From: a bacterium | Lineage (GTDB): Bacteria > JAHJDO01 | Length of the DNA stretch: 61,796 nt | Assembly (NCBI GenBank): GCA_018812485.1 | Contig: JAHJDO010000101.1 | Span: forward strand, 1 to 61,796 | Reading direction: 5' to 3' | In this document: one piece after another, positions 1-61,796 of the stretch | How positions within the stretch are numbered: the first letter of the stretch is position 1 | Layout of the letters: every line of letters begins with the position of its first letter | Made by a program: the position numbers and the translations under genes | The notes under the pieces: generated by a model | Databases searched by the model: none | Told to the model about the DNA's origin: nothing | The model's input: only the letters and a program-made list of their open reading frames with translations

Positions 1-166
1 ATGACTTTTCCTTTCGGTTTTTGTTGTAACTTATTATTTGAGAAGCAGTTACATTATATCAAGGCTGGAGGGGAAAGTCAAGAAATTAATGTTTGCAACT
101 TCCTGTGTAACAGTGAGTTGTGAATTTTACAGGAGACTAAATAATTAAACAAGGGAGGGTCGTAAA

Positions 167-1654
167 ATGTTAAGTAGAACAAAAAAAGAAGAACTCAGGG
201 ACAAGGTGTGTGGAATGCTCAGTAATGTAGGCATGAAAGTTGATTGCGAAGAAATGGAAAAGATTTTGCTTGGTAAGGGGTGTTCTGAAGCCACGAATAA
301 TCGTATAAAGATTCCTGAAGAATTAATTAAAGAGTTTTCTGCTTCTCAGGAAAAAAAGCTGGATAAAGAGGATGAAAAAGAATTCCTTGAAATGACTCTG
401 GAGTTTGGCGCTGCATATACTAAGTTTCTTCTTTGGAGTGGTAGAAAAGATGTGGTGAAAAAGAAATTAGAATCAGAATTTATAACAAATATTTTTGATG
501 ATGGGCCAACCAAGCTTTATGATTACAAGGGGCATAAAGAGGTTCCAGTAAATACAGAAATATTGACTAATATGATGAAGTTGGCCCATGCAATTCCTGA
601 AGTAGGATATGTTCCAGCCTGGTATCGCCAGGATGTGCCTCAGGAAACAGAAAGAATATCATCCTTGATTGAAGCCTTAAAACTTACGGATAAAGTAGGA
701 GGAGTTGAGTCAATTTCTATTGGACAGGTAAAATATCTGATAGAAATTGGTGATGTTATGGGAGAAAATCCAAAAGGCTGTCCATATCTTCACGGCTCAC
801 AGTGTATGACTTCTCCTTTAATGCTTGAGGCAAGATCTGCAGATGAAATGATTGAGAGAAAAAATAGAGGTGTAGGAAGATATTATGTTGCTTCCATGAT
901 AACTCTTGGGGTTTCTACACCAGTATCGCTATCAGATTCAATCATTTTGGGAGCAGCTGAAATTCTTGGGGGAATGATAGCTGCATATTGTTTAGATCCT
1001 GAGGCGGAAATTACAGGCAGAATGATTACATCTGTCCTTGATATGAAAACTGCAAATGCAACCATGTGCAGATCAGAAGGAGCCATTGTGAATGCAGGTG
1101 TCAGGGAATTATTTGATGATTTCTTTGGCTCTCAGATAAGAACAACCCCGGATTACATGACTACTGCAAAGGTTCCTGGACTTCAGGCAGTATACGAAAA
1201 CTTTTTTTCCGGAAGTGCTTTTAGTAAAGTTATGAACTTGAATGAGGCTTTTTATCCTGGTGTTGGTGTATTAAACATTGCAGGAGCAGGGTCTCCCACA
1301 CAGGCAATTATGGATATTGAGATAAAAAAATCTCAATATTTTCTTAGAAAGCAATGTGAAATGAATGATGGTGCTATGGATTTTAAGGAATTCTGTGAGG
1401 GCATATCTAATGGTAAGGAGTTTCTAAACAGCGATTATACGCTAAACCACTTTAGAGACATATGGTCTCCTTCTATATTTATAAGCGGGAATGCAGAATC
1501 GGGAGATGAAAAGAGTATTCTTGATAGATGTGATGAAATATGGAGAGAAAATGTTAAGAATTATAAGCCACGAGAATTACCCGAAGAAAAAAGAAAAGCA
1601 TTGGATGATCTATTAGCTAGAGCAAATAAGGAGTTATTGCGGAAGGAGGAATAA
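167..1654 (+). CDS. MttB-family (trimethylamine methyltransferase-like) protein, non-pyrrolysine, copy 1
   Basis: MttB-superfamily homologue of 495 aa. Known members move a methyl group from a quaternary or tertiary amine (trimethylamine, glycine betaine) to a corrinoid protein. Family features visible are the N-terminal helix followed by RIKIPEELI (46-54), TLGVSTPVSL (246-255), the DMKT stretch near 292 and TTAKVPGLQAVYE (332-344), close to the usual AKVPDAQA segment. There is no in-frame TAG, so it belongs with the non-pyrrolysine homologues such as MtgB rather than with pyrrolysine MttB. GGGAGG lies 8-10 bases before the ATG. It heads the cluster, 4 bases before the E1 alpha gene, and has a paralogue at 5252. 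No corrinoid partner (MttC) is in the window, so substrate and methyl acceptor are unknown. Confidence 0.85.
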   Translation: MLSRTKKEELRDKVCGMLSNVGMKVDCEEMEKILLGKGCSEATNNRIKIPEELIKEFSASQEKKLDKEDEKEFLEMTLEFGAAYTKFLLWSGRKDVVKKKLESEFITNIFDDGPTKLYDYKGHKEVPVNTEILTNMMKLAHAIPEVGYVPAWYRQDVPQETERISSLIEALKLTDKVGGVESISIGQVKYLIEIGDVMGENPKGCPYLHGSQCMTSPLMLEARSADEMIERKNRGVGRYYVASMITLGVSTPVSLSDSIILGAAEILGGMIAAYCLDPEAEITGRMITSVLDMKTANATMCRSEGAIVNAGVRELFDDFFGSQIRTTPDYMTTAKVPGLQAVYENFFSGSAFSKVMNLNEAFYPGVGVLNIAGAGSPTQAIMDIEIKKSQYFLRKQCEMNDGAMDFKEFCEGISNGKEFLNSDYTLNHFRDIWSPSIFISGNAESGDEKSILDRCDEIWRENVKNYKPRELPEEKRKALDDLLARANKELLRKEE

Positions 1655-1658
1655 TATA

Positions 1659-2609
1659 ATGGACAGGAAAAAATCAATTGAACTGCTTGATTTAATGTAT
1701 AGGATACGTCTATTTGAAGAGAGAACAATGGTGCTTTTTCGAGAGGGCTTAATAGTCGGTGCTCTTCACCATTACATAGGAGAGGAGGCAATTGCTGTTG
1801 GGGCTTGTGCTGCAGCAGAAAAAGACGATTATGTTGTAAGCACTCATCGTGGACATGGTCACTGCATTGCCAAAGGAGCTGACTTGAAACGTATGATGGC
1901 TGAGCTCATGGGCAGAGAAACAGGTTACAGCAGAGCAAGAGGCGGCTCCATGCATATTTTTAGCATTGAAGAAGGACTGTTAGGAGGAAACGGCATTGTA
2001 GGTGGTGGCCTTCCTATTGCTCTTGGTTCTGCACTTTCAGGGCAGTATAGAGAATCAGGACAGGTGACTCTCTGTTTCTTTGCTGAGGGAGCAGGTGCGC
2101 GAGGAACATTTCATGAATCCTTGAACCTGGCTGCCTTGTGGAAACTTCCTGTTGTATATATATGCGAGAATAATCTCTGGGCAGCTACTACCTATATAAA
2201 TTACGGCTTACCAATAGAGAATATCGGAGACAGAGCTTCCGCTTATGGAATACCCGGGAGAGTGATAGATGGAAACGATGTAGAGGAAGTTTATAAGACT
2301 GTGGATGAGGCGATAAAGAGAGCAAGAGAAGGCAATGGCCCTACTTTAATAGAGTGTAAGACATACAGGCATTATCCGCACTGTATGGTGATACCTGATA
2401 CAAGGCCGCAGGATGAGGTTATGGAATGGAAAAAGAAAGATCCTATTCCGCGTTTTGAGAAAAGGCTTCTGGAAGAAAAAGTAATAACAAAGACTGAAAT
2501 GGGAAAGATTAAGGAAAAAGTCAAGAACATGCTGGATGAGGCAGAAGAATTTGCAAGAAAGAGTCCTCTACCAGGTGTAGAGACAGTTGAAGAAGGACTG
2601 TGGGCATAA
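1659..2609 (+). CDS. Thiamine-diphosphate dehydrogenase E1 component, alpha subunit (pyruvate/acetoin dehydrogenase type)
   Basis: E1 alpha of a 2-oxo acid or acetoin dehydrogenase, 316 aa, the usual length for the split E1 family. Seen are HRGHGH (63-68), RARGGSMH (92-99), the FHESLNLAALWKLPVV segment after residue 150 and the ENN (170-172) of the ThDP motif. The first half of that motif, normally GDG, reads AEG (142-144), so Glu143 replaces the Asp that binds Mg2+. The spacing to ENN is preserved. It forms a pair with the E1 beta gene 18 bases downstream. No lipoyl E2 or E3 gene follows, so it may work with a distant E2 or without one. Substrate is not predictable from sequence. Confidence 0.88.
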   Translation: MDRKKSIELLDLMYRIRLFEERTMVLFREGLIVGALHHYIGEEAIAVGACAAAEKDDYVVSTHRGHGHCIAKGADLKRMMAELMGRETGYSRARGGSMHIFSIEEGLLGGNGIVGGGLPIALGSALSGQYRESGQVTLCFFAEGAGARGTFHESLNLAALWKLPVVYICENNLWAATTYINYGLPIENIGDRASAYGIPGRVIDGNDVEEVYKTVDEAIKRAREGNGPTLIECKTYRHYPHCMVIPDTRPQDEVMEWKKKDPIPRFEKRLLEEKVITKTEMGKIKEKVKNMLDEAEEFARKSPLPGVETVEEGLWA

Positions 2610-2627
2610 AAAGGAGGTGTTTGTAAT

Positions 2628-3596
2628 ATGAGAGAATTAACATATCTTGGTGCTTTAAATGAAGCTTTAAGAGAGGAAATGGAAAGAGACGAGAATGTTT
2701 TCCTCATAGGGGAAGATATAGGTCCGTTTGGTGGAGTTTTTGGAGTGGAAAAAGGACTCTGGGAGAAGTTTGGTGAAAAAAGAGTAAGGCAAACTCCCAT
2801 ATCAGAAGATGCAATAGTGGGAACTGCGGTTGGAGCTGCAATGACAGGGCTGAGACCTGTAGCAGAAATAATGTACATAGATTTTGTAACATGCTGCATG
2901 GATCAGGTAACAAATCAGGCGGCAAAACTCCGTTATATGTCAGGTGGTAGGATAAAAATGCCTTTGGTTATACGAGCACAGGGTGGAAGTGGTACTGCAG
3001 AAGCAGCACAGCATTCACAAAGTTTGGAAGCGTGGTTTGTGCATACACCAGGGCTTAAGGTGGTAATGCCTGCTACAGTATATGATGCAAAAGGACTTCT
3101 AAAAACAGCAATCAGGGATGATAATCCAGTAATATTTTTAGAGCACAGAATGCTTTACAATATAAAAGACAACGTTCCGGAGGGAGAGTGGACAGTGCCG
3201 TTTGGTAAGGCAGAGGTAAAACATGAGGGAAAAGACATTACCATTGTTGCCACATCCCTTATGGTCCATAAGGCATTGGAAGCGGCAAAAGAGCTTGCTG
3301 ATAGCATCAGTATAGAGGTTATTGATCCAAGAACGTTAGTTCCGCTTGATATAGATACAATTCTGAAGTCAGTAAAAAAGACCTCTAAATTACTTGTTGT
3401 TCATGAAGCTCCTACAATAGCAGGAGTTGGTGCAGAAATAGTAAGACAGGTTGTAGAAAATGCATTCGATTATCTTGACGGAGCACCACGTGTTCTCGGT
3501 GGCAGAAGTATTCCAATGCCTTACGCGCCAATACTGGAGAAAGCATGCACACCTCAGAAAGAGGATATAGTCAAACTCATAAAAGAAATGATGTGA
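2628..3596 (+). CDS. Thiamine-diphosphate dehydrogenase E1 component, beta subunit
   Basis: E1 beta partner of the preceding gene, 322 aa. It shows the family hallmarks IGEDIG (27-32), TPISEDAIVG around Glu60 (the Glu that activates the ThDP aminopyrimidine), AAMTGLRPVAEIMYIDF, and the C-terminal transketolase domain with VIDPRTLVPLD. An AAAAGGAGG ribosome binding site precedes the ATG. The alpha and beta subunits normally form an alpha2beta2 tetramer. Here all expected beta-side residues look normal, which makes the altered Mg motif in the alpha subunit stand out. A flavin reductase gene follows 4 bases later. Confidence 0.9.
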   Translation: MRELTYLGALNEALREEMERDENVFLIGEDIGPFGGVFGVEKGLWEKFGEKRVRQTPISEDAIVGTAVGAAMTGLRPVAEIMYIDFVTCCMDQVTNQAAKLRYMSGGRIKMPLVIRAQGGSGTAEAAQHSQSLEAWFVHTPGLKVVMPATVYDAKGLLKTAIRDDNPVIFLEHRMLYNIKDNVPEGEWTVPFGKAEVKHEGKDITIVATSLMVHKALEAAKELADSISIEVIDPRTLVPLDIDTILKSVKKTSKLLVVHEAPTIAGVGAEIVRQVVENAFDYLDGAPRVLGGRSIPMPYAPILEKACTPQKEDIVKLIKEMM

Positions 3597-3600
3597 TAAC

Positions 3601-4167
3601 ATGAAAATCTGTGTATTTCTTGGCAGTCCTAGAAAAAAGGGAAACACTGCCCATGTATTAAATTGGCTCTTGGAAGAGGCGAAAAATAATGGACATAAAG
3701 TAGAGCTAGTATATCTTCAAGATCAGAAGATATCCGGTTGTAAAGAGTGTTTTGCCTGTCAGAAAATAGTTGATAGACCGGGATGTTCTATTAAAGATGA
3801 CATGCAGAGACTATATCCAAAGATTTTAGAAGCAGATTGTATTTTGATTGCTACTCCTGTTTTTACGTGGTCTGTTTCTGCTCTGACAAAAGCATTTCTT
3901 GAACGAACATATTGTTTTGAGAAATTTTCTGAGGATGGTAGTTATATCTCCTTTGTAGAAGACAAGAGATGCGGGCTTATAGTAACAGCAGCTGGAGACG
4001 AATTTGAGGGTGCAGATTTAGTGGTTGAAAGCTATCGGCGGATGGTTGAGTTTCACAGGATGAAGAATATCGGGCACCTTGTGGTTGCCAATATTCGAAC
4101 CAAAAAAGACCTTTTAAAACCAAATGTTAAACAGGCAGCAAGAAAATTTGCCAGTTCTATAAAATAA
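3601..4167 (+). CDS. Flavodoxin-fold NAD(P)H-dependent FMN reductase (iron-sulfur flavoprotein-like)
   Basis: Small flavodoxin-fold oxidoreductase of 188 aa. The FMN phosphate loop is GSPRKKGNT near residues 8-16, and TPVFTWSVSALTKAFLER is the second flavin-binding segment. The stretch GCKECFACQK, with a further Cys about 10 residues on, resembles the cysteine-containing loop of the NADPH-dependent FMN reductase/iron-sulfur flavoprotein family, so a cluster is possible but not certain. It probably passes electrons within the cluster, for example to keep a corrinoid or another flavoenzyme reduced. That role is inferred only from position between the E1 genes and a dehydrogenase. Confidence 0.8.
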   Translation: MKICVFLGSPRKKGNTAHVLNWLLEEAKNNGHKVELVYLQDQKISGCKECFACQKIVDRPGCSIKDDMQRLYPKILEADCILIATPVFTWSVSALTKAFLERTYCFEKFSEDGSYISFVEDKRCGLIVTAAGDEFEGADLVVESYRRMVEFHRMKNIGHLVVANIRTKKDLLKPNVKQAARKFASSIK

Positions 4168-4193
4168 TAAAGAAAAAGGGGGAGTTGTATTAT

Positions 4194-5246
4194 ATGGTCA
4201 ACTGGGGAGTTATTGGAGCAGGAGGCATAGCAAGAAGAAGAACCATACCTGAGGGAATTGCAAAAGCTAATAATGCAGAACTTGTTGCTGTTATGGACAT
4301 TGATGAAAAGATTACAAAAAATATAGCAGATGAATATAAAGTCAAAGCGTATACAAAAGAAGAAGAAGTATTGGATGATAAAAATGTTCAGGCTGTTTAT
4401 ATTGCTACTCCTGTTAATCTGCATTGTAAGCAAGTAATTGCAGCAGCTAATAAAGGAAAGCATATATTATGTGAGAAATCCATGGCAATGACTGTTGAAG
4501 AATGCGAGAAGATGATTGAAATTTGCAGGGATGCAGACGTAAAGCTTGGTCTTGGATATATGATGAGATTTCATACGATTCATACAAGAATTAAGGAGAT
4601 AATACAACAGGGCTTGCTTGGAAGGATTGTTATGGCTAGAGCACAACTGTCCTGCTGGTATCCAGAGATACAGGGCGCATGGAGACAAAAAAAGGAGCTT
4701 AGCGGCGGAGGCTCTCTCATAGATATGGGAACACACTGTATTGATCTTCTAGAATTTATACTGGACAGTAAGGTAGCAGAAGTTACCTGTTTTACTGGCA
4801 ATTTAGCTCATAAATATGAAGTTGAGGATACTGCAGTTGTACTGATGCGATTTGAAAATGGCGCACAGGGTATTGTTGACAATTGCTTCAGTATACCTGA
4901 CAACTCATCAAAAAATATGCTGGAAATCTATGGAACAAAGGGAAGTATTCTGTGCAAGGGAACAATAGGACAGGGTGATGGAGGAGAAGCTATTTTGTAT
5001 ATTGAAGAGGAAGGGAAACAATACGATGCAGACCAAAAAAGGAAACCTGTTTCCTCTAGCGAAATAATAAACCCGAAACCGATTAATACCTATCAGGCAG
5101 AAATAGAACATTTTTCAGATTGCATTATAAACGATACAAAACCTTCTACTTCCGGTGAAGATGGCATGTGGAGCCAAAAAGTTGGTTTAGCGTGCTATGA
5201 ATCAGCAAGCACAAGAAAGGTTGTAAAAATTAACAATAGGAGATAA
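4194..5246 (+). CDS. Gfo/Idh/MocA-family NAD(P)-dependent oxidoreductase
   Basis: Dehydrogenase of the glucose-fructose oxidoreductase/inositol dehydrogenase family. Rossmann motif GVIGAGGIARR is at the N-terminus, and the catalytic-lysine motif usually written EKP is here EKS (HILCEKSMAMT). The sugar-side GGGSLIDMGTHCIDLLEF is typical of the C-terminal domain. A TTG three codons upstream is in frame, but the ATG at 4194 sits 9 bases after GGGGGAG and is the better start. Family members oxidise sugars, inositols or similar polyols. It lies 5 bases before the second mttB homologue, suggesting it handles a product of that pathway. Confidence 0.85.
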   Translation: MVNWGVIGAGGIARRRTIPEGIAKANNAELVAVMDIDEKITKNIADEYKVKAYTKEEEVLDDKNVQAVYIATPVNLHCKQVIAAANKGKHILCEKSMAMTVEECEKMIEICRDADVKLGLGYMMRFHTIHTRIKEIIQQGLLGRIVMARAQLSCWYPEIQGAWRQKKELSGGGSLIDMGTHCIDLLEFILDSKVAEVTCFTGNLAHKYEVEDTAVVLMRFENGAQGIVDNCFSIPDNSSKNMLEIYGTKGSILCKGTIGQGDGGEAILYIEEEGKQYDADQKRKPVSSSEIINPKPINTYQAEIEHFSDCIINDTKPSTSGEDGMWSQKVGLACYESASTRKVVKINNRR

Positions 5247-5251
5247 CGTTT

Positions 5252-6754
5252 ATGCGATTGAGAATGTTAACGACAGAAGACAGGGAAACACTTAGAAATA
5301 AAGTATATAGATTACTCTGGGATGTTGGAATGAAGATTGAGCACGACGAAATCATATCTATTATGAAAGAAAAAGGGTGTAAGTTAAACCATCTTGGACG
5401 AATAATTATTCCCCCAGAGCTCATCGATGAACTTATTGCATTACAAAAAGAAACACAGGCGCAAGACGATGACGATCAAAGTCTACATATCCATTATGGG
5501 CCAGGAGTGGCTTGGACACATTTTATAATCTGTTCAAATAAAAAACAGGAAATGAAGAGAAAAATAGGTTCTGAATTCAAGATGTCCATGTTTGGTTCAG
5601 GACCGGCTAAGTTCTATGATTATCCAGGTAAAAATGTCCTTCCTGTTGACACTAAAATTTTTATTGAAATGATGAAGTTAGCTGAGTCCACACCAGGGAT
5701 AGGTTATATAGGCCCCTGGTACAGACATGATGTCCCCGCCAAAATAGAAAGAATAGACTCACTTGTTCTAGCTCTCAAATATACTAATAAATATGGGGGT
5801 GGAGATGTTATGTATCCAGAACAGATTAAGTACATAAAGGAAATTTCGGATATTGTAATGCCTGATGCTTTAGGTAAAGCGCCTTATCTGTATGGATCTA
5901 TAGCTGTAATCTGTCCTCTTATTATGGGAAAAAGGAATCTTGATGATTTACTTGAGAGAAAAAGAAATAATATAAGAAGATATCGTATTTCTACAATGCC
6001 TGCAATAGGCATGAGTGCTCCTTCAACTATTGCCGGTGCTGTTATTCAGGCATCTGCAGAACTTTTGGGCGGGATGGTGGCTGCATACTGCATGGACAAA
6101 GGAGGAGAAATAAGCGCCCGTGTAATTCCTAATTCTGTTGATATGAGAAATGTTAATCTAACTTCATGCGGGCCGGAAACATCACTACTGGGGCTTGGTG
6201 TAAAAGAGCTGTTTGATAGCTGTTTCGGAGGACATCTGTGGCTTGAAACATTTTTTGCAGCATCAGCCAGAGTTCCAGGGTTACAGACAGTATATGAAAA
6301 TTTCTATGGAGCTTATAGATATGGGAAGCTAACAGGTATAGCAGATGTCCCATATCCCGGGTTGGGAAATATTGGCTACATGGGAGTAGGCTCTCCTACA
6401 CAGGCAGTACTTGATATGGAAATAAGAAAATCCCAGTTTGATGTTAAGAATAAAATAGAAGTCAATGAAGAAGCTATGAACTTCGAAGAGCTATGTGACA
6501 GGTCTAAGAAAGGAGAAGAATTTCTAACAAGTGAACATACACTAAAACATTGTCACGACATATGGAAATCTGATATATTTCTAAACCAGTTGCCTGAAAC
6601 CTGGGTAGGGGATGAAAAATGTATTCTGGATAAATGTGATCAATTGTGGAAAGAAAATATCAAGAATTATCAGCCACCAGCAATATCAGAAGATAAAATT
6701 AGAGCTTTAGACAAAGTGCTTGAGCATGCAAAAAAGGAATTATTAAATCAGTAA
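5252..6754 (+). CDS. MttB-family (trimethylamine methyltransferase-like) protein, non-pyrrolysine, copy 2
   Basis: Second MttB homologue, 500 aa, clearly paralogous to the gene at 167 over its full length: both start with a helix ending VGMK, share IIIPPELI/RIKIPEELI, FYDYPGK/LYDYKGH, PWYRHDVP/AWYRQDVP, SARVPGLQTVYE/TAKVPGLQAVYE and a C-terminal ILDKCDQLWKENIKNY block. It also lacks an in-frame TAG. AGGAGA precedes the ATG by 8 bases. Two diverged copies in one operon suggest either two substrates, successive demethylations, or a heteromer. Members of this family need a corrinoid protein, which is not encoded nearby. Confidence 0.85.
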   Translation: MRLRMLTTEDRETLRNKVYRLLWDVGMKIEHDEIISIMKEKGCKLNHLGRIIIPPELIDELIALQKETQAQDDDDQSLHIHYGPGVAWTHFIICSNKKQEMKRKIGSEFKMSMFGSGPAKFYDYPGKNVLPVDTKIFIEMMKLAESTPGIGYIGPWYRHDVPAKIERIDSLVLALKYTNKYGGGDVMYPEQIKYIKEISDIVMPDALGKAPYLYGSIAVICPLIMGKRNLDDLLERKRNNIRRYRISTMPAIGMSAPSTIAGAVIQASAELLGGMVAAYCMDKGGEISARVIPNSVDMRNVNLTSCGPETSLLGLGVKELFDSCFGGHLWLETFFAASARVPGLQTVYENFYGAYRYGKLTGIADVPYPGLGNIGYMGVGSPTQAVLDMEIRKSQFDVKNKIEVNEEAMNFEELCDRSKKGEEFLTSEHTLKHCHDIWKSDIFLNQLPETWVGDEKCILDKCDQLWKENIKNYQPPAISEDKIRALDKVLEHAKKELLNQ

Positions 6755-6779
6755 GAACTGACAAAAGGAGGAAATAGGA

Positions 6780-7691
6780 ATGGAAAGACTGGTATACGTA
6801 AATGGGGAAATGGTTCCTGAAAGTGAAGCTAAGGTTTCTGTTTTTGACGTCGGCTTTCTCTATGGAGCTACGTTTTTTGAATCCGTAAGAACTTTTAAAC
6901 ACAAATTTTTTAAACTCGATGAGCACTTGAGGCGTCTTGAGCGGTCCTTACGCTACGCAGGGATACCTGATATTATCACAAAAGAGAAAATGGCGGATAT
7001 TATGTCTCAGGTACTGGATGCCAATATTCATCTGACAGATAAGGAAGACGATATGTGGATGTGTGCAGAGGTTACACCCGGGAAAACATTCCCAATGCCT
7101 TTAATGAAACAAATAGATAAGACTCCGACCGTTATTGTTTATTCCAGTGCTATGCCGCATAGCGAGTATGTCAAATATTATACGCAAGGGAAACATGTTG
7201 TAACCTCTTTAATTAGAAATACATCCCCCCAAAATCTGGATTCACGCGCCAAGAATCGTAACAGAGTACCTCATTTCCTTGCAAAATTAGAGATTGTAAA
7301 AAAGGATCCTAATGCATTTGGGCTTTTTCTCGACCTTGAGGGAAATATAACAGAAGGCACAGGGGCCAATATCTTCTTTGTCTTAGATGGCATCTTATTC
7401 ACTCCTACAACAAAGAATATTCTGAACGGTATCAGCAGACTGACTGTTATAGAACTGGCAGAGAAAATGAATATAAAGGTTATAGAGAAGGATCTTACTT
7501 TATATGATGCATATAATGCAGAGGAGGCATTCTGGACAACCAGTTCATACTGTATTCTGCCTATTTCCATGATCGATGGCCGCAAAATCGGGGATGCGTA
7601 TCCGGGCCCTTATGCGAAAAAGCTCCTGGATGCATGGAGTAAGGAAGTAGAAGTTGATATAATCGGACAGGCTCAGAAATTTGCGAAATAA
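6780..7691 (+). CDS. Class IV PLP-dependent aminotransferase (branched-chain/D-amino acid aminotransferase fold)
   Basis: Fold-type IV aminotransferase or lyase, 303 aa. The N-terminal VNGEMVPESEAKVSVFD and the glycine-rich VGFLYGATFFESVR are typical. Lys158 in SRAKNRNRVPHFLAKLE aligns with the PLP lysine of the IKSLNYL segment. ITEGTGANIFFV and the C-terminal GISR/LTV segment form the cofactor phosphate site. The family contains branched-chain and D-amino acid aminotransferases and aminodeoxychorismate lyase. No specific subclass can be assigned. In this catabolic operon it would add or remove an amino group next to the amine dehydrogenase-like gene that follows. Confidence 0.87.
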   Translation: MERLVYVNGEMVPESEAKVSVFDVGFLYGATFFESVRTFKHKFFKLDEHLRRLERSLRYAGIPDIITKEKMADIMSQVLDANIHLTDKEDDMWMCAEVTPGKTFPMPLMKQIDKTPTVIVYSSAMPHSEYVKYYTQGKHVVTSLIRNTSPQNLDSRAKNRNRVPHFLAKLEIVKKDPNAFGLFLDLEGNITEGTGANIFFVLDGILFTPTTKNILNGISRLTVIELAEKMNIKVIEKDLTLYDAYNAEEAFWTTSSYCILPISMIDGRKIGDAYPGPYAKKLLDAWSKEVEVDIIGQAQKFAK

Positions 7692-7715
7692 ATAACAAAA
7701 AAAGGAGAAAACAAG

Positions 7716-8729
7716 GTGGATACTATTAAAATTATACAAATAGGGTTAGGCCCTCTTGGTCAAAAAATTACAAAATACATTCTGGAAAGAAGAGGACTTG
7801 AAATTGTAGGAGCAGTAGACCCTGCACCTGATAAGGCAGGCAAGGATTTAGGAGAGCTCTGTTCTATCAACAAACTGGGTATACAGATTTCTAAGTCACT
7901 GGATGCTGTAATAGGGAACTCCAAGCCTGATGTTGCCTTATTGACCACGGTCTCAGATATGGAAAGAATTACCCCGCAGATTGAAGAAATCCTATCATAC
8001 AAAATCCCAATTGTTTCTACTTGCGAAGAATTATCATTCCCATGGGAGACCTCTCCTGAACTGGCAAAAAGGATTGATGAAGCAGCAAAGTCCCACAATG
8101 TTTCAGTTCTTGGGACAGGGGTAAACCCTGGATTTCTTATGGATTTTCTGCCAATTGCAATGACAGGAGTTTGCCAGGATGTTAAAAGCATAAAGGTTTC
8201 AAGAATACAGGATGCTTCCTTTAGAAGAATTCCGTTTCAGAAAAAGATAGGTGCTGGGCTTACTTTGAAAGAATTTGAGGAGAAAAGAAAGGCGGGGACT
8301 CTGCGCCATGTTGGACTTAGAGAATCAATGCATATGATTGCAAGCAAAATGGGATGGAAGCTCTCTAGAACAGAAGATATTCTTACGCCTGTAATCGCAG
8401 AGCATGATATAAGAACAGATGTTATGAAGATATCCAATGGTATGGCCCGGGGAGTCCAGCAGATTGGCAAGGGTTATGTTAATGGAGAACAGTTGATCAC
8501 GCTTGAGTTCAGAGCAGCTATTGGCGAAAAAAACTCGCATGATACAATCCAGATAAAAGGAACTCCAGATATAAACTCAACAATAGAAGGAGGCATTAAC
8601 GGAGATATAGCCACATGTGCTGTAACTATAAATGCCATAAAATCAATTCTTGATACAACCCCGGGACTCAAAACAATGGCGGATGTTCCAGTGGTTTCTT
8701 TCTTTGACAGCTTGGAAAGGATTTCATAA
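7716..8729 (+). CDS. DapB-like amine dehydrogenase (2,4-diaminopentanoate dehydrogenase-like)
   Basis: NAD(P)-dependent enzyme of 337 aa with a dihydrodipicolinate reductase-type Rossmann domain (IIQIGLGPLGQKITKYIL at the N-terminus). It is longer than DapB and resembles 2,4-diaminopentanoate dehydrogenase of the clostridial ornithine pathway, with VLGTGVNPGFLMDFLP in the middle. The start is GTG, 6 bases after AGGAGAA. The ornithine aminomutase genes that normally accompany that enzyme are absent, so the substrate is more likely another amino acid or amine. Together with two aminotransferases in the cluster it points to an amine-bearing substrate. Confidence 0.75.
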   Translation: MDTIKIIQIGLGPLGQKITKYILERRGLEIVGAVDPAPDKAGKDLGELCSINKLGIQISKSLDAVIGNSKPDVALLTTVSDMERITPQIEEILSYKIPIVSTCEELSFPWETSPELAKRIDEAAKSHNVSVLGTGVNPGFLMDFLPIAMTGVCQDVKSIKVSRIQDASFRRIPFQKKIGAGLTLKEFEEKRKAGTLRHVGLRESMHMIASKMGWKLSRTEDILTPVIAEHDIRTDVMKISNGMARGVQQIGKGYVNGEQLITLEFRAAIGEKNSHDTIQIKGTPDINSTIEGGINGDIATCAVTINAIKSILDTTPGLKTMADVPVVSFFDSLERIS

Positions 8730-8731
8730 TT

Positions 8732-9574
8732 ATGATATGTCTAACAGGTGATATTCACAATGCTTCCCTGAGGATAAACGACCATAAATACATAGAAGAT
8801 CCAGAAGATTCAGATGTTAAAATATCCTGCAGATATCTGAAACTTCTGGAGAAATACGGGATAAAAGCAACGTTTTATGTAGTGGGAAAAACGCTTGATG
8901 AGGAGTGGGAAGATTTTAAGCCGATAGCAGATTCGGAGCTAGTGGAAATTGGCGGTCACACTTATGGAGGTTTGCCTATAAGTAAACTTTACCGGCTGTG
9001 GTGCAAAATAATGGGCAAGCCCCCCAGATCGCACTCTCATACACAGGGTTCTCGTTTTCAGCAGAAAAACGACATACAAAAAATGATAGATGTAGTAAAA
9101 GCCAGGACAGGTAAGGATATCGTGTCATGGCGCAGTCATGGTCTGGTTTCTGATAAAAGCACCTATCCTCTGCTCTCAGGGATGGGAATCCGGATGATTT
9201 CCGATGACCTAAACTGGAACAAAATCTACCCTGAAAAGACGAAAGAGGGGCTGATTTCTCATCCTATGAATGTCATCATGGACCATGACCATGTTTATCA
9301 TGCTCATAGGACAAAGGAGTATGTTGACAAGATGAAAGAAAACTGGCCCTGGCCCGATGATCCTACAAAGGAATCATATGCAATTGAAGAATGGGCAAAG
9401 ATAGTTGAAAAACAAGTTCTTGGTATTGAGAAAAAAGGAGGCGTTGCTACTATACTTATGCATCCTCTATGTATGTATCTTGCGGATAAATTCAAGACTG
9501 CAGAGAAATTGTTTGAGGTCTTTTCCCAGTACAAAACAATCTGGGCTCGTGAAATACCTGAGTATCTAAAATGA
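8732..9574 (+). CDS. Polysaccharide deacetylase-like (NodB homology) protein
   Basis: NodB-fold protein of 280 aa without a signal peptide, so cytoplasmic. Motif 1 is LTGDIHN with Asp7. Motif 2 is EIGGHTYGG with His76, but the usual second His four residues on is Gly80. WRSHG (133-137) takes the place of motif 3, and ILMHPL with His244 is the C-terminal motif. One metal ligand is therefore replaced, although several other His residues (DHDHVYHAH near 184-192) could substitute. Cytoplasmic NodB proteins in catabolic clusters can act on small amides rather than polysaccharides. That is inference. It overlaps the next gene by ATGA. Confidence 0.75.
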   Translation: MICLTGDIHNASLRINDHKYIEDPEDSDVKISCRYLKLLEKYGIKATFYVVGKTLDEEWEDFKPIADSELVEIGGHTYGGLPISKLYRLWCKIMGKPPRSHSHTQGSRFQQKNDIQKMIDVVKARTGKDIVSWRSHGLVSDKSTYPLLSGMGIRMISDDLNWNKIYPEKTKEGLISHPMNVIMDHDHVYHAHRTKEYVDKMKENWPWPDDPTKESYAIEEWAKIVEKQVLGIEKKGGVATILMHPLCMYLADKFKTAEKLFEVFSQYKTIWAREIPEYLK

Positions 9575-10806
9575 CTTCACGGGAAAGAGTAAAAAAAATA
9601 TTGAATTTTGAAATGCCTGACAGGCCTGCTATAGATCTCGGGTCAACAAGAATGACAGGTATTTCTGCATGGATATACAGAGAGCTAAAGAGACGCCTAG
9701 GAATAAAATCTGATGAAGTTAAAGTATTTGACATGAGTCAGATGCTCGCAGAAGTTGAAATGGAAGTTCTTGAGGAGCTGGGATGCGATTTTGTAATGTT
9801 ACCCATGCAGATTTTACCGCTTGAGCTCTCATATGGTGATTGGAAAGATTATAAATTCTGGGACGGACAAACATTTAAAGTACCGGCAGAGTTTAATCCA
9901 AAGGTTTTAGAAGATGGTACATTAATTGTCGGTAATGGACGTAATTGGGAGAAAGAAACTCGGCGTATGCCAAAAGGATGTAGGTATCTTGATAGAATAG
10001 AATATCCTGACATTAAGACAATGGATTTTGACATATCTCATATAGACAAAAAGGACTGGGTGTTTTCAAAACCTCTTTCAGACGAATTTTTAAAAACAGA
10101 AGAAAATAATGCTAAAATATTAAAACAATCAACAGATAAGGCTATTGTGTCTTCAGGGGGAATATCGGGAGCATGGGGAATGCCAGCAGGATATGGAGGG
10201 GTTATAGGATGGGGAATAAAGATGGCTCTTGACCCAAATCATGCAAAAGAACATATGATGGCAGAAGCAGAAGCATTGTCCAAGCGTATAAAGTTATATT
10301 TAGAAGCAGTAGGTAATTACATTGATGTTATAGTTGTAAGTGGTACTGATTTCGGAGCACAAAAAAAGGAACAATTTAATCCCGATTTATTTAAAGAATT
10401 CTTCGTACCTGCGTGGAAAATGGTAACAGATACAATACATAAATTTGCTGATATAAAAATATTTATTCATTCATGCGGATGTGTGAGGGATCTCATCCCC
10501 TACTTTATTGATGCAGGTGTTGATATTTATAACCCGGTTCAATGGTCTGCAGATAATATGGATCGAGAGGAGCTTAAAAAAGAGTTTGGCAACAAGATAG
10601 TATTCTGGGGCGGAGCAGTCAATACGCAAAAAACATTTCCTTTTGGTACATCTGATGAAGTGAGAAAAGAAGTGAAAGAAACTATTAATATACTCGGCAA
10701 AGGTGGAGGTTATGTAGTTAATCCAGTACATAACATACAACCAGACGTACCAGTTGAAAATATAATTGCGTTGTATGAGACTGCAAAGAATTATAGATAT
10801 AGTTAA
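9571..10806 (+). CDS. Uroporphyrinogen decarboxylase-family (MtaA/CmuA-like) protein 1
   Basis: UroD-fold protein of 411 aa starting with the family signature MTSRERVKKILNFEMPDRP. In corrinoid methyltransferases of this fold (MtaA, MtbA) zinc is held by His-X-Cys and a later Cys. Here HSC is present (300-302) but the later Cys position in VVNPVHNIQPDVP is His387. It could still bind zinc as His-Cys-His. Length exceeds the 340-350 aa norm because of an insertion around 95-190. Start ATG overlaps the previous stop (ATGA), implying translational coupling. A methyl-transfer role alongside the MttB proteins is plausible but not shown. Confidence 0.8.
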   Translation: MTSRERVKKILNFEMPDRPAIDLGSTRMTGISAWIYRELKRRLGIKSDEVKVFDMSQMLAEVEMEVLEELGCDFVMLPMQILPLELSYGDWKDYKFWDGQTFKVPAEFNPKVLEDGTLIVGNGRNWEKETRRMPKGCRYLDRIEYPDIKTMDFDISHIDKKDWVFSKPLSDEFLKTEENNAKILKQSTDKAIVSSGGISGAWGMPAGYGGVIGWGIKMALDPNHAKEHMMAEAEALSKRIKLYLEAVGNYIDVIVVSGTDFGAQKKEQFNPDLFKEFFVPAWKMVTDTIHKFADIKIFIHSCGCVRDLIPYFIDAGVDIYNPVQWSADNMDREELKKEFGNKIVFWGGAVNTQKTFPFGTSDEVRKEVKETINILGKGGGYVVNPVHNIQPDVPVENIIALYETAKNYRYS

Positions 10807-10826
10807 TAAATAGGAGATGAATTATT

Positions 10827-11651
10827 ATGAATTCTGACAAGATTGAAGATTATAAAAGACTGGCTACTCAAATCAGGGTTGATGTTCTTAAGATGATATA
10901 TAAGGCAAAGAGCGCTCATATAGGCGCTTCTTTCTCGATGGCAGACATACTTGCAGTGCTGTACGGAGGCATCATGAAGGTAAACCCATCTGATCCCAAA
11001 TGGGAAGATCGTGATAGATATGTACAGAGCAAAGGGCACGCTGCAGCAGGTCTTTATGCAGCGCTTGCAGAAAAAGGGTTTTTCCCAAGGGATTGGCTGG
11101 AAACCTATTATCAGGATGGAGGACATCTTATGGGGCATGTATGGCACAAAGTCCCTGGAGTAGATGTATCCAGTGGTGCTTTAGGTCATGGACTTTCCAT
11201 AGCATGCGGAATGGCGATTAACGGAAAATATAAGAAGAAACAATATCGAGTTTTTGTTATGCTCAGTGACGGAGAATGTGATGAAGGTTCGGTATGGGAA
11301 GCAATTATGTTTGCTCCACAGCATAAACTTGATAATCTTGTTGCTATAGTTGATTATAACAAACTTCAGGCGCTTGGCACAGTGAAAGATGTTCTTGATT
11401 TAGCTCCTCTTGCAGACAAATGGAGAGCGTTTAACTGGTCAGTAAAAGAAGTGGACGGACATAATTACAAAGAAATTGATGACGCATTATCAAGTGCTCC
11501 TTTTGAACAGGGAAAGCCAAGCTGCATTATAGCTAATACAGTAAAAGGAAAGGGTGTAAGTTATATGGAAAATAAAGTAGAGTGGCATTATAAAAGTCCG
11601 GATGAAGGACAACTAAAACAAGCTTTTTCAGAATTGGGGGTGACGGAATGA
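10827..11651 (+). CDS. Transketolase, N-terminal (ThDP-binding) subunit
   Basis: N-terminal half of a split transketolase, 274 aa. SKGHAAAGLYAAL, GALGHGLSIACGMA and the ThDP motif SDGECDEG (147-154) with Asn178 are intact, and AHIGASFSMADILAVLYGG is typical. Split transketolases are common in bacteria and archaea and work as a heterotetramer with the C-terminal half, which starts in the stop codon of this gene (4-base overlap). It moves two-carbon ketol units between sugar phosphates. Its presence in this operon suggests that a sugar- or ketose-like fragment leaves the pathway here. Confidence 0.92.
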   Translation: MNSDKIEDYKRLATQIRVDVLKMIYKAKSAHIGASFSMADILAVLYGGIMKVNPSDPKWEDRDRYVQSKGHAAAGLYAALAEKGFFPRDWLETYYQDGGHLMGHVWHKVPGVDVSSGALGHGLSIACGMAINGKYKKKQYRVFVMLSDGECDEGSVWEAIMFAPQHKLDNLVAIVDYNKLQALGTVKDVLDLAPLADKWRAFNWSVKEVDGHNYKEIDDALSSAPFEQGKPSCIIANTVKGKGVSYMENKVEWHYKSPDEGQLKQAFSELGVTE

Positions 11652-12577
11652 GACCTGCATTTAATAAAACACTTGTTGAATTAGCAAGAGAGGATGAACG
11701 CATATTTCTGGTACTAGCGGATATCGGGTTTAACGCAGTCGAACCGTTTGCAAACGAGTTCCCTGACAGATTTTTTAATGTTGGTGTAGCCGAGCAGGAT
11801 ATGACAGGGATAGCGTGCGGATTGGCTCTGGAAGGCAATATTGCTTTTACTTATACAATAGGAAATTTTGTGAGCATTAGATGCCTTGAACAGGTGCGCA
11901 ATGATGTATGTTATCACAATGTAAATGTCAAAATTATAGCGATAGGCGGTGGTGTTGCCTATGGCGCGCTGGGCTCCTCGCATCATTGCGAGCAGGACCT
12001 TGCGATTATGAGGTCATTACCAAACTTAATAGTTCTCTCTCCTGGAGATGCTGTTGAAACAAGACTTCTAACGCGTGCAATAACAGCACATAACGGGCCG
12101 TGCTATATGAGAGTTGGAAGAGGAAAAGAGGTTGTAGTTCATCAAAGTGACCCGGACCTAGAGATTGGTAAAGCAATTACTATGCGAGAGGGAAATGACT
12201 TAACATTAATTTCAACAGGAGATATGCTGCCCTATGTTATGGATGCTTCTGAGTCCTTAGAACAAAACAGAATTAATGCACGTGTCTTAAGTATGCACAC
12301 AATTAAACCTTTAGATAAGGAAGCCATAATATCTGCTGCACACCAAACAGGTGCTATTATAACAATAGAGGAACACAATATACTGGGTGGTCTGGGGGGC
12401 GCAGTGGCAGAAATTCTGGCTGAATCAGATTGTCCTAAAGTCACTTTCAAAAGGATGGGTTTAAATGATGCATTCTGCAAGAAAATTGGTTGCCAGAAAT
12501 ACCTGAGGAAGGAATATGGCTTATCAATTGAGGATATTGTAACTACAGCAACATCAGTTATTAGTAAAAAACAATAA
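11648..12577 (+). CDS. Transketolase, C-terminal (pyrimidine-binding) subunit
   Basis: C-terminal half of the split transketolase, 309 aa, partner of the preceding gene. Glu49 in VGVAEQDMTGIACGLA is the catalytic Glu that activates ThDP. The C-terminal domain has VLSMHTIKPLDKEAI and IIEEHNILGGLGGAVAE-type sequence. DXPS has a related architecture but the subunit split and the motifs favour transketolase. It shares an ATGA overlap with the N-terminal subunit and is 12 bases from the next gene. Confidence 0.92.
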   Translation: MRPAFNKTLVELAREDERIFLVLADIGFNAVEPFANEFPDRFFNVGVAEQDMTGIACGLALEGNIAFTYTIGNFVSIRCLEQVRNDVCYHNVNVKIIAIGGGVAYGALGSSHHCEQDLAIMRSLPNLIVLSPGDAVETRLLTRAITAHNGPCYMRVGRGKEVVVHQSDPDLEIGKAITMREGNDLTLISTGDMLPYVMDASESLEQNRINARVLSMHTIKPLDKEAIISAAHQTGAIITIEEHNILGGLGGAVAEILAESDCPKVTFKRMGLNDAFCKKIGCQKYLRKEYGLSIEDIVTTATSVISKKQ

Positions 12578-12589
12578 GGAGAGAGGAAG

Positions 12590-13624
12590 ATGGCATATCC
12601 AGGGGTTCTGGAAGACATAAAAATATGTATTAATCTAGGTATTCCAAAAAAAGTCCCGATTTTTGCTCTGGCAGAACTTTTTAATGTACGAATGGCTGGA
12701 ATAACCTATGAAGAGTATACCTACAATGTTGATAAGCTGGTTAAATGCGAAGTAGAAGCTGTAAAACGATTTGATTATGATTGGGTCTATCTTAATCCGG
12801 ATGATAATATGGAATTCGAGCCCCTTGGAGTAAAGACAAAGGGAGAGGAAAACGTTCCCTTAGGTGCATATGAGTTTTTACCTGCTTCTTGGGATACACT
12901 TAAAACTTTAAAACTCCCTGATTTCCAACACGATGGAAGAATGCCGGCTTTTCTTGAGGCAACAAGCAGGATTAAAGAAGAGCTAAAAGATACCATTTGT
13001 CTTTGCGGCCGTGTAGCTGCTCCATTCAGCTCAGTAGCATTATTATATGGAGTAGAAAAGGCATTAGTGCTTTTTTTAGAGAATCCCGAATTGTTTAAAA
13101 AAACAGCGGATTTCTTTGTTGAACTTATGAGTGAATGGGGGAAAGCCCAAATTCAGGCCGGAGCAGATGCTATCTGGGTGGGAGATTGTGTTGCTTCCTC
13201 TGGTTTTATCTCTCCAAAACACTATTCTGAATTTGCTGCTGAAGGAGCACTAAAATTAAATACAGCATTAAAAAAAGAGGGAGCCGTCATTTTCTATCAT
13301 GCTGGAGAGTCATCTCTTCCGCATCTTGAATTAATGGCTGATACGCATCCTGATGCCCTTAGTATAGGCGGAGGGATAGATATTAAGAAAGCTAAGGAGA
13401 CCGTAGGCAAAAGAGTCTGCCTGCTTGGCAATATTCACGGTATCAAAACATTACAACGGGGCAGTCCTGAATATGTAGAAAAAGAGACCATAAGAATTAT
13501 GGAAAGCGGCAAGAAAAATGGCGGTTATATATTTAATTCTGAAGAAGGGATTGCTTATCAAACGCCTGAGCAAAATATAAGAATAATGATGCAGACTGCT
13601 AAGAAATACGGCAGTTATAAATAG
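12590..13624 (+). CDS. Uroporphyrinogen decarboxylase-family protein 2
   Basis: UroD-fold protein, 344 aa. Family features are the DYDWVYLNPDDNMEFEPLG region, ICLCGRVAAPFSSVALLYG, ADAIWVGDCVASSGFISPKHY and VCLLGNIHGIKTLQRGSPE. The zinc motif of methyltransferases is missing: the His-X-Cys position reads HAG (FYHAGESS) and the late Cys position reads SEEG. True uroporphyrinogen decarboxylases also lack that motif, but this gene is in a catabolic operon, not a haem locus. Probable role is methyl transfer without zinc, or a different reaction on a cyclic or methylated substrate. Confidence 0.75.
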   Translation: MAYPGVLEDIKICINLGIPKKVPIFALAELFNVRMAGITYEEYTYNVDKLVKCEVEAVKRFDYDWVYLNPDDNMEFEPLGVKTKGEENVPLGAYEFLPASWDTLKTLKLPDFQHDGRMPAFLEATSRIKEELKDTICLCGRVAAPFSSVALLYGVEKALVLFLENPELFKKTADFFVELMSEWGKAQIQAGADAIWVGDCVASSGFISPKHYSEFAAEGALKLNTALKKEGAVIFYHAGESSLPHLELMADTHPDALSIGGGIDIKKAKETVGKRVCLLGNIHGIKTLQRGSPEYVEKETIRIMESGKKNGGYIFNSEEGIAYQTPEQNIRIMMQTAKKYGSYK

Positions 13625-13638
13625 AAAGGATTTCATTA

Positions 13639-14673
13639 ATGACCTCAAGAGAACGAGTTTTTGCCGCATTAGAAGGTAAAATACCTGACAGGGTACCTAT
13701 AATGGAACTGGTTGTGGATCAAAAGGTTATACAGGCAATTCATCCTGGCATCTCATATTATGATTTTATTGAAGAAATAGGTTTTGATGTTGTATGTGTA
13801 GGCATGAGTACGGATACCGATAAGATAGAATGGATTGATAAGGACAAAAAAATCTTCAAAGGTAAATGGGGAGAGACAAGAGCCTTTACAACAGAAGTTA
13901 AGGCAGTTCCCATACCGCCATATCCCATACAAACAGAGGAAAACCTAAAATCATATACCCCTCCTGACCCTAATGATCCTAACGCGTTGGGAGATCTTAA
14001 AGAAGTCGTCAAGAGATTTAAGGGCAAAAAAACTATTGCTTGGGTTGGAGGAGGAGTGTTTGCTCCACAGCAGTATCTAAGGGGAGTAGAAGATTTACTT
14101 ATGGATTATGTATTGAATCCTCAATTGGTTAAGAAGCTCGCAAAAATTGGAGAAGAATATTATATTGAATTACACAGAAGGGTCATAAAAGAAGGAGTGG
14201 ATATTGTAATTCTTGGAGATGATTATGCCGGTAAAACAGGGCCTATGATGTCTCCAGCGCATTTTGAAAGTTTTATACTACCGGGATTGACTGCCATTGT
14301 TAAAGGAATAAAAAAAGCAGGAGCTTATTGTATCAAGCATACGGACGGAAATATATGGAAAATCATTGACATGATTGTCAAAACGGGGGTTGATGCTATT
14401 GGTCCGGTAGAGATCGGTGCTGGAATGGAGCTTGACAAGATTAAAGAAAAGTATGATATTTGTGTAGTTGGTAATGTGGATATAGATCTTCTTTCGCGTG
14501 GAACAGTTGAAGAAGTTGTTAAGGCGACAAAAGAGTGCATCAAAAAAGGAGCCTCTCGGGGAGGACATATTCTTTCGTCTGCTAATAGTATTATTTCTGC
14601 AGTTAATCCTGATAATTTTTTGGCAATGGTTAATACAGCTAAGGAGTTTGGTAAATATCCAATAGATATATAA
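13639..14673 (+). CDS. Uroporphyrinogen decarboxylase-family protein 3
   Basis: Third UroD-fold protein of the operon, 344 aa, starting MTSRERVFAALEGKIPDRVP. It carries the KHTDGN segment in place of His-X-Cys (His-Thr-Asp) and ILSSANSI in place of the late Cys, a pattern I associate with a widespread uncharacterised subfamily rather than with MtaA/MtbA. Thus each of the three UroD paralogues in this cluster has a different residue set at the metal site. A spacing of 14 bases from the previous gene and 17 to the next supports a single transcript. Confidence 0.78.
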   Translation: MTSRERVFAALEGKIPDRVPIMELVVDQKVIQAIHPGISYYDFIEEIGFDVVCVGMSTDTDKIEWIDKDKKIFKGKWGETRAFTTEVKAVPIPPYPIQTEENLKSYTPPDPNDPNALGDLKEVVKRFKGKKTIAWVGGGVFAPQQYLRGVEDLLMDYVLNPQLVKKLAKIGEEYYIELHRRVIKEGVDIVILGDDYAGKTGPMMSPAHFESFILPGLTAIVKGIKKAGAYCIKHTDGNIWKIIDMIVKTGVDAIGPVEIGAGMELDKIKEKYDICVVGNVDIDLLSRGTVEEVVKATKECIKKGASRGGHILSSANSIISAVNPDNFLAMVNTAKEFGKYPIDI

Positions 14674-14690
14674 ACTATGGGAGATTCAAA

Positions 14691-16070
14691 ATGAGTGATG
14701 AAAGACTTACAAAAGAACAAATTAAGCAGTTTAAAAATGATGCTTTGCGCTATGTGTGTCCGCATGCCGCTAAGAACGATGAATTGCTTGTAAATGGTCC
14801 TAAAATATTTACAAGAGGAGAAGGCTGTTATGTGTATGATATAGAAGGCAGGAAATACCTTGATACATTCGCGACACTGCTTACAACAATATGTGGACAT
14901 AATCGTCCGGAGGTAAGGCAGGCAGTAACTGAACAAATGAAAAAGCTGGAGTTTTTTCCCAATTATGTGGATAGCTTCACCCTTCCTCTTATCAAGCTGG
15001 CAAAGAAACTGGCAGAAATTACACCGGGAGATCTTTCTGTATCTTTCTTTGTTAACAGCGGTTCAGAGGCTAATGAAACAGCTATAAAGATAGCCAAGCA
15101 ATATCAACTGGAGACAGGAAAACCTAAAAAGTGGAAAATTATTGCAAGAAGATTCTCCTATCATGGGACAACCTTAGGCGCTGCATCAGCTACAGGTTTA
15201 CCTTCATATAAGAAATATCTTGAGCCGTTGCTGCCTGGATATATATTTGCGAAGGCTGCTCGTGACTGCGAGTGTCCGGAAGGTATGAGTTCAAAAGAAT
15301 ACGGGAAAGTCTGTCTTAAAGAGTTAGATGATTTAATACAATTTGAAACACCTGAGACAATAGCAGGTATGATAATGGATCCTGTGCCCGGATCAAATAC
15401 AGCATATCCGCTTCCGCCCGAAGGATATCTGCAGGGCGTGCGTAAGCTTTGTAATGAATATGAAATAGTGCTGATATTTGACGAGGTTCAGACAGGATTT
15501 GCTAAAACGGGAAAAATGTTCGCATGTGAACACTGGGATGTAACCCCTGATATTATAACTCTTGGCAAGGGCTTTACGGGCGGGTTTGCTCCTTTAGGTG
15601 CTGCTGTAATGACAGAAAAAATATATAAGGTATTTAAGAGAGTTGGACATGAACTGCGCAGTGGAAGCACATTCGGAGGACATACCCTGGCCTGTGCAGC
15701 AACTTTAGCTAATATCGAGATAATTGAAAAAGAAAATCTTGTAGAAAAAGCTGCTGAAATGGGGAAATACTTAAGAGAAGGGCTTGAAAAATTATATAAA
15801 CACTCCATTGTAGGTGATGTTTGTGGAATAGGAATGCTTTTGGCGGTAAAACTGGTATCTGATAGAAAGGCAAAAACTCCTCTGGCCCCAGAACTCAAAG
15901 TAGGTAAATGGATAAGAGAGCGATGCTGGCAGCTTGGAATGATACTGCGCAATAATGGAGATATTCTTGTTATTGCTCCGTCTCTTATTCTATCCAAGGA
16001 CGAAGCGGATACACTGCTCAAAAAAACTGACCAGGCAATTTCTGACGCAATGAAAAACTTTAAATTTTAA
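14691..16070 (+). CDS. Class III PLP-dependent aminotransferase
   Basis: Aspartate aminotransferase superfamily, class III (4-aminobutyrate/ornithine type), 459 aa. Seen are NSGSEANE (122-129), SYHGTTLGA (156-164), FDEVQTGFAKTG (263-274) and the PLP lysine Lys293 in TLGKGFTGGFAPLGA. An insertion around 190-210 with four Cys (RDCECPEG and later VCL) is unusual. Members transfer amino groups from terminal amines such as GABA, ornithine, beta-alanine or amino-sugar derivatives. With the class IV enzyme and the amine dehydrogenase-like protein it argues that the substrate carries one or more amines. Confidence 0.9.
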   Translation: MSDERLTKEQIKQFKNDALRYVCPHAAKNDELLVNGPKIFTRGEGCYVYDIEGRKYLDTFATLLTTICGHNRPEVRQAVTEQMKKLEFFPNYVDSFTLPLIKLAKKLAEITPGDLSVSFFVNSGSEANETAIKIAKQYQLETGKPKKWKIIARRFSYHGTTLGAASATGLPSYKKYLEPLLPGYIFAKAARDCECPEGMSSKEYGKVCLKELDDLIQFETPETIAGMIMDPVPGSNTAYPLPPEGYLQGVRKLCNEYEIVLIFDEVQTGFAKTGKMFACEHWDVTPDIITLGKGFTGGFAPLGAAVMTEKIYKVFKRVGHELRSGSTFGGHTLACAATLANIEIIEKENLVEKAAEMGKYLREGLEKLYKHSIVGDVCGIGMLLAVKLVSDRKAKTPLAPELKVGKWIRERCWQLGMILRNNGDILVIAPSLILSKDEADTLLKKTDQAISDAMKNFKF

Positions 16071-16096
16071 ACTAATTTTTAAGGAGATAAATAACA

Positions 16097-17380
16097 ATGA
16101 ATATATTACTAATCATGCCTGATGCTCTCAGGGGCACCAACCTTGGCTGTTGTGGTTATTCCAAAAACACCTCTCCATTTATGGATAAACTGGCAAAAGA
16201 GGGCATTGTGTTTAAAAACGCAATTGCTCAAACTGCGCATACTCATCCTGGCGTTGTTTCTGTTTATACAGGGCTTTATCCTACCACCCACTGCCAACAA
16301 ACTCCTGATGACTTTGCTGCGTTTGGAGAAGCAGGCTGGAGTAATGAATGGAGAAATACAGAACTCAGAAAGAAATGGAAAGCGCCTCTTAACATACTTA
16401 AAGAACACGGTTATACAACAGGCGGGAAACATCCCGATTCATGGTGGTCTTTGGGATACTTGATAGAAACAAAAGTAGACAAGATTTTCAATAAACTTAT
16501 AGAGGATTATACAAGCAGACCATTTTTTATGATGTGTATGCCGTATTACACACATATTGCATACAACGCTGTGCCTGATTATGACAAACTGTTCTTATCT
16601 GAGGGTGACAAACTTACTGATAACTTTAGAAAATATGTAGAAATGATAAAAACAACAGGTCATGGGTATATATTAAATCCAGAATTTGTTGGTAAAAAAT
16701 ATCAGGAAGCAAAAACAGCTACTTCATGGAAAGTATTTACCTTATCCGAGGAAGACAGACCGTCTGTAATGGCTCTGTACGACGGAGCAGTAAGAAACCT
16801 GGATATGGAAATAGAAAGATACGTAAAAAAGCTGGATGAATTAGGCATCTTAGATGATACATTAATTATTATAACTCCAGATCACGGGGAAGAAATATTA
16901 GAAAGAGGATCATTAGGCCATGCATCCTGTTCAATGGCAGGAACCCTGTATGACGAAAACATAAGAATTCCTCTTATCATGAGATATCCAAAGGCATTGC
17001 CTCAGGGCAGGGTAATAGAAACTCAAGTAAGTCAGGTGGACATAATGCCTACAATATTTGATATACTGGACTATCCTATGCCTGAACTTACAGAAGGACA
17101 TTCGCTCTTACCGCTTATTGAAGGGAAAGATATTGATTTTAAAGAAGAGACACATTGCGAAACATTAGTTTGCGGTATGCAGACTCTGGACTGGGATAAA
17201 AGAATGAAGTGGGCCCTCAGAACACCGCAGTGGAAGCTTATATACAGTCAGAATCCAGAGGGCAATTATTACGAATTGTATAATCTAAAAAATGACCCTG
17301 CAGAGAAAGTAAATCTCATTGACAAAGAACCGAAAATCGCAAACGAATTAAAAAAGAAACTCAGAAAAAGGGAAATTTAA
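16097..17380 (+). CDS. Sulfatase-fold (alkaline phosphatase superfamily) hydrolase with Thr at the nucleophile position
   Basis: Alkaline phosphatase superfamily enzyme of 427 aa, no signal peptide. MPDALRGTNLGCCGY and ITPDHGEE give metal-binding Asp/His residues of the sulfatase core, and LDEQVSQVDIMPTIFDILDY-like sequence is typical of arylsulfatases. In true sulfatases the nucleophile is Cys or Ser of C/S-X-P-S-R, converted to formylglycine. Here the aligned segment is THPGVVSVYTG with Thr49. Thr is the nucleophile in nucleotide pyrophosphatase and LtaS-type relatives, so a phosphodiesterase or phosphonate-type activity is more likely than sulfatase. It is followed after 2 bases by the CBM9-like gene. 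Confidence 0.82.
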   Translation: MNILLIMPDALRGTNLGCCGYSKNTSPFMDKLAKEGIVFKNAIAQTAHTHPGVVSVYTGLYPTTHCQQTPDDFAAFGEAGWSNEWRNTELRKKWKAPLNILKEHGYTTGGKHPDSWWSLGYLIETKVDKIFNKLIEDYTSRPFFMMCMPYYTHIAYNAVPDYDKLFLSEGDKLTDNFRKYVEMIKTTGHGYILNPEFVGKKYQEAKTATSWKVFTLSEEDRPSVMALYDGAVRNLDMEIERYVKKLDELGILDDTLIIITPDHGEEILERGSLGHASCSMAGTLYDENIRIPLIMRYPKALPQGRVIETQVSQVDIMPTIFDILDYPMPELTEGHSLLPLIEGKDIDFKEETHCETLVCGMQTLDWDKRMKWALRTPQWKLIYSQNPEGNYYELYNLKNDPAEKVNLIDKEPKIANELKKKLRKREI

Positions 17381-17382
17381 AC

Positions 17383-18075
17383 ATGAAAACAAAAGTTTAT
17401 GAATGTCCTTATATCAGCGAGAAAATGAAGATTGATGGTATTCTTAATGAGAAAGCGTGGCAAAAAGCTAAAATACTGGATTTCTACATACCTGTCACAC
17501 ATAAAAAACCAATAAGTAAAACAGAGGCTAGACTGCTATGGGACGATAAGTATTTGTATGTAGGATTTAAAGCCTATGACAAGGATATATGGGGATACTT
17601 TAAGGATAGAGATGACCCAACATGCAGAGAGGATGTCTTAGAGATTTTCTTTAAGACAGATACCAGGAGAGCCCCATATCAGAGCAGGGAGCCATACTAT
17701 AATTTTGAAATTAATGCATTAGGTACTGTTTATGATGCGTTCAACATAAAAAGAAATGCTGGGGGAGGAGATCATCACAGATGGAGCAAGTGGAACTGTG
17801 AAGGACTAAAAGTTGGAATAAAAATCAAAGGAACTTTAAATAACTGCGAAGATATAGACGAATACTGGCAGATGGAAGCAGCAATTCCTTTTGCAAGTTT
17901 ACCAACTTTAAAAGGGAAATCTCCAAAAAATAAAGACAAATGGTTGTTCCATCTAGCCCGCTACGACTATTCTGTATATCTTCCCAAAGGAGTAGAGCTG
18001 AGTTCGTGCTCTAAATTATCAGAGGTTAATTTTCATAAATACGAAGACTGGATGAACTTGAAATTCGTAAGATAA
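17383..18075 (+). CDS. CBM9-like carbohydrate-binding/DOMON-type protein
   Basis: Protein of 230 aa made almost entirely of one family 9 carbohydrate-binding-like beta-sandwich: IDGILNEKAWQKAK at the start, ARLLWDDKYLYVGFKAYD, EDVLEIFF, YYNFEINALGTVYDA, and a closing WQMEAAIPFASL. No signal peptide or catalytic domain is seen. Family members of this stand-alone type occur near glycoside hydrolases and sulfatases in PVC and related bacteria. Role: binds a sugar or aromatic ligand, otherwise unknown. Last gene of the plus-strand cluster. It is convergent with the decayed isomerase fragment. Confidence 0.8.
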   Translation: MKTKVYECPYISEKMKIDGILNEKAWQKAKILDFYIPVTHKKPISKTEARLLWDDKYLYVGFKAYDKDIWGYFKDRDDPTCREDVLEIFFKTDTRRAPYQSREPYYNFEINALGTVYDAFNIKRNAGGGDHHRWSKWNCEGLKVGIKIKGTLNNCEDIDEYWQMEAAIPFASLPTLKGKSPKNKDKWLFHLARYDYSVYLPKGVELSSCSKLSEVNFHKYEDWMNLKFVR

Positions 18076-18129
18076 TAAAAATAAGGACAAAATAGCATCC
18101 GCACTCTCCCCTAAGAATCTCTTTTCTTT

Positions 18130-18280
18130 TGTTTTTTGAGGGGTTCCCTCTTACTTCATACATAAAGGTGCCCGGATGTTTGTTTTCTTTTAATTCTTTC
18201 ATAAACCTTACCCAGTCAATCTCCCCTTCAAATGGAATGATATGATCAACTGCACCACTCTTCTTCAAAATACTTAACAT
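18130..18280 (-). pseudogene. Decayed C-terminal fragment of a sugar phosphate isomerase/epimerase (xylose isomerase-like TIM barrel)
   Basis: Immediately after the stop of the GH36 gene the minus strand reads MLSILKKSGAVDHIIPFEGE followed by IDWVRFMKELKENKH and a Tyr-Glu-containing strand. This matches the last 40-50 residues of AP endonuclease 2/xylose isomerase-like proteins (usual form HIPGEGEIDWKEVL...YDG...LE). The first two thirds of the barrel are missing, and the reading frame runs on into unrelated sequence. It is a remnant of a gene once downstream of the glycosidase. A second fragment of the same family (N-terminal) is at 58694-58933. Confidence 0.65.
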
Positions 18281-18284
18281 TTTG

Positions 18285-20258
18285 TTATTTATTAACCCTG
18301 AAAACCATGCAATCCCTCGGGCCAAGTTCAACAGAATCTAAAGGCAGGATTTTTCTTTTCCATATCTCATATGTTTTTTTTGCATTAATACCTTCTCCCT
18401 TTAGAAATCCGGCTGTATTTATTATCGCTTTCCTGTCACTCCAGTTAAATACACCGATGAGAGAGGTGTTTCTATCCTTCGAGAGCCAGATTCTGGGGAT
18501 TCCAAACGAAAGCAAATCAAGAGGATGCCCTGCTACTCCGCTGGCATTCTCAAGAACTGTCTTTATCATCTCCAGTCCTTTTTTATTTAACATACTGAGT
18601 CTGTCTGAAAGCACGATGGAACCGCCTGAGACCAGTGTTAAGGATGCCCATACTCTCACTTCATGCTCTGTCCGGATAACCTCCCCTGTTCTTACAGAAA
18701 AAGGTTTATATGGCTTTTCAGGAATAAAAAGACTTAAGTCCTTATATGCGTTTATCTTTTTTTCTTTTGAAGTCTGTTTGTTTCTCACTATCAGGAAGTC
18801 ATAATCATTTTCCCATGTTCTGCCATTAAATATGCTCTTTACTGCAATATCCCGGGCAACAACAAGTATATTGGACCAATAAGAGCTTATGTCTATAGAA
18901 ACTCTGCAAGAGTCGTAAATTCCTGCACCTATTTCAGGAACAAACCCACCGCATCCAACGAGTATTGAATCTTCTCCAATCGCCCGCCTTATTGTTGATA
19001 TCCCTCCTTTGAGAGCTTCTATCGGTGTTACGTCCGGGTTGTGAAATCGTCCTTCTTTGCCTGCTTTAATTACATTGGAAAGAAAATCTATTTTAAAATA
19101 TCTGTATCCATCATTCCTTAGTTTTGAAAACGTCTCATGAAGAAATTTGAGTGTTCCTGGATGTGTCGGATCAAGATATGGAAGTTTAGTCTGACCTGCA
19201 CCAACTAATAAGCGTTTTTCCTTATCTTTACTTTTTATCTCAAACTCAGGATGACTTGCCTCAAGAACTCCTCTTTTATCCATCATAAACGGTCCGACCC
19301 ATATTCCGGGAATAAAGCCGGCTTTCTTGATCTTATCCGCCAGTATTTTCATGCCTCCGGGGAATTTATAATTCGGTTCCCACTCGCCATAACGGTGAGA
19401 CCATCCATCATCAATAATTATATATTTCACACACTTCTTTAACCACGACGTTCTTTTTATAAAATCCATATTTTCTATAATATCGTCTGCAGTAACCTGC
19501 CATAGATAGTAATCCCATGAATTCCAGCCCGCATTCCTTGCAAGATTTGGAGCAGGTCTTGGCCTGCCGAATAAAGAAGCAAACTTTAAAAGGGATTTTC
19601 TGATATCCTTGCCTCCTGAAACAATTAACCTGCCAATTCTGACCTTTATTTTCGGCTTAATGGATATTTTGACTTCTGAAATACCTTCAAACCTATTTCC
19701 TGTCTTTACAAAGCAGTTATTAAAAACACGGCCTTTATCAGGTATCATCCCGAAAAACATACCCTGCTGTAAAGCGGGATCGTAAATACATGTAAAAAGC
19801 CGGGACGTACTGCCGGCAACATCCGAGACCAGGGAGGGGGTCTTGAGAAAAGGTCTGTTCCCGATGCTTAATATCTCTTCAAAATTACCTGCTCTGGCAC
19901 AATCATTGTAAATTAACATTCTCAGGCTGTCCCTCTTTTGCCCTTTCCCGGATATCTTTGCAGGAGATAATGCTGTATTTATACTTAAAAACTTTACCTG
20001 CTCTATCCATACGGGAGATTTGCTCTTGTTTGTTATATCAATAGTCATTGAAGAAAAACAACCTTTATAAGAAGAAAAATTTAATTCTATATCAATATTC
20101 TTAAAACTGGCTTTTCCTGCATTTTTATTAACCGCAAAGGTTGGTCTGATTTCCCTGTTTTCCAGAACAACTGACGGCATAGCCGAACGAAAATACCAGC
20201 TGCCCTCACAAAATTCCCAGGATTTTGATTTCATTCTGATTTCTGAGCTGGATTTCAT
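18285..20258 (-). CDS. GH36-type (alpha-galactosidase-like) glycoside hydrolase
   Basis: Cytoplasmic clan GH-D glycosidase, 657 aa. The N-terminal beta-sandwich (about 1-235) leads to a TIM barrel beginning NAGWNSWDYY (242-251). YIIIDDGW (279-286), YFKIDFLSN with Asp391 as nucleophile, and CRVSIDISSYW with Asp456 as acid/base match GH36/GH27 catalysis. No signal peptide. AGGAGG lies 6 bases before the ATG. Substrate is probably an alpha-galactoside or another alpha-linked sugar. GH36 also includes alpha-N-acetylgalactosaminidases and raffinose synthase-like proteins, so specificity is open. Divergent from the amidohydrolase gene, with 165 bases between. Confidence 0.85.
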   Translation of the reverse strand: MKSSSEIRMKSKSWEFCEGSWYFRSAMPSVVLENREIRPTFAVNKNAGKASFKNIDIELNFSSYKGCFSSMTIDITNKSKSPVWIEQVKFLSINTALSPAKISGKGQKRDSLRMLIYNDCARAGNFEEILSIGNRPFLKTPSLVSDVAGSTSRLFTCIYDPALQQGMFFGMIPDKGRVFNNCFVKTGNRFEGISEVKISIKPKIKVRIGRLIVSGGKDIRKSLLKFASLFGRPRPAPNLARNAGWNSWDYYLWQVTADDIIENMDFIKRTSWLKKCVKYIIIDDGWSHRYGEWEPNYKFPGGMKILADKIKKAGFIPGIWVGPFMMDKRGVLEASHPEFEIKSKDKEKRLLVGAGQTKLPYLDPTHPGTLKFLHETFSKLRNDGYRYFKIDFLSNVIKAGKEGRFHNPDVTPIEALKGGISTIRRAIGEDSILVGCGGFVPEIGAGIYDSCRVSIDISSYWSNILVVARDIAVKSIFNGRTWENDYDFLIVRNKQTSKEKKINAYKDLSLFIPEKPYKPFSVRTGEVIRTEHEVRVWASLTLVSGGSIVLSDRLSMLNKKGLEMIKTVLENASGVAGHPLDLLSFGIPRIWLSKDRNTSLIGVFNWSDRKAIINTAGFLKGEGINAKKTYEIWKRKILPLDSVELGPRDCMVFRVNK

Positions 20259-20423
20259 AAAATACCTCCTATTAGGTTGAATTGTTATTTACTATGATAA
20301 TACTCTGAAATCAAATTGATTTAAATATTAAGATTGTGATATGCCGTAGTATTTTTGTGATATAAAATTAGAACTTTGTGTTGAAATCAGGTATAATGCA
20401 GAAAATAGAGGGTATGATTCTAT
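20259..20423. promoter_or_regulatory. Divergent promoter region between GH36 and amidohydrolase genes
   Basis: 165 AT-rich bases separate the two divergent starts. On the plus strand TATAAT at 20392-20397 lies 26 bases before the amidohydrolase ATG and is a good -10, with no clear -35. On the minus strand TTGATT followed by 17 bases and TAAATA is a weaker candidate for the glycosidase. No clear operator palindrome was found. Confidence 0.45.
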
Positions 20424-21992
20424 ATGGAAACCTTAAACTTTTTTGATTCCAACGGAATTTTGGGACAGCCTGTATTTTCAAGTTCTACAGGCAAGTTTGA
20501 ATCTTATCTCAGTGTTGAAAGGCTAATAAAAGAAATGGATCATTTTGAAATTGATTGTGCCCTTGTATCTCACTGGGATGCAGTCAAGGATCATCCATCT
20601 AGCGGCAATGCAAAATTGATAGAAGAGATTAAAGGGCATAATAGATTGTTTCCATGCTGGTTTGTTATCCCTCATCACACAGGAGAAATGCCTGAACCGA
20701 AAAAACTAATTAAAGAAATGATCTCCAAAAATGTTAGAGCAGTGAGATTATTCCCTATATTTCATAATTTCAGTATGGAAGAATGGTCAATAGGTCCTCT
20801 TTTGAAAGAACTGGAAAAGAACAATATCCTCGCTGTTGTCCACTGCCCTGCCAATAGGTTGTATGCCATCTGTAAAAAGTATAAAAAGCTTAATATTGTA
20901 GGATTAGCTCCATTAAGAGAACTTTATCCTCTTCTTGAAAAATTTGATAATTTATACGCTTCTCTGGAATACTATCCTGATAACAATCTGGTAGAGGACA
21001 TATGCAGGCGTTTTGGCGCGCATAGACTTGTATTTGGAACAAGGCAGAAGGATCCGTACAATACATACATTAATACTTCAGCTAATTGGGTATCTGGGCC
21101 AACAAAGACTATGATAGATTATGCTGATATCGGTGATAAAGAAAAACAAATGATAGCAAGTGGTAATTTAAAGAAACTATTAGGAATATCTTCCTGCCCA
21201 TCTATTAAGCATAAATTGCCTCCGGAACTTCTATCCCCTGTTATTGATTCTCATTTTCATCTGGGTAGTATTGCATGGAAATACAAACCGGCAACAGATA
21301 TATCATCGGTAATCAAAACTATAGACATTACGGGAATTAATAAACTATGTGTAAGTTCACTAAAAGCTGTCTTTGGTGGAAATCACTATGAAGGGAATAA
21401 TTATATCGGGTCTATATGTAAAAAATACCCTGAGAGATTTATTGGGTTTGCCGTAATTAACCCTAATTTCAATGATACCGAGGATGAAATCAAGAGATGC
21501 ATTGAGGTATTAGGGCTCAAAGGGATAAAAATTCATCCGCGACTTCACGCTTGCAAACTCACAGATGAGAAATTCAAGCCTGTCTGGGAAGCTTCTGAAA
21601 AATATAGTATTCCTATACTTGCGCACACTGGAGAAGGACAATTCGGAAGCAGTCCAGAAGCATTTGAGCACATATCCCAAAAGTATCCCAAGGGAATATT
21701 TTTACTCGGTCATTCTGGAGATAATCTGGAGGGGCTGAATATTTGTATCGAAATTGCCAAAAAAAGGGATAATGTCTATCTTGGGACATCTGATATTGTG
21801 TTTGCATATAACGGAATATTAGAATATACAGTTAAACAAATTGGCTCAGATAAAATCTTGTTTGAATCCGATGCCTGCTATATGGATTCCAGGTATTCAC
21901 TGGGTATTATTCTTTATGCACGTATAACTGATAAAGATAAAGCCAGGATACTTGGTCTTAATATGGCAAGGATATTAAAATTAAAACATTAA
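20424..21992 (+). CDS. Tandem amidohydrolase-2 family protein with one degenerate domain
   Basis: 522-aa protein with two metal-dependent hydrolase (amidohydrolase 2, TIM-barrel) domains. The C-terminal domain (about 272-522) is complete: DSHFHLG with His277 and His279, IKIHPR, ILAHTGEG, LLGHSGDN and the final Asp in FESDACYMDS. The N-terminal domain (1-265) has the same fold order but reads DSNGILG where His-X-His should be and GTRQKD where the metal Asp should be, so it is probably inactive. Family reactions include decarboxylation and hydrolysis of lactones or amides. The SDR gene follows after 12 bases and may share the pathway. Confidence 0.8.
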   Translation: METLNFFDSNGILGQPVFSSSTGKFESYLSVERLIKEMDHFEIDCALVSHWDAVKDHPSSGNAKLIEEIKGHNRLFPCWFVIPHHTGEMPEPKKLIKEMISKNVRAVRLFPIFHNFSMEEWSIGPLLKELEKNNILAVVHCPANRLYAICKKYKKLNIVGLAPLRELYPLLEKFDNLYASLEYYPDNNLVEDICRRFGAHRLVFGTRQKDPYNTYINTSANWVSGPTKTMIDYADIGDKEKQMIASGNLKKLLGISSCPSIKHKLPPELLSPVIDSHFHLGSIAWKYKPATDISSVIKTIDITGINKLCVSSLKAVFGGNHYEGNNYIGSICKKYPERFIGFAVINPNFNDTEDEIKRCIEVLGLKGIKIHPRLHACKLTDEKFKPVWEASEKYSIPILAHTGEGQFGSSPEAFEHISQKYPKGIFLLGHSGDNLEGLNICIEIAKKRDNVYLGTSDIVFAYNGILEYTVKQIGSDKILFESDACYMDSRYSLGIILYARITDKDKARILGLNMARILKLKH

Positions 21993-22004
21993 AGGGAGCA
22001 AGGC

Positions 22005-22769
22005 ATGCGATTAAAAGATAAAGTGGCTGTTATCACTGGAGCTGGTGCTGGAATGGGAAGAGCTGTAGCTCTCCGCTTTAGTAAAGAGGGAGCAAAAGTT
22101 GTTGTGGTTGATATCAATGAGAAAAAGGGGAAAGACACAGTAGCCTCTATTACAAAAGCTGGGAAGGATGCGATTTTTATCAAAGCTGATGTTTCCAAAA
22201 CAAAAGAAGTAAAAAATATGTTCAAGGTAACTATTGAAAAATATGGAGCCTTGCACATTCTCTATAACAATGCTGGAATCTTCCTCAGGGGAATTGATAA
22301 CTGTGTAACCGAGGTTTCAGAAGAAACATGGGATAGATTTATGGATGTTAACTTGAAAAGCGTATTTCTTTGTTGCAAGTATGGCATTCCAAAAATAATA
22401 GAAAGCGGAGGGGGTTCTGTAATTAATGTTTCTTCAAGCGCTGGTATAATTGCATCGAAAAACGTTGACAGTTATACTGCGACTAAGGGAGCAATTATCT
22501 CTTTAACACGGTCTATGGCAGTCGAATACGCTCCGCAGAAAGTTCACATAAATTGCATTATCCCGTGTGGGATTGATACTCCAATGCTCAATGAAAGCAG
22601 AAAAAAACCAGACTGGGATGAAAAAAAACACTTATCTAAAATTCCAGCAAGAAGATTCGGAAAACCAGAAGAGGTTGCTAATATGGCTTTATTCCTGGCA
22701 TCAGACGAAGCATCCTATGTTGTAGGAGCCGTTTTCGTAATTGATGGCGGAATAACATCTTCCCTTTGA
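22005..22769 (+). CDS. Short-chain dehydrogenase/reductase (SDR, classical)
   Basis: Classical SDR of 254 aa. TGAGAGMGRA is the NAD(P)-binding glycine motif, NNAG follows near residue 90, the catalytic Ser is in NVSSSAG, and Tyr/Lys are in SYTATKGA. The C-terminal FVIDGGITSS is standard. The acidic residue in VVVVDINEKK suggests NAD(H) preference. It probably oxidises a sugar or hydroxy acid together with the amidohydrolase upstream. The substrate cannot be told from sequence. Confidence 0.9.
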   Translation: MRLKDKVAVITGAGAGMGRAVALRFSKEGAKVVVVDINEKKGKDTVASITKAGKDAIFIKADVSKTKEVKNMFKVTIEKYGALHILYNNAGIFLRGIDNCVTEVSEETWDRFMDVNLKSVFLCCKYGIPKIIESGGGSVINVSSSAGIIASKNVDSYTATKGAIISLTRSMAVEYAPQKVHINCIIPCGIDTPMLNESRKKPDWDEKKHLSKIPARRFGKPEEVANMALFLASDEASYVVGAVFVIDGGITSSL

Positions 22770-22783
22770 GCTATATTATAGGA

Positions 22784-23182
22784 TCACGCCTCAGAATATT
22801 TATTTACAGTGTCTACAACATAATTGTGAATTTTTAGGCTGTCTTTATAAAAAATACTTACAAACTCTAAGCCACATATGCCCTTTTCTGTGTTCTTCCA
22901 CACCACTTTACCTATTGCATTGATAGTATCTCCTGGATGAATTGAAATTTTCAATCTTAGTTCTGTCCCTTCCGTTACAACCGAAACTAACAATCTTTTT
23001 AAGTTTATTTCCTCCAGACAGATACCTTTTTCGCTGATATCTTTCGTACTCCCCTTATATTTTAATTTTGGAGACGACAATAGATCATATTTGACTGGCA
23101 GAGAATCATCAAGCTCAACGATTTCATACTCTACTTTAAACTCTTCCTCTATTCTAGTGTATTTTCTTCTTTCCTGTCTCAT
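22784..23182 (-). CDS. PilZ-domain protein
   Basis: Stand-alone PilZ domain of 132 aa. RRKYTR at the N-terminus is the RxxxR half and DISEKGICLE the (D/N)xSxxG half of the cyclic-di-GMP site, followed by beta-barrel strands ending GLEFVSI. It ends the minus-strand glycosyltransferase operon, 23 bases after a zinc-ribbon gene. It likely senses cyclic di-GMP and could tie surface glycan production to it. Direct partner unknown. Confidence 0.85.
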   Translation of the reverse strand: MRQERRKYTRIEEEFKVEYEIVELDDSLPVKYDLLSSPKLKYKGSTKDISEKGICLEEINLKRLLVSVVTEGTELRLKISIHPGDTINAIGKVVWKNTEKGICGLEFVSIFYKDSLKIHNYVVDTVNKYSEA

Positions 23183-23205
23183 GTCTCTTCCCAGAAAATA
23201 TTTTT

Positions 23206-23385
23206 TTACTTCCCTTTTGGCACGTAATCCACTGCTTCATCAATCATCATAACAGGGATATCTTCTTTTATTAGATAGTATTTTTTGCAAGCATCGCATA
23301 CAAGCTTATACTCGCCTTCAAGTCTTATATCCCCTTTGCATTTTGGACATGCTAGGATATCCAGAAGTTCCTTGTCTATAGCCAT
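23206..23385 (-). CDS. UPF0434/Trm112-like small zinc-ribbon protein
   Basis: A 59-aa reading frame that begins MAIDKELLDILACPKCKG, continues with a second CDAC pair after KLVC, and ends in a IPVMMIDEAVD-type tail. This is the Trm112/YcaR family: two CxxC-like zinc pairs and the IPVMLIDEA signature. The start is supported by AAGGAG 7-8 bases upstream. Such proteins activate methyltransferases in eukaryotes and archaea. Bacterial YcaR is often next to lipid A/LPS genes (lpxK, kdsB), which fits its place 22 bases after a glycosyltransferase gene. Confidence 0.85.
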   Translation of the reverse strand: MAIDKELLDILACPKCKGDIRLEGEYKLVCDACKKYYLIKEDIPVMMIDEAVDYVPKGK

Positions 23386-23407
23386 AGTATTTTTCTCCTT
23401 TTATCTG

Positions 23408-24505
23408 TTAAATAAATTCTCTTTTATAAACATCCAGTGTTTTCCTGGCAGTATCTTGCCAGTTGAATTTCTCTATTTGCTTTATACCCATCTTTATCAT
23501 ATCCTCTCTCAATTTGCTATCAGAAATAACTTTTTCTATTGCTTCAGCCAGAGAATCTGCATTCTTAGGCTCTACCGTTATGCCTGCATTACCAACAACT
23601 TCAGGCATTGAAGATACATTGGATGTTACAACGGGCACTCTGCTTGCCATCGCTTCTACAAGCGGCAAGCCAAATCCTTCATAAAGGGAAGGGAAAACAA
23701 ATATATCACATATCTGGTAAAGAAGAGGTAATTCCTTAAAATTTATATTCTGGAGGAAAACTATGTCTTTATCCACATTAAACTGTTCTGCATAAATCTT
23801 CAGTTCTCCAATCCTCTCCTTTTTCCCTCCAACCAAAAGAAGCCTTTGCTCTATACCTTTTTTTCTGAGCTTTGAATATGCTTCAATAAGTGTCTCAATA
23901 TTTTTATGTTTCTTCATATTGCTTACATTAAGTATGTATTTTTCGTGCAGGTTTAGTTTGCGTCTCAGCTTTTCACGTTCTTCTTGAGAAGCGGGTTTTT
24001 TGAATATTTCAGAGACACCGTTATAGATTACAACAACCTTATCTTTTTTCACACCTAAATAATTTACTATATCAATTTTTGTGTTTTCAGATACAGCTAT
24101 TATCTTTTTTGCTCTTATAGCCATCAGATTAAACAATGACCTAGCATAGAAATATGCAGCCCTGGATTCGAGGAACTGAGGGAAAATAAGATGTATTAGA
24201 TCATGAACGGTAACTATCATTTCTCCCTCATATATAACAGGGATATTGTAATGCGGACAATGTAGAAATTCTACATTCCAGAGTTTTAAAGGCTCAATAA
24301 CTTGCTCAATTACGCCATAGATTGGCGAATGAAACTCCTTTATGAAAACATTAGGCTTTTGAGCATATTTAGAAAGAGCTTCCTTTTTGCCTAACAAAAT
24401 ATAGGCGTTGGACTTATCAATATCAAAGATATTTGTAAGCAGATTTTTTGTATAAGTACCAATACCTGAGTGTAAAATCATTCTGGCATCTATTGCAATA
24501 CGCAA
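23408..24505 (-). CDS. Glycosyltransferase, GT4 family
   Basis: GT-B fold glycosyltransferase of 365 aa with the group 1 C-terminal domain: YILNVSNMKKHKNIETLIEA, the DIFVFPSLYEGFGLPLVEAM signature containing the E-x7-E nucleotide-sugar motif, and PVVTSNVSSMPEVVGNAG. N-terminal domain carries GIGTYTKNL. No membrane segment. Likely adds a mannose- or glucose-type sugar to a surface glycan from a nucleotide sugar. Its start lies 2 bases past the stop of the upstream GT4 gene. Confidence 0.9.
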   Translation of the reverse strand: MRIAIDARMILHSGIGTYTKNLLTNIFDIDKSNAYILLGKKEALSKYAQKPNVFIKEFHSPIYGVIEQVIEPLKLWNVEFLHCPHYNIPVIYEGEMIVTVHDLIHLIFPQFLESRAAYFYARSLFNLMAIRAKKIIAVSENTKIDIVNYLGVKKDKVVVIYNGVSEIFKKPASQEEREKLRRKLNLHEKYILNVSNMKKHKNIETLIEAYSKLRKKGIEQRLLLVGGKKERIGELKIYAEQFNVDKDIVFLQNINFKELPLLYQICDIFVFPSLYEGFGLPLVEAMASRVPVVTSNVSSMPEVVGNAGITVEPKNADSLAEAIEKVISDSKLREDMIKMGIKQIEKFNWQDTARKTLDVYKREFI

Positions 24506-24507
24506 GA

Positions 24508-25710
24508 CTAATCCTTTCTTAGAGTATCTTTTATTATTTTATCCAGATTGTCAACATGGAGCTTCCATGTGTAATTATTCTCTACAAATTCTCTTGCCCT
24601 CTTTCCCATGCTGGAAGCGTTAAGAGGATTCTTAGCAAGATTAATGATTGCCTCTGCTATTTTAGAGGGGTCTTCAGCAGGTGTTATAAAGCCTGTTTCT
24701 CCATTGATAACAATCTTAGGAAGCGGGTCATAAGAAACAGTAATAGCAGGAAGTCCTGATGCCATGTATTCAAATATCTTAAGAGGAGACCAGAAGAACC
24801 CAAAATCCTTTAATGGCTTATAATATGCTGCATTGTAAGGCGCAATGCCCGCATCGGATACTGCCATAAAGTATGGCATCATTTCATATCTCTGGGTGCC
24901 GGCAAAAACCACATACTGGCTCAAATGCATATCTCTGATTTTAGCTTTTACTTCATCCAGACACTCTCCGCCTCCAACAAAGAGAAACAGCACATTCTTA
25001 GCTTTTCTGACCACAGCTTTAACAAGTTCTGGAAGGTCAAGTGCACCATGCCACTTTCTGAATGTGCCTGCAAACACTACTGTAAACTTGTTTTCCAGAT
25101 TGTACCTCCTTCTGATTTTATTTGCTTTGTCTGTGTTTCGCAGTTCAGGTGCAAACATGTCTGTGTTTGCCGCCCATCTAACCTGCTCTGTTTTTAGGCG
25201 GGCATGCTCAGGGACAACTGTAAGTGAAGTAGCTATAACCTTTTTTGCCTGTCTGAATTGAATATCTCTCCAGGTTCTAAGAATATTAATAGTTGTTTTA
25301 CATGTAATGTTATATCTCCATATAAGCTCTTCGGTATGAGGACTATTTACCTCAAGTATAAGCGGGATTTTCTTAAGCTTTGAATATATAGTTCCTGCTC
25401 CGCCAAAGGTAACATATCTTTCAATGACTATATCAAAATTTCTCATCAGTAGTTTCGGAAGCAGTTTAAGTCCTGTAATAGATAGAATCTTATTTAAATA
25501 TTGCATGTTAGTGCGAAGGAGTTTCACTCCTTTTAAGTATTCAGAATGCGCTGATGTTCCTTGCCTTTGTGAGATTAAAGTTACTTCATATCCAAGTCTG
25601 GATAGATTTGAGGCAACCTCCCAAACATGCACTGATCCGCCGTTATTCCCAGGCACAGTTTCTCCTGTTATGTATAAAACCTTAGGGTTTTTAACCCTCT
25701 TAATGCTCAT
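24508..25710 (-). CDS. Glycosyltransferase, GT4 family
   Basis: Second GT4 enzyme of the operon, 400 aa. N-terminal domain starts VLYITGETVPGNNGGSVHVW, and the C-terminal domain has FTVVFAGTFRKWHGALDLPE, SDAGIAPYNAAYYKPLKDFG and KIFEYMASGLPAITVSYDP. Its first codons overlap the end of radC (25707-25710, ATGA type), so the two are probably co-translated. Glycan product unknown. Confidence 0.9.
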   Translation of the reverse strand: MSIKRVKNPKVLYITGETVPGNNGGSVHVWEVASNLSRLGYEVTLISQRQGTSAHSEYLKGVKLLRTNMQYLNKILSITGLKLLPKLLMRNFDIVIERYVTFGGAGTIYSKLKKIPLILEVNSPHTEELIWRYNITCKTTINILRTWRDIQFRQAKKVIATSLTVVPEHARLKTEQVRWAANTDMFAPELRNTDKANKIRRRYNLENKFTVVFAGTFRKWHGALDLPELVKAVVRKAKNVLFLFVGGGECLDEVKAKIRDMHLSQYVVFAGTQRYEMMPYFMAVSDAGIAPYNAAYYKPLKDFGFFWSPLKIFEYMASGLPAITVSYDPLPKIVINGETGFITPAEDPSKIAEAIINLAKNPLNASSMGKRAREFVENNYTWKLHVDNLDKIIKDTLRKD

Positions 25711-26399
25711 ATTAATCTGTGTTCCTTAAAACTGAAATAGCCTTCAAATCCTATAATAATGTGATCCAGCACATTAACATCTACAGTACCAAGCGCTTTA
25801 ATCAATACCTGCGTTATGTTCTTATCATCCCCTGAAGGCGTAAGACTTCCTCCAGGATGGTTATGCGCGAGTATAACAGATACTGCTTTGTTTCTTAAAG
25901 CATGTTCCACTACTTTACGAGGATAAACTACTGCCTTATTTACAGTACCGACATGTATTGTCTCTACTTTAACAGGTCTGTTGGCTGTATTAAGGAAAAT
26001 AACCTTAAAAATTTCATCCTTAGCTCCTCTTAATGAAGCTTGTAAGTAATCATAGACTGCTTTTGGTGAAGATATTATATTCTCTTGTTCCAGAAGATCC
26101 TGCAACAGATATAGGGAAACAACCTCCTTAAACAGGTTAATAAGCATACCTGCATTTGCGCCTATTCCATTCACCGTATTTAGCGCTTCTATTTCTGCGT
26201 CAAAGACCCCTCTAATACTTTTGAATTTTTTGAGCAATGTTTTAGCGATTGGTTTTGTATCCTTGCGGGGTATTGCATAAGTGAGTATCAACTCAAGAAT
26301 TTCATAATCATGCCAGTTATCCAATCTGCTCTTTTGATACTTTTCTCTAATTCTCCGTCTATGTCCCAGATAGTCAGGTTTTATAATTTTATTCGTCAT
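25707..26399 (-). CDS. radC: RadC-like JAB/MPN-domain protein
   Basis: RadC family, 230 aa: N-terminal helix-hairpin-helix (about 30-95, with VNGIGANAGML) and C-terminal MPN+/JAB domain with the metalloprotease-like signature HNHPGGSLTPSGDD. Function of RadC is unsettled. It is not required for repair in most tests despite its name, and is often found in genomic islands. Here it sits inside a chain of overlapping genes for sugar metabolism, with 4-base overlaps on both sides, which is an odd location. Confidence 0.9.
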   Translation of the reverse strand: MTNKIIKPDYLGHRRRIREKYQKSRLDNWHDYEILELILTYAIPRKDTKPIAKTLLKKFKSIRGVFDAEIEALNTVNGIGANAGMLINLFKEVVSLYLLQDLLEQENIISSPKAVYDYLQASLRGAKDEIFKVIFLNTANRPVKVETIHVGTVNKAVVYPRKVVEHALRNKAVSVILAHNHPGGSLTPSGDDKNITQVLIKALGTVDVNVLDHIIIGFEGYFSFKEHRLI

Positions 26400-27553
26400 T
26401 TGTTAAAGGATTTGCTGAGATCCCCGTCTATTTTCTTTGCTGTTTTTTTGGTAAATTTTGATTTTCTGATAAGTTCTTTGAGCATTTTCTCATATGCTTT
26501 GCTGTTCAGAGGCATTTCAACAGGCTTATCGGTCATAGAAGAATAGAGTATAGCATTGCCGAGTTCCACTGAATGTATGCCCTCTTCAGCCGGAGCAATT
26601 AGTTTTTCTCCTTTAAGAATAGCATCCACAAAGTTTTGCAGTATCTCAGCGTGCTGCCCACCATTGTCCTTTACAGGAATGGTAATATTCCATACATCGG
26701 GTGTTGCGAAAATCTGTTTTGATGTATTGATGAATTTGTTTGCAGGGACCTCATTGCGAATAAAGGTTAATGTATCGTTTTCAAGAACCACTTTTCCGCG
26801 TTCGCCGGCAATCTCCAGTCGGTTTGTTCCCGGCGCTTCGCCGGTAGATGTAATAAAAACACCTGTAGCTCCATTTTTGTATTCCATGTATGCAGTAACT
26901 TCGTCTTCTACTTCAATATCATGTCTTTTCCCAATACTGCAAAAACCGTACACTTTTTTTGGCATTCCGCACAACCACTGAAACAAGTCCAGCTGATGCG
27001 GGCACTGATTCAGGAGTACTCCTCCTCCTTCACCTTTCCATGTTGCGCGCCAGGAGCCAGATGCGAAGTACGCATTAGTGCGAAACCAGTTTGTAATAAT
27101 CCATGTAACTCTAATAAGCTCCCCAAGTTCTCCGGAGTCAATAAGCTGTTTAATCTTTTTGTAATGAGGATCTGTACGCATGTTGAACATAGCTGCAAAT
27201 ATCAGTTTTTTATTCTTTTTATGCGCAGCGATAAGACGCTCGCAGTCAGCTTTATGCACTGAAATTGGTTTCTCAACCAGAACATGGTGACCAGCATTAA
27301 GCGCATCAGTGCCGATCGTAGTATGGAAGTAGTGTGGAGTAACAATCATAACTGCATCGCATACCTTTCCCTTCAGAAGTTCTTTGTGATCGCTAAACAC
27401 TTTGCAATTATATTTCTTGCCAGCAGTTTTAGCTTTCCCCAGATCAACATCACAGACAGCTGTTAGTTCGGCGTTTTCTGTTTTTTTAATATTATTCATA
27501 TGCAGGCTTGCCATGCCTCCAGTACCAATCACTCCGATTCTTACATTTTTCAT
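26396..27553 (-). CDS. Gfo/Idh/MocA-family oxidoreductase
   Basis: NAD(P)-dependent sugar dehydrogenase family, 385 aa. GVIGTGGMASLH is the Rossmann loop, HVLVEKPISVHK has the catalytic-lysine EKP, and the C-terminal domain contains GGGVLLNQCPHQLDLFQW. The C-terminus has a lysine-rich tail (about 360-385). Within a glycosyltransferase operon such proteins often oxidise a nucleotide sugar (WlbA/WbpB type) at C3. That is a possibility, not proven. Overlaps both neighbours by 4 bases. Confidence 0.87.
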   Translation of the reverse strand: MKNVRIGVIGTGGMASLHMNNIKKTENAELTAVCDVDLGKAKTAGKKYNCKVFSDHKELLKGKVCDAVMIVTPHYFHTTIGTDALNAGHHVLVEKPISVHKADCERLIAAHKKNKKLIFAAMFNMRTDPHYKKIKQLIDSGELGELIRVTWIITNWFRTNAYFASGSWRATWKGEGGGVLLNQCPHQLDLFQWLCGMPKKVYGFCSIGKRHDIEVEDEVTAYMEYKNGATGVFITSTGEAPGTNRLEIAGERGKVVLENDTLTFIRNEVPANKFINTSKQIFATPDVWNITIPVKDNGGQHAEILQNFVDAILKGEKLIAPAEEGIHSVELGNAILYSSMTDKPVEMPLNSKAYEKMLKELIRKSKFTKKTAKKIDGDLSKSFNK

Positions 27554-28635
27554 ACATCCCCCTTTGTTATTTTCTGCAGTTTATTGTAAACAGCTTTGCA
27601 TACTTCCTCAACAGTTATTGCATCCATACAATAGTGTTTATCCTGCTTACAAACAGGTTTCTTGCAGCCTACACATAAAGCGTCGTTTTTTTGTATAACT
27701 ATATGCTCCTCTCCATATGGCCGCCATATTCCGGGATCCCCGGGACCGAATAAAGCAATGACCGGTGTATTAACTGCAGAAGCTATATGAGTTGCAGAAG
27801 TATCTACACTTACCAAAAGATTTGCTCTTCTCAGAAGCTCTGCATATTGGACAAGGTTCATTTTGTAGTTTGAAATTACTGGTTTAGCGTGCATATTGTT
27901 CTCTATTTCTTTTATTAAATCAGCATCATCAGGTCCTCCTGATATACAGACTTTTGCTTTAAACTTTTCTATTATAAAATCTCCAACTTGTGCAAATCTG
28001 TCTGATTTCCACTGATAAGACGTGTTACTTCCGGGATGTATGCATACAATAGTGTCTGCCTGCAGTACATTGTGCTCTTTTAGAAAACTTTCGCACCACT
28101 TCTGGTTCTTATATGATTCTCTAATATGAGGTCGCTGCTCTTTGACAAGGAATCCTGCCTTTCCTATGAGTTTTAGCCAGCTATCTACTTCATGAGATAC
28201 TTTTATTGAGTTCGAATATTCCCACATAGGCCTATTCCAGTAAAGAGGAGCTTTTACCTTGTCTGTCAATAAGAATCCTCTGCAGCGATAGTTATAGCCT
28301 ATACGCCTCTTTGCATTAGCACAAAATGCTATAAGATTACTCGTAAGCCTTGTATCCAGAACTATTGCAAGATCATAGCCTTGAGTTGGCAGGCTCTTAG
28401 CAAATCTCCGTATTGAAAATAGATTTCTTCCATTTTTTCTACAGTCAAAATACGCAATATCGTCAGCAAGTTCCTGCTCTTCAATTAGTGGTCTGAGATT
28501 GGCAGAGGCAACCAAAGTTATATGCGCCTCAGGCAGATTTTCTCTAACCGCTCTTATTGCAGGGAATGTTACGACTGTATCCCCTATGCGCAAGAGGTCT
28601 ACTATTAAGATATTCTTAAGTCCTGAAATATTCAT
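27550..28635 (-). CDS. Glycosyltransferase family 9 (heptosyltransferase-type)
   Basis: GT9/ADP-heptose:LPS heptosyltransferase family, 361 aa. N-terminal ILIVDLLRIGDTVVTFPAI and ALFGPGDPGIW at the C-terminal nucleotide site are characteristic, as is VCIHPGSNTSYQWKSDRFA. Two Cys pairs near the end (CVGCKKPVCK) are seen in many members. Presence of this family supports an LPS-bearing, Gram-negative envelope. It overlaps the DUF4143 ATPase gene by 20 bases. Confidence 0.9.
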   Translation of the reverse strand: MNISGLKNILIVDLLRIGDTVVTFPAIRAVRENLPEAHITLVASANLRPLIEEQELADDIAYFDCRKNGRNLFSIRRFAKSLPTQGYDLAIVLDTRLTSNLIAFCANAKRRIGYNYRCRGFLLTDKVKAPLYWNRPMWEYSNSIKVSHEVDSWLKLIGKAGFLVKEQRPHIRESYKNQKWCESFLKEHNVLQADTIVCIHPGSNTSYQWKSDRFAQVGDFIIEKFKAKVCISGGPDDADLIKEIENNMHAKPVISNYKMNLVQYAELLRRANLLVSVDTSATHIASAVNTPVIALFGPGDPGIWRPYGEEHIVIQKNDALCVGCKKPVCKQDKHYCMDAITVEEVCKAVYNKLQKITKGDV

Positions 28636-29779
28636 AATTTTTTATTTTTTCTATGGAAACAGCTGAGATATTTTTATCTAATGGATAATTTTCTGTGCCT
28701 GGATAAATAACCCATAGATGACTTAATGAAAGTTCGCTCATGGCAAACTTCATTGACTTGGTTAATCTCGGCGCTTCATCATATTTCACTTCAATACCCC
28801 ATAGCTTACCTTTTTTCGCAAAAATCAGATCTAGTTCTGCTCCTGTGTGAACTGCCCAAAAGAAGGTTTCTTCCTCTCTTAAATTTAGATGTTCAATTGT
28901 TTGTTGAATAGCAAATCCTTCCCATGAAGCCCCCAGCTTTGGATATGTTGTTACTGCATTATAGTTATTTAAAGAGAGTAAAGCATGGAGAATACCTGAA
29001 TCCCTAAAATACATCTTAGGTCTTTTGACAATTCTCTTTTTGGTATTATAGTACCATGGCTGCAGTTGTCGGACAACAAAGGTTCCGGATAGAAGATCCA
29101 AATATCGTCTGGCTGTGTTATCCGATATAGACAAACTTCTCCCAATCTCTGATGCATTAAAAATCTGGCCATGATAATGGGCTAACATCATCCAAAATTG
29201 CCTTAGCGTTCTGGCAGGTATTCTAATCCCCAGATTTGGAATATCTCTCTCAAGAAAGGTTGTAACGAAATCCTGTCTCCACTGAAATGAAGACTGCTCG
29301 CTTCCGGCAAGGAATGAGCGTGGAAATCCTCCTCTTATCCACAGTTTTTTTATGTCAGCAACAGCAGACAAATGCTCTATAGAAAATCCTCCCATTTCAA
29401 TATAACTGATTCTTCCTGCTAAAGACTCCGAACTTTGAACAATAAGGTCCCGTGAGGCGCTGCCAAGTATAATGTATTTTGCCGATGAATTCTTATCAAC
29501 AAGAACACGTAATACGGGAAAAAGATCAGGTTTTCTTTGTATCTCATCAATAACTATAAAACCTTTTAAGTTTCCAAATGCCAATATAGGATTTTCGAGT
29601 CTGGCCAAATGACGTGGATCTTCAAGGTCAAAGAAGTGAACTTCTTCTGAAACATTCCGTGAAAATTGTTTGGACAACGTTGTTTTTCCACATTGTCTAG
29701 GTCCTAAAATTGCAACAACAGGATTTTCTTTCAGCCTTTCTTTCAGCAACTTTAATTCCTTTACCCGCTTAATCTCCAT
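28616..29779 (-). CDS. AAA+ ATPase with DUF4143 domain
   Basis: Predicted ATPase, 387 aa: P-loop LGPRQCGKTTLSKQ near residues 25-38, Walker B FIVIDEIQ, a winged-helix region (RQFWMMLAHYHGQIFNASEI) and a C-terminal DUF4143/nuclease-like portion (ELDLIFAKKGKLWGIEVKYD). The closing E-x-K pair in GIEVKYD resembles a PD-(D/E)xK core. Family function is unknown. Members are scattered, patchily inherited and often adjacent to unrelated genes. It heads the minus-strand operon and begins 28 bases from the 16-bp inverted repeat at 29808-29846. Confidence 0.85.
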   Translation of the reverse strand: MEIKRVKELKLLKERLKENPVVAILGPRQCGKTTLSKQFSRNVSEEVHFFDLEDPRHLARLENPILAFGNLKGFIVIDEIQRKPDLFPVLRVLVDKNSSAKYIILGSASRDLIVQSSESLAGRISYIEMGGFSIEHLSAVADIKKLWIRGGFPRSFLAGSEQSSFQWRQDFVTTFLERDIPNLGIRIPARTLRQFWMMLAHYHGQIFNASEIGRSLSISDNTARRYLDLLSGTFVVRQLQPWYYNTKKRIVKRPKMYFRDSGILHALLSLNNYNAVTTYPKLGASWEGFAIQQTIEHLNLREEETFFWAVHTGAELDLIFAKKGKLWGIEVKYDEAPRLTKSMKFAMSELSLSHLWVIYPGTENYPLDKNISAVSIEKIKNYEYFRT

Positions 29780-29807
29780 ATAATCCTCCGTAAATATCCA
29801 TAATTAT

Positions 29808-29846
29808 ACCATGAAATTTCGACACGTCAAGTCGAAATTTCATGGT
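29808..29846. repeat. Perfect 16-bp inverted repeat upstream of the DUF4143 ATPase
   Basis: Arms ACCATGAAATTTCGAC (29808-29823) and its exact complement (29831-29846) are separated by 7 bases. It lies 28 bases upstream of the ATPase start. It could be an operator for autoregulation or a recognition site of the ATPase. It has no following T-run, so it is not a terminator. Confidence 0.85.
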
Positions 29847-29969
29847 AATTTTCACAAAGCAAAAAAAATGCTAACATACAAAGGCTGAAAAACATGAGTA
29901 ACTCTCACAGCAAGATATTCATTGTCATGATAGTAGCTTTTTGATATAAGAAGTTACTCTAATAAGACG

Positions 29970-29981
29970 GGTCAACTGACC
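29970..29981. promoter_or_regulatory. Operator-like palindrome upstream of uxaE
   Basis: GGTCAACTGACC is a palindrome of two 5-base arms around AC, about 90 bases before the uxaE start. The form resembles GntR/FadR-type operator sites of hexuronate regulators, though no such regulator gene is in the window. The remaining part of the 291-base gap (29780-30070) is AT-rich without an open reading frame. Confidence 0.35.
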
Positions 29982-30070
29982 AGAATTAGATGTATCTAAA
30001 AATAGTCTCGACCAATTTAAGATATATAGTAAGCTAGAAGATGAACACCTAAAATTAAGGAGTTAATTAA

Positions 30071-31492
30071 ATGAAATCTCTTATTGAAGAAGGTTACAAA
30101 GTTTACAACGAATCTAAGATAAAAAAAGGTGGCAAGATTTATCTTCTTGCAAAAAAAGACCTTAAGAAATATCTGGTTTCGGATGATACGGAATTTGAGA
30201 AGTCTGTAGAAAAAATATCTAAATATAATGTCTATGAAAAAACTCACTTCAATGCTCTTAGATTGCGTAATTTATTCAAGCATCTAAATCCCGTTGCTTG
30301 CGGAATTAAGAGAAGTTTTGGTTTTGGAGACAGATTGGGATTAGCTACTCCGGGCCATATTAAGACCATTAAAGGCAGGGATATATTTCCGATTCTTTCC
30401 CAGCAGTCTATACGAGAAATGGAACGCACAGGCCGCAGTATGGAAATTGTCTTGGATGATGCTATGTGGGGAGTTTTTCAGGAAGGATACAGGAAAGGCT
30501 ATGGAGCAGATATTGACCATGTCAAAGAGCAGGATGATGTTATTAAAGCATGTGAACATGGTTATACTATGTACACCATAGACCCTTCAGATTATATTAA
30601 TGACAACGTAAAGGATATGTCTCATGAGGAACTTACATCAACGTATGAAAGTATTCCAAACACAGACTTCTACGAAAGGCTTTATTTGGGAAAAACCTAT
30701 GAAATAGGTAAAATAGGTGCAAACACATACAAGATGACCAAGACTGAGCTGATGAATATTATTTCTGTCTATGCCAAGGCATTAGAGCATATTGTAAATT
30801 GTTATAATATTGTTAAAGAGAGGATTTTAAACGGTTTTGATTTTGAGGCATCAGTAGATGAAACTGATACTCCAACCACTCTTTTAGCTCATATATTTAT
30901 TGTAGAGGAACTCAGGCGAAACAGGGTCAATTTTACAAGTCTGGCCTTAAGATTTATTGGAGAGTTTGAAAAAGGGATTGATTATATTGGTGATATAGAG
31001 ATATTTAAAAAAGATTTCTTAGCTCATGCTGATATATGCCGCCACTTTGGCGGATATAAGCTAAGCATTCACAGCGGCAGTGATAAATTTTCCATTTATC
31101 CGACAGTCGCAGAAGCTACTGAAGGAGTATTTCACATCAAGACAGCCGGAACAAACTGGCTGGAGGCAGTCCGCCTTATCAGCCATAAGAACCCTGTCCT
31201 CTACCGGCGCATGCACCAGATAGCACTTAGTAATTTTGAAAAAGACCGTAAATCATATCATGTTACCACTGATCTATCCAGAATTCCCGCGCTTAGCAAA
31301 CTCTCTAATGAAGAGCTCCCTGAGCTTCTCAATGAAAATAATTCCAGACAGCTTCTGCATATTACATACGGGAGCATCCTGAAAGATATGAAAGATGAGA
31401 TCTATAAGACCTTAAATATTTATGAGAATGAGCATTATGAGATGCTTGGAACCCACTTAGGTAAACATCTGGATTTGGCAAGCAACTCCTGA
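30071..31492 (+). CDS. uxaE: Tagaturonate epimerase (UxaE) family protein
   Basis: Full-length (473 aa) member of the tagaturonate/fructuronate epimerase family described in Thermotoga. Recognised from the run SFGFGDRLGLATPGHI, the Asp/Glu-rich DETDTPTTLLAHIFIVEEL, IHSGSDKFSIYP and FHIKTAGTNWLEAVR. It would convert D-tagaturonate to D-fructuronate in galacturonate breakdown, replacing the UxaB/UxaA route. It is alone on the plus strand, preceded by AAGGAG and an operator-like palindrome. No other galacturonate gene is present nearby. The last 58 bases overlap the convergent glycosyltransferase gene. Confidence 0.8.
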   Translation: MKSLIEEGYKVYNESKIKKGGKIYLLAKKDLKKYLVSDDTEFEKSVEKISKYNVYEKTHFNALRLRNLFKHLNPVACGIKRSFGFGDRLGLATPGHIKTIKGRDIFPILSQQSIREMERTGRSMEIVLDDAMWGVFQEGYRKGYGADIDHVKEQDDVIKACEHGYTMYTIDPSDYINDNVKDMSHEELTSTYESIPNTDFYERLYLGKTYEIGKIGANTYKMTKTELMNIISVYAKALEHIVNCYNIVKERILNGFDFEASVDETDTPTTLLAHIFIVEELRRNRVNFTSLALRFIGEFEKGIDYIGDIEIFKKDFLAHADICRHFGGYKLSIHSGSDKFSIYPTVAEATEGVFHIKTAGTNWLEAVRLISHKNPVLYRRMHQIALSNFEKDRKSYHVTTDLSRIPALSKLSNEELPELLNENNSRQLLHITYGSILKDMKDEIYKTLNIYENEHYEMLGTHLGKHLDLASNS

Positions 31493-32592
31493 TACAACAA
31501 TTCTGTTTGCTTTGCCATTATTCGTGCATCATAGTTTGATTTAATAAACTTGCTTGCATTTCTGCCAAATTTACTTGCAAGACCTTCATTATCAAGAAGC
31601 TGTATTACAGCGTTTGCTAACGATCTTGCGTCTTTGGAAGGAATTAATAAACCTGTTTCTTCATGTTTAATAATTTCTCTTATTCCATCTACATCCGTTC
31701 CTACAACCGATTTTCCGAGATACATTGCCTCAACAAGTACTCTTGGCAGTCCTTCAAATAATGAAGGCTGAACAATTATGTCGCACATGGATATAACATT
31801 TGCAATGTCTTTCCTGTATCCAAGAAACCTTACATGTTCATGAATATGTAACTTTCTGCAAATACTCTCAAGGTATTCTCTTGTTATGCTATCTTCACCG
31901 CATATTGCAAACGTAACATTTTTATGTCCCTCTAATACTATTTTGCAAGCCTGGAGGAAGTATAGATGTCCTTTTTTACCAACCTCTCTATTCCTGACTC
32001 TTGCAATCAATCCAACCAGTTTTCCTCTCTCTTTATGAGTATCTATATCAACATTCAACCTCTCAAAATCAGTTCCATTAATAATATGAATTACTTTATG
32101 CCCAGTTATTTTAATTTCTTGAAGCAGGTCTTTTTTTGTTGCATCAGAAACAGCAATAATCTTTTTTGGTATATGCTTCAGGACAAATTTATAAAATATG
32201 GCATTAAAGTTATTAACTCTTTCACCTTCCTGATTCATATTGATACGGTCATGAATTGTCACAATATGTGGAATTCCAAGAATTAGAGATGCGACTGCGC
32301 CCAGCAGATCCTCTCTTCTATTGTGTGTGTGAATAATGTGGATGTTGTTCTCACGGATGATTCTCGTTATATTCCTTAATGAGTGGAAACTGAACTTAGA
32401 TGAAATTTCATTGCATACTATTTTAAAACCACCCTTCTTTAATACTGCTCCAAACTCACTACTTTCAGGAACTGCAGTAAGCACGCTGAATTTCTCCTTA
32501 TCAAGATACTTTATAAGGGCTCTTATATGCTCCTCATTTCCGCCGAATACTTTTGAATTTGATACCTGAAGTATGTTTATGCGTTGCTTCAT
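31435..32592 (-). CDS. Glycosyltransferase, GT4 family
   Basis: GT-B glycosyltransferase of 385 aa. ILQVSNSKVFGGNEEHIRALIKYL opens the N-terminal domain, HTHNRREDLLGAVAS follows, and the C-terminal domain has GLIARVRNREVGKKGH and DIIVQPSLFEGLPRVLVEAM with the E-x7-E motif. Its last codons run past the end of the convergent uxaE by 58 bases. The start overlaps the stop of the upstream GT39-like gene by 4 bases, so these form one operon. Confidence 0.88.
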   Translation of the reverse strand: MKQRINILQVSNSKVFGGNEEHIRALIKYLDKEKFSVLTAVPESSEFGAVLKKGGFKIVCNEISSKFSFHSLRNITRIIRENNIHIIHTHNRREDLLGAVASLILGIPHIVTIHDRINMNQEGERVNNFNAIFYKFVLKHIPKKIIAVSDATKKDLLQEIKITGHKVIHIINGTDFERLNVDIDTHKERGKLVGLIARVRNREVGKKGHLYFLQACKIVLEGHKNVTFAICGEDSITREYLESICRKLHIHEHVRFLGYRKDIANVISMCDIIVQPSLFEGLPRVLVEAMYLGKSVVGTDVDGIREIIKHEETGLLIPSKDARSLANAVIQLLDNEGLASKFGRNASKFIKSNYDARIMAKQTELLYQELLAKSRCLPKWVPSIS

Positions 32593-34769
32593 TCTATTAC
32601 AATATCATCTCCTGTAAAATACACACTATCTGCCTTTATAAGTTGAGGAAGTTTCCAAACTTGTTTTGCTTTAGCTTTTTTATTGATAAGTCTTATAAGA
32701 TAATCAGGCAAATAAGTATTTTCTAAGATGATGTCCTTGATCCGGAATATAAATCTCTTTTCATCTTCTGTTCCAAGCTCACATATCGCCTTGATGCGCA
32801 GTTCTTTTATGAATTTTGTCCTGCCCCCTATAATGACGTCCTCCTCCTCAAAATTAACCTGTTGCGCATATATCTTTTTTAATTTCTTTTTCAGAAATTC
32901 CCTGAAACAATCTTTAGATATTATTAATTTTGGCTGCTGGGCATTGCCTGATTCCACACTAATAGTAGAATGAAACAGTAGATCATCCATATTAAGTTTA
33001 ACCTTGCTCCAGTTGAGATGAATCTTTGCATTTATACCGCGTTTCAACCTTAGATTATCAGTCATTATAACTATCTCATCAAAATAGCCATTTCTGAAAT
33101 TCCGTGACGGATTTATGCGCATGTTTAAATTGACATCGGAAGAGATTCTACTCTTAAATCTATATTCTAATAATTCCTGTATGTTAGATACGTCTAATTT
33201 CTTTTTGATATCCTCGATTTCAATGTCTTTTCTCAAAACAACCCTATACACGCAAAATTGCTCGTCTCCTCTTTTGTATATTTTATGTCGAGAAGCGGCT
33301 TGATACCATGCTGTTTTCCAATCCTTCTTCAGTGCATCATTAATCATGGGTATCATACTCAGGTCATCTTTATATGCAACGACATATATGCCATTATAAA
33401 ACTTGTCGCGTGTATCTTCCGTGAATTTTTCAATACCCCCGTACAGGAGTGTCTTCATGCGCCATTCTTTACCATAGCAGTAATACCACATCTCCCATGG
33501 AACCTCCCGCGTGAAATAAATAATACTATTCGGAAGTGCGTTATCCTTTAGATATACAGATGCATTACCCATGCCATCGCTTTTTGAATAGACTGCTCCC
33601 ATGTCCAATTTCCCGATATTCTTTGTGGAGCAAAGCCCTGATAATATTATTACTAAAATAAAACCTGTTCTTATAAACTTGTTTCTCATTACAGGAGGTT
33701 TGATAATATAATTCAGGATCCTTGCAAGCACTATGATCATAAAAGGGGATATTAGAAGCAGGTATCTGTCATATACTTTGAACTGAAACACAACAAAAAG
33801 AAGTATGTGTGTGTATACAAAAAGTATCAGAATAATATCAGCAATAATCTCAAATTTCCTTCTAAATTTAATATTAAAGAAAAGTCTTCTGGAGTTATAA
33901 ACGAGTAAAGGGATTGACAGGATAAATAGGATATTTAATGGTATGGAGTTGAACGTAAGTTTTATATACTGCCACCATTGCCTGGCTCGCTCAAGGAAAC
34001 TTCCAAAATCAAGTGTAAACACGCCGCTCTGGTGTGAATATGCCTTTCCCAGCATGCCGAATCTTGGCCTTTGGCATAGAGCCGACCATGCAAAAACCAG
34101 CGCCAGGATAATTAGGCAGCCATAGATCCACTTAGAATATTTTTTTAGATACAGTTTTATATTAAAAGTGTTGTTGCTCTTCCAAAAAAGTAATATTTAA
34201 AAACATATAAATACTGGGATAGCCATAATAGCAGGCTGCTTTGTGCCAAGTGCCAGGCCAAAAACAATACCTGATAAAAAAGTTTTGTCGATACATAAAA
34301 GATAAAAACTCCACAAAATAAAAAACGACATAAGCACATCTATAAATACCGTTGGGCCAAATACGATATTGTAAGGAGAGACAGCGAGCAGAAATGATGC
34401 CCAGAGAGCAGTTTTTCTATTAAAGAGTCTTATGCAGATGAGATATATTAAGAATATGCCGGCTATACTTCCGATGAGATTCGGGAGTCTGAGAACATTA
34501 ACATGATTGCCTAAAACCTTAACAAACGGAGCTGCTACATAGAAGAAAACAGGAGGTCTGTCTACATCGGTTGAGCGAAAGAGCCAGTCACCTTTCGTTG
34601 CAATATCTAAAACATAGGAGCCATGCAATCCTTCATCACAGTGAAAATCATGAGTTGAAAACACACTCAGCCTGAACGCCACACCAAGTAATATGATTGC
34701 AATTAATGGAACATTCCAATCCCTGTTGTTCCAGACGTCTCTAAACTTGCTTATGGATTCTGTCTTCAT
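32589..34769 (-). pseudogene. GT39-like membrane glycosyltransferase with DUF2993-like C-terminal domain, interrupted by an in-frame TAA
   Basis: Two reading frames, 34769-34197 and 34055-32589, lie in the same phase. The 141 bases between them also read open in that phase except for TAA at 34197-34199 (codon 191). Read through it, the product would be 726 aa and matches the intact 742-aa paralogue at 36758-38986 from end to end: DFHCDEG/DFHGDEA, SPYNIVFGPTVF/SPYNILYGPTVF, and CQRPRFGML/FEDPRLGII just after the stop. The N-terminal part is a GT-C (ArnT/PMT) membrane transferase, the C-terminal 250 residues are a soluble DUF2993-like domain. Either a recent nonsense mutation or a consensus error. 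No frameshift is needed. Confidence 0.8.
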
Positions 34770-34856
34770 TTAAAATATTCCCTTTCTGTCATTGCCCGAA
34801 AGCGTTCGGGGGGAATTCGGGTGGTTAAGAATTGATTCTCATTCATTGCTTTACTC

Positions 34857-35567
34857 TCAATGCAATTGACTAATTTGATTAATTATATATTTTTCTAAAT
34901 AGGTTGAGTCTTGCTTAAATCCGTCGTAGATTTTTATAATTTCGCTTAGACGAAAAAACTTTGTTTTTGTGCTATAGTCATTCGTATGTACTGTAGGAAA
35001 TAGCAAATCATATGGCTCGTTACTAATATCAATATCTAAGTGAGATGTTGAATGATGAAATATGTCTTTTCTGATTTCCTTTAATTTCCTATGCCAATTC
35101 GCAGACAACCATTGTTTTTTAGGTAATTCTGCTACAGAGAGGTTTCTTTTGAAAACGTTTTTCAAGTATCTTGATAGTTTCTTTGCTGCTTTTTCCATCA
35201 ATTCACAACACGAACGTAATTCAAATATAAGCGAATCAATATCAATAAGTAAGGGATATTTTATCTCAATGGGAATATCCAAAGAACATTTATCATTATT
35301 ATCATTATCTTTGTTTCTATTATAAATATACGGAGCTAGTCGTTCTTTCTCTTTATTTATCCTCCTAACAATAAAAGGGAGAAATTCGAGGTTAAGGCTT
35401 ATAGCAAATATGGTATTGCAAAATTCATCTTCTCTAAGTTTTTTTAGTTTATATTTTTTGTTTCTTTTTTCAGCATCATTAAAAGCATTCCAAATAGCAT
35501 GGCTCCAATCATGATGAGTTGAGATATATCCTGTATATAATACTTTTTTAGGAAGTTTTTGTTTCAT
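34857..35567 (-). CDS. Hypothetical protein with HEPN-like Rx4H motif
   Basis: 236 aa, not recognised as a named family. It is mostly alpha-helical, lysine-rich and hydrophilic, with no signal peptide or membrane segment. The segment EIRKDIFHHSTSHLDID has Arg166 and His171 spaced as the R-x4-6-H motif of HEPN RNase toxins and follows two long helices, as in that fold. The match is short, so HEPN is only a hypothesis. A 38-bp repeat lies 9 bases before its ATG, and the same repeat precedes the Fic gene. Codon use is rather more AT-rich than the neighbouring glycan genes, consistent with transfer. Confidence 0.6.
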   Translation of the reverse strand: MKQKLPKKVLYTGYISTHHDWSHAIWNAFNDAEKRNKKYKLKKLREDEFCNTIFAISLNLEFLPFIVRRINKEKERLAPYIYNRNKDNDNNDKCSLDIPIEIKYPLLIDIDSLIFELRSCCELMEKAAKKLSRYLKNVFKRNLSVAELPKKQWLSANWHRKLKEIRKDIFHHSTSHLDIDISNEPYDLLFPTVHTNDYSTKTKFFRLSEIIKIYDGFKQDSTYLEKYIINQISQLH

Positions 35568-35575
35568 TTTCTCCC

Positions 35576-35613
35576 ATTATACCCCACCATCCATCAAACC
35601 ATAAAGGAAAAAG
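35576..35613 (-). repeat. 38-bp direct repeat, copy 1 (promoter-like, upstream of HEPN-like gene)
   Basis: Identical over 38 bases to 36710-36747. On the minus strand it contains TATAAT (35581-35576) and, 18 bases upstream, TTTATG (35605-35600), which would form a promoter reading into the HEPN-like gene 9 bases on. Confidence 0.85.
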
Positions 35614-35654
35614 AAAAGGATAATACCCTATTCATTGCCCCATTCATATATTTA

Positions 35655-36689
35655 TTACCCTATTCGTTTCCATTTCGCGGACTGTCCCTTGCCAAGACAG
35701 ACAATTCGCTTTTCTTTCTGCAATTGCCTGAACACGACTCTGATCATATCCCTGCTGACACCAGGACATAATCTCTCAATATCAGATATGGCAAACTCTC
35801 CAACTTCCTTTTCAACCGCAGCAGTGATTATCTCTGTTTTTACCCCTCTTAGAGGCTTTATGCTTCCTGCGCGTTCTTCAAATTCCTTATATGCTCCAAG
35901 CACTATTCCAAGAAAATAATTGAACCATGGGGAAATATCATGCTTTGATTGGTGCCATTTTTGCGAACTCTTATTCAGTGATTCGTAATATGTTTCCTTT
36001 GACTGTTCAGTAATACGCTCAAGACTTATGTATTTAGTCACCTGATAATCATGCTGGTAGAGAGCCAATAATGTCAAAAGTCTGGATACTCTGCCATTAC
36101 CATCTCTGAATGGGTGAATGCATAAGAAGTCAAGCACCAAACAGGCAACGGCATAGAGCTCAGGATACTTTAATTGATTGACGCTGTTTTCATACGCAAG
36201 GCATAGTTGTTCGATCATAGCCGGTATTTTACCTGAGCCTACGGGTTTAAAGATAATCTCAACACGGCCATCAGGATATTTGCGGATAATATCGTTGTCT
36301 TTCTCTTTCCATTTCCCTGCATCCCATACTTCACCACGGCACAAACGATGTAACTCTTTGATTGTCTCCGGCGTTATGCGAAGACTTGTGTTTTTTTTAT
36401 GTATCAGATCAAGCGCCCTGCGATAACCCGCCACTTCTTCCTCGGGGCGATCATGCGGTTTGCTCCTGCCGATAATAAGAGGCTTAAGCCGATTACTCTC
36501 AATTGTCACGCCCTCAATACGATTGGATGATTCTGCGCTCTCAATAAGCGCCATCTCAACAAGTGATTTCAGAATCTGAGGGGACTGTTTTGTATATAAT
36601 TCCTGTTTGCCTTTGCATTCGGAAATAGAATTCATTAACCATACAGCGCCCAAAGGCAGCTTAACAGTGTCGTCTTTAAAGGAATGCAT
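35655..36689 (-). CDS. Fic-family AMPylase-like protein (class II, self-inhibited)
   Basis: Fic/DOC protein of 344 aa. The core motif HPFRDGNGR is at 192-200. An N-terminal inhibitory helix motif S-x-x-x-E-G is at 55-60 (SNRIEG), placing it in the class II, self-inhibited group. The C-terminal part (about 285-344) is a winged helix (SDIERLCPGVSRDMIRVVFRQL), common in single-protein Fic regulators. Family members transfer AMP to protein hydroxyls. This gene stands between two copies of the 38-bp repeat and is likely an accessory unit. An AGG ribosome binding site precedes the ATG. Confidence 0.9.
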   Translation of the reverse strand: MHSFKDDTVKLPLGAVWLMNSISECKGKQELYTKQSPQILKSLVEMALIESAESSNRIEGVTIESNRLKPLIIGRSKPHDRPEEEVAGYRRALDLIHKKNTSLRITPETIKELHRLCRGEVWDAGKWKEKDNDIIRKYPDGRVEIIFKPVGSGKIPAMIEQLCLAYENSVNQLKYPELYAVACLVLDFLCIHPFRDGNGRVSRLLTLLALYQHDYQVTKYISLERITEQSKETYYESLNKSSQKWHQSKHDISPWFNYFLGIVLGAYKEFEERAGSIKPLRGVKTEIITAAVEKEVGEFAISDIERLCPGVSRDMIRVVFRQLQKEKRIVCLGKGQSAKWKRIG

Positions 36690-36709
36690 ATTTACCTCGT
36701 TTATTTGTG

Positions 36710-36747
36710 ATTATACCCCACCATCCATCAAACCATAAAGGAAAAAG
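36710..36747 (-). repeat. 38-bp direct repeat, copy 2 (promoter-like, upstream of Fic gene)
   Basis: Exact copy of 35576-35613, located 20 bases before the Fic start codon, with the same TATAAT (36715-36710) on the minus strand. The two copies bracket the complete Fic gene at a distance of 1134 bases. Confidence 0.85.
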
Positions 36748-36757
36748 GGATGGATTT

Positions 36758-38986
36758 TTATGTCCCAAACACAATCTTTGATTTTTCAATACTAATATGT
36801 CTTAGGGGAACTCCTAGAAATAGGCTCTTTAAATCAAATAAAGGGTTTAGTTTTTTTGATACCAAAGGCAGTAACCACGAAGGAATTTTTATATTACCAA
36901 GTCTTGCATTTACCAGATATATCTCTACGGTAGCCCTATCCTTGATATTAAGTGTTCCGCTCATCTGAAAATTAATATCTCTGCCCAATAAATGCGCAGT
37001 TCCATCTAATTCCATGTTTTTGCCGGAACCGGTTAAATAGCAAGTGGTTACCTGCTTATTTGTACTTAAAATATGATTTGTAATATCCTCAATAGAGACC
37101 TCTACATATATATTATTGCTCTGCGCAGGTATAAGTTTATGATATAAGAAAAGAGCCTCCGGATTTATGCGGGCATCTTTCCATGTAAGCTTTATCAGCC
37201 CTTTAAATTTCCTGCCAAGTTTTATGCCGGAGGCAGTGCAGATAATATCTCCCAGCTTTCCTTCGTTTAAATCAAGTTTGTCCCCGGATGCTAATGTTAT
37301 TTGGAACTCTTTGGGATTGCGCCATGCCCTTTCAAATATTGCTTTCAGATAAGCTTCAAGTTTTTTAGAATTTTTGTATGAATTAATATTTGCAGAAGCA
37401 AGGGTTATAGATGGTTTGAGACTTACTTTATATAATTTGAAGTTTAATTTTTTATGTCCATAAGCGTTATAAACATTGCTAATTTTATAATACGTCATTT
37501 GTGGATTTTTAGTGAATGCATCCTGAATTTTCTTAATCTGACCTGTATGTTCAAGCAGTAAATAAACTCCCTCATCTACACGGTCCCATATCTCCTCTGA
37601 GAACTTCCCAATAGGTATATCGTTGCTGAACTCCACTGGTCTAATGTTAAATCCTTTATTAAAGAAGTAGTAATATGCGTTTGACCATAACGACCTAGTA
37701 TAATAGATGGTTGAAAATCTGTCTGCATTTGCAGAAAAATATTCTACTGTATTTTGAAACCCATCTTCATTATCCCATCTTGCACCAAATCCCAAATTCT
37801 TTATGCCATCCAGTGTTCCTGAGGTAAGATTGATAAGTAAGACAAGTCCCAAACCAAGAGCAAATATTGCTAATGAAGTGGGGGATTTTGTTTTAGTGAA
37901 AAATTGCAGAAGCAGAGATAGATATCTGGCTAACAATATGAATACAAACGGTATAATAAACATCAGATAATGAGGAGAGAATCCAAACCTGAACAATGTG
38001 AAAGTTCCAAGCATAAGTGCAATATATCCCCCAATACATAAGCTTATGATATTCTTAAATCTGTGCTTGTTTTTGAGATTCAGAATTTCGTAAGCAATTA
38101 ATGCAGGAGCACTGATAAGAAAGAACATATTCACTACTGAGCTGTTAGTAAACTTTGAATACAGACTTAGCCAGTGAAAAAGTCTTGGTGTTAATTCTCC
38201 AGCCATAATTTTAAAAACTCCGCCTGTTGCGTTTACCTGAAATATAATGCCAAGTCTTGGATCTTCAAAGAATACTGCCCATATAAGCAGGCCCGCAAAC
38301 ACCATAGAGAAGCCAAAAACAAGTTTCATTAAAGGCTTCTTTATATAAAAACTAAATTCAGAATGCTTTGTTTGCACCCATTGCATGTATCTTAATATTA
38401 TGGAAAATGCTCCAATAATCGGCATGGCAAGAACGCCGAATTGCTTTGCGCAAAAACACAGGCCAAGAAAAATACCAGCCCAGAATTCCTTATAGATACA
38501 CAGAAAATATATAGAGAAAAGAAGCAGGCAGGCAAACAGAGTGTCTTCAAAAACCGTTGGCCCATAAAGTATGTTATACGGAGAAATTGCCATAAGAAAA
38601 GCAGCTATTCTTGCAGTGTTTTTATCAAAGCATTTGCAGCATATTTGATAAACAAGCCAGATGCTGATTAGGCTTGCAAAGAAATTCGGAAGTCTGGCAG
38701 TGTTATCTCCAAATCCGAATATTCTGAAAGATAATGCTGCAAGATAAGGAAGTAAAGGGGGCTTATCAACATCTTCAGCTTGAAAGAACCAGTCTCCTCT
38801 AAGAGCAATCTCAGCTCCTCTAAAACTGTATAAGGCTTCATCTCCATGAAAGTCTCCCAATCCAAACACACTTATGCGCAATAAAGCCCCAAGAATAAGA
38901 ATTATTATCAGCAATAAATTTCTATTCTGATTCAGGGAGGTTAGTCTGGTAATTAATCTACGAAACGATATTTCAGAAGAGACCAA
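36758..38986 (-). CDS. GT39-like membrane glycosyltransferase with DUF2993-like C-terminal domain
   Basis: 742 aa. The first about 430 residues form a polytopic GT-C domain: FGLGDFHGDEA with the catalytic Asp-Glu of the ArnT/PMT family near residues 45-52, EDVDKPPLLPYLAALSF, SPYNILYGPTVF and about ten hydrophobic segments. A periplasmic region with FSTIYYTRSLWSN leads to a C-terminal beta-rich domain (about 530-742) that looks like DUF2993/LmeA: GKLGDIICTASGIKLG, a middle TITNH-type strand and SWLLPLVSKKLNPLFDLKS near the end. The donor is probably a polyprenyl-phosphate sugar made by the GT2 gene that overlaps its start by 34 bases. Fusion of these two domains is not one I know. Confidence 0.78.
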   Translation of the reverse strand: MVSSEISFRRLITRLTSLNQNRNLLLIIILILGALLRISVFGLGDFHGDEALYSFRGAEIALRGDWFFQAEDVDKPPLLPYLAALSFRIFGFGDNTARLPNFFASLISIWLVYQICCKCFDKNTARIAAFLMAISPYNILYGPTVFEDTLFACLLLFSIYFLCIYKEFWAGIFLGLCFCAKQFGVLAMPIIGAFSIILRYMQWVQTKHSEFSFYIKKPLMKLVFGFSMVFAGLLIWAVFFEDPRLGIIFQVNATGGVFKIMAGELTPRLFHWLSLYSKFTNSSVVNMFFLISAPALIAYEILNLKNKHRFKNIISLCIGGYIALMLGTFTLFRFGFSPHYLMFIIPFVFILLARYLSLLLQFFTKTKSPTSLAIFALGLGLVLLINLTSGTLDGIKNLGFGARWDNEDGFQNTVEYFSANADRFSTIYYTRSLWSNAYYYFFNKGFNIRPVEFSNDIPIGKFSEEIWDRVDEGVYLLLEHTGQIKKIQDAFTKNPQMTYYKISNVYNAYGHKKLNFKLYKVSLKPSITLASANINSYKNSKKLEAYLKAIFERAWRNPKEFQITLASGDKLDLNEGKLGDIICTASGIKLGRKFKGLIKLTWKDARINPEALFLYHKLIPAQSNNIYVEVSIEDITNHILSTNKQVTTCYLTGSGKNMELDGTAHLLGRDINFQMSGTLNIKDRATVEIYLVNARLGNIKIPSWLLPLVSKKLNPLFDLKSLFLGVPLRHISIEKSKIVFGT

Positions 38987-39651
38987 ATTGCTATCACTCC
39001 ATCTTTTTGCTTAATTTTTTTTCCTTCTTCATATGTGCGGGGATTGTATTTGATTGGTACTTCACAAATTTTATAACCCTTTTTTCTGACTTTTGCGGTG
39101 AATTCTGTACAGAACTCAAACCCAAAACATCTTAAATTAATATTATTCAGTACCTCTTTTTTGAACATTTTGTAACACGTTAATACATCTGTAACCAATG
39201 GAAGATAGAGAAGATTTGCTATCAGACTTACTAAAATATTTCCCAGATAATACTGAAAGTACATCATCTTGTTTCTGCCCTTAATCCTTGAGCCATATAC
39301 AATCATAGCGCCGTTATCTATCTGTTTTAATAGTTTATAATATTCTTGTGGAGAATACTCCAGGTCAGCATCCTGCACAACTACAACATCCCCATCAACA
39401 TATTTGAATCCTGTTCTAAGCGCAGCACCTTTGCCCTTATGCTGTTTATGAAAGAAAACCCTGAGATTTTGGTATTGAGAAACCAGTTCTTTAAGTATTT
39501 CACGTGTTCCGTCAGTAGATACATTATCCACAATTATAATCTCTTTATTGATATCCAGCGCATATACTCTTTTTACAATCTCTCTGATAGTATCCTTTTC
39601 ATTATAGCACGGAATAACAACTGAGAGTTTCATAGCCTTTGCTCCCTGCAA
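38953..39651 (-). CDS. GT2 polyprenyl-phosphate sugar synthase (dolichyl-phosphate mannosyltransferase type)
   Basis: GT2 family, 232 aa. LSVVIPCYNEKDTIREIV, VDNVSTDGT, KGKGAALRTGF, VVVQDADLEYSP with the metal-binding DAD, and a C-terminal FCTEFTAKVRKKGYKICEVPIKYNPRTYEEGKKI are standard for DPM1/polyprenyl-phosphate glycosyltransferases. No C-terminal membrane helices, so the short form. It likely makes the lipid-linked sugar used by the GT39-like proteins with which its gene overlaps (34 bases downstream, 22 bases upstream). Confidence 0.9.
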   Translation of the reverse strand: MQGAKAMKLSVVIPCYNEKDTIREIVKRVYALDINKEIIIVDNVSTDGTREILKELVSQYQNLRVFFHKQHKGKGAALRTGFKYVDGDVVVVQDADLEYSPQEYYKLLKQIDNGAMIVYGSRIKGRNKMMYFQYYLGNILVSLIANLLYLPLVTDVLTCYKMFKKEVLNNINLRCFGFEFCTEFTAKVRKKGYKICEVPIKYNPRTYEEGKKIKQKDGVIAIWSLLKYRFVD

Positions 39652-41150
39652 TGCATCTTATACTTCCAGATCAATATACCGGCTAAAATTACAATGCTTA
39701 TAAATATCCAGATATATTTGCCCATAAAAGATAGCGTAAATGAGCTGTGCCATATTCTTTCTATGACAGTCTTGAAAGGAATATGCTCCCTGAATATATA
39801 CAAATAATCCCATATATACTGCCCCTCGTATGAGTTGCACTGCTTATTATAATATACCAGATTCGCCTTTGTCAGCAAAAAAAGACAGTATGAATATATA
39901 GCTGAGAGACCTATCAGACTTTTAATTAAACAGGTCTTTTTATATCTATCAAGGAATGCGCACAAGCCTAGTCCTAAAAATGGGATTGTGCAAGTTAAAT
40001 ATCTTTGAGCGTAGCATCCTCCGGCATTATATTCTTTTCTCATTCCATAAATAAGAGCTATTAATAAGAAATTAACCAGAGCTATTATACCTGCTAAAGA
40101 TAGCTTTTTATCTCTATTTTTAATAAGAAATGTAAGACCGATAAAAGAAAGTGTAAAGCACGGGAACCACAGCAGAAAGCCGTGATCAACCGAAAACAAA
40201 AGGTTTATAACAGGCGGAGGTATTTTTAGTATGCCTATCCACCCATAACCGCCGTATCCTGCCTCAAACCATGAGCCGAACTGCGTATGGCACTGATATA
40301 TAGAGAGGGAAAATACTACAACCAGCGGCGCTGTATAAATGACTATATTCTTTATGATTGCTGATATTCTCAATCCTTTATAACAGAGAATAAGCGCAAG
40401 AAGATATGGAAAAAACAGCAAGCCATTTACATATCTTGTCCATGCGGAAAGAGCAACACAAAGTCCAAGAATAAATGCTAAGAACGTGCTTTTTCCCCCT
40501 TTGGCTATCCTTTTCCTTAACAGTATAAATACATAAAAGGATAACGTGACTAAGAAGGTGCTTGTTGCGTGGCTGAAACCGTTTGTCGCATAATAGAGAA
40601 GAGGGCTTGCAAAAAAGCACACAAGTGTTGTAAACAGGCTGATGCCTCTTGAAAAATTTAATTCAATAAGAATGTTAAACAAGATTATCATAGCAAGTAT
40701 TGCATATATATTGTGAGCAAGGATCACAGATGATATATTCAGGAATTTTCTGGAACTCAGCCCCTTATAAGGTAGCGTGCGGGGATTATTACTAAAGGAA
40801 GGGGGATTGAATTTAATGAATTTTGCCACAACTTGCGAAACTAAATAAAAAGGTGCGTCAAGAAGAGTCATGCCAAGGGGATAACCAGTTACCCATCTTC
40901 CTGTTTTCTCGCAGTATTGAGTTCCATTCCCATTCCAGCCATACATATTGTTGCCGAGGTCAAGGTCTCTATCTTCAATAATAGATTCAAGATTTGCAAA
41001 ATGCCCCCAGCCATCATTTCCACCAAGCCCGTCTTCAAATATGAAACAATGCAGGCCAAGAACAAGTATAAGGAAAACAAGTTCCCATGAAAGGTATTTT
41101 TTCTTACTCATCATTCTTTTTGAAGTATACACAATATAAACTCTTTGCAC
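39630..41150 (-). CDS. Polytopic membrane protein, probable GT-C family glycosyltransferase
   Basis: About 500 aa with roughly 11 hydrophobic segments. Early GGNDGWGHFANLESIIEDRDLD has the acidic loop-1 residues that hold the catalytic Asp in GT-C transferases, and GYPLGMTLLDAPFY follows. The longest frame starts with GTG at 41150. An ATG at 41114 (or 41111) before SKKKYLSWELVFL gives a more typical N-terminus, and neither has a strong ribosome binding site. It heads the minus-strand glycan operon, facing the epimerase gene across 77 bases. Confidence 0.7.
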   Translation of the reverse strand: MQRVYIVYTSKRMMSKKKYLSWELVFLILVLGLHCFIFEDGLGGNDGWGHFANLESIIEDRDLDLGNNMYGWNGNGTQYCEKTGRWVTGYPLGMTLLDAPFYLVSQVVAKFIKFNPPSFSNNPRTLPYKGLSSRKFLNISSVILAHNIYAILAMIILFNILIELNFSRGISLFTTLVCFFASPLLYYATNGFSHATSTFLVTLSFYVFILLRKRIAKGGKSTFLAFILGLCVALSAWTRYVNGLLFFPYLLALILCYKGLRISAIIKNIVIYTAPLVVVFSLSIYQCHTQFGSWFEAGYGGYGWIGILKIPPPVINLLFSVDHGFLLWFPCFTLSFIGLTFLIKNRDKKLSLAGIIALVNFLLIALIYGMRKEYNAGGCYAQRYLTCTIPFLGLGLCAFLDRYKKTCLIKSLIGLSAIYSYCLFLLTKANLVYYNKQCNSYEGQYIWDYLYIFREHIPFKTVIERIWHSSFTLSFMGKYIWIFISIVILAGILIWKYKMHCREQRL

Positions 41151-41227
41151 AAACTTGTTTCACGATGTAGAATACATAGCTGAATTTTATCATATAAGTA
41201 AAACTGGAAAATACAGGAGAAATAAAA

Positions 41228-42169
41228 ATGGCCAGGGTACTTGTTACAGGAGGTGGAGGATTTATAGGGTCTCATTTAACTGAGAAGCTTGTTGAATTAG
41301 GCCATGAAGTAACAGTTATTGACAATCTATCGCATGGAAATCTGGAGAATCTTGAATCAGTTGCTAAAAAGATTAACTTACTTAACGAAGATATTCTTAA
41401 TCCTGATGTCTTACAAAAGGTTACTGGGGGCAAGGAATACATCTTCCATTTAGCTGCAAACACATCTATAAACAAAAGTCTTGAGAAACCATCATGGAGC
41501 GCAGAATTAAATATAATGACTACGATCAGACTGCTGGAGACTGCAGTAAGGCACAAGGTAAGGCGAGTGATATTTTCTTCAAGCGCTTCTGTTTACGGGT
41601 ATGCTAAAATTCTTCCTGTAAAGGAGACAATGCCGGTAGCTCCTGCATCTCCATATGCCTTAGAAAAAGTAACAGGAGAAAACTATATGAAGTTGTTTGC
41701 AGAATTGTACGACATCGATACTGTGTCTTTAAGGTATTTCAATGTGTTTGGACCGCGTCAAAATCCTGATCTTCCTCATCCAGGAGGAGTGACTATTGTA
41801 ATCAATCAAATTCGTAAAACTGGCTCTTCTCAATTGCAGGGTGACGGAATGCAAACGCGGGATATGATTTATGTTGGGAATATAGTAAATGCAAACATTC
41901 TTGCAATGGAAAAACAGTCTGATTCAAAAGGGGCTGCATATAATATTTGCACAGGCAAGTCTATATCAATAGCAGAGCTTCATAATAAGATTTCCAAGTT
42001 TATGAAAACTGATTCATCCAGAGAATATCTGCCTTTACCAGAGGGAAATATAATAGATTCTAAAGGCGATCCTGCATTGGCTAAAGCTGAGCTGGGTTTT
42101 GAAGCAGAAATTGATTTGGATGAAGGACTAAAAAGAACAATTGATTGGAGCAATGACAAAAATGCTTAG
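41228..42169 (+). CDS. NAD-dependent nucleotide-sugar epimerase/dehydratase (extended SDR)
   Basis: 313 aa. VTGGGGFIGSHLTEKL is the glycine motif, HLAANTS follows, the catalytic Ser is in FSSSASVYG, and Tyr/Lys are in SPYALEKVTGENY. RYFNVFGPRQNP and RDMIYVGNIVNANILA are typical of UDP-glucose 4-epimerase and related enzymes. It probably supplies a nucleotide sugar to the divergent glycosyltransferase block. AGGAG lies 9 bases before the ATG. Exact sugar not predictable. Confidence 0.88.
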   Translation: MARVLVTGGGGFIGSHLTEKLVELGHEVTVIDNLSHGNLENLESVAKKINLLNEDILNPDVLQKVTGGKEYIFHLAANTSINKSLEKPSWSAELNIMTTIRLLETAVRHKVRRVIFSSSASVYGYAKILPVKETMPVAPASPYALEKVTGENYMKLFAELYDIDTVSLRYFNVFGPRQNPDLPHPGGVTIVINQIRKTGSSQLQGDGMQTRDMIYVGNIVNANILAMEKQSDSKGAAYNICTGKSISIAELHNKISKFMKTDSSREYLPLPEGNIIDSKGDPALAKAELGFEAEIDLDEGLKRTIDWSNDKNA

Positions 42170-43286
42170 ACAAGGGGTTTCAACCCCTTGTTCAATATTC
42201 CAGATTTTCTTATTTTCGTTCTTGCTATTAGCCAGTACCTGCGGATTTGCTCAATCTAAAATTGTGAGAGTATTGGTCTTTAAATCCAGCACTTCGCTCA
42301 CACTTTCTTCTCAAGGACCTGTTGTTATAAAAGCGGGGGATAATGTCTTAAAAAGAGAAAAGAGATTGGAAGAAATCGTTTTAAAACGCAAAAGCAATGC
42401 CGTAAGGTTTGGAAGAGGTGAATACGAAACATTAGATTTTATATCAAATGGATTCCCTATATCAGTGAATAACATTGCGTACAGTGGGAATATTAAAATA
42501 AGCGTTGCTCAGGAACAGCTTTCTGCCGTCAATTATGTTGATATAGAGGGCTATTTGAAGAGTGTTGTCCCGTCCGAGATGTTTTCCACATGGCCTATGG
42601 AGGCCTTAAAAGCACAGGCGGTTGTAGCGCGCACATATGCGCTTTATCACATGGCTGGCCCGAGCAAAGAGTATGACTTATGTTCAGAGGCAAAATCTCA
42701 GATGTATAAAGGCGTATGTTCCGAGAGCAGCAACTCTAATATGGCTGTGTATTTAACAGAAAAAATGTGCCTGTATGACAATAAGAAACTGGTTCCCACT
42801 TATTTTCACTCAACATGCGGCGGTAATACGATTAATGCAGATAGTATATGGGAAAAGGCTCTGGATTCCATAGAGGGCGTTGATTGCAAATTCTGTAAGG
42901 ACTCACCTCATTATAAATGGAAAAAATCAATAGGAAGAATAAAACTCGGAAAAATTCTGAGCAAAAAAGGTTTCAAGATAGGTAAAATAAAAAAGATAAG
43001 ACTTGAAAAAGGCAAACCTTATAGGATTTTCATAGAAGATAAATATGGGAAATCGCAAGTATTGAATGTAGCTAAATTTAGAATGCTTGTTGGGTCTGAG
43101 ATAGTTAGAAGTAGTAATTTTAGAGTTAAAGTCGGATGGTTTAGAGTGAAGTTCAAAGGAAACGGATGGGGCCATTGTGTAGGGTTGTGCCAGTGGGGAG
43201 CACACGGAATGGCTCTTAAAGGATATAGCTGTGAGCAGATTCTGCAGCATTATTATCCTAACCTTGATCTAAAAAGAATGTTTTAA
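42162..43286 (+). CDS. SpoIID/LytB-domain protein (peptidoglycan-binding/lytic type)
   Basis: Secreted protein, about 374 aa. The longest frame starts at a TTG (42141). The ATG at 42162 gives MLRQGVSTPC followed by a hydrophobic stretch ending CGFAQ, a plausible signal peptide. The SpoIID domain is clear: YVDIEGYLKSVVPSEM, MEALKAQAVVARTYAL, FHSTCGG, and the final GWGHCVGLCQWGAHGMA. SpoIID of Bacillus cleaves glycan strands stripped of stem peptides. In Gram-negative bacteria its homologues are linked to cell division or wall remodelling. The gene overlaps the epimerase stop and is directly followed by queA. Confidence 0.85.
   Translation: MLRQGVSTPCSIFQIFLFSFLLLASTCGFAQSKIVRVLVFKSSTSLTLSSQGPVVIKAGDNVLKREKRLEEIVLKRKSNAVRFGRGEYETLDFISNGFPISVNNIAYSGNIKISVAQEQLSAVNYVDIEGYLKSVVPSEMFSTWPMEALKAQAVVARTYALYHMAGPSKEYDLCSEAKSQMYKGVCSESSNSNMAVYLTEKMCLYDNKKLVPTYFHSTCGGNTINADSIWEKALDSIEGVDCKFCKDSPHYKWKKSIGRIKLGKILSKKGFKIGKIKKIRLEKGKPYRIFIEDKYGKSQVLNVAKFRMLVGSEIVRSSNFRVKVGWFRVKFKGNGWGHCVGLCQWGAHGMALKGYSCEQILQHYYPNLDLKRMF
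42170..42191. repeat. 10-bp inverted repeat just after the epimerase stop codon
   Basis: ACAAGGGGTT (42170-42179) and its exact complement (42182-42191) are separated by TC. It lies inside the first codons of the SpoIID gene. No T-run follows, so a terminator is unlikely. It could fold in the mRNA over the start region of SpoIID. Confidence 0.6.
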
Positions 43287-44321
43287 ATGCATATTTCTCT
43301 TTTTGATTATTCTCTTCCGGAGAAACTGGTTGCGCAATATCCTGCCTCTCAACGTGACAAATCCAGATTAATGATTATTAGCAGAGAAACTGGAGATATT
43401 ACTCATAGTTCTTTTTCTAATATAGTTGATTATCTTTCCAAAGATGATTTGTTAGTCATAAACAACACAAAGGTGATACATGCCAGATTGAGAGGGATAA
43501 AAGAAGCTACAGGAGCCCACATAGAAATACTGCTGGTCAGAGATTTGGGTAATAATGTATGGAACGTACTTGCAAAGCCGTCAAAAAGGCTAAAGATAGG
43601 AACAATTATTAATTGCAGTAAGAATCTTTCTGCGGAAGTCATAGAAAAGAATAATGACGGTATAGTAAGGCTTAAGTTCAGTTTCACAGGTAATTTCATG
43701 GAAATTCTGTCTAAAATTGGCCAGGTTCCTCTTCCTCCATATATAAGAAGGGCAAGTATCAAATCCTATGACACCAGAAGATATCAGACAGTTTATGCTA
43801 AAGAAGCTGGATCTATTGCTGCGCCAACTGCAGGACTGCATTTTACAAAAAGTTTGTTAAAAAAGATTAAAGAAAAGGGAATTCGAATTGCTGAAGTAAC
43901 ACTTCATGTGAGCGTTGACACATTCAAGCCTGTTACAGAGACAGAAATAGAAAAACACAGGATGCAGTCAGAATATTATGAGATAAAAAAAGAGACATTT
44001 TTTACAGTAAAAAAAGCTATACAGGAGCAAAAGAGGATAGTAGCAGTTGGAACAACAAGTGTGAGAGTTCTTGAATCAGTGAATTTTGATGCTGATAATC
44101 CAGAGAAAGATCTTTCAGCATGGACGGACCTTTTTATATATCCCGGATATAAATTTAAAGCAGTGAATGCTATTATTACAAATTTTCATCTTCCAAAGTC
44201 AACGCTATTAATCTTAATACATGCTTTTGCGGGCAGAAAACTTATAACAAAGACATACAAAGAGGCAATTAAAAAGGAGTACAGGTTCTATAGTTATGGA
44301 GATGTGACGTTTGTCACATAA
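43287..44321 (+). CDS. queA: S-adenosylmethionine:tRNA ribosyltransferase-isomerase
   Basis: QueA, 344 aa, complete. It transfers and isomerises the ribose of AdoMet onto 7-aminomethyl-7-deazaguanine of tRNA in queuosine synthesis. Family features: FDYSLPEKLVAQYPASQRDKSR at the start, VINNTKVIHARLRG, AAPTAGLHFTKSLLKKI and LHVSVDTFKPV, and a C-terminal NFHLPKSTLLILIHAFAG. ATG directly follows the SpoIID stop. No other queuosine gene is in the window. Confidence 0.95.
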   Translation: MHISLFDYSLPEKLVAQYPASQRDKSRLMIISRETGDITHSSFSNIVDYLSKDDLLVINNTKVIHARLRGIKEATGAHIEILLVRDLGNNVWNVLAKPSKRLKIGTIINCSKNLSAEVIEKNNDGIVRLKFSFTGNFMEILSKIGQVPLPPYIRRASIKSYDTRRYQTVYAKEAGSIAAPTAGLHFTKSLLKKIKEKGIRIAEVTLHVSVDTFKPVTETEIEKHRMQSEYYEIKKETFFTVKKAIQEQKRIVAVGTTSVRVLESVNFDADNPEKDLSAWTDLFIYPGYKFKAVNAIITNFHLPKSTLLILIHAFAGRKLITKTYKEAIKKEYRFYSYGDVTFVT

Positions 44322-44325
44322 TAAC

Positions 44326-44353
44326 TTGACAATCAATAGCCAATAACTATAAT
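44326..44353 (+). promoter_or_regulatory. Near-consensus sigma-70 promoter for the fab gene group
   Basis: TTGACA (44326-44331) and TATAAT (44348-44353) are separated by 16 bases, both hexamers perfect. It begins 4 bases after the queA stop and lies 32 bases before the fabG ATG, so the fab group has its own strong promoter. Confidence 0.85.
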
Positions 44354-44385
44354 GCCAGCGATGAATTAAGAAATTGGGAGGAAGC

Positions 44386-45126
44386 ATGAAGCTTGGTGGA
44401 AAAACAGCAGTTGTAACTGGTGCAGCTCAGGGTATTGGAAAGGAAATAGCGTGTAGCCTGGCAAAAGAGGGCGCAAATGTTGTAGTTTCCGATATAGATC
44501 TTGAACTTGCAGAACAAACAGCAGCCGAGATAAGAAAAATGGGAAGAGAAACGCTGGTTATAAAAGCTGATGTTTCTATGCCAGAGGAAGCTGCAAACAT
44601 TATAGAAAAAACGATTGACAAATTAGGAAGCCTGGATATACTCATCAACAATGCCGGAATAACTAGGGACAACTTTATTTTACGCATGAAGGATGAGGAC
44701 TGGGATAAGGTGTTAGCAATAAATCTTAAGGGGACATTTAACTGTATTAAAGCGGCTGCAAAAGTTATGTTAAAGCAAAGAAAAGGCAAAATAGTAAACA
44801 TAGCATCCATTATAGGGTTAATAGGCAATGCTGGGCAGGCGAATTATGCTGCCTCTAAAGCAGGTGTAATTGCCCTAACCAAGTCCGCTGCCAAAGAATT
44901 CGGCTCAAGAGGAATAACTGTTAATGCTATAGCACCTGGTTTTATAAGCACAAGAATGACAGAAGTGCTTAAAGAAGATACAAAGCAAAAAATGCTGGGC
45001 AATATTCCTCTAGGTAGATTTGGCTTACCCACTGATGTTGCAAATCTTGTTTTATTTCTTGTCTCTGATGAAGCAAATTACATCACAGGACAGGTAATTA
45101 ATGTAGACGGTGGAATGGTAACTTGA
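44386..45126 (+). CDS. fabG: 3-oxoacyl-[acyl-carrier-protein] reductase
   Basis: Classical SDR, 246 aa from the ATG at 44386, which follows GGGAGG. A TTG 12 bases earlier is in frame but lies before the ribosome binding site. Motifs are [15 protein letters not shown], the Ser of IASIIG, YAASKAG and the C-terminal [10 protein letters not shown], all as in FabG. Position just before acpP and fabF supports fatty-acid synthesis. It reduces 3-oxoacyl-ACP with NADPH. Confidence 0.92.
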
Positions 45127-45154
45127 AGTTTTCAAAAAAAGGAGGAGATTGAGT

Positions 45155-45388
45155 ATGTCAAGTGAAAAAAGAGTGAAAGAGATTATTGTTGAACAGCTTG
45201 GTGTAAAGCCGGAAGAGGTTACTAATGAGGCATCATTTGTTGATGATTTAGGCGCAGATTCATTAGATACAGTAGAACTTGTTATGGCACTTGAAGAGGA
45301 ATTTGACATTGAAATACCTGACGAAGATGCGGAAAAGATTGTTACAGTTGCCGATGCGACAAACTACATAGATAAGCACGTCCAGTAA
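45155..45388 (+). CDS. acpP: Acyl carrier protein
   Basis: 77 aa from the ATG at 45155 (GGAGG 9 bases upstream, with a TTG two codons earlier also in frame). The phosphopantetheine Ser lies in [17 protein letters not shown], and the sequence is acidic throughout, as for AcpP. It carries growing acyl chains for FabG and FabF, encoded on either side. Confidence 0.95.
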
Positions 45389-45390
45389 AA

Positions 45391-45550
45391 AAATCAAATT
45401 CGAAGCACGAAACACTAAATACGAAACAATATCAAATGACCAAAATACAAATGTTCAAAACGATGTTTTGAATTTAGAAAATTTGAATTTAGGGTTTGTT
45501 TCGAGTTTCGGATTTAGAATTTCGGATTTTGTTTGATATTGTGGTTCTTA
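45391..45550. repeat. Intergenic hairpin-forming repeat element between acpP and fabF
   Basis: The 178-base gap is made of TTCGAA/CGAAAC-type repeats that pair at long range: ACAATATCAAA (45426-45436) with its exact complement at 45532-45542, and a central hairpin TTCAAAAC-GAT-GTTTTGAA (45454-45472). The surrounding arms pair imperfectly. It looks like a dispersed intergenic repeat that folds as one long stem. It interrupts the fab operon without a terminator-like T-run. Confidence 0.65.
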
Positions 45551-45566
45551 AATTAAGGATCCAGTC

Positions 45567-46805
45567 ATGGAGAAAAACAGAGTTGCTATAACAGGTATAG
45601 GAGCAGTAACACCTGTTGGTAATAATCCTGATATTTTTTGGAAGAACATATGCGATGGAAAGAGCGGGGTAGATCGCATCAGCTTGTTTGATCCGTCAGA
45701 TTTTGATAGCAAGATAGCTGGACAGATTAAAGATTTTGATTCTTCTATGTATCTTGGCCAAAAAGATATAAAAAGGATGGATCGTTTTGTGCAATTTGCT
45801 GTTGCCTGTAGTAAAATGGCTTTAGAGAATAGTGGATTAGATACAGATAAAGAGGATAAGAGCAGAATAGGTGTTCTTATAGGTTCTGGGATTGGCGGAT
45901 TAAAGGTAATTGAAGATCAGCACAATGTGCTCTTGCAGAAAGGCCCTTCAAGGGTATCTCCTTTTCTTATTCCGATGTTGATAATAGACATGGCTAGTGG
46001 ACAAGTTGCAATTCAATTTGGGCTTAAAGGTCCGAATTTTGCGATTGCTACTGCGTGCGCTTCCGGCTCTCATGCAATAGGAGAGGCTTTTAGGATTATT
46101 CAAAGAGGAGAAGCAGATATAATGATAGCAGGGGGAACAGAGACTGCAATAACTCCTATTGGTGTTGCCGGCTTCTGTAAGATGAAGGCTCTTTCTACAA
46201 GAAATGATAAGCCTGAGAAGGCAAGCAGACCATTTGACAGGGATAGAGATGGTTTCGTAATTGGGGAAGGAGCAGGTATTCTGCTTCTTGAAGATTTGGA
46301 TCATGCAACAAGGAGAGGTGCATACATTTATGCAGAATTAGCAGGTTTTGGTATGACTGCTGATGCATATCATATAACGTCTCCATCCCCTGAGGGTGAG
46401 GGAGCTGCGCAAGCAATGAAATTGGCTTTGGACGATGCAGCGCTGAATCCTGAAGATATTGATTACATTAATGCGCATGGCACTTCAACCCCTTTCAATG
46501 ACAGATGTGAGACAAAGGCTATTAAAACTGTATTCGGCAAGTATGCAAAAAACATACCTGTGAGTTCAACGAAATCTATGACGGGTCATCTTTTAGGAGC
46601 GAGTGGAGGGGTTGAATTGATAGCATGTGTCTTAAGCATAAAGCATGGCATTATTACTCCAACTATAAACTATGAAAATCCGGATCCTGAATGCGATCTT
46701 GATTATGTGCCTAATACTGCGAGAGAATGCAAGATTCAATATGCAATGTCAAATTCATTTGGTTTTGGTGGCCATAATTCAGCTTTAGTTGTAAAAGAGT
46801 ATTAA
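45567..46805 (+). CDS. fabF: 3-oxoacyl-[acyl-carrier-protein] synthase II
   Basis: FabF, 412 aa. Catalytic Cys lies in [14 protein letters not shown], the first His in [11 protein letters not shown] and the second in [15 protein letters not shown]. The start [15 protein letters not shown] and ending [13 protein letters not shown] are typical. It elongates acyl-ACP by condensation with malonyl-ACP. The fabH, fabD and plsX genes that often accompany this set are absent. Confidence 0.95.
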
Positions 46806-46822
46806 AAAAAGGAGATAGACAT

Positions 46823-47962
46823 ATGGATTTTAGTTTAACAGAAGAACAGCAGATGATGCTTGAGGAAGTTAAGAGAGTTTGTGAAGAAAAAATAGCTCCC
46901 AGAGCAGAAGAGGTTGACGAAAAAGGCGAATTCCCGCAAGAGAACATTGATCTTTTGGCCAATATGGATTTACTTGGGCTTGTTATCCCTGAGGAATATG
47001 GCGGTCTTGGCATGGGTTTTTTAACATGGGCTCTTGTTGCTGAGGAGATTTCAAAAGCATGTGGAACAACAGGTCTTATTTTCGGAGCTAATCTGCTTTG
47101 CGTGTATCCATTGATAACTTTTGGCACAGAAGAGCAAAAGAAAAAATATCTGCCGTCTCTGGCAAAGAACAAACTCGCAGCGTTTGCGCTTACTGAGCCG
47201 GAAGCAGGCTCTGACGCTGGAAACGTTAAGACAACCGCAAAACTTGATGGGGATCATTACATAATAAATGGCAGGAAGATCTTTAATACGAATGGGGGAG
47301 AGGCAAGCACCTATATTATTATTGCAGCCACACATCCGAATCAGGGTCCTCGAGGCCTGAGCGCGTTCATAGTTGAAGCAGATACACAGGGATTTACAAT
47401 AGGGCAAAAGTTTAACAAGATGGGGTTCAGTGCACTTCCGAATGTAGAACTTGTTTTTGATGATTGCAAGGTGCCAAAAGAAAATCTATTATTAAAAGAA
47501 AGACGTGGTTTTCGAGTTGCAATGGAAACATTTGATGCGGGCAGAATCGGGGTTGGCATAGGCGCGCTTGGCATTGCTGAGGCAGCGTTCGAAGCCGCTC
47601 TCAAATACGCAAAGGAAAGAGTGCAATTTGGAAAGCCGATAGCCTCTTTTCAGGCGATTCAACATATTTTAGCTGATATGGCAACAGAGATTGAGGCAGT
47701 AAAATTAATACTTTATAAATCAGCATGGCTTAAGGACCAGAATCAGCCTTTTGAAAAATATGCTTCAATGGGAAAACTAAAGGCTTCAGAAGTTGCTATG
47801 CACGTATCTACAAAAGCTGTGCAGGTTTTTGGCGGATACGGATATATGAAGGAATATCCTGTGCAGAGGTATATGAGAGAAGCCAAACTGTTTGAAATAA
47901 TAGAAGGCACATCTGAAATCCAGCGCAGTGTTATTGCAAACTTTTTATTAAAGGGACGTTAA
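46823..47962 (+). CDS. Acyl-CoA dehydrogenase
   Basis: Short/medium-chain acyl-CoA dehydrogenase family, 379 aa. FALTEPEAGSDAGNVKTTA and ADMATEIEAVKLILYKSAW are family signatures, and the catalytic Glu is in IIEGTSEIQRSVIAN, at the SCAD/butyryl-CoA dehydrogenase position. FAD enzyme that hands electrons to electron transfer flavoprotein. Whether it acts in beta-oxidation or (as in anaerobes) as a reductase of enoyl-CoA is open. It follows fabF by 17 bases and precedes etfB by 3. Confidence 0.92.
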   Translation: MDFSLTEEQQMMLEEVKRVCEEKIAPRAEEVDEKGEFPQENIDLLANMDLLGLVIPEEYGGLGMGFLTWALVAEEISKACGTTGLIFGANLLCVYPLITFGTEEQKKKYLPSLAKNKLAAFALTEPEAGSDAGNVKTTAKLDGDHYIINGRKIFNTNGGEASTYIIIAATHPNQGPRGLSAFIVEADTQGFTIGQKFNKMGFSALPNVELVFDDCKVPKENLLLKERRGFRVAMETFDAGRIGVGIGALGIAEAAFEAALKYAKERVQFGKPIASFQAIQHILADMATEIEAVKLILYKSAWLKDQNQPFEKYASMGKLKASEVAMHVSTKAVQVFGGYGYMKEYPVQRYMREAKLFEIIEGTSEIQRSVIANFLLKGR

Positions 47963-47965
47963 ATC

Positions 47966-48757
47966 ATGCAGTTCATTGTTTGTATAAAACAAGTTCCTGA
48001 TACTGAAGAGATAAACAATGTTAAAATAGATTCCCAGACAAACACAATGATTAGAGAGGGGATAAAGAATATTATAAACCCCTTTGATGAGAATGCAATT
48101 GAGGAAGCTCTTAAGTTAAGAGAAAAATATGGAGGCAAGGTCACCGTTATCAGTATGGGGCCTCCACAGGTAGAGGCTGCACTTAGATCTGCTCTGGCAA
48201 TGGGTGCAGATGAAGCGATACTTATTTGCGATAGAGCATTTGCTGGTTCGGATACACTTGCTACATCATACACATTAGCTCAAGCCATAAATAAAATAAG
48301 TAAGTTTGACGTTGTGTTATTTGGTAAACAGGCTATAGATGGTGATACTGCTCAAGTTGGACCTGGTGTTGCAGAACAGCTCGGTATAGCGCAAATAACA
48401 TATGCTCGAAAAATAGAGATTAATGACAATATATTAAGGGCTGAGAGAGCATTAGAGAATTCTTTTGAGGTTGTAGAGGTAAAGCTTCCATGCGCGGTAA
48501 CAGTTACAAAAGAGATTAATGAACCACGTTATGCTTCGATGAAGGGTCTTCTTATGGCAAGGAAAAAACAGATTCATGTTTGGAGCGCTGAGGACTTGGA
48601 TGTTGATAAGGACAAGATAGGGCTGGATGGTTCCCCTACTCAGGTAGTTAAAATATTCACTCCACAGATAAAACATGAAGGTGAAATTCTGGATGGGACA
48701 TCTTCAGAAGTTGTAGATAAACTTGTTTCAAAATTAACAGAACATAAGCTTTTCTAA
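47966..48757 (+). CDS. etfB: Electron transfer flavoprotein, beta subunit
   Basis: EtfB/FixA, 263 aa. FIVCIKQVPDTEEI opens, INPFDENAIEEALKL and FGKQAIDGDTAQVGPGVAE follow, and the KEINEPRYASMKGLLMARKK segment is the conserved loop. The DGDTAQ motif is that of anaerobe-type ETFs. Normally it pairs with EtfA (with the FAD domain), usually encoded next. Here the next gene is an unrelated glycosidase under a new promoter, so etfA must be elsewhere or has been lost. Confidence 0.92.
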   Translation: MQFIVCIKQVPDTEEINNVKIDSQTNTMIREGIKNIINPFDENAIEEALKLREKYGGKVTVISMGPPQVEAALRSALAMGADEAILICDRAFAGSDTLATSYTLAQAINKISKFDVVLFGKQAIDGDTAQVGPGVAEQLGIAQITYARKIEINDNILRAERALENSFEVVEVKLPCAVTVTKEINEPRYASMKGLLMARKKQIHVWSAEDLDVDKDKIGLDGSPTQVVKIFTPQIKHEGEILDGTSSEVVDKLVSKLTEHKLF

Positions 48758-48830
48758 TCTTTCTATTTCTCGTAATTTCATGTTGTTTTTGACCAATGCA
48801 ATTTTCCCAATATGTTATGGACTCATATAT

Positions 48831-48859
48831 TTGATTTCAAATAAGGCTGGCTCTATAAT
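48831..48859 (+). promoter_or_regulatory. Sigma-70-like promoter for the exopolysaccharide-like operon
   Basis: TTGATT (48831-48836) and TATAAT (48854-48859) are 17 bases apart, 28 bases before the glycosidase ATG. No strong terminator was seen in the 73 bases after etfB. Confidence 0.7.
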
Positions 48860-48887
48860 AGGTTTATAATGTAATATACAGGCAAAC

Positions 48888-51245
48888 ATGAAAAAACTAG
48901 TTATAATTTCAGCAGCGTTATTGTTTCTTATCTTAATTCTTACCAACAGAGCTCCTAAGAGAGGTTTTATAGCTCCTGGTCCAGAAGTCAGCGTGAAACC
49001 TTCTTCAACTAAACTACTGTATGACTTCGAAGATGGTGATGAAGGATGGGTGGCTGAATCCGGTGCTTGCCTAGCTTCAAGCAGTGATTACTCTACTCAG
49101 GGTAAAAGTTCTCTTAAGGTATCTGTTACCCTTCAGGACGAGATTAACTTAAAAAAGCTCTGTCATGCTAACTGGCTTGGGTGGGACAGGTTAGTTTTTG
49201 ACATTTTACTACCTCGAAATGTTCCTGAAGGGATACAAGTACTTTTATGTCTCAAGGATGATGAGGATTTCTGGTACCAGAATACTCGCCCTTTCAGGCT
49301 CAAAAAAGGCTGGAATAATCTTTATGTGGATATCTCCAGCCAGAGCCATCAATGGAGTCCTAGGGGACATTTTAAGCCATGGAGCGGTTATGTTGCCCAG
49401 GAAGTTAAAGAACTGCGTATGAAACTTCTAAAAAAAATTTCTTATTCTGGTTCGATATACATCGACAATATTCACCTGACAAAACTGAAAGATACAGATG
49501 AGGAATTTACAAAGACCAAGCTGTATAATCTTAGAGTTAATTCTTCTCCGGTAAAACAGTATGAAAAATTTGAAATTAGTTTTGACCTATCAAGAGTATA
49601 TGCTAATCCTTTTGATCCTGAATTAATAGACATAACTGCCTATTTCATCTCCCCCAGCGGGATAATTTCCTCTATCCCAGGCTTTTTCTACCAACCCTAT
49701 TCCCGCAAATTAGCAGAAGGAAAAGAATATATTTGTCCCGTAGGGAATGCTTTCTGGATGGTGAGATTTAGTCCTGTTGAGGCTGGAAAGTACAGTTATT
49801 ACTTAGTAGTCAAAGACGGCAATACCCTGAAAACAAAAAAATATCATTTTGAATCCGTCCGCTCTGAAAGCAAAGGATTTGTCAGAGTAAGTTCAAAAGA
49901 TAAACAATATTTTGAGTTTGACGATAGCAGTTTTTACTATCCCATAGGTTTAAATATCATTTCTCCCTGGGATACTCCTTACGGGCAGAATTATGTTCCC
50001 AGTTTACCGATAGGCAAGGGCACTTATGCTTATGATGAATATTTCAATAAATTAGCTCAGAACAAAGCTAACTTTATCCGAATGTGGATGGCCCACTGGT
50101 GGCTTGCCTTGGAGTGGAACAGAGAATATGGGCCCTTCCATGGACTTGGCAGATACAGTCTCCAAAATGCCTGGCGAATGGACCATATTCTGGAAACGGC
50201 AGAAGAGAAAAACATATATATACTCCTAACCATTAATAACCATACTCAGCTAACCCATCACGAAAAAGGCTGGGAGCGTAATCCCTATAACACTACCAAT
50301 GGTGGTTTTATCGCCAACCCTCAGGAGTACTTTACTAACTTAAAGTCAGTGGACTTATTTAAAAATAAAATGCGTTACATTGTCGCACGCTGGGGATACT
50401 CTCCATATATCTTTGCCTGGAATTTCTGGAGTGAAATAGATCTCACTATTGGGTATAAAAATAACCCCAAACATCAAAAACTAGTCCGCGAATGGCATAA
50501 GAAAATGGCTCGATTTGTACGGCAGCTAGATCCATGGGCTCATATAATTTCAACTCATTATTGTCAACACTCAAAGGCAGTGCATCTTCTTGATCTTCCA
50601 GAGATTGATTTTACCCACAGTAATGCATGGACTAACAATGACGGGTTGCCAGATTCACAGGTAATGGCAATCAGGCAGTACTACCAGGCTATGAAGATGT
50701 TTAACAAACCCATATTTATTTCCGAGTTCGGCGGCCATTGGGCAGGCAGTCCTCCTGACATAATGGCTCGGGATCTGCATACAGGGCTCTGGGCTAATTT
50801 TATGTGTCCTCTGGCTGCTAGTCCTCTCTTCTGGTGGTGGAATTTTGTAGAAGAAAACAACCTGTATTTTCACTATAAAGCCCTAGCTGAGTTTGCTGCC
50901 GGAGAAGAACGCAGAAATAAGAATTTAGAGATGAAAGAAATTTCTCTGGTTGATGAAAGCGGATACCTGAGAGCACAATGTCTGGGCAATAAAGATACTG
51001 CGTATGTCTGGGTATATAGTTTCTTAAGTGCGTTAAGAATTCCTAATGAGGAAAGAATAATGAAGAATGCCACTATCATTCTAGAAGACATACTTGAAGG
51101 TAGTTATGCCGTAGAGTTCTGGGATACTTATAATGGAATTATCACAGACATGAAAGAAATTGCTACAGTTGAGGGCAAATTAACCGTAAAACTTCCGGAT
51201 ATCAGCAAAGATATGGCTTTAAAGATTAAGCTGAAAGCAAAATAA
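48888..51245 (+). CDS. Secreted DUF5060-type glycoside hydrolase with N-terminal carbohydrate-binding domain
   Basis: 785 aa. Residues 1-20 are a signal anchor, 40-200 a jelly-roll binding domain (LLYDFEDGDEGW ... IYIDNIHLTKL), 215-325 a DUF5060 beta-sandwich and about 330-675 a (beta/alpha)8 barrel of clan GH-A type (GTYAYDEYFNKLAQNKANFI, RMWMAHWW, WAWNFW region), then a C-terminal beta domain. The likely acid/base is Glu516 in WNFWSEID and the nucleophile Glu613 in FISEFGG. In nearly all clan GH-A enzymes the acid/base is preceded by Asn. Here it is Ser515. A paralogue on the minus strand at 56937 has the normal WNE. Likely acts outside the inner membrane on the glycan made by this operon. 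Confidence 0.8.
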   Translation: MKKLVIISAALLFLILILTNRAPKRGFIAPGPEVSVKPSSTKLLYDFEDGDEGWVAESGACLASSSDYSTQGKSSLKVSVTLQDEINLKKLCHANWLGWDRLVFDILLPRNVPEGIQVLLCLKDDEDFWYQNTRPFRLKKGWNNLYVDISSQSHQWSPRGHFKPWSGYVAQEVKELRMKLLKKISYSGSIYIDNIHLTKLKDTDEEFTKTKLYNLRVNSSPVKQYEKFEISFDLSRVYANPFDPELIDITAYFISPSGIISSIPGFFYQPYSRKLAEGKEYICPVGNAFWMVRFSPVEAGKYSYYLVVKDGNTLKTKKYHFESVRSESKGFVRVSSKDKQYFEFDDSSFYYPIGLNIISPWDTPYGQNYVPSLPIGKGTYAYDEYFNKLAQNKANFIRMWMAHWWLALEWNREYGPFHGLGRYSLQNAWRMDHILETAEEKNIYILLTINNHTQLTHHEKGWERNPYNTTNGGFIANPQEYFTNLKSVDLFKNKMRYIVARWGYSPYIFAWNFWSEIDLTIGYKNNPKHQKLVREWHKKMARFVRQLDPWAHIISTHYCQHSKAVHLLDLPEIDFTHSNAWTNNDGLPDSQVMAIRQYYQAMKMFNKPIFISEFGGHWAGSPPDIMARDLHTGLWANFMCPLAASPLFWWWNFVEENNLYFHYKALAEFAAGEERRNKNLEMKEISLVDESGYLRAQCLGNKDTAYVWVYSFLSALRIPNEERIMKNATIILEDILEGSYAVEFWDTYNGIITDMKEIATVEGKLTVKLPDISKDMALKIKLKAK

Positions 51246-53474
51246 ATGTTCAAACTCAGGATTTGCACAGAATGGATTAGAGTTTACCTGGCATTTTTGT
51301 TAGGCATTTTTTCTCTGGCTCTGAACGTTTATGCATCAGAGAGTGAATGGTGGAATACAGACTGGAAATACAGGAGCAAGCTGGTGGTTTTAACTCATGG
51401 GCTCAAGACTGATATAGATACTGCTTCTTTCTTGTTCTATCCCGTGGGGAGAGTAAATAAGAATCTGTCCGATATCCGGATAATTGATGAGCAGGGAAGG
51501 CAGACTCCTTATAAAGTCAGCTCCAATGAGGAAGAAAATCTGATTATAGACTTCAAGGTGGATAATGCCTCCAAGTGTGAATACTATATGTATTTCGGAA
51601 ATCCGAAAGCAGAAAAAATTGAGTATATGTTGAGACCAACCGCTAGCGGTTTGTTCCTGGAAACCAGAGAAAAAGCACGTAGTTCCCATCCCCGGGATTG
51701 GTCCCAAATGCAGACATTAATCCAGCAAAGCACTAAGATTTACGGCAAGGGCCCTCGCTGCCAAATCGATGACCTGGAGAACCCTTTTGGTTCTAATGAA
51801 AATTATCTCAGTATCTATCGTGGGACTATTTTCTGTCCGCTGGATGGCAAATATGGATTTGCCACTAACTCTGATGATGCCTCATTTTTGTTAGTTGATG
51901 GCAAGTTAGCAGTAAGCTGGCCTGGCGGGCATGAAAAGGAAGGTAAAGGACGACCCTTGATAGATAAATGGACTCACCAGGGAGAAATCTATTTAGAGAA
52001 AGGAGTACATCTTATCCAGTATTATCAAGAAGAGGGTACTGGCACACAACTATCACGGGCTGGATGGAAGAAACCCGGAGACAAAGACTTTATGATTATT
52101 CCGAAGGAGGCATTTATTGACAAATTAAAAGCCAGACAGGCTAGTCTTCAAGCCTATGGAAAACCTCTAAATGCTTTCTTCTTTACAGAGGAAAAAGAAA
52201 GCATGCGTTTTAATAGACAAACTCAGGAGTTGATATCTTTTCAATTTCAGGATGCTTCTATAAGTAAGGATAGCGGAACCCTTTCCTATCAATGGGACTT
52301 TGGGGATGGAAGTACCAGTAGCGAGAGGAATCCTCTGCATATTTACCCGGCTGACAGTATCTATAAAGTAAGATTACAGGTTAAAAATGTTGAAGACCTC
52401 ATGGATATCTATGAGAAATATATTCAGGTACATCCCCGGAGTCAGCCGAAAAGCATCCAGCTGGAATGGAGAGTTACTAACACCCTGAATATATTCTACC
52501 CGCAGGAACTACTTCAGTTAGGGGTCTGGATAAAAAACTATTCTGATACTGGCGCTAAGCTTAAGCTCGTCTGGGAATCTCTGGATAATAGGGGAGATAA
52601 GATTAAACAGGGTTCTAGGGAACTCGTTCTGGAACCGAATCAGGCAGAAAAGGTGGATATTCCTCCGGCCCGATTTATTAAAGATAAAAGTATGGATTTT
52701 TATCTGAGTTACGGCGGTAATATAATAACAAAAAAGAAAATAGAATTTTTAGATGTGGGTTCTGAGTTTAAAGGTCTAAGAATCGTGGAGGGTCACATAG
52801 AGGATTCAGAAAATAGCTTGGTGCTCTTTCGCATCAGCCAGACAAAAGCTCCTGCTTATCGTCCCCATCGTACTCAAAATAAAGCAAATATTGTTATACT
52901 GGGAGCTTCTTTTTACAATAAAGACGATAATGATAACTGCTGGAAAATACTTTCAGGATTACTGAAGAATTATTATGGGAATAAAGTTAAGGTAAACCTC
53001 AACTATGTAGAGATTTCAGAGGATGCACAAGTTAGTTCAGGTCTTCTGGGAATATGCCGATTAGAAGAAGCTATTAAACAGAATCCGGACCTGGTCCTGT
53101 TTTCCCTGGGAATGAATGAGGTTATTAGTCATCTTTCTCTGGGGGAATTCAAGCGCTGTTTAACCTTTCTTACCACAGCTATTAAATCCCGTGGGATACG
53201 CACTGTACTGGTAATTCCTCCACCGGTTATTGATAAAGTGATTTTTTCTATGGATATAGCCATAGCTGTGAAAGAAGTGGGATTAAGGCAGGCGGTTGAA
53301 ATGGTTGACCTTTTCAGCGCTTTTCCCAGGGAAGAGACTGCCCTTTCTCTGCTCTATCAATCTGATTTTTGTGAAAAAGTTCACCTTTTATATCCCCGCA
53401 GAGCTGGGCAGAGTTTAATAGCTAAACAAATCTTTGAAACAGTGAAGAAAAATGTCCCCAAACCAGAAAAATAA
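51246..53474 (+). CDS. Secreted DUF2341-PA14-PKD-SGNH multidomain protein
   Basis: 742 aa. Signal peptide 1-30 (cleavage after NVYA), DUF2341 about 34-125 (EWWNTDWKYRSKL), PA14-like domain about 165-290 (YRGTIFCPLDGKYGFATNSDD), PKD domain about 335-395 (YQWDFGDGSTSSE), a linker beta domain, and a C-terminal SGNH/GDSL-like domain from 546: GAS (553-555) with Ser555 in place of GDS, Asn624 in LGMNE, and EKVH with His713 near the end. The usual Asp of the DxxH pair is Glu710. If active it is an esterase or acyltransferase working on the surface polymer. Start codon follows the previous stop directly. Confidence 0.75.
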   Translation: MFKLRICTEWIRVYLAFLLGIFSLALNVYASESEWWNTDWKYRSKLVVLTHGLKTDIDTASFLFYPVGRVNKNLSDIRIIDEQGRQTPYKVSSNEEENLIIDFKVDNASKCEYYMYFGNPKAEKIEYMLRPTASGLFLETREKARSSHPRDWSQMQTLIQQSTKIYGKGPRCQIDDLENPFGSNENYLSIYRGTIFCPLDGKYGFATNSDDASFLLVDGKLAVSWPGGHEKEGKGRPLIDKWTHQGEIYLEKGVHLIQYYQEEGTGTQLSRAGWKKPGDKDFMIIPKEAFIDKLKARQASLQAYGKPLNAFFFTEEKESMRFNRQTQELISFQFQDASISKDSGTLSYQWDFGDGSTSSERNPLHIYPADSIYKVRLQVKNVEDLMDIYEKYIQVHPRSQPKSIQLEWRVTNTLNIFYPQELLQLGVWIKNYSDTGAKLKLVWESLDNRGDKIKQGSRELVLEPNQAEKVDIPPARFIKDKSMDFYLSYGGNIITKKKIEFLDVGSEFKGLRIVEGHIEDSENSLVLFRISQTKAPAYRPHRTQNKANIVILGASFYNKDDNDNCWKILSGLLKNYYGNKVKVNLNYVEISEDAQVSSGLLGICRLEEAIKQNPDLVLFSLGMNEVISHLSLGEFKRCLTFLTTAIKSRGIRTVLVIPPPVIDKVIFSMDIAIAVKEVGLRQAVEMVDLFSAFPREETALSLLYQSDFCEKVHLLYPRRAGQSLIAKQIFETVKKNVPKPEK

Positions 53475-54882
53475 GCACCTAGTCACGCACGAGCTTTTTC
53501 ATAAGCATCCGGAAGAGAGTGCCTGTCGCACTCTGACAGGAAGGCAGTGGATTATTCTCATCAGTTTATCAGTTTTACTGCTGGTATTCCTCATGGTATC
53601 ACCTTCCAGATGCCTTATTCTGGCGAATTTTCTGGCAGTAACTTTCTATATTCTCTTCTCTCTCTATAAATTTTTCCTTATTAATCTGTCAATAATGAAG
53701 AAAAAAGAGATAGAAGTTTCTGCAGGAGAAATAGAAGCATTGCCTGATGAAAAGCTGCCTGTCTATACCATTCTGGTTCCCTTATACAAAGAAACTGAAC
53801 TGTTAAAACAGATAACTACCTCTATTAATAAGCTTGACTATCCCAAGGATAAACTGGATGTAAAGTTGCTCCTGGAGGAGGATGACAGAGAAACCATAGA
53901 ATTTACCCAGAAGCTGAGCTTGGACAGCCATTTCAAGAGAGTGATTGTTCCCCACTCTATTCCCAAGACCAAACCTAAAGCTTGTAATCTGGGGCTTTCC
54001 GAGGCTCAGGGAGAATTTCTTGTAATTTACGATGCTGAAGACGTGCCCGAATCCGACCAGCTAAAGAAGGCCATACTGGCATTCAGGAAGGTACCTGATG
54101 AGGTTATCTGTCTGCAGGCAAAGCTGAATTTTTATAACCAGCGGCAGAACTGGCTTACCAGATGGTTCACTACTGAATACTCCATGTGGTTTGATCTTTA
54201 TCTGCCGGGCCTGGGAGATTTTGATGCCCCTATTCCCTTAGGTGGTACCTCCAATCACTTCAAGACAGACAAGCTCAAAGAACTGTGTGGATGGGATCCT
54301 TATAACGTAGCGGAAGACTGCGATCTGGGAATCAGACTTCATAAGAGGGGATATCGTACCCAGATGTTAGATTCCACTACCTGGGAAGAAGCTTGCAGTA
54401 ACCTGAAATACTGGATTCGCCAGAGATCCCGCTGGGTAAAGGGATATATTCAAACATATTTAGTAAATAATCGTCATCCTGTCAGTCTCCTTAAAAAACT
54501 GGGTATAAAAAATTATCTCAATTTTCACATGATTGTTGGAGGGATGTTTTTCTGTTTTTTAATGAATCCCTTTTACTGGCTGTTGACTTTGCTGTGGTTT
54601 CTTACCCGCTGGCAGGAGCTGGCTATCTTCTTCCCGCCGGCAGTATTTCTTCTTGGAGCACTGTGCCTTTTTGTGGGTAATTTCGTCTTTATCTATACAT
54701 GTGCCATAGGAGCCTATAAAAGAGGTTATTATGATTTGGTGAAATATGCACTGATAATTCCGCCTTATTGGGCATTAATAAGTATAGGAGCGTGGAAAGG
54801 CTTCATACAGCTGATAACCAGACCATTCTACTGGGAAAAGACCCGGCACGGTTTTTTTCAGGAAAATAAGAGAGAAAATTGA
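53452..54882 (+). CDS. Processive family 2 glycosyltransferase (cellulose synthase-like, XagB-like)
   Basis: 476 aa. Two N-terminal membrane helices (32-50, 54-80), cytoplasmic GT-A domain with DAED (194-197), SLGGTSNHF-like loop (IPLGGTSNHFKTD, 261-273), AEDCDLG (287-293) and QRSRW (324-328, the QxxRW of processive synthases), then three C-terminal membrane segments. TTEYSMWFDLYLPGLGDF is a hallmark of the XagB-like group. It would polymerise and export a polysaccharide. It overlaps the previous gene by 23 bases. No PilZ domain is fused, in contrast to BcsA. Confidence 0.87.
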   Translation: MSPNQKNKHLVTHELFHKHPEESACRTLTGRQWIILISLSVLLLVFLMVSPSRCLILANFLAVTFYILFSLYKFFLINLSIMKKKEIEVSAGEIEALPDEKLPVYTILVPLYKETELLKQITTSINKLDYPKDKLDVKLLLEEDDRETIEFTQKLSLDSHFKRVIVPHSIPKTKPKACNLGLSEAQGEFLVIYDAEDVPESDQLKKAILAFRKVPDEVICLQAKLNFYNQRQNWLTRWFTTEYSMWFDLYLPGLGDFDAPIPLGGTSNHFKTDKLKELCGWDPYNVAEDCDLGIRLHKRGYRTQMLDSTTWEEACSNLKYWIRQRSRWVKGYIQTYLVNNRHPVSLLKKLGIKNYLNFHMIVGGMFFCFLMNPFYWLLTLLWFLTRWQELAIFFPPAVFLLGALCLFVGNFVFIYTCAIGAYKRGYYDLVKYALIIPPYWALISIGAWKGFIQLITRPFYWEKTRHGFFQENKREN

Positions 54883-56183
54883 GAATCTCTAAAACTAAAT
54901 TTATGGAAAACCAGGTTATATTCCTGGCTGTTTTTGCTTTCAATTTAATTATTGCTTATTTCCTGGTCTTCAAATTTGGCTATGTTGCAGAGGAGGCAAT
55001 CATTCGCACCGGCCAGGCTCTTGATTTAATCAATGGCTATAATAGAGGCAGACAGAGTCTGATATGTTCAGTATGGTGGTTACCTCTGCCTACTTTTATT
55101 CAGTTGCCTCTGGCTTTTTGCAGGTTTCATCTCCATAAGCTCTTCCTGAATAATATAATATCCAGTTTCTTCGCTGCCGGTACTATAGTCTTCTTAAATA
55201 TGCTGTTCAAACACTGCGAATTAGACCGGCTCTACCGCTACCTGCTTTTGGCTGTTTTTCAGTTCACTCCTTTAATTCTCTTCTACTCTTCTAACGGTAC
55301 CAGCCAGATGATATTTGTGCTATTTCTAGTAGCCTCACTCTATTATTTGCTAAGCTGGTTAAAAGAAAATGGTTTGAGAGATTTTCTGTTTATGACGTTA
55401 AATACTTCCCTACTCTGTTTAATCAGGCTGGAAGGATTTTTTTATGCTCTAGCTATCCTGGCTATTGTTGTCGTAGTATCATTTCATCAGAAATATCAGC
55501 GTTCCCGGAAAGAAGGTCTCCTGCTTCTCTATCTTGCTCCAACTGGCTATCTGATCTCGCTCTGGTTTCTTTTTAACTGGCTGATAATGGGGGACTTGCT
55601 CTATTTTTTGAGAGGAATATTTTCTGGAGGAGGACAGTTGGAAAATCCATTGCTCAACTTTGTTATTATTTTACCTTTCGTTTTTATCCTATGGGCCAAG
55701 TTCCTTGAACTACAGGAAAAGAATAATCATTCCTATACTCTAAAGAAGTATATTTTTCTTATTCTCCTGATTGCCAGCTTGTTTTCAGGTCGAGCTCTTC
55801 ATCTAATTAAAAAAGAGGTGAACTGGGCGGGTAGGCATGAGCAAGAAATGGCGGAAATTGGAGCATATCTGGCTAAATATAAAGCGAATAGCCAGGTTTT
55901 AGTTACTGATTTTCAGGGTTACTTATTTAAATATTATGGCAGTGGGACCTATTTACTTACTCATTGCTTTGACTTTGACTTAGAAAAAATTCCTCCGGGT
56001 GATGAACCAGTTTATCTACTGGTTTCCCGTCCTGAAGACAAAGCTGGTTTTGGAAGTATCCACTGGAAATATCCTAACATTTATAATGAGGGTACCAAGT
56101 TTACTATGCTGGACCGGGATTTTGCCACCTGGCGGCTTTTTAGAGTAATTCGCGTTGATGGCAAGCTCATGGATGAAAGATAA
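54879..56183 (+). CDS. Polytopic membrane protein (GT-C-like or polymerase-like)
   Basis: 434 aa with about nine hydrophobic segments and an extended tail after 310. YVAEEAIIRTGQALDLINGY near residues 27-46 has the acidic first loop of GT-C glycosyltransferases. The frame starts with TTG overlapping the previous stop. An ATG at 54903 is an alternative. The C-terminal soluble part (about 320-434) contains VTDFQGYLFKYY. It may add a side-chain sugar or act on the polymer made by the adjacent synthase. No named family is certain. Confidence 0.6.
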   Translation: MRISKTKFMENQVIFLAVFAFNLIIAYFLVFKFGYVAEEAIIRTGQALDLINGYNRGRQSLICSVWWLPLPTFIQLPLAFCRFHLHKLFLNNIISSFFAAGTIVFLNMLFKHCELDRLYRYLLLAVFQFTPLILFYSSNGTSQMIFVLFLVASLYYLLSWLKENGLRDFLFMTLNTSLLCLIRLEGFFYALAILAIVVVVSFHQKYQRSRKEGLLLLYLAPTGYLISLWFLFNWLIMGDLLYFLRGIFSGGGQLENPLLNFVIILPFVFILWAKFLELQEKNNHSYTLKKYIFLILLIASLFSGRALHLIKKEVNWAGRHEQEMAEIGAYLAKYKANSQVLVTDFQGYLFKYYGSGTYLLTHCFDFDLEKIPPGDEPVYLLVSRPEDKAGFGSIHWKYPNIYNEGTKFTMLDRDFATWRLFRVIRVDGKLMDER

Positions 56184-56230
56184 ACAATAGCTGGAATTCT
56201 TATTCTTAAATATGATAGATTAGGATTGAA

Positions 56231-56923
56231 ATGAAAAGAAGAAATCCATTCAAACCAGTGGCGTTAAAGCATGGGTTCACGCTTTTGGAGCTTTTGGTTG
56301 TTATAGGCATAATTGCCGTACTTGCCAGCATACTTTTGCCTGTAGTAAACAGGGCTAGGGAAGAAGGGCGCAAGACGGCATGCATACAAACCATGAGACA
56401 GATTTATCTGGCTGTATCAATGTATAAGGATGACTACAATAATTATCTGCCTCCCTGGCTTTCTAATTTATATCCAAGTTACATCGGCACTAACAAAAAA
56501 ATTTACCTTTGTCTCAGCGATACTTCAAAAGGAACAGAGGGTGGAAAACCTGATTGGCACCAGGATCAATACTCAGAGACGGATGATACCAGTTCAAATA
56601 CTACCGCTCCAGGTCGTGACCCGCAAATTACCGCCTGCAGTTATCTCTATGAGTTCTGTGGTGCTACTTGTACATGGTTTGAAAACAGTTATGTCTCAAG
56701 TTCATCTGAGTTTATCGAAGCTGATACAAATAATGATGGTACAGTAACATGGAATGAAGCGAAGAAATGGCAGATGAAAAGTTATATGGGACCCAAAATT
56801 CCTATTGTGAGGTGTTTCTGGCATACCAGATCACCTTTAACAAATGATGATATTGTTTTGAATATGAGCTATGATGGAAACTTAACTATAAGCGGCCCTG
56901 AATGGGAAACCACTACTCATTAG
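56231..56923 (+). CDS. Type II secretion/type IV pilin-like pseudopilin with EF-hand-like loop
   Basis: 230 aa. The prepilin peptidase site HG/FTLLELLVVIGIIAVLAS has cleavage after Gly15 and Glu at +5, followed by a single helix. The body contains NRAREEGRKTACIQTMRQIY, common in planctomycete and omnitroph pseudopilins, and four Cys. Residues 165-176 (DTNNDGTVTWNE) match the EF-hand calcium loop exactly at positions 1, 3, 5, 6, 8 and 12. Function could be part of an extracellular filament or secretion device for the polymer. It is the last plus-strand gene of the operon. Confidence 0.8.
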   Translation: MKRRNPFKPVALKHGFTLLELLVVIGIIAVLASILLPVVNRAREEGRKTACIQTMRQIYLAVSMYKDDYNNYLPPWLSNLYPSYIGTNKKIYLCLSDTSKGTEGGKPDWHQDQYSETDDTSSNTTAPGRDPQITACSYLYEFCGATCTWFENSYVSSSSEFIEADTNNDGTVTWNEAKKWQMKSYMGPKIPIVRCFWHTRSPLTNDDIVLNMSYDGNLTISGPEWETTTH

Positions 56924-56936
56924 AGGAGGTTCCAGG

Positions 56937-58673
56937 TTATTCCAAATAGCTGATTTTTGCGGCAATATCTCTGTTGAAAGAAGGTATGGCGATAAGCAGG
57001 CTACCATCAGCGCATTTTATCTCTTCTTTTTTCAAAATTATGCCCTGATAGGTATCCCACCAGTATATCAGATAGTTGCCGGTTCTCAGGCCAAGTATCT
57101 CTCCATTAAGCGCATGCATTCTTTTATCGCTTTTATTCTGGATCCACAGTAACAAATTGGTGTTATCTTTGTTAACCAGAGCATGAGTTCTTACAAGAAT
57201 AGACGGGGTGGAATTTCCAGGATGATAACACTTAATTTGCCTGAACTGATAGTTTTCCTTTGTCCATTTCACATCTTTAACAAATTCTGCCAAGGCCTTA
57301 AAGTGATAATAAAGATTATTCTGGTCAATATGGCTGTCCCACCACCAGCTCATAGCCGTCCCGGCAGCTAAAGAAAAGACAGTGCTCCAGATACCGTCGT
57401 GCAGATAGTAGCCTTTGGGATCGCAACGTGAGTCCTGGTTGCTGTGAGTTATGGCAAATTCACCTACTAAATGAGGTTTAGCATACAACGTGTTCATTGT
57501 GTATCCCAATTTCTGGATCGTGAGAACAATGTCTTTACTCTCGTAGGTCCGGCTTTGAGTAAAATTAATGCCAGGTAACTGGAATACCTTAGTATCCCCC
57601 GGATTCTGGAAATAACTGGTGGTTACAAGATGTTTGTAGGGGTCGAACCTGGAGAGATATTGTATTATCTCCTTATGCCAATCCCAGACATTCTCAGAGG
57701 AGTAATTATCAGTGAAATCAACCTCATTCCACAGTTCCCAGGCCAATACATTGGGGCTGTAACCCCAGCGGGCTATAATATAGCGAAGTTTTTGCTTATA
57801 ATACTTTTTTGCCTGAGGACTGGTAAAAAACTCCTCTGGTTTAGCGCAGGGGCCGCCATTCGTCTTATTATATAGATTAGAAGACCATTTCCCGTAGGTT
57901 GAGGTGCTATTCAAAGTATTAAAAGTATCTATACACAGCATGACGTATATACCTCTGCTCTCTGCCAGATTGAGTACGTAGTCCAGCCGCCAGGCATCAG
58001 CCATGTTATAGCTGCCAAGTTTCTCCCATTCCAGAGCAAAAGCCCATGGAGAAAGCCAGATTCTAGTATAATTTTCGCCGGCCTCTTTCATTCTGGAAAA
58101 ATAGTAATCATAATCGTAGGTACCCTTATTAGAAGAATACCAGCATAGATTATGCCCCACTGCAAAGTAAGGACTTCCAGAGTCGAATTCAAAATAACGA
58201 CGATCCTCTGGACTAACCCTGATGAAGCCGCGAGTGTCTGAGGAAGTTACATGGAGTTTCCTGCGTCTAGAATGGTAAATATTAAGTTTATTCTTGAGAT
58301 GAAGCTGATAGTAATAAATTCCTTTCTGAGTGGGAGTAAAGCGTATCTTCCAGCATGGCTGCCCCTTAGGAACAAGAGAGACGTTCCCGTTCTTCGGAAG
58401 ACTCCGCTGGTAATCCTGATAGAGAAAGCCGAGTATATGTATTTTCTCCCTCTTCGGTGAGTAGAAAGTAGCGGTTACTTCAATATTCTCAGGGTTGAAA
58501 GGGTTGCCAGTGAACTGCTTCAGGTCAAAGGTAAGTTCAAATTGCTGGTAAGTCCTGATTGCTTTCTTAATTTCAGTTCTGAAATTTATTTTTTTCTCGT
58601 CTGCACAACCGGTCAGAATTAACCCGAGCATGATAAAACACAGGCATGTTCTTAGAATGACTTTTTCTCCCAT
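56937..58673 (-). CDS. DUF5060-type glycoside hydrolase, lipoprotein
   Basis: Paralogue of the gene at 48888 without its N-terminal binding domain. The frame opens at 58712, but the ATG at 58673 yields MGEKVILRTCLC and a signal peptide ending LTGC, a lipobox, giving a 578-aa lipoprotein. DUF5060 comes first (about 30-145), then the clan GH-A barrel with GTYDYDYYFSRMKEAGENY, Glu317 in LAWELWNEVDF (acid/base) and Glu405 in HLVGEFAI (nucleophile), and a C-terminal beta domain. All catalytic positions are normal. Convergent with the pseudopilin gene, 13 bases away. No strong ribosome binding site was seen before 58673. Confidence 0.82.
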   Translation of the reverse strand: MGEKVILRTCLCFIMLGLILTGCADEKKINFRTEIKKAIRTYQQFELTFDLKQFTGNPFNPENIEVTATFYSPKREKIHILGFLYQDYQRSLPKNGNVSLVPKGQPCWKIRFTPTQKGIYYYQLHLKNKLNIYHSRRRKLHVTSSDTRGFIRVSPEDRRYFEFDSGSPYFAVGHNLCWYSSNKGTYDYDYYFSRMKEAGENYTRIWLSPWAFALEWEKLGSYNMADAWRLDYVLNLAESRGIYVMLCIDTFNTLNSTSTYGKWSSNLYNKTNGGPCAKPEEFFTSPQAKKYYKQKLRYIIARWGYSPNVLAWELWNEVDFTDNYSSENVWDWHKEIIQYLSRFDPYKHLVTTSYFQNPGDTKVFQLPGINFTQSRTYESKDIVLTIQKLGYTMNTLYAKPHLVGEFAITHSNQDSRCDPKGYYLHDGIWSTVFSLAAGTAMSWWWDSHIDQNNLYYHFKALAEFVKDVKWTKENYQFRQIKCYHPGNSTPSILVRTHALVNKDNTNLLLWIQNKSDKRMHALNGEILGLRTGNYLIYWWDTYQGIILKKEEIKCADGSLLIAIPSFNRDIAAKISYLE

Positions 58674-58693
58674 GACGTCATCATAATCAAATT

Positions 58694-58933
58694 TTGGGAT
58701 ATCTTCAAGCACATCTTGAGCTTATCAGGGATTGTGGAATAAACAAGATTGAAATATGCTCTAGTATCTCTCATTTTAATCATAATAACACCGAACATAC
58801 AGAAGAGGTCAGAAAAAGTCTTCAAAAGTTAAAGATGGAAGCAGTCTCTTACCATGCTCCCTGCATAAAACTGATTTATCCAGAAATAACTGAGAAAAGA
58901 GAAGAGAGGGAAAAAGCCCCCTGTACCTCGTGA
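58694..58933 (+). pseudogene. N-terminal fragment of a sugar phosphate isomerase/epimerase
   Basis: Reading frame of 79 codons with QAHLELIRDCGINKIEICSS, VRKSLQKLKMEAVSYHAPC and YPEI: the second and third strands of the xylose isomerase-like barrel, where GI...IEI and (V)SYHAP are typical. The first strand and everything after about residue 75 are missing, and no plausible start or ribosome binding site precedes it (TGA lies 7 codons upstream in frame). A relic, comparable with the C-terminal fragment at 18130-18280. Confidence 0.6.
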
Positions 58934-58964
58934 GTTTTTTAATGAAATATAAAGCTCAGGCTAA

Positions 58965-60092
58965 TCATGACAGTGTTCCCCACATCTCTTCCTTGAGATC
59001 AAGGTAATATATATAATTTTCATATTTGACATCCGGAGGACATCTATGGTCACAGAATGGTATGTATCCTCCTCTTTCCACAAGCGGAACCAGTGATTCC
59101 AGATATTTCTTAATGGCATCAGGTCCTTCTATAAGTTTCATCTTGTCAACACCGCCCATAATCCGAAGATCCCTGCCGTATTCCTCGAGAAGATTTGCAG
59201 GATGTGTACATCCATTCACTTCGTATGGAAAAAGACAGTTAATCCCGCCTTCCATGAATCCTCTAAGTATTGGCCTTACATCGCCATCGCAGTCGACATA
59301 CCAGATATCTATGTTGTGCTCTTTAAGCTTTTTATTGATTCTTTTGTATCTTGGAACGACAACCCTGTTAAAAAACTCAACTGATACAATGGGCCCATTC
59401 TTAAAACATATATCCTCCCAGCCTGATGCAAAATCAAATTCAAAATGAGGCAGGATCTGATCCAGAAAATCCTCGACAAGAAGACATACTGTCTCAACCA
59501 TATCCTCAACCATATCAGGATAATCGTAAATTGCGTATGCTAATCCCTCAAAGGTGAGCATATCCCTTATTCGCCCGATCATCGAACCACAATTAACACC
59601 CAGAGGGTACGTTCTGTCCTCAGGATGCATTTTCTTATATTTCTCAATATCAACCTTTCTGTCTGGTTCTTCACGGGAAAACCGCTTTTCTTTACATTCC
59701 TTCCAGTCATCGGGAGTTACAATGGATGACTTTATATAGTGAGGGATTGTATCATGCCCGTCTTTTGGAACTTCCGCCATAACCCCGTATCCATTTATAA
59801 TAATCTTCTTATCAGCAGTTTCTGATATAACCTTGCCATCTTCGAATGGGGGAACCATCCAGGTTTTTCCCCTTATATATGTTATCTCATCAAAATTAAA
59901 GAATATATCTGCTTCGTCATTATTTGTAATATTATTTTCCCTAAACTCTTTCCATTTTTGAAAATTTTCATCCCAGTACCCAAACTCCATATTAAAACAC
60001 CTGTCAACTGGTTTATAGTGCATCTGATTATTAAAGCGTTCTCTGTTTGTCATGGTCCCTTTCCATTTTGGCCTGCATGGTGTAATTAACAT
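58965..60092 (-). CDS. Uroporphyrinogen decarboxylase-family protein 4
   Basis: 375 aa. NRERFNNQMHYKPVDR near residue 15 is the family N-terminus. Start at 60092 follows AGGAG at the right distance. The more usual first residues MTNRERF begin at 60053, preceded by AAGGGA, so 13 extra residues are possible. The metal region reads DCDGD (instead of His-X-Cys) and the late position FCDHRCPPDV has two Cys. A distinct subfamily from the three UroD paralogues at 9571-14673. Neighbouring aldolase and kinase remnants suggest a sugar-related role. Reaction unknown. Confidence 0.78.
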   Translation of the reverse strand: MLITPCRPKWKGTMTNRERFNNQMHYKPVDRCFNMEFGYWDENFQKWKEFRENNITNNDEADIFFNFDEITYIRGKTWMVPPFEDGKVISETADKKIIINGYGVMAEVPKDGHDTIPHYIKSSIVTPDDWKECKEKRFSREEPDRKVDIEKYKKMHPEDRTYPLGVNCGSMIGRIRDMLTFEGLAYAIYDYPDMVEDMVETVCLLVEDFLDQILPHFEFDFASGWEDICFKNGPIVSVEFFNRVVVPRYKRINKKLKEHNIDIWYVDCDGDVRPILRGFMEGGINCLFPYEVNGCTHPANLLEEYGRDLRIMGGVDKMKLIEGPDAIKKYLESLVPLVERGGYIPFCDHRCPPDVKYENYIYYLDLKEEMWGTLS

Positions 60093-60120
60093 TTTACAAT
60101 CTCCTGTTTTACTCCTTAGT

Positions 60121-60381
60121 TTAACTGATTTTTCTCATAAATTCCAGTGTTTCTCTGAATGATTTCACACCTGATGTTGCACCAGTTGCTGTTGTAGCCA
60201 GAGCACCTACTGCGTTTGCAAACCTGGCGGTTTTTTCCATTTGCCACCCTCTTATTATTCCTGTAAGAAATCCTGCTATAAAACAGTCGCCTGCTCCGGT
60301 AGTATCTATTGCTTTTACCTTATATGCAGGCGTTTTGAGCTTTTTATCCTTTGTAAAAACATAACTTCCTTTTTCTCCCAT
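60121..60381 (-). pseudogene. PfkB-family sugar kinase, C-terminal fragment
   Basis: 86 codons with the catalytic DTTGAGDCFIAGFLTG motif of PfkB (ribokinase) kinases, and ending in LEFMRKIS. The N-terminal two thirds (substrate lid and first ATP-site half) are gone. The intact start, MGEKGSYVF, resembles the mid-protein segment of normal PfkB proteins, not an N-terminus. It abuts the alcohol dehydrogenase N-terminus at 60377-60381, in a different frame. Cannot be a working kinase as it stands. Confidence 0.8.
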
Positions 60382-60610
60382 TTTTAAAACCGCTTATTTC
60401 TTTTCCTGTCTCTGCTATTTTACCTGCTATTTCGTGGCCTGTAATACGGGGTGGTGTAATTAGCTTATGTCCCTGATTATAGATTCTGAGGTCACTGCCG
60501 CAGATAGCACATGCTTTAATCTTAACAAGAACTTCGCCCGGTTTTATTTCAGGATCCGGGACCTCTTTTAGTATAATGCGTTTTGGTCCTTCATAAACTG
60601 CAGCTTTCAT
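60377..60610 (-). pseudogene. Zinc-dependent alcohol dehydrogenase, N-terminal fragment
   Basis: 78 residues of a medium-chain zinc dehydrogenase (GroES-like domain): MKAAVYEGPKRIILKEVPDP, the zinc ligand Cys in CAICGSDLR, and GHEIAG. Homology stops at GFKNG, where the usual GFKVGDRV begins, and the frame continues for 10 unrelated codons into the PfkB fragment. The structural zinc loop, Rossmann domain and C-terminus are missing. Its ATG overlaps the aldolase stop by 4 bases, so it was once a normal operon member. Confidence 0.8.
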
Positions 60611-61536
60611 TGACTTTCCTCCATATTAAGCTTTTGTGATGAGCCTCTAATCATATAATAATCACAAATCAATCTGTCTATTCTTTCAGCAACATGTTTC
60701 TGAGCAAGAGAGATATCATTCGGGTTTTCAGCTATGCTTTTCTCATAAACCTGGCGGATATCCGTACCGATGTTGATTTTCGATATGCCCTCTTTTATGG
60801 CATCAAGCACATAACTGCGATGAATGCCTGAGCCGCCGTGAAGAACAAGGGGTACGTTTGTTACATTCCGGAGTTTGCGCAGATGTTCAATATTAATTCT
60901 TGCGGCGACCTTTTCCCTGTTTTTTGCCGTGCCGCTTATTGCTCCGTGGATATTCCCTACGGCTACAGAAAGCCAGTCAACAGAGGTCTCATTTACGAAT
61001 TTTTCCGCCTGCTCGGGATCTGTAAAACCTTTGGCAGATGCAAAAAGTTCTTCGTATGGAGGAAGAGGCCCCTTTTCATGTCCGAGGACTGCGCCAAGCT
61101 CAGCCTCTACCGGAATATTCCTGGCATGAGAGAGCTCCACCACTTCTCTGGTTACAGCAATATTCTCTGCAAGAGTAAGCCTCGATCCGTCAATCATGAC
61201 AGAGTCAAAACCCAGCTCAAGTGCCTCCATAATAATGAATTTCCAGTCTACTTTTTGATTGTCTTCGTCTATAACGGGTGTATGGTCCAGATGAAGGCGG
61301 ACATGATTTGTATCCGCAAATTTCTGATACTCACAGGCTACCTTTCGATTACTTCCTGCTTCAAATTTTTCCACATCCGGACGGGCTACCTGTACCAGAC
61401 CAAAACACTCATTCCTCTTCAAACTGTCTATAACGGGTTTTACCATTGGCAGATAGGGAACATTAAACGCAGGAATAAGGATCCTTAATTTATGAGCTTT
61501 TTTCATAATTACCGTCATGTTTGAGTTACTTAACAT
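60607..61536 (-). CDS. Class II aldolase (fructose/tagatose-bisphosphate aldolase family)
   Basis: 309 aa. Zinc ligands: HLDHTP (His-Leu-Asp-His), EAELGAVLGHE, VAVGNIHG and LHGGSGI with its His, then KINIGTD for the phosphate. The N-terminus IPAFNVPYLPMV resembles GatY/KbaY-type rather than E. coli FbaA. It splits a ketose bisphosphate into glycerone phosphate and glyceraldehyde 3-phosphate. Start overlaps a short reading frame (below), and the stop overlaps the alcohol dehydrogenase remnant by ATGA. Confidence 0.88.
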   Translation of the reverse strand: MLSNSNMTVIMKKAHKLRILIPAFNVPYLPMVKPVIDSLKRNECFGLVQVARPDVEKFEAGSNRKVACEYQKFADTNHVRLHLDHTPVIDEDNQKVDWKFIIMEALELGFDSVMIDGSRLTLAENIAVTREVVELSHARNIPVEAELGAVLGHEKGPLPPYEELFASAKGFTDPEQAEKFVNETSVDWLSVAVGNIHGAISGTAKNREKVAARINIEHLRKLRNVTNVPLVLHGGSGIHRSYVLDAIKEGISKINIGTDIRQVYEKSIAENPNDISLAQKHVAERIDRLICDYYMIRGSSQKLNMEESQ

Positions 61537-61661
61537 TTTACTATCTCCTCTATGCTTTGTTTTGAGAACCGAACAGAAGTATTTTCTGCCTTTTGCTTCA
61601 GGTTTTTTAAAAACATCTCATCAGGATACGATTCAGGGTGAATCTCTAGGGTCAGGGGCAT
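61530..61661 (-). pseudogene. Truncated C-terminal end of an unrecognised gene upstream of the aldolase
   Basis: 43 codons from ATG at 61661 (MPLTLEIHPESYPDEMFLKN then KQKAENTSVRFSKQSIEEIV). The frame is open only 12 further codons upstream. Its stop TAA overlaps the aldolase ATG, so it was translationally coupled. The homology looks like the end of a longer protein, cut at the possible insertion boundary. No family recognised. Confidence 0.4.
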
Positions 61662-61664
61662 ACG

Positions 61665-61796
61665 TGTTAAGTTAAGCGATGCATTTTCTGATTATGGGTT
61701 TCTCAATTTCGAGTATTGGATCACATTGAGTTTCCATGATTTCGAGAGTGGTCAGGCGTGATCGCTGTCGGTTTTTGAGACAAGCGGGAATGATAG
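61665..61796. mobile_element. Possible end of an insertion sequence (IS21-like) at the window edge
   Basis: The last 130 bases do not look coding. TGTTAAGTTAAGCG begins at 61665. Two related ~20-base segments follow, CAATTTCGAGTATTGGATCA (from 61704) and TGATTTCGAGAGTGGTCA (from 61737), then GTGATCGCTGTCG. Spaced short repeats near an end are a feature of IS21-family elements. The transposase lies outside the window, so this is a guess. Confidence 0.3.

Follow-up and report, generated by a model that had tools for sequence, protein, structure and literature searches.

We identified a conserved module of at least 17 genes that we read as catabolic, acting on an N-methylated, perhaps also O-methylated, amine-bearing compound whose methyl groups would pass to a shared corrinoid protein encoded elsewhere in the genome; we assign this reading a probability of about 0.55. 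The module is apparently undescribed, and a literature search for clusters joining MttB, UroD and transketolase found none. The lack of a corrinoid partner within the cluster has an unremarkable explanation, for which the literature offers precedents.

Organization of the gene cluster

The stretch analyzed (the window) comprises bases 1-61796 of contig C101, from a genome of 2.68 Mb in 172 contigs (96% complete, 4.9% contaminated). All 17 open reading frames reported by the sequence-only reading are present at 167-18075 on the forward strand, and every named fold exceeded the Pfam curated cut-offs: two MTTB and three URO-D proteins, an E1 alpha/beta pair, a split transketolase, class III and class IV aminotransferases, a 2,4-diaminopentanoate dehydrogenase-like protein, a Gfo/Idh oxidoreductase, an FMN reductase, a polysaccharide deacetylase, a sulfatase and a CBM9 protein. 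The 16 joins measure, in order, 4, 18, 4, 17, 5, 25, 24, 2, -4, 20, -4, 12, 14, 17, 26 and 2 bases. Many were thus rightly described as shorter than 20 bases (12 of 16), whereas the three overlaps claimed are reduced to two, each of 4 bases. A purine-rich, Shine-Dalgarno-like stretch was found at 14 of the 17 starts. Promoter and terminator scans of the cluster gave nothing clearly above shuffled sequence, and a search for a cobalamin riboswitch nearby returned none.

The start of mttB1 lies 166 bases from the contig end, and one forward frame upstream of it stays open through to that end. Because the window begins at a contig end, missing upstream genes are no evidence of absence. The GC content is 0.39 in the cluster versus 0.38 in the remainder of the window; contamination was rejected as the source of the contig on this ground and because a sister species carries the same cluster on a contig of its own. 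Glycan-biosynthesis genes are located further along the contig.

MttB1 and MttB2

MttB1 (167-1654, 495 residues) and MttB2 (5252-6754) share 43% identity and score 87.9 and 95.8 bits, respectively, against PF06253 (curated cut-off 25). They are about 20% identical to characterized members and reach 125 bits on the MttB equivalog model, whose cut-off is 525; no MttB or UroD protein of the cluster exceeded any NCBIfam equivalog cut-off. In the phylogenetic tree, MttB1 and MttB2 form their own deep, long-branched clade with full support, which an MttB-like protein from another phylum (genome G042) joins weakly. A contig scan using MttB1, MttB2 and sister-species (G003) queries returned three distant loci only.

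The AlphaFold2 model of MttB1 (pLDDT 79, pTM 0.80) was compared with known structures using Foldseek. The best match was MtgB (9yce, E 3.2e-25, TM 0.74), with further matches to 7xcl, 7xcn and 4yyc; the set comprises MtgB, pyrrolysine MttB, a chain of the MttB-MttC complex and the S. meliloti homolog, and nothing else was comparable. Family-invariant positions are retained. Their frames are uninterrupted, with no in-frame amber codon at the pyrrolysine position and Met/Ala near the corresponding alignment column. MttB1 and MttB2 therefore represent a deep non-pyrrolysine branch in which the MttB/MtgB fold is predicted to be kept. To our knowledge, only a minority of MttB-superfamily proteins have an assigned substrate, and we know of no corrinoid-independent function of the fold. 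A deep MttB branch with such a rich conserved set of neighbors constrains the chemistry.

UroD proteins

UroD1 (9571-10806), UroD2 (12590-13624, 194 bits) and UroD3 (13639-14673) match PF01208, and the predicted structure of UroD2 has the UroD fold, which is unable to tell HemE from MtaA. HemE was rejected for all three (at most 82 bits versus a cut-off of 303), and they also fall below the MtaA/CmuA family cut-off. With UroD2 aligned to 4ay7, the positions matching the MtaA His-Cys-Cys zinc ligands read H300-C302-H387 in UroD1, H237-G239-E319 in UroD2 and His-Asp-Asn in UroD3, so that the metal-site His is retained but the complete site is present in none of the three. Given these ligand positions (H-C-H, H-G-E and H-D-N), UroD1-3 are poor thiol methyltransferase candidates; of their earlier description as MtaA homologs, the fold stood and the MtaA identity did not.

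In the O-methyltransferases of this superfamily, which include corrinoid-dependent O-demethylases, the Cys ligands are described as lost or replaced by carboxylate (PMC10418091), and CdmB is active without zinc (PMC13222342). UroD2 and UroD3 fit the former substitution, with the corrinoid protein and methyl-THF:corrinoid methyltransferase (MeTr) of the genome present only at unlinked sites; CdmB itself matched UroD2 weakly. Judged by these residues, UroD1-3 could possibly be substrate methyltransferases.

Other proteins of the cluster

Two thiamine diphosphate (ThDP) enzymes are encoded. The E1 alpha (1659-2609; PF00676, 270 bits) and beta (2628-3596; PF02779/PF02780) subunits are a second copy with no E2 nearby; the only E2 in the genome adjoins another E1 pair on contig C91, and the cluster pair was accordingly rejected as the pyruvate dehydrogenase (PDH) of the genome. 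No E2 was found in G042 (87% complete). The transketolase is split into N-terminal (10827-11651; PF00456) and C-terminal (11648-12577; PF02779/PF02780) halves. An NADPH-dependent FMN reductase/flavodoxin-fold protein (3601-4167; PF03358) precedes an inositol-dehydrogenase-like Gfo/Idh/MocA oxidoreductase with a TTG start (4185-5246; PF01408, PF02894). The class IV (6780-7691; PF01063) and class III (14691-16070; PF00202, 340 bits) aminotransferases are accompanied by a protein with a GTG start (7716-8729; PF19328, 145 bits) resembling 2,4-diaminopentanoate dehydrogenase and the amine dehydrogenases in the PDB, which scores 298 bits on NF040740, under its cut-off of 400.

In the NodB-fold protein (8732-9574; PF01522), HTYGG replaces the HSxxH motif. 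The alkaline-phosphatase-superfamily hydrolase (16097-17380) has the sulfatase fold (PF00884) that had been proposed, without the sulfatase active-site motif: Thr49 occupies the catalytic Cys/Ser position (HTHPGV) and C/S-x-P-x-R is absent. It was therefore rejected as a formylglycine-type sulfatase and is a candidate phosphatase- or phosphodiesterase-like enzyme. The last of the 17 genes encodes a CBM9-fold protein (17383-18075; PF06452), for which N-terminal hydropathy gave no evident signal peptide.

Conservation in other genomes

Phylum searches gave five genomes, all of one genus, for the phylum of the window and two for that of G042. The sister species G003 carries 16 of the 17 genes on contig C38 at 81-98% protein identity (98% for E1 beta), 15 of them collinear, a conservation beyond chance. 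Missing synteny among relatives, which the sequence-only reading had named as grounds for overturning it, was looked for and is not what we observed. In G003, MttB2 is absent, the class III aminotransferase is relocated upstream of mttB1, and an ornithine-cyclodeaminase-family gene lies between those for FMN reductase and Gfo/Idh. The 4.6 kb upstream of its mttB1 encode a ROK regulator, an alpha/alpha-toroid protein, the class III aminotransferase and a short-chain oxidoreductase (SDR), and no corrinoid protein.

A 13 kb contig of G042 (C79) contains six cluster genes, encoding MttB-like (23% identity), E1 alpha (60%), E1 beta (74%), UroD2 (73%), UroD3 (58%) and CBM9 (72-74%) proteins. The contig also encodes an amidohydrolase, an SDR and a multi-span membrane protein of the DUF6785/6784 type. 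Counterparts of the amidohydrolase and the SDR are present in the window as a gene for a PF04909 amidohydrolase_2 protein (20424-21992, 55%) and an SDR gene (22005-22769, 68%), both on the forward strand, indicating that the module reaches past 18075. The earlier reading was thus correct on the 17 genes but placed the boundary too early; the amidohydrolase/SDR pair are probable detached members, with a melibiase-like gene on the minus strand lying between them and the rest.

UroD2 has the widest distribution of any piece of the module. In G002 it is 92% identical and lies near an isomerase-like TIM barrel, an aldose epimerase and, 2.2 kb upstream, an SDR with 67% identity to the 22005-22769 gene. 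A UroD2 paralog in G003 (49%) has as its neighbors an SDR gene and a copy of the gene for the sulfatase-fold protein (64%). Among 385 mostly unrelated genomes, matches as strong as UroD2 occurred only in that of the window, G003, G042 and G002.

A candidate corrinoid partner elsewhere in the genome

As the sequence-only reading had noted, no corrinoid protein is encoded anywhere in the 61.8 kb of the window (the top MttC match has E=9.4). The whole-genome search for MttC and RamA homologs that it had called for located both on another contig, C103. B12-binding family searches gave 21 matches, and the base-off motif DxHxxG occurs in two: a short frame on C155 and a 216-residue MttC/MtgC-type corrinoid protein (C103:7855-8505, motif DLHDIG), which scores highest, though under the cut-off, on the NCBIfam model for MtgC, the corrinoid protein of glycine-betaine metabolism. 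About 5 kb away is the only RamA-type (RamA/AcsV-type) activase of the genome (C103:1257-3230). Contig C119 encodes MeTr (334 bits versus a cut-off of 259), a separate homocysteine methyltransferase and a further protein that reads as a CobA-type adenosyltransferase. These loci support the suggestion that methyl groups leave through an unlinked corrinoid protein.

Family searches, on which our genome-wide absences rest, returned just two Pterin_bind genes and so gave no indication of a full-length MetH. The genome therefore has separate homocysteine, methyl-THF and corrinoid modules plus a RamA-like activase, and by its sequences the C103/C119 set is a split methionine synthase, like that of Phaeobacter with its RamA-like activase (PMC5764234). 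The corrinoid protein is unlinked to the cluster in all three cluster-bearing genomes, namely that of the window, G003 (99% identity; its single close MttC) and G042 (67%). An 89% homolog in G004, a genome without MttB, has a housekeeping neighborhood. From its presence across G003, G042 and the MttB-less G004, the corrinoid protein is older and probably housekeeping, and MttB1 and MttB2 could plug into it.

Sharing of this kind is documented: in E. limosum, MtpB, MtcB and MtyB use one common MtqC from a separate cluster (PMC8604678), and Ruegeria MtgC is common to methionine synthesis and betaine demethylation (PMC12478193). By analogy, MttB1, MttB2 and methionine synthesis may use one corrinoid protein, that of C103.

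Proposed function and alternative explanations

We infer every step of the following scheme, as well as the substrate class, methylated and amine-bearing, which was equally an inference in the sequence-only reading. MttB1 and MttB2 would act as substrate:corrinoid methyltransferases, a role that the UroD proteins may share, with the single C103 protein, which would normally serve the split methionine synthase, as methyl acceptor. The C103 activase would reduce the corrinoid protein, and methyl groups would exit to tetrahydrofolate or homocysteine via MeTr and the homocysteine methyltransferase of C119. The carbon skeleton would then be deaminated, oxidized and cleaved by the aminotransferases, amine dehydrogenase, Gfo/Idh, SDR and ThDP enzymes. 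With carrier and repair enzyme encoded elsewhere in the genome, this operon probably constitutes a new module of catabolism that connects to a shared B12 system for methyl transfer. Since the genome offers a candidate corrinoid partner, the substrate of this MttB branch is directly testable by reconstitution. If sharing holds, lineages known from few genomes would join those in which methionine synthesis is connected to the catabolism of methyl compounds.

Two aminotransferases, a split transketolase, Gfo/Idh and SDR enzymes are equally characteristic of pathways that build sugars and cyclitols. Together with the glycan-biosynthesis genes on the same contig, they would suit a biosynthetic cluster making, for example, an uncommon metabolite derived from an amino sugar or a cyclitol, in which MttB and UroD methylate a product. 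We consider this improbable, as known MttB members demethylate, and the ROK regulator and DUF6785/6784 membrane protein (possibly an importer) of related clusters, like the TIM barrel and aldose epimerase beside UroD2 in G002, are better suited to catabolism; the regulator, the membrane protein and these sugar-type neighbors hint at catabolism over biosynthesis. The cluster might instead have its own corrinoid gene just past the contig end, to which one frame before mttB1 stays open; divergent MttB relatives do have a linked MttC. The C103 protein may then serve methionine synthesis only, given its occurrence in the MttB-less G004 and its housekeeping neighborhood. This too is unlikely: the 4.6 kb upstream of mttB1 in G003 hold no such gene, the sole close MttC there is unlinked, and the 96% complete genome of the window yields only the C103 and C155 motif matches.

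The deep, long-branched MttB clade, the incomplete zinc sites of UroD1-3 and the fact that none of the three clusters has a corrinoid gene linked to it would also accord with a departure from corrinoid chemistry, the folds being reused for lyases, decarboxylases or direct methyl transfer. We find this quite doubtful, since the MttB fold and its invariant positions are retained, MttC is present in every cluster-bearing genome, characterized MttB-superfamily members all methylate a corrinoid (PMC8604678), and loss of Cys ligands is likewise reported for corrinoid-dependent O-demethylases, CdmB for its part needing no zinc. That MttB1, MttB2 and the zinc-site-deficient UroD2 and UroD3 perform corrinoid-free chemistry, whether methyl groups are passed on directly or the reaction involves none, is very unlikely. 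The corrinoid-free use of the MttB fold raised by the sequence-only reading gained no positive support, and a corrinoid-free MttB in this cluster is unlikely; if true, it would be the first case known to us of the fold working independently of a corrinoid.

Comparison with known systems

Returning to the proposed catabolic module, its three UroD-superfamily proteins recall the type 1 mlp gene clusters (PMC10418091), each of which also has three. Membership was rejected, as the present cluster has no corrinoid protein or activase and no His-Cys-Cys sites, and has MttB proteins instead. UroD1-3 share the UroD fold and the metal-site His with MtaA/MtbA, the MtvB/VdmB O-demethylases and CdmB but differ in their incomplete sites, scores below the MtaA/CmuA cut-off and absence of a linked corrinoid protein or MTII; their zinc-ligand positions do not match those of the soluble CoM methyltransferases (MtaA/MtbA).

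The genome resembles the marine MtgBCDE/split methionine synthase systems in its separate corrinoid, methyl-THF and homocysteine modules and RamA-like activase, whereas here the MttB genes lie within a large unrelated operon and their products putatively share the corrinoid protein. Like MtgB, MtpB, MtcB and MtyB, MttB1 and MttB2 exceed the PF06253 cut-off, have the same predicted fold and contain no in-frame stop; unlike them, they form their own deep clade at about 20% identity and are paired with UroD and ThDP enzymes. As with MtqC of E. limosum, the candidate corrinoid protein of the cluster is encoded at an unlinked site.

In the sister species G003, paralogues of two cluster members, the sulfatase-fold gene and UroD2, are paired on contig C32 (L089, 8545–10917) with an adjoining SDR, and share 64% and 49% identity, respectively, with the window genes. 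This pairing suggests that the sulfatase-fold protein and UroD2 work as partners. The related cluster of G042, a genome from another phylum, includes a 269-aa and a 480-aa protein (contig C79, L061, 2742–3551 and 4154–5596), neither of which returned any match in a Pfam search.

On contig C103 of the window's own genome, which carries the unlinked corrinoid protein gene, a glycine riboswitch (L026, 13820–13917) precedes a gcvT/gcvH/gcvP-like run by ~140 bases; the gene for the corrinoid protein is ~5 kb away from the riboswitch. A stretch on the minus strand of the congeneric genome G002 (contig C124, L093, 480–6985) contains genes that, on inspection by eye, resemble pylSc, pylB, pylC and pylD, and also encodes an MttC-type corrinoid protein. 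Its MtbB-like gene has one in-frame TAG, with the reading frame open for 112 residues beyond, and a ROK gene adjoining this stretch is 84% identical to the regulator of the G003 sister cluster. Judged from these sequences, the window's genus apparently includes a genome with a pyrrolysine cassette.

Elsewhere in the window, a UxaE-type tagaturonate epimerase gene (30071–31492; strong match, 586 bits) has sugar-related neighbors. A single ketosynthase gene, with an acyl-CoA dehydrogenase gene and one further small gene after it, occupies 45567–48757, the rest of the contig being rich in glycan biosynthesis genes. Two large DUF5060-domain proteins (48888–51245, with a PKD/GDSL protein after it, and 56937–58712) are possible glycoside hydrolase relatives.

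Follow-up and report, generated by a model that had tools for sequence, protein, structure and literature searches.

A candidate surface-polysaccharide locus with a conserved pseudopilin partner, linked in relatives to a type II secretion operon

Results

Five co-directional genes in a 61,796-nucleotide stretch of bacterial DNA (contig JAHJDO010000101.1, the whole of which we call the window) encode a glycosidase, an SGNH-fold protein, a GT2 synthase, a GT-C membrane protein and a pseudopilin, and we find the pseudopilin to be a genuine, conserved partner of the polymer genes, because relatives in other phyla co-inherit the pilin with the polymer genes and the pilin there heads a pilus-type secretion machine. 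A surface-polysaccharide module with a dedicated pseudopilus is in our judgment the best explanation of the locus as a whole (probability about 0.6). The broader interpretation as an exopolysaccharide system, put forward in an earlier note made from the sequence alone, is well supported by the family membership of the GT2 and by conserved gene order.

Structure and setting of the locus

The list of open reading frames agrees with the coordinates, adjacent codons and overlaps that the earlier note gave for a tightly packed plus-strand locus. It begins with a DUF5060 glycosidase (GH; 48888-51245) that has a clan GH-A-like barrel and an N-terminal membrane anchor or signal, followed at the adjacent codon by a secreted protein (51246-53474) with DUF2341, PA14 and PKD domains and a C-terminal SGNH-fold domain. 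The GT2 synthase gene (53452-54882) overlaps the SGNH gene by 23 bases and is itself overlapped by the gene for a GT39/PMT_2-like membrane glycosyltransferase of the GT-C fold (54879-56183) by 4 bases, a figure that presumes a TTG start at 54879, with the ATG at 54903 as an alternative. The pseudopilin gene (56231-56923) closes the series. Pfam assigned DUF5060 to the first protein, PKD, PA14, DUF2341 and a weak GDSL match to the second, GT2 to the third, a weak PMT_2 match to the fourth, and N_methyl with a DUF1559 start to the fifth. Convergent with the pilin gene lies a second DUF5060 glycosidase (56937-58712, minus strand), overlooked in the earlier note, which has a lipoprotein-like signal (LTGC) and is a 34% identical paralogue of the first. 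As to the claim that the locus is promoter-led, a putative sigma-70-like promoter, TTGATT-17-TATAAT (48831-48859, plus strand), is the joint best match of the region in a motif scan, but promoter-like matches in the region are no more numerous than chance would give (29 found versus 27.6 expected).

The genome to which this contig belongs comes from an isolated genus and comprises 2.68 Mb in 172 contigs. At 39-42% GC the locus is close to the remaining window (38%), and the gene directly upstream encodes an electron-transfer flavoprotein with an ETF domain (Pfam), so that we see no sign of a chimeric contig. Within the genus the locus is accessory, since the glycosidase was found in none of the four congeners and neither was a close GT2, a single distant match being all that they yielded. 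We rejected the idea that the locus is common to the genus: the paralogues of the SGNH protein that are conserved there (C71:33440-34846 in the same genome, and C92 of both G001 and G003) align at about 32-34% identity with its N-terminal 500 residues only, lack the SGNH domain and have no GT2, GH or pilin beside them. Elsewhere the window encodes a CBM9-like protein (17383-18075), a melibiase-like protein (18285-20258), the tagaturonate epimerase UxaE (30071-31492) and a further large PMT_2 membrane protein (36758-38986). At 60121-60610 on the minus strand, the truncated start of a zinc-type alcohol dehydrogenase (88 aa) runs into the truncated end of a PfkB-like sugar kinase (86 aa), as if a deletion had fused two broken genes.

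The synthase and its membrane partner

By sequence, the window GT2 is assigned to the XagB/cellulose-synthase-like synthases and is about 50% identical to XagB of other phyla. The QxxRW motif recognized earlier is present (Q324-R-S-R-W328) along with a DxD-type motif, DAED (194-197), and the TED motif reads AED. The closest solved structure is E. coli BcsA (PDB 7lby, E 5e-16), and the best NCBIfam match, cellulose synthase, is far under its cut-off (79 versus 699 bits). The family is widespread among 84,980 species genomes, the best 80 loci being 44-58% identical and including one from Xanthomonas (L129, 50%). The window GT2 groups with cellulose-synthase-like enzymes and XagB rather than with the non-processive enzymes that the earlier note had raised as a contrary outcome, and the tree places it in a set of 23 sequences (support 95) rich in PVC bacteria, together with that of L078, an unclassified bacterium. 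An N-terminal extension is missing from all but one of these 23 and is borne by the Xanthomonas GT2 and most GT2s outside their neighborhood; it proved to be MshEN in eight of nine outside GT2s tested, a c-di-GMP-binding domain of type II secretion system (T2SS) and T4P ATPases (PMC5013675). Pfam found neither MshEN nor PilZ in the window GT2, and no BcsB gene was found next to it. Two other members of the family are a second GT2 in the genome of L078 (L166), which has a DUF5060 glycosidase gene of its own immediately before it and lacks SGNH, GT-C and pilin genes, and a 1337-aa Chloroflexota GT2 (L079, 6934-10944) with six MshEN-type stretches fused N-terminally.

The AlphaFold model of the membrane protein (pTM 0.84, mean pLDDT 82) matches oligosaccharyltransferases, protein mannosyltransferases and AftB, and the protein is thus a GT-C enzyme as judged from its predicted fold. 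A homologue of it comes after the GT2 in most loci, and the pair also occurs across Bacillota, Actinomycetota and Chloroflexota, so widespread a pairing that the description of these two as unfamiliar proteins had to be given up. Some Bacillota loci have a BcsB protein and a DPM-like GT2 beside the pair, and a polyprenyl-phosphate sugar donor for the GT-C enzyme would agree with the latter. We also weighed a pilin glycosylation cassette, in which the GT2 and the GT-C enzyme build a glycan and transfer it onto the pseudopilin, as might be suggested by the position of the pilin gene next to the GT-C gene and by the GT-C model, whose fold is matched best in the PDB by oligosaccharyltransferases such as PglB. 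We consider this very improbable, given that the GT2/GT-C pair occurs without this pilin across the same three phyla, that a second kind of locus in Verrucomicrobiota has the GT2 and pilin and no GT-C, and that QxxRW and sequence type ally the GT2 with cellulose synthases.

The SGNH-fold protein and the glycosidases

The C-terminal end of the SGNH protein matches the SGNH fold of 1yzf (TM 0.78 by target) and retains the Ser, Asn and His residues, with Asp replaced by Glu. The catalytic residues are gone from its relatives in L071, L098, L113, L114 and L132, and the carbohydrate-modifying activity once proposed for it, of the AlgX/AlgJ-like kind, does not fit a family in which these residues are not conserved. 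As they are mostly lost in relatives at the same position, the family appears to have a binding or scaffolding role where related loci have BcsB, and the protein is more likely a periplasmic polymer-binding partner or scaffold than an esterase.

The glycosidase has the DUF5060 domain and a barrel with two catalytic glutamates, Glu516 and Glu613, which are invariant among seven relatives, and it matches PDB 9gmj, a DUF5060 protein, with E 9e-86; we found no functional paper on DUF5060 or entry 9GMJ in the open-licence literature. Giant DUF5060 proteins of about 1330-1390 aa occur in L257 and L259, near an operon of pilin, secretin, PilM and GspE genes.

Gene order in relatives

Gene order, whose scattering in relatives would have told against a common system, is conserved in other phyla (L078, L082, L071, L206 and L207). 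L078 has GH-SGNH-GT2-GTC in the order and strand of the window. In L082 (Kiritimatiellia), L206 and L207 the order is SGNH-GT2-GTC, with the pilin divergent from the SGNH gene and a GH near; L071 (Lentisphaerae) has the gene set of L082, its pilin being broken by a contig end that shares a 127-base exact overlap with the next contig. Four loci read pilin-SGNH-GT2-GTC (L098, L205, L208 and L209). The second kind of locus reads GT2-pilin-GH-SGNH-like (L199 and L202) or GT2-pilin (L198, L201 and L212), or has the GT2 with GH-SGNH (L203 and L217). In the genomes of L078 and G370 the pilin lies away from the GT2; in both unclassified genomes (L161, 7729-11039; L254, 8321-11598) the genes next to the pilin orthologue encode two NDP-sugar epimerases and a membrane protein with HEAT repeats.

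This conserved linkage bears on whether the locus could be a catabolic one that breaks down a polysaccharide from outside and has the GT2 and GT-C genes as unrelated neighbors. The DUF5060 proteins do resemble plant-polymer enzymes, and genes for UxaE, a melibiase-like protein, a UroD-type protein and a class II aldolase are near in the window. Yet the GH, SGNH, GT2 and GT-C genes are contiguous and overlapping in both the window and L078, a second GH-GT2 pair occurs in the latter genome (L166), and a GH is present in all 42 GT2 genomes of the survey described below, so that a catabolic locus is largely refuted and is the reading to which we give least credence.

The pseudopilin is inherited with the polymer genes

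The pilin has an N-terminal prepilin cleavage/methylation segment and shares with its orthologues the signature SYxYEF...PxxRCxH...GN...WE. It also has a real EF-hand-like loop, DTNNDGTVTWNE, as the earlier note observed; as only about 6 of 22 orthologues have such a loop, we dropped it as a defining feature of the family. Each of five genomes contains one full-length match to the window pilin (itself or an orthologue, 37-49% identity, 102-188 bits), whereas their other pseudopilins match it N-terminally only, at no more than 73 bits, and although a genome can contain as many as 291 pilin-like candidates, the orthologue alone matches over the full length.

In a survey of 241 genomes from the phylum of L082's genome (a Kiritimatiellia relative), the GT2 occurs in 42, a full-length pilin orthologue in 43 and both in 41, versus 7.5 expected (Fisher 1e-42, a statistic that ignores shared ancestry and is inflated by common descent). 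Physical linkage gives support independent of these inflated values: in 25 of the 41 genomes the two genes share a contig and are no more than 15 kb apart, and in one more (L071) they are split by a contig end. Strong SGNH homologues occur in 19 survey genomes, all of which have the GT2. In a domain-wide set of 385 genomes selected around that of the window, strong pilin orthologues are confined to three, namely the window genome, that of L078 and G370. Orthology, co-occurrence and linkage together led us to reject a chance neighbor drawn from dozens to hundreds of pilins, and they make the partnership stronger than the earlier note had guessed.

The pilin heads a type II secretion operon in relatives

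In Verrucomicrobiota relatives the machine to which the pilin is linked belongs to type II secretion. In many of these relatives the pilin heads an operon of genes for a secretin (PF00263), PilM (PF11104), PilN/O-like and PilP-like proteins and a GspE with MshEN and T2SSE domains (Pfam), and in L218 further proteins with prepilin-like starts come after GspE. The pilin adjoins a secretin of one particular class in 16 of 23 genomes, and it does so in L257-L262 although the GT2 lies elsewhere. This secretin looks dedicated, as several pilin-secretin genomes encode, at another place, a further secretin that is less closely related, and as the pilin-linked set of G172 is accompanied by a second PilM-like/secretin set (L222). 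The synthase of the window-type clade has no MshEN, but the GspE whose gene lies near that of the pilin does have one, a complementarity that we report as an observation and not as proof of common control. At the threshold used, the dedicated class is missing from 18 of the 42 GT2 genomes. It was not found in the window genome or that of L078, where no T2SS genes lie beside the locus either, and the best secretin match in the window genome has counterparts in all four congeners, which do not have the locus. We identified no outer-membrane polysaccharide pore within the locus.

The T2SS is a protein secretion machine, and the pseudopilus could accordingly belong to one that exports only the GH, SGNH-fold and similar proteins, with the polymer leaving by another pore. 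The N-terminal signals of the GH and SGNH proteins and their place in the same loci speak for such a division of labor, as do five genomes that have the dedicated secretin without the GT2. We nevertheless judge it unlikely, if credible, because, taken alone, it leaves unexplained why GT2 and pilin occur together almost one to one and why eight genomes that have the GH and lack the GT2 also lack the pilin.

Discussion

We favor the reading that the window encodes, in compact form, a module for polysaccharide synthesis that in relatives is coupled to a type II secretion pseudopilus, and we think it probably correct. The substrate, the chemistry of the polymer, the cargo of the pseudopilus and the location of the secretion system are predictions of the following model. 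The GT2 would polymerize a hexose (or HexNAc) chain on the cytoplasmic side and thread it across the inner membrane, and the GT-C enzyme would add sugars periplasmically from a polyprenyl-phosphate donor. The PA14/PKD/SGNH-fold protein would hold the polymer in the periplasm, in place of the BcsB of related loci, while one or both DUF5060 glycosidases would trim or release it. The dedicated pseudopilin would build a T2SS-type pseudopilus serving outer-membrane delivery of the polymer or its protein partners, and the organism of the window would rely for this on T2SS genes at another place in its genome. We propose the synthase role because of family membership, the requirement for XagB in biofilm formation by Xanthomonas rpfG mutants (PMC3609779) and the cluster named Sfz that has been proposed for the stalks of iron-oxidising bacteria (PMC8250860), and the role of the pseudopilus in polymer delivery because of co-inheritance, linkage and analogy with cyanobacterial hps pseudopilins, which are proposed to act with T4P in polysaccharide export (PMC6495340; for the coupling of HPS and T4P, PMC9239167).

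The nearest precedents are cyanobacterial HPS and the Xag, Sfz and Nfr loci. The xagABCD operon of Xanthomonas is a biofilm polysaccharide operon whose GT2 (L129) shares about 50% identity and QxxRW with that of the window; unlike the latter, XagB has an N-terminal MshEN, and the genes beside the L129 GT2 included no SGNH protein, DUF5060 GH or pilin. The Sfz/Sfb cluster likewise combines an XagB-like GT2, here carrying a GspE-type N-terminal domain, with a putative carbohydrate-hydrolysis protein; it differs in its BcsB-like Sfz1, its other hydrolase and the lack of a reported pseudopilin (PMC8250860). NfrB-NfrA, the N4 glycan receptor synthase of E. coli, pairs a GT2 polymerase with MshEN, the domain common to T2SS and T4P ATPases (PMC8669469). 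The likeness is one of description; NfrB carries its MshEN at the C-terminus, the window GT2 has none, and the NfrA pore was not found in the window. In hps loci, also likened by description, pseudopilin genes adjoin glycosyltransferase genes; their own genes encode a membrane protein and pseudopilins (hpsA-D) and glycosyltransferases (hpsE-G), and neither a DUF5060 GH nor an SGNH protein is described there (PMC6495340, PMC9239167). BcsA-BcsB resembles the window in the match of the GT2 to BcsA (7lby) and in a periplasmic partner gene directly upstream, but the GT2 is far below the cellulose synthase cut-off, the partner is not BcsB and there is no PilZ match.

We found no published description of this gene combination in the open-licence literature. 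It is a tentative and rather doubtful step from here to a new class of polysaccharide export, found in Verrucomicrobiota and scattered uncultured lineages, in which the polymerase product would pass through the secretin by means of a dedicated T2SS pseudopilus and an inactive SGNH-fold protein would act as BcsB.

Only for a few systems (Bcs, Pga and Alg) is it known how a polymer made by a cellulose-like synthase gets past the outer membrane. If our reading is true, a pseudopilus-linked synthase module would join two machines that have been regarded as separate, and it would provide a frame for older hints such as the pseudopilins of hps loci and the MshEN domains of GspE type with which XagB and NfrB are fused. 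The prediction could be tested in those PVC bacteria that can be cultivated, Kiritimatiellia and Lentisphaeria among them, whose surface polymers have been little studied.
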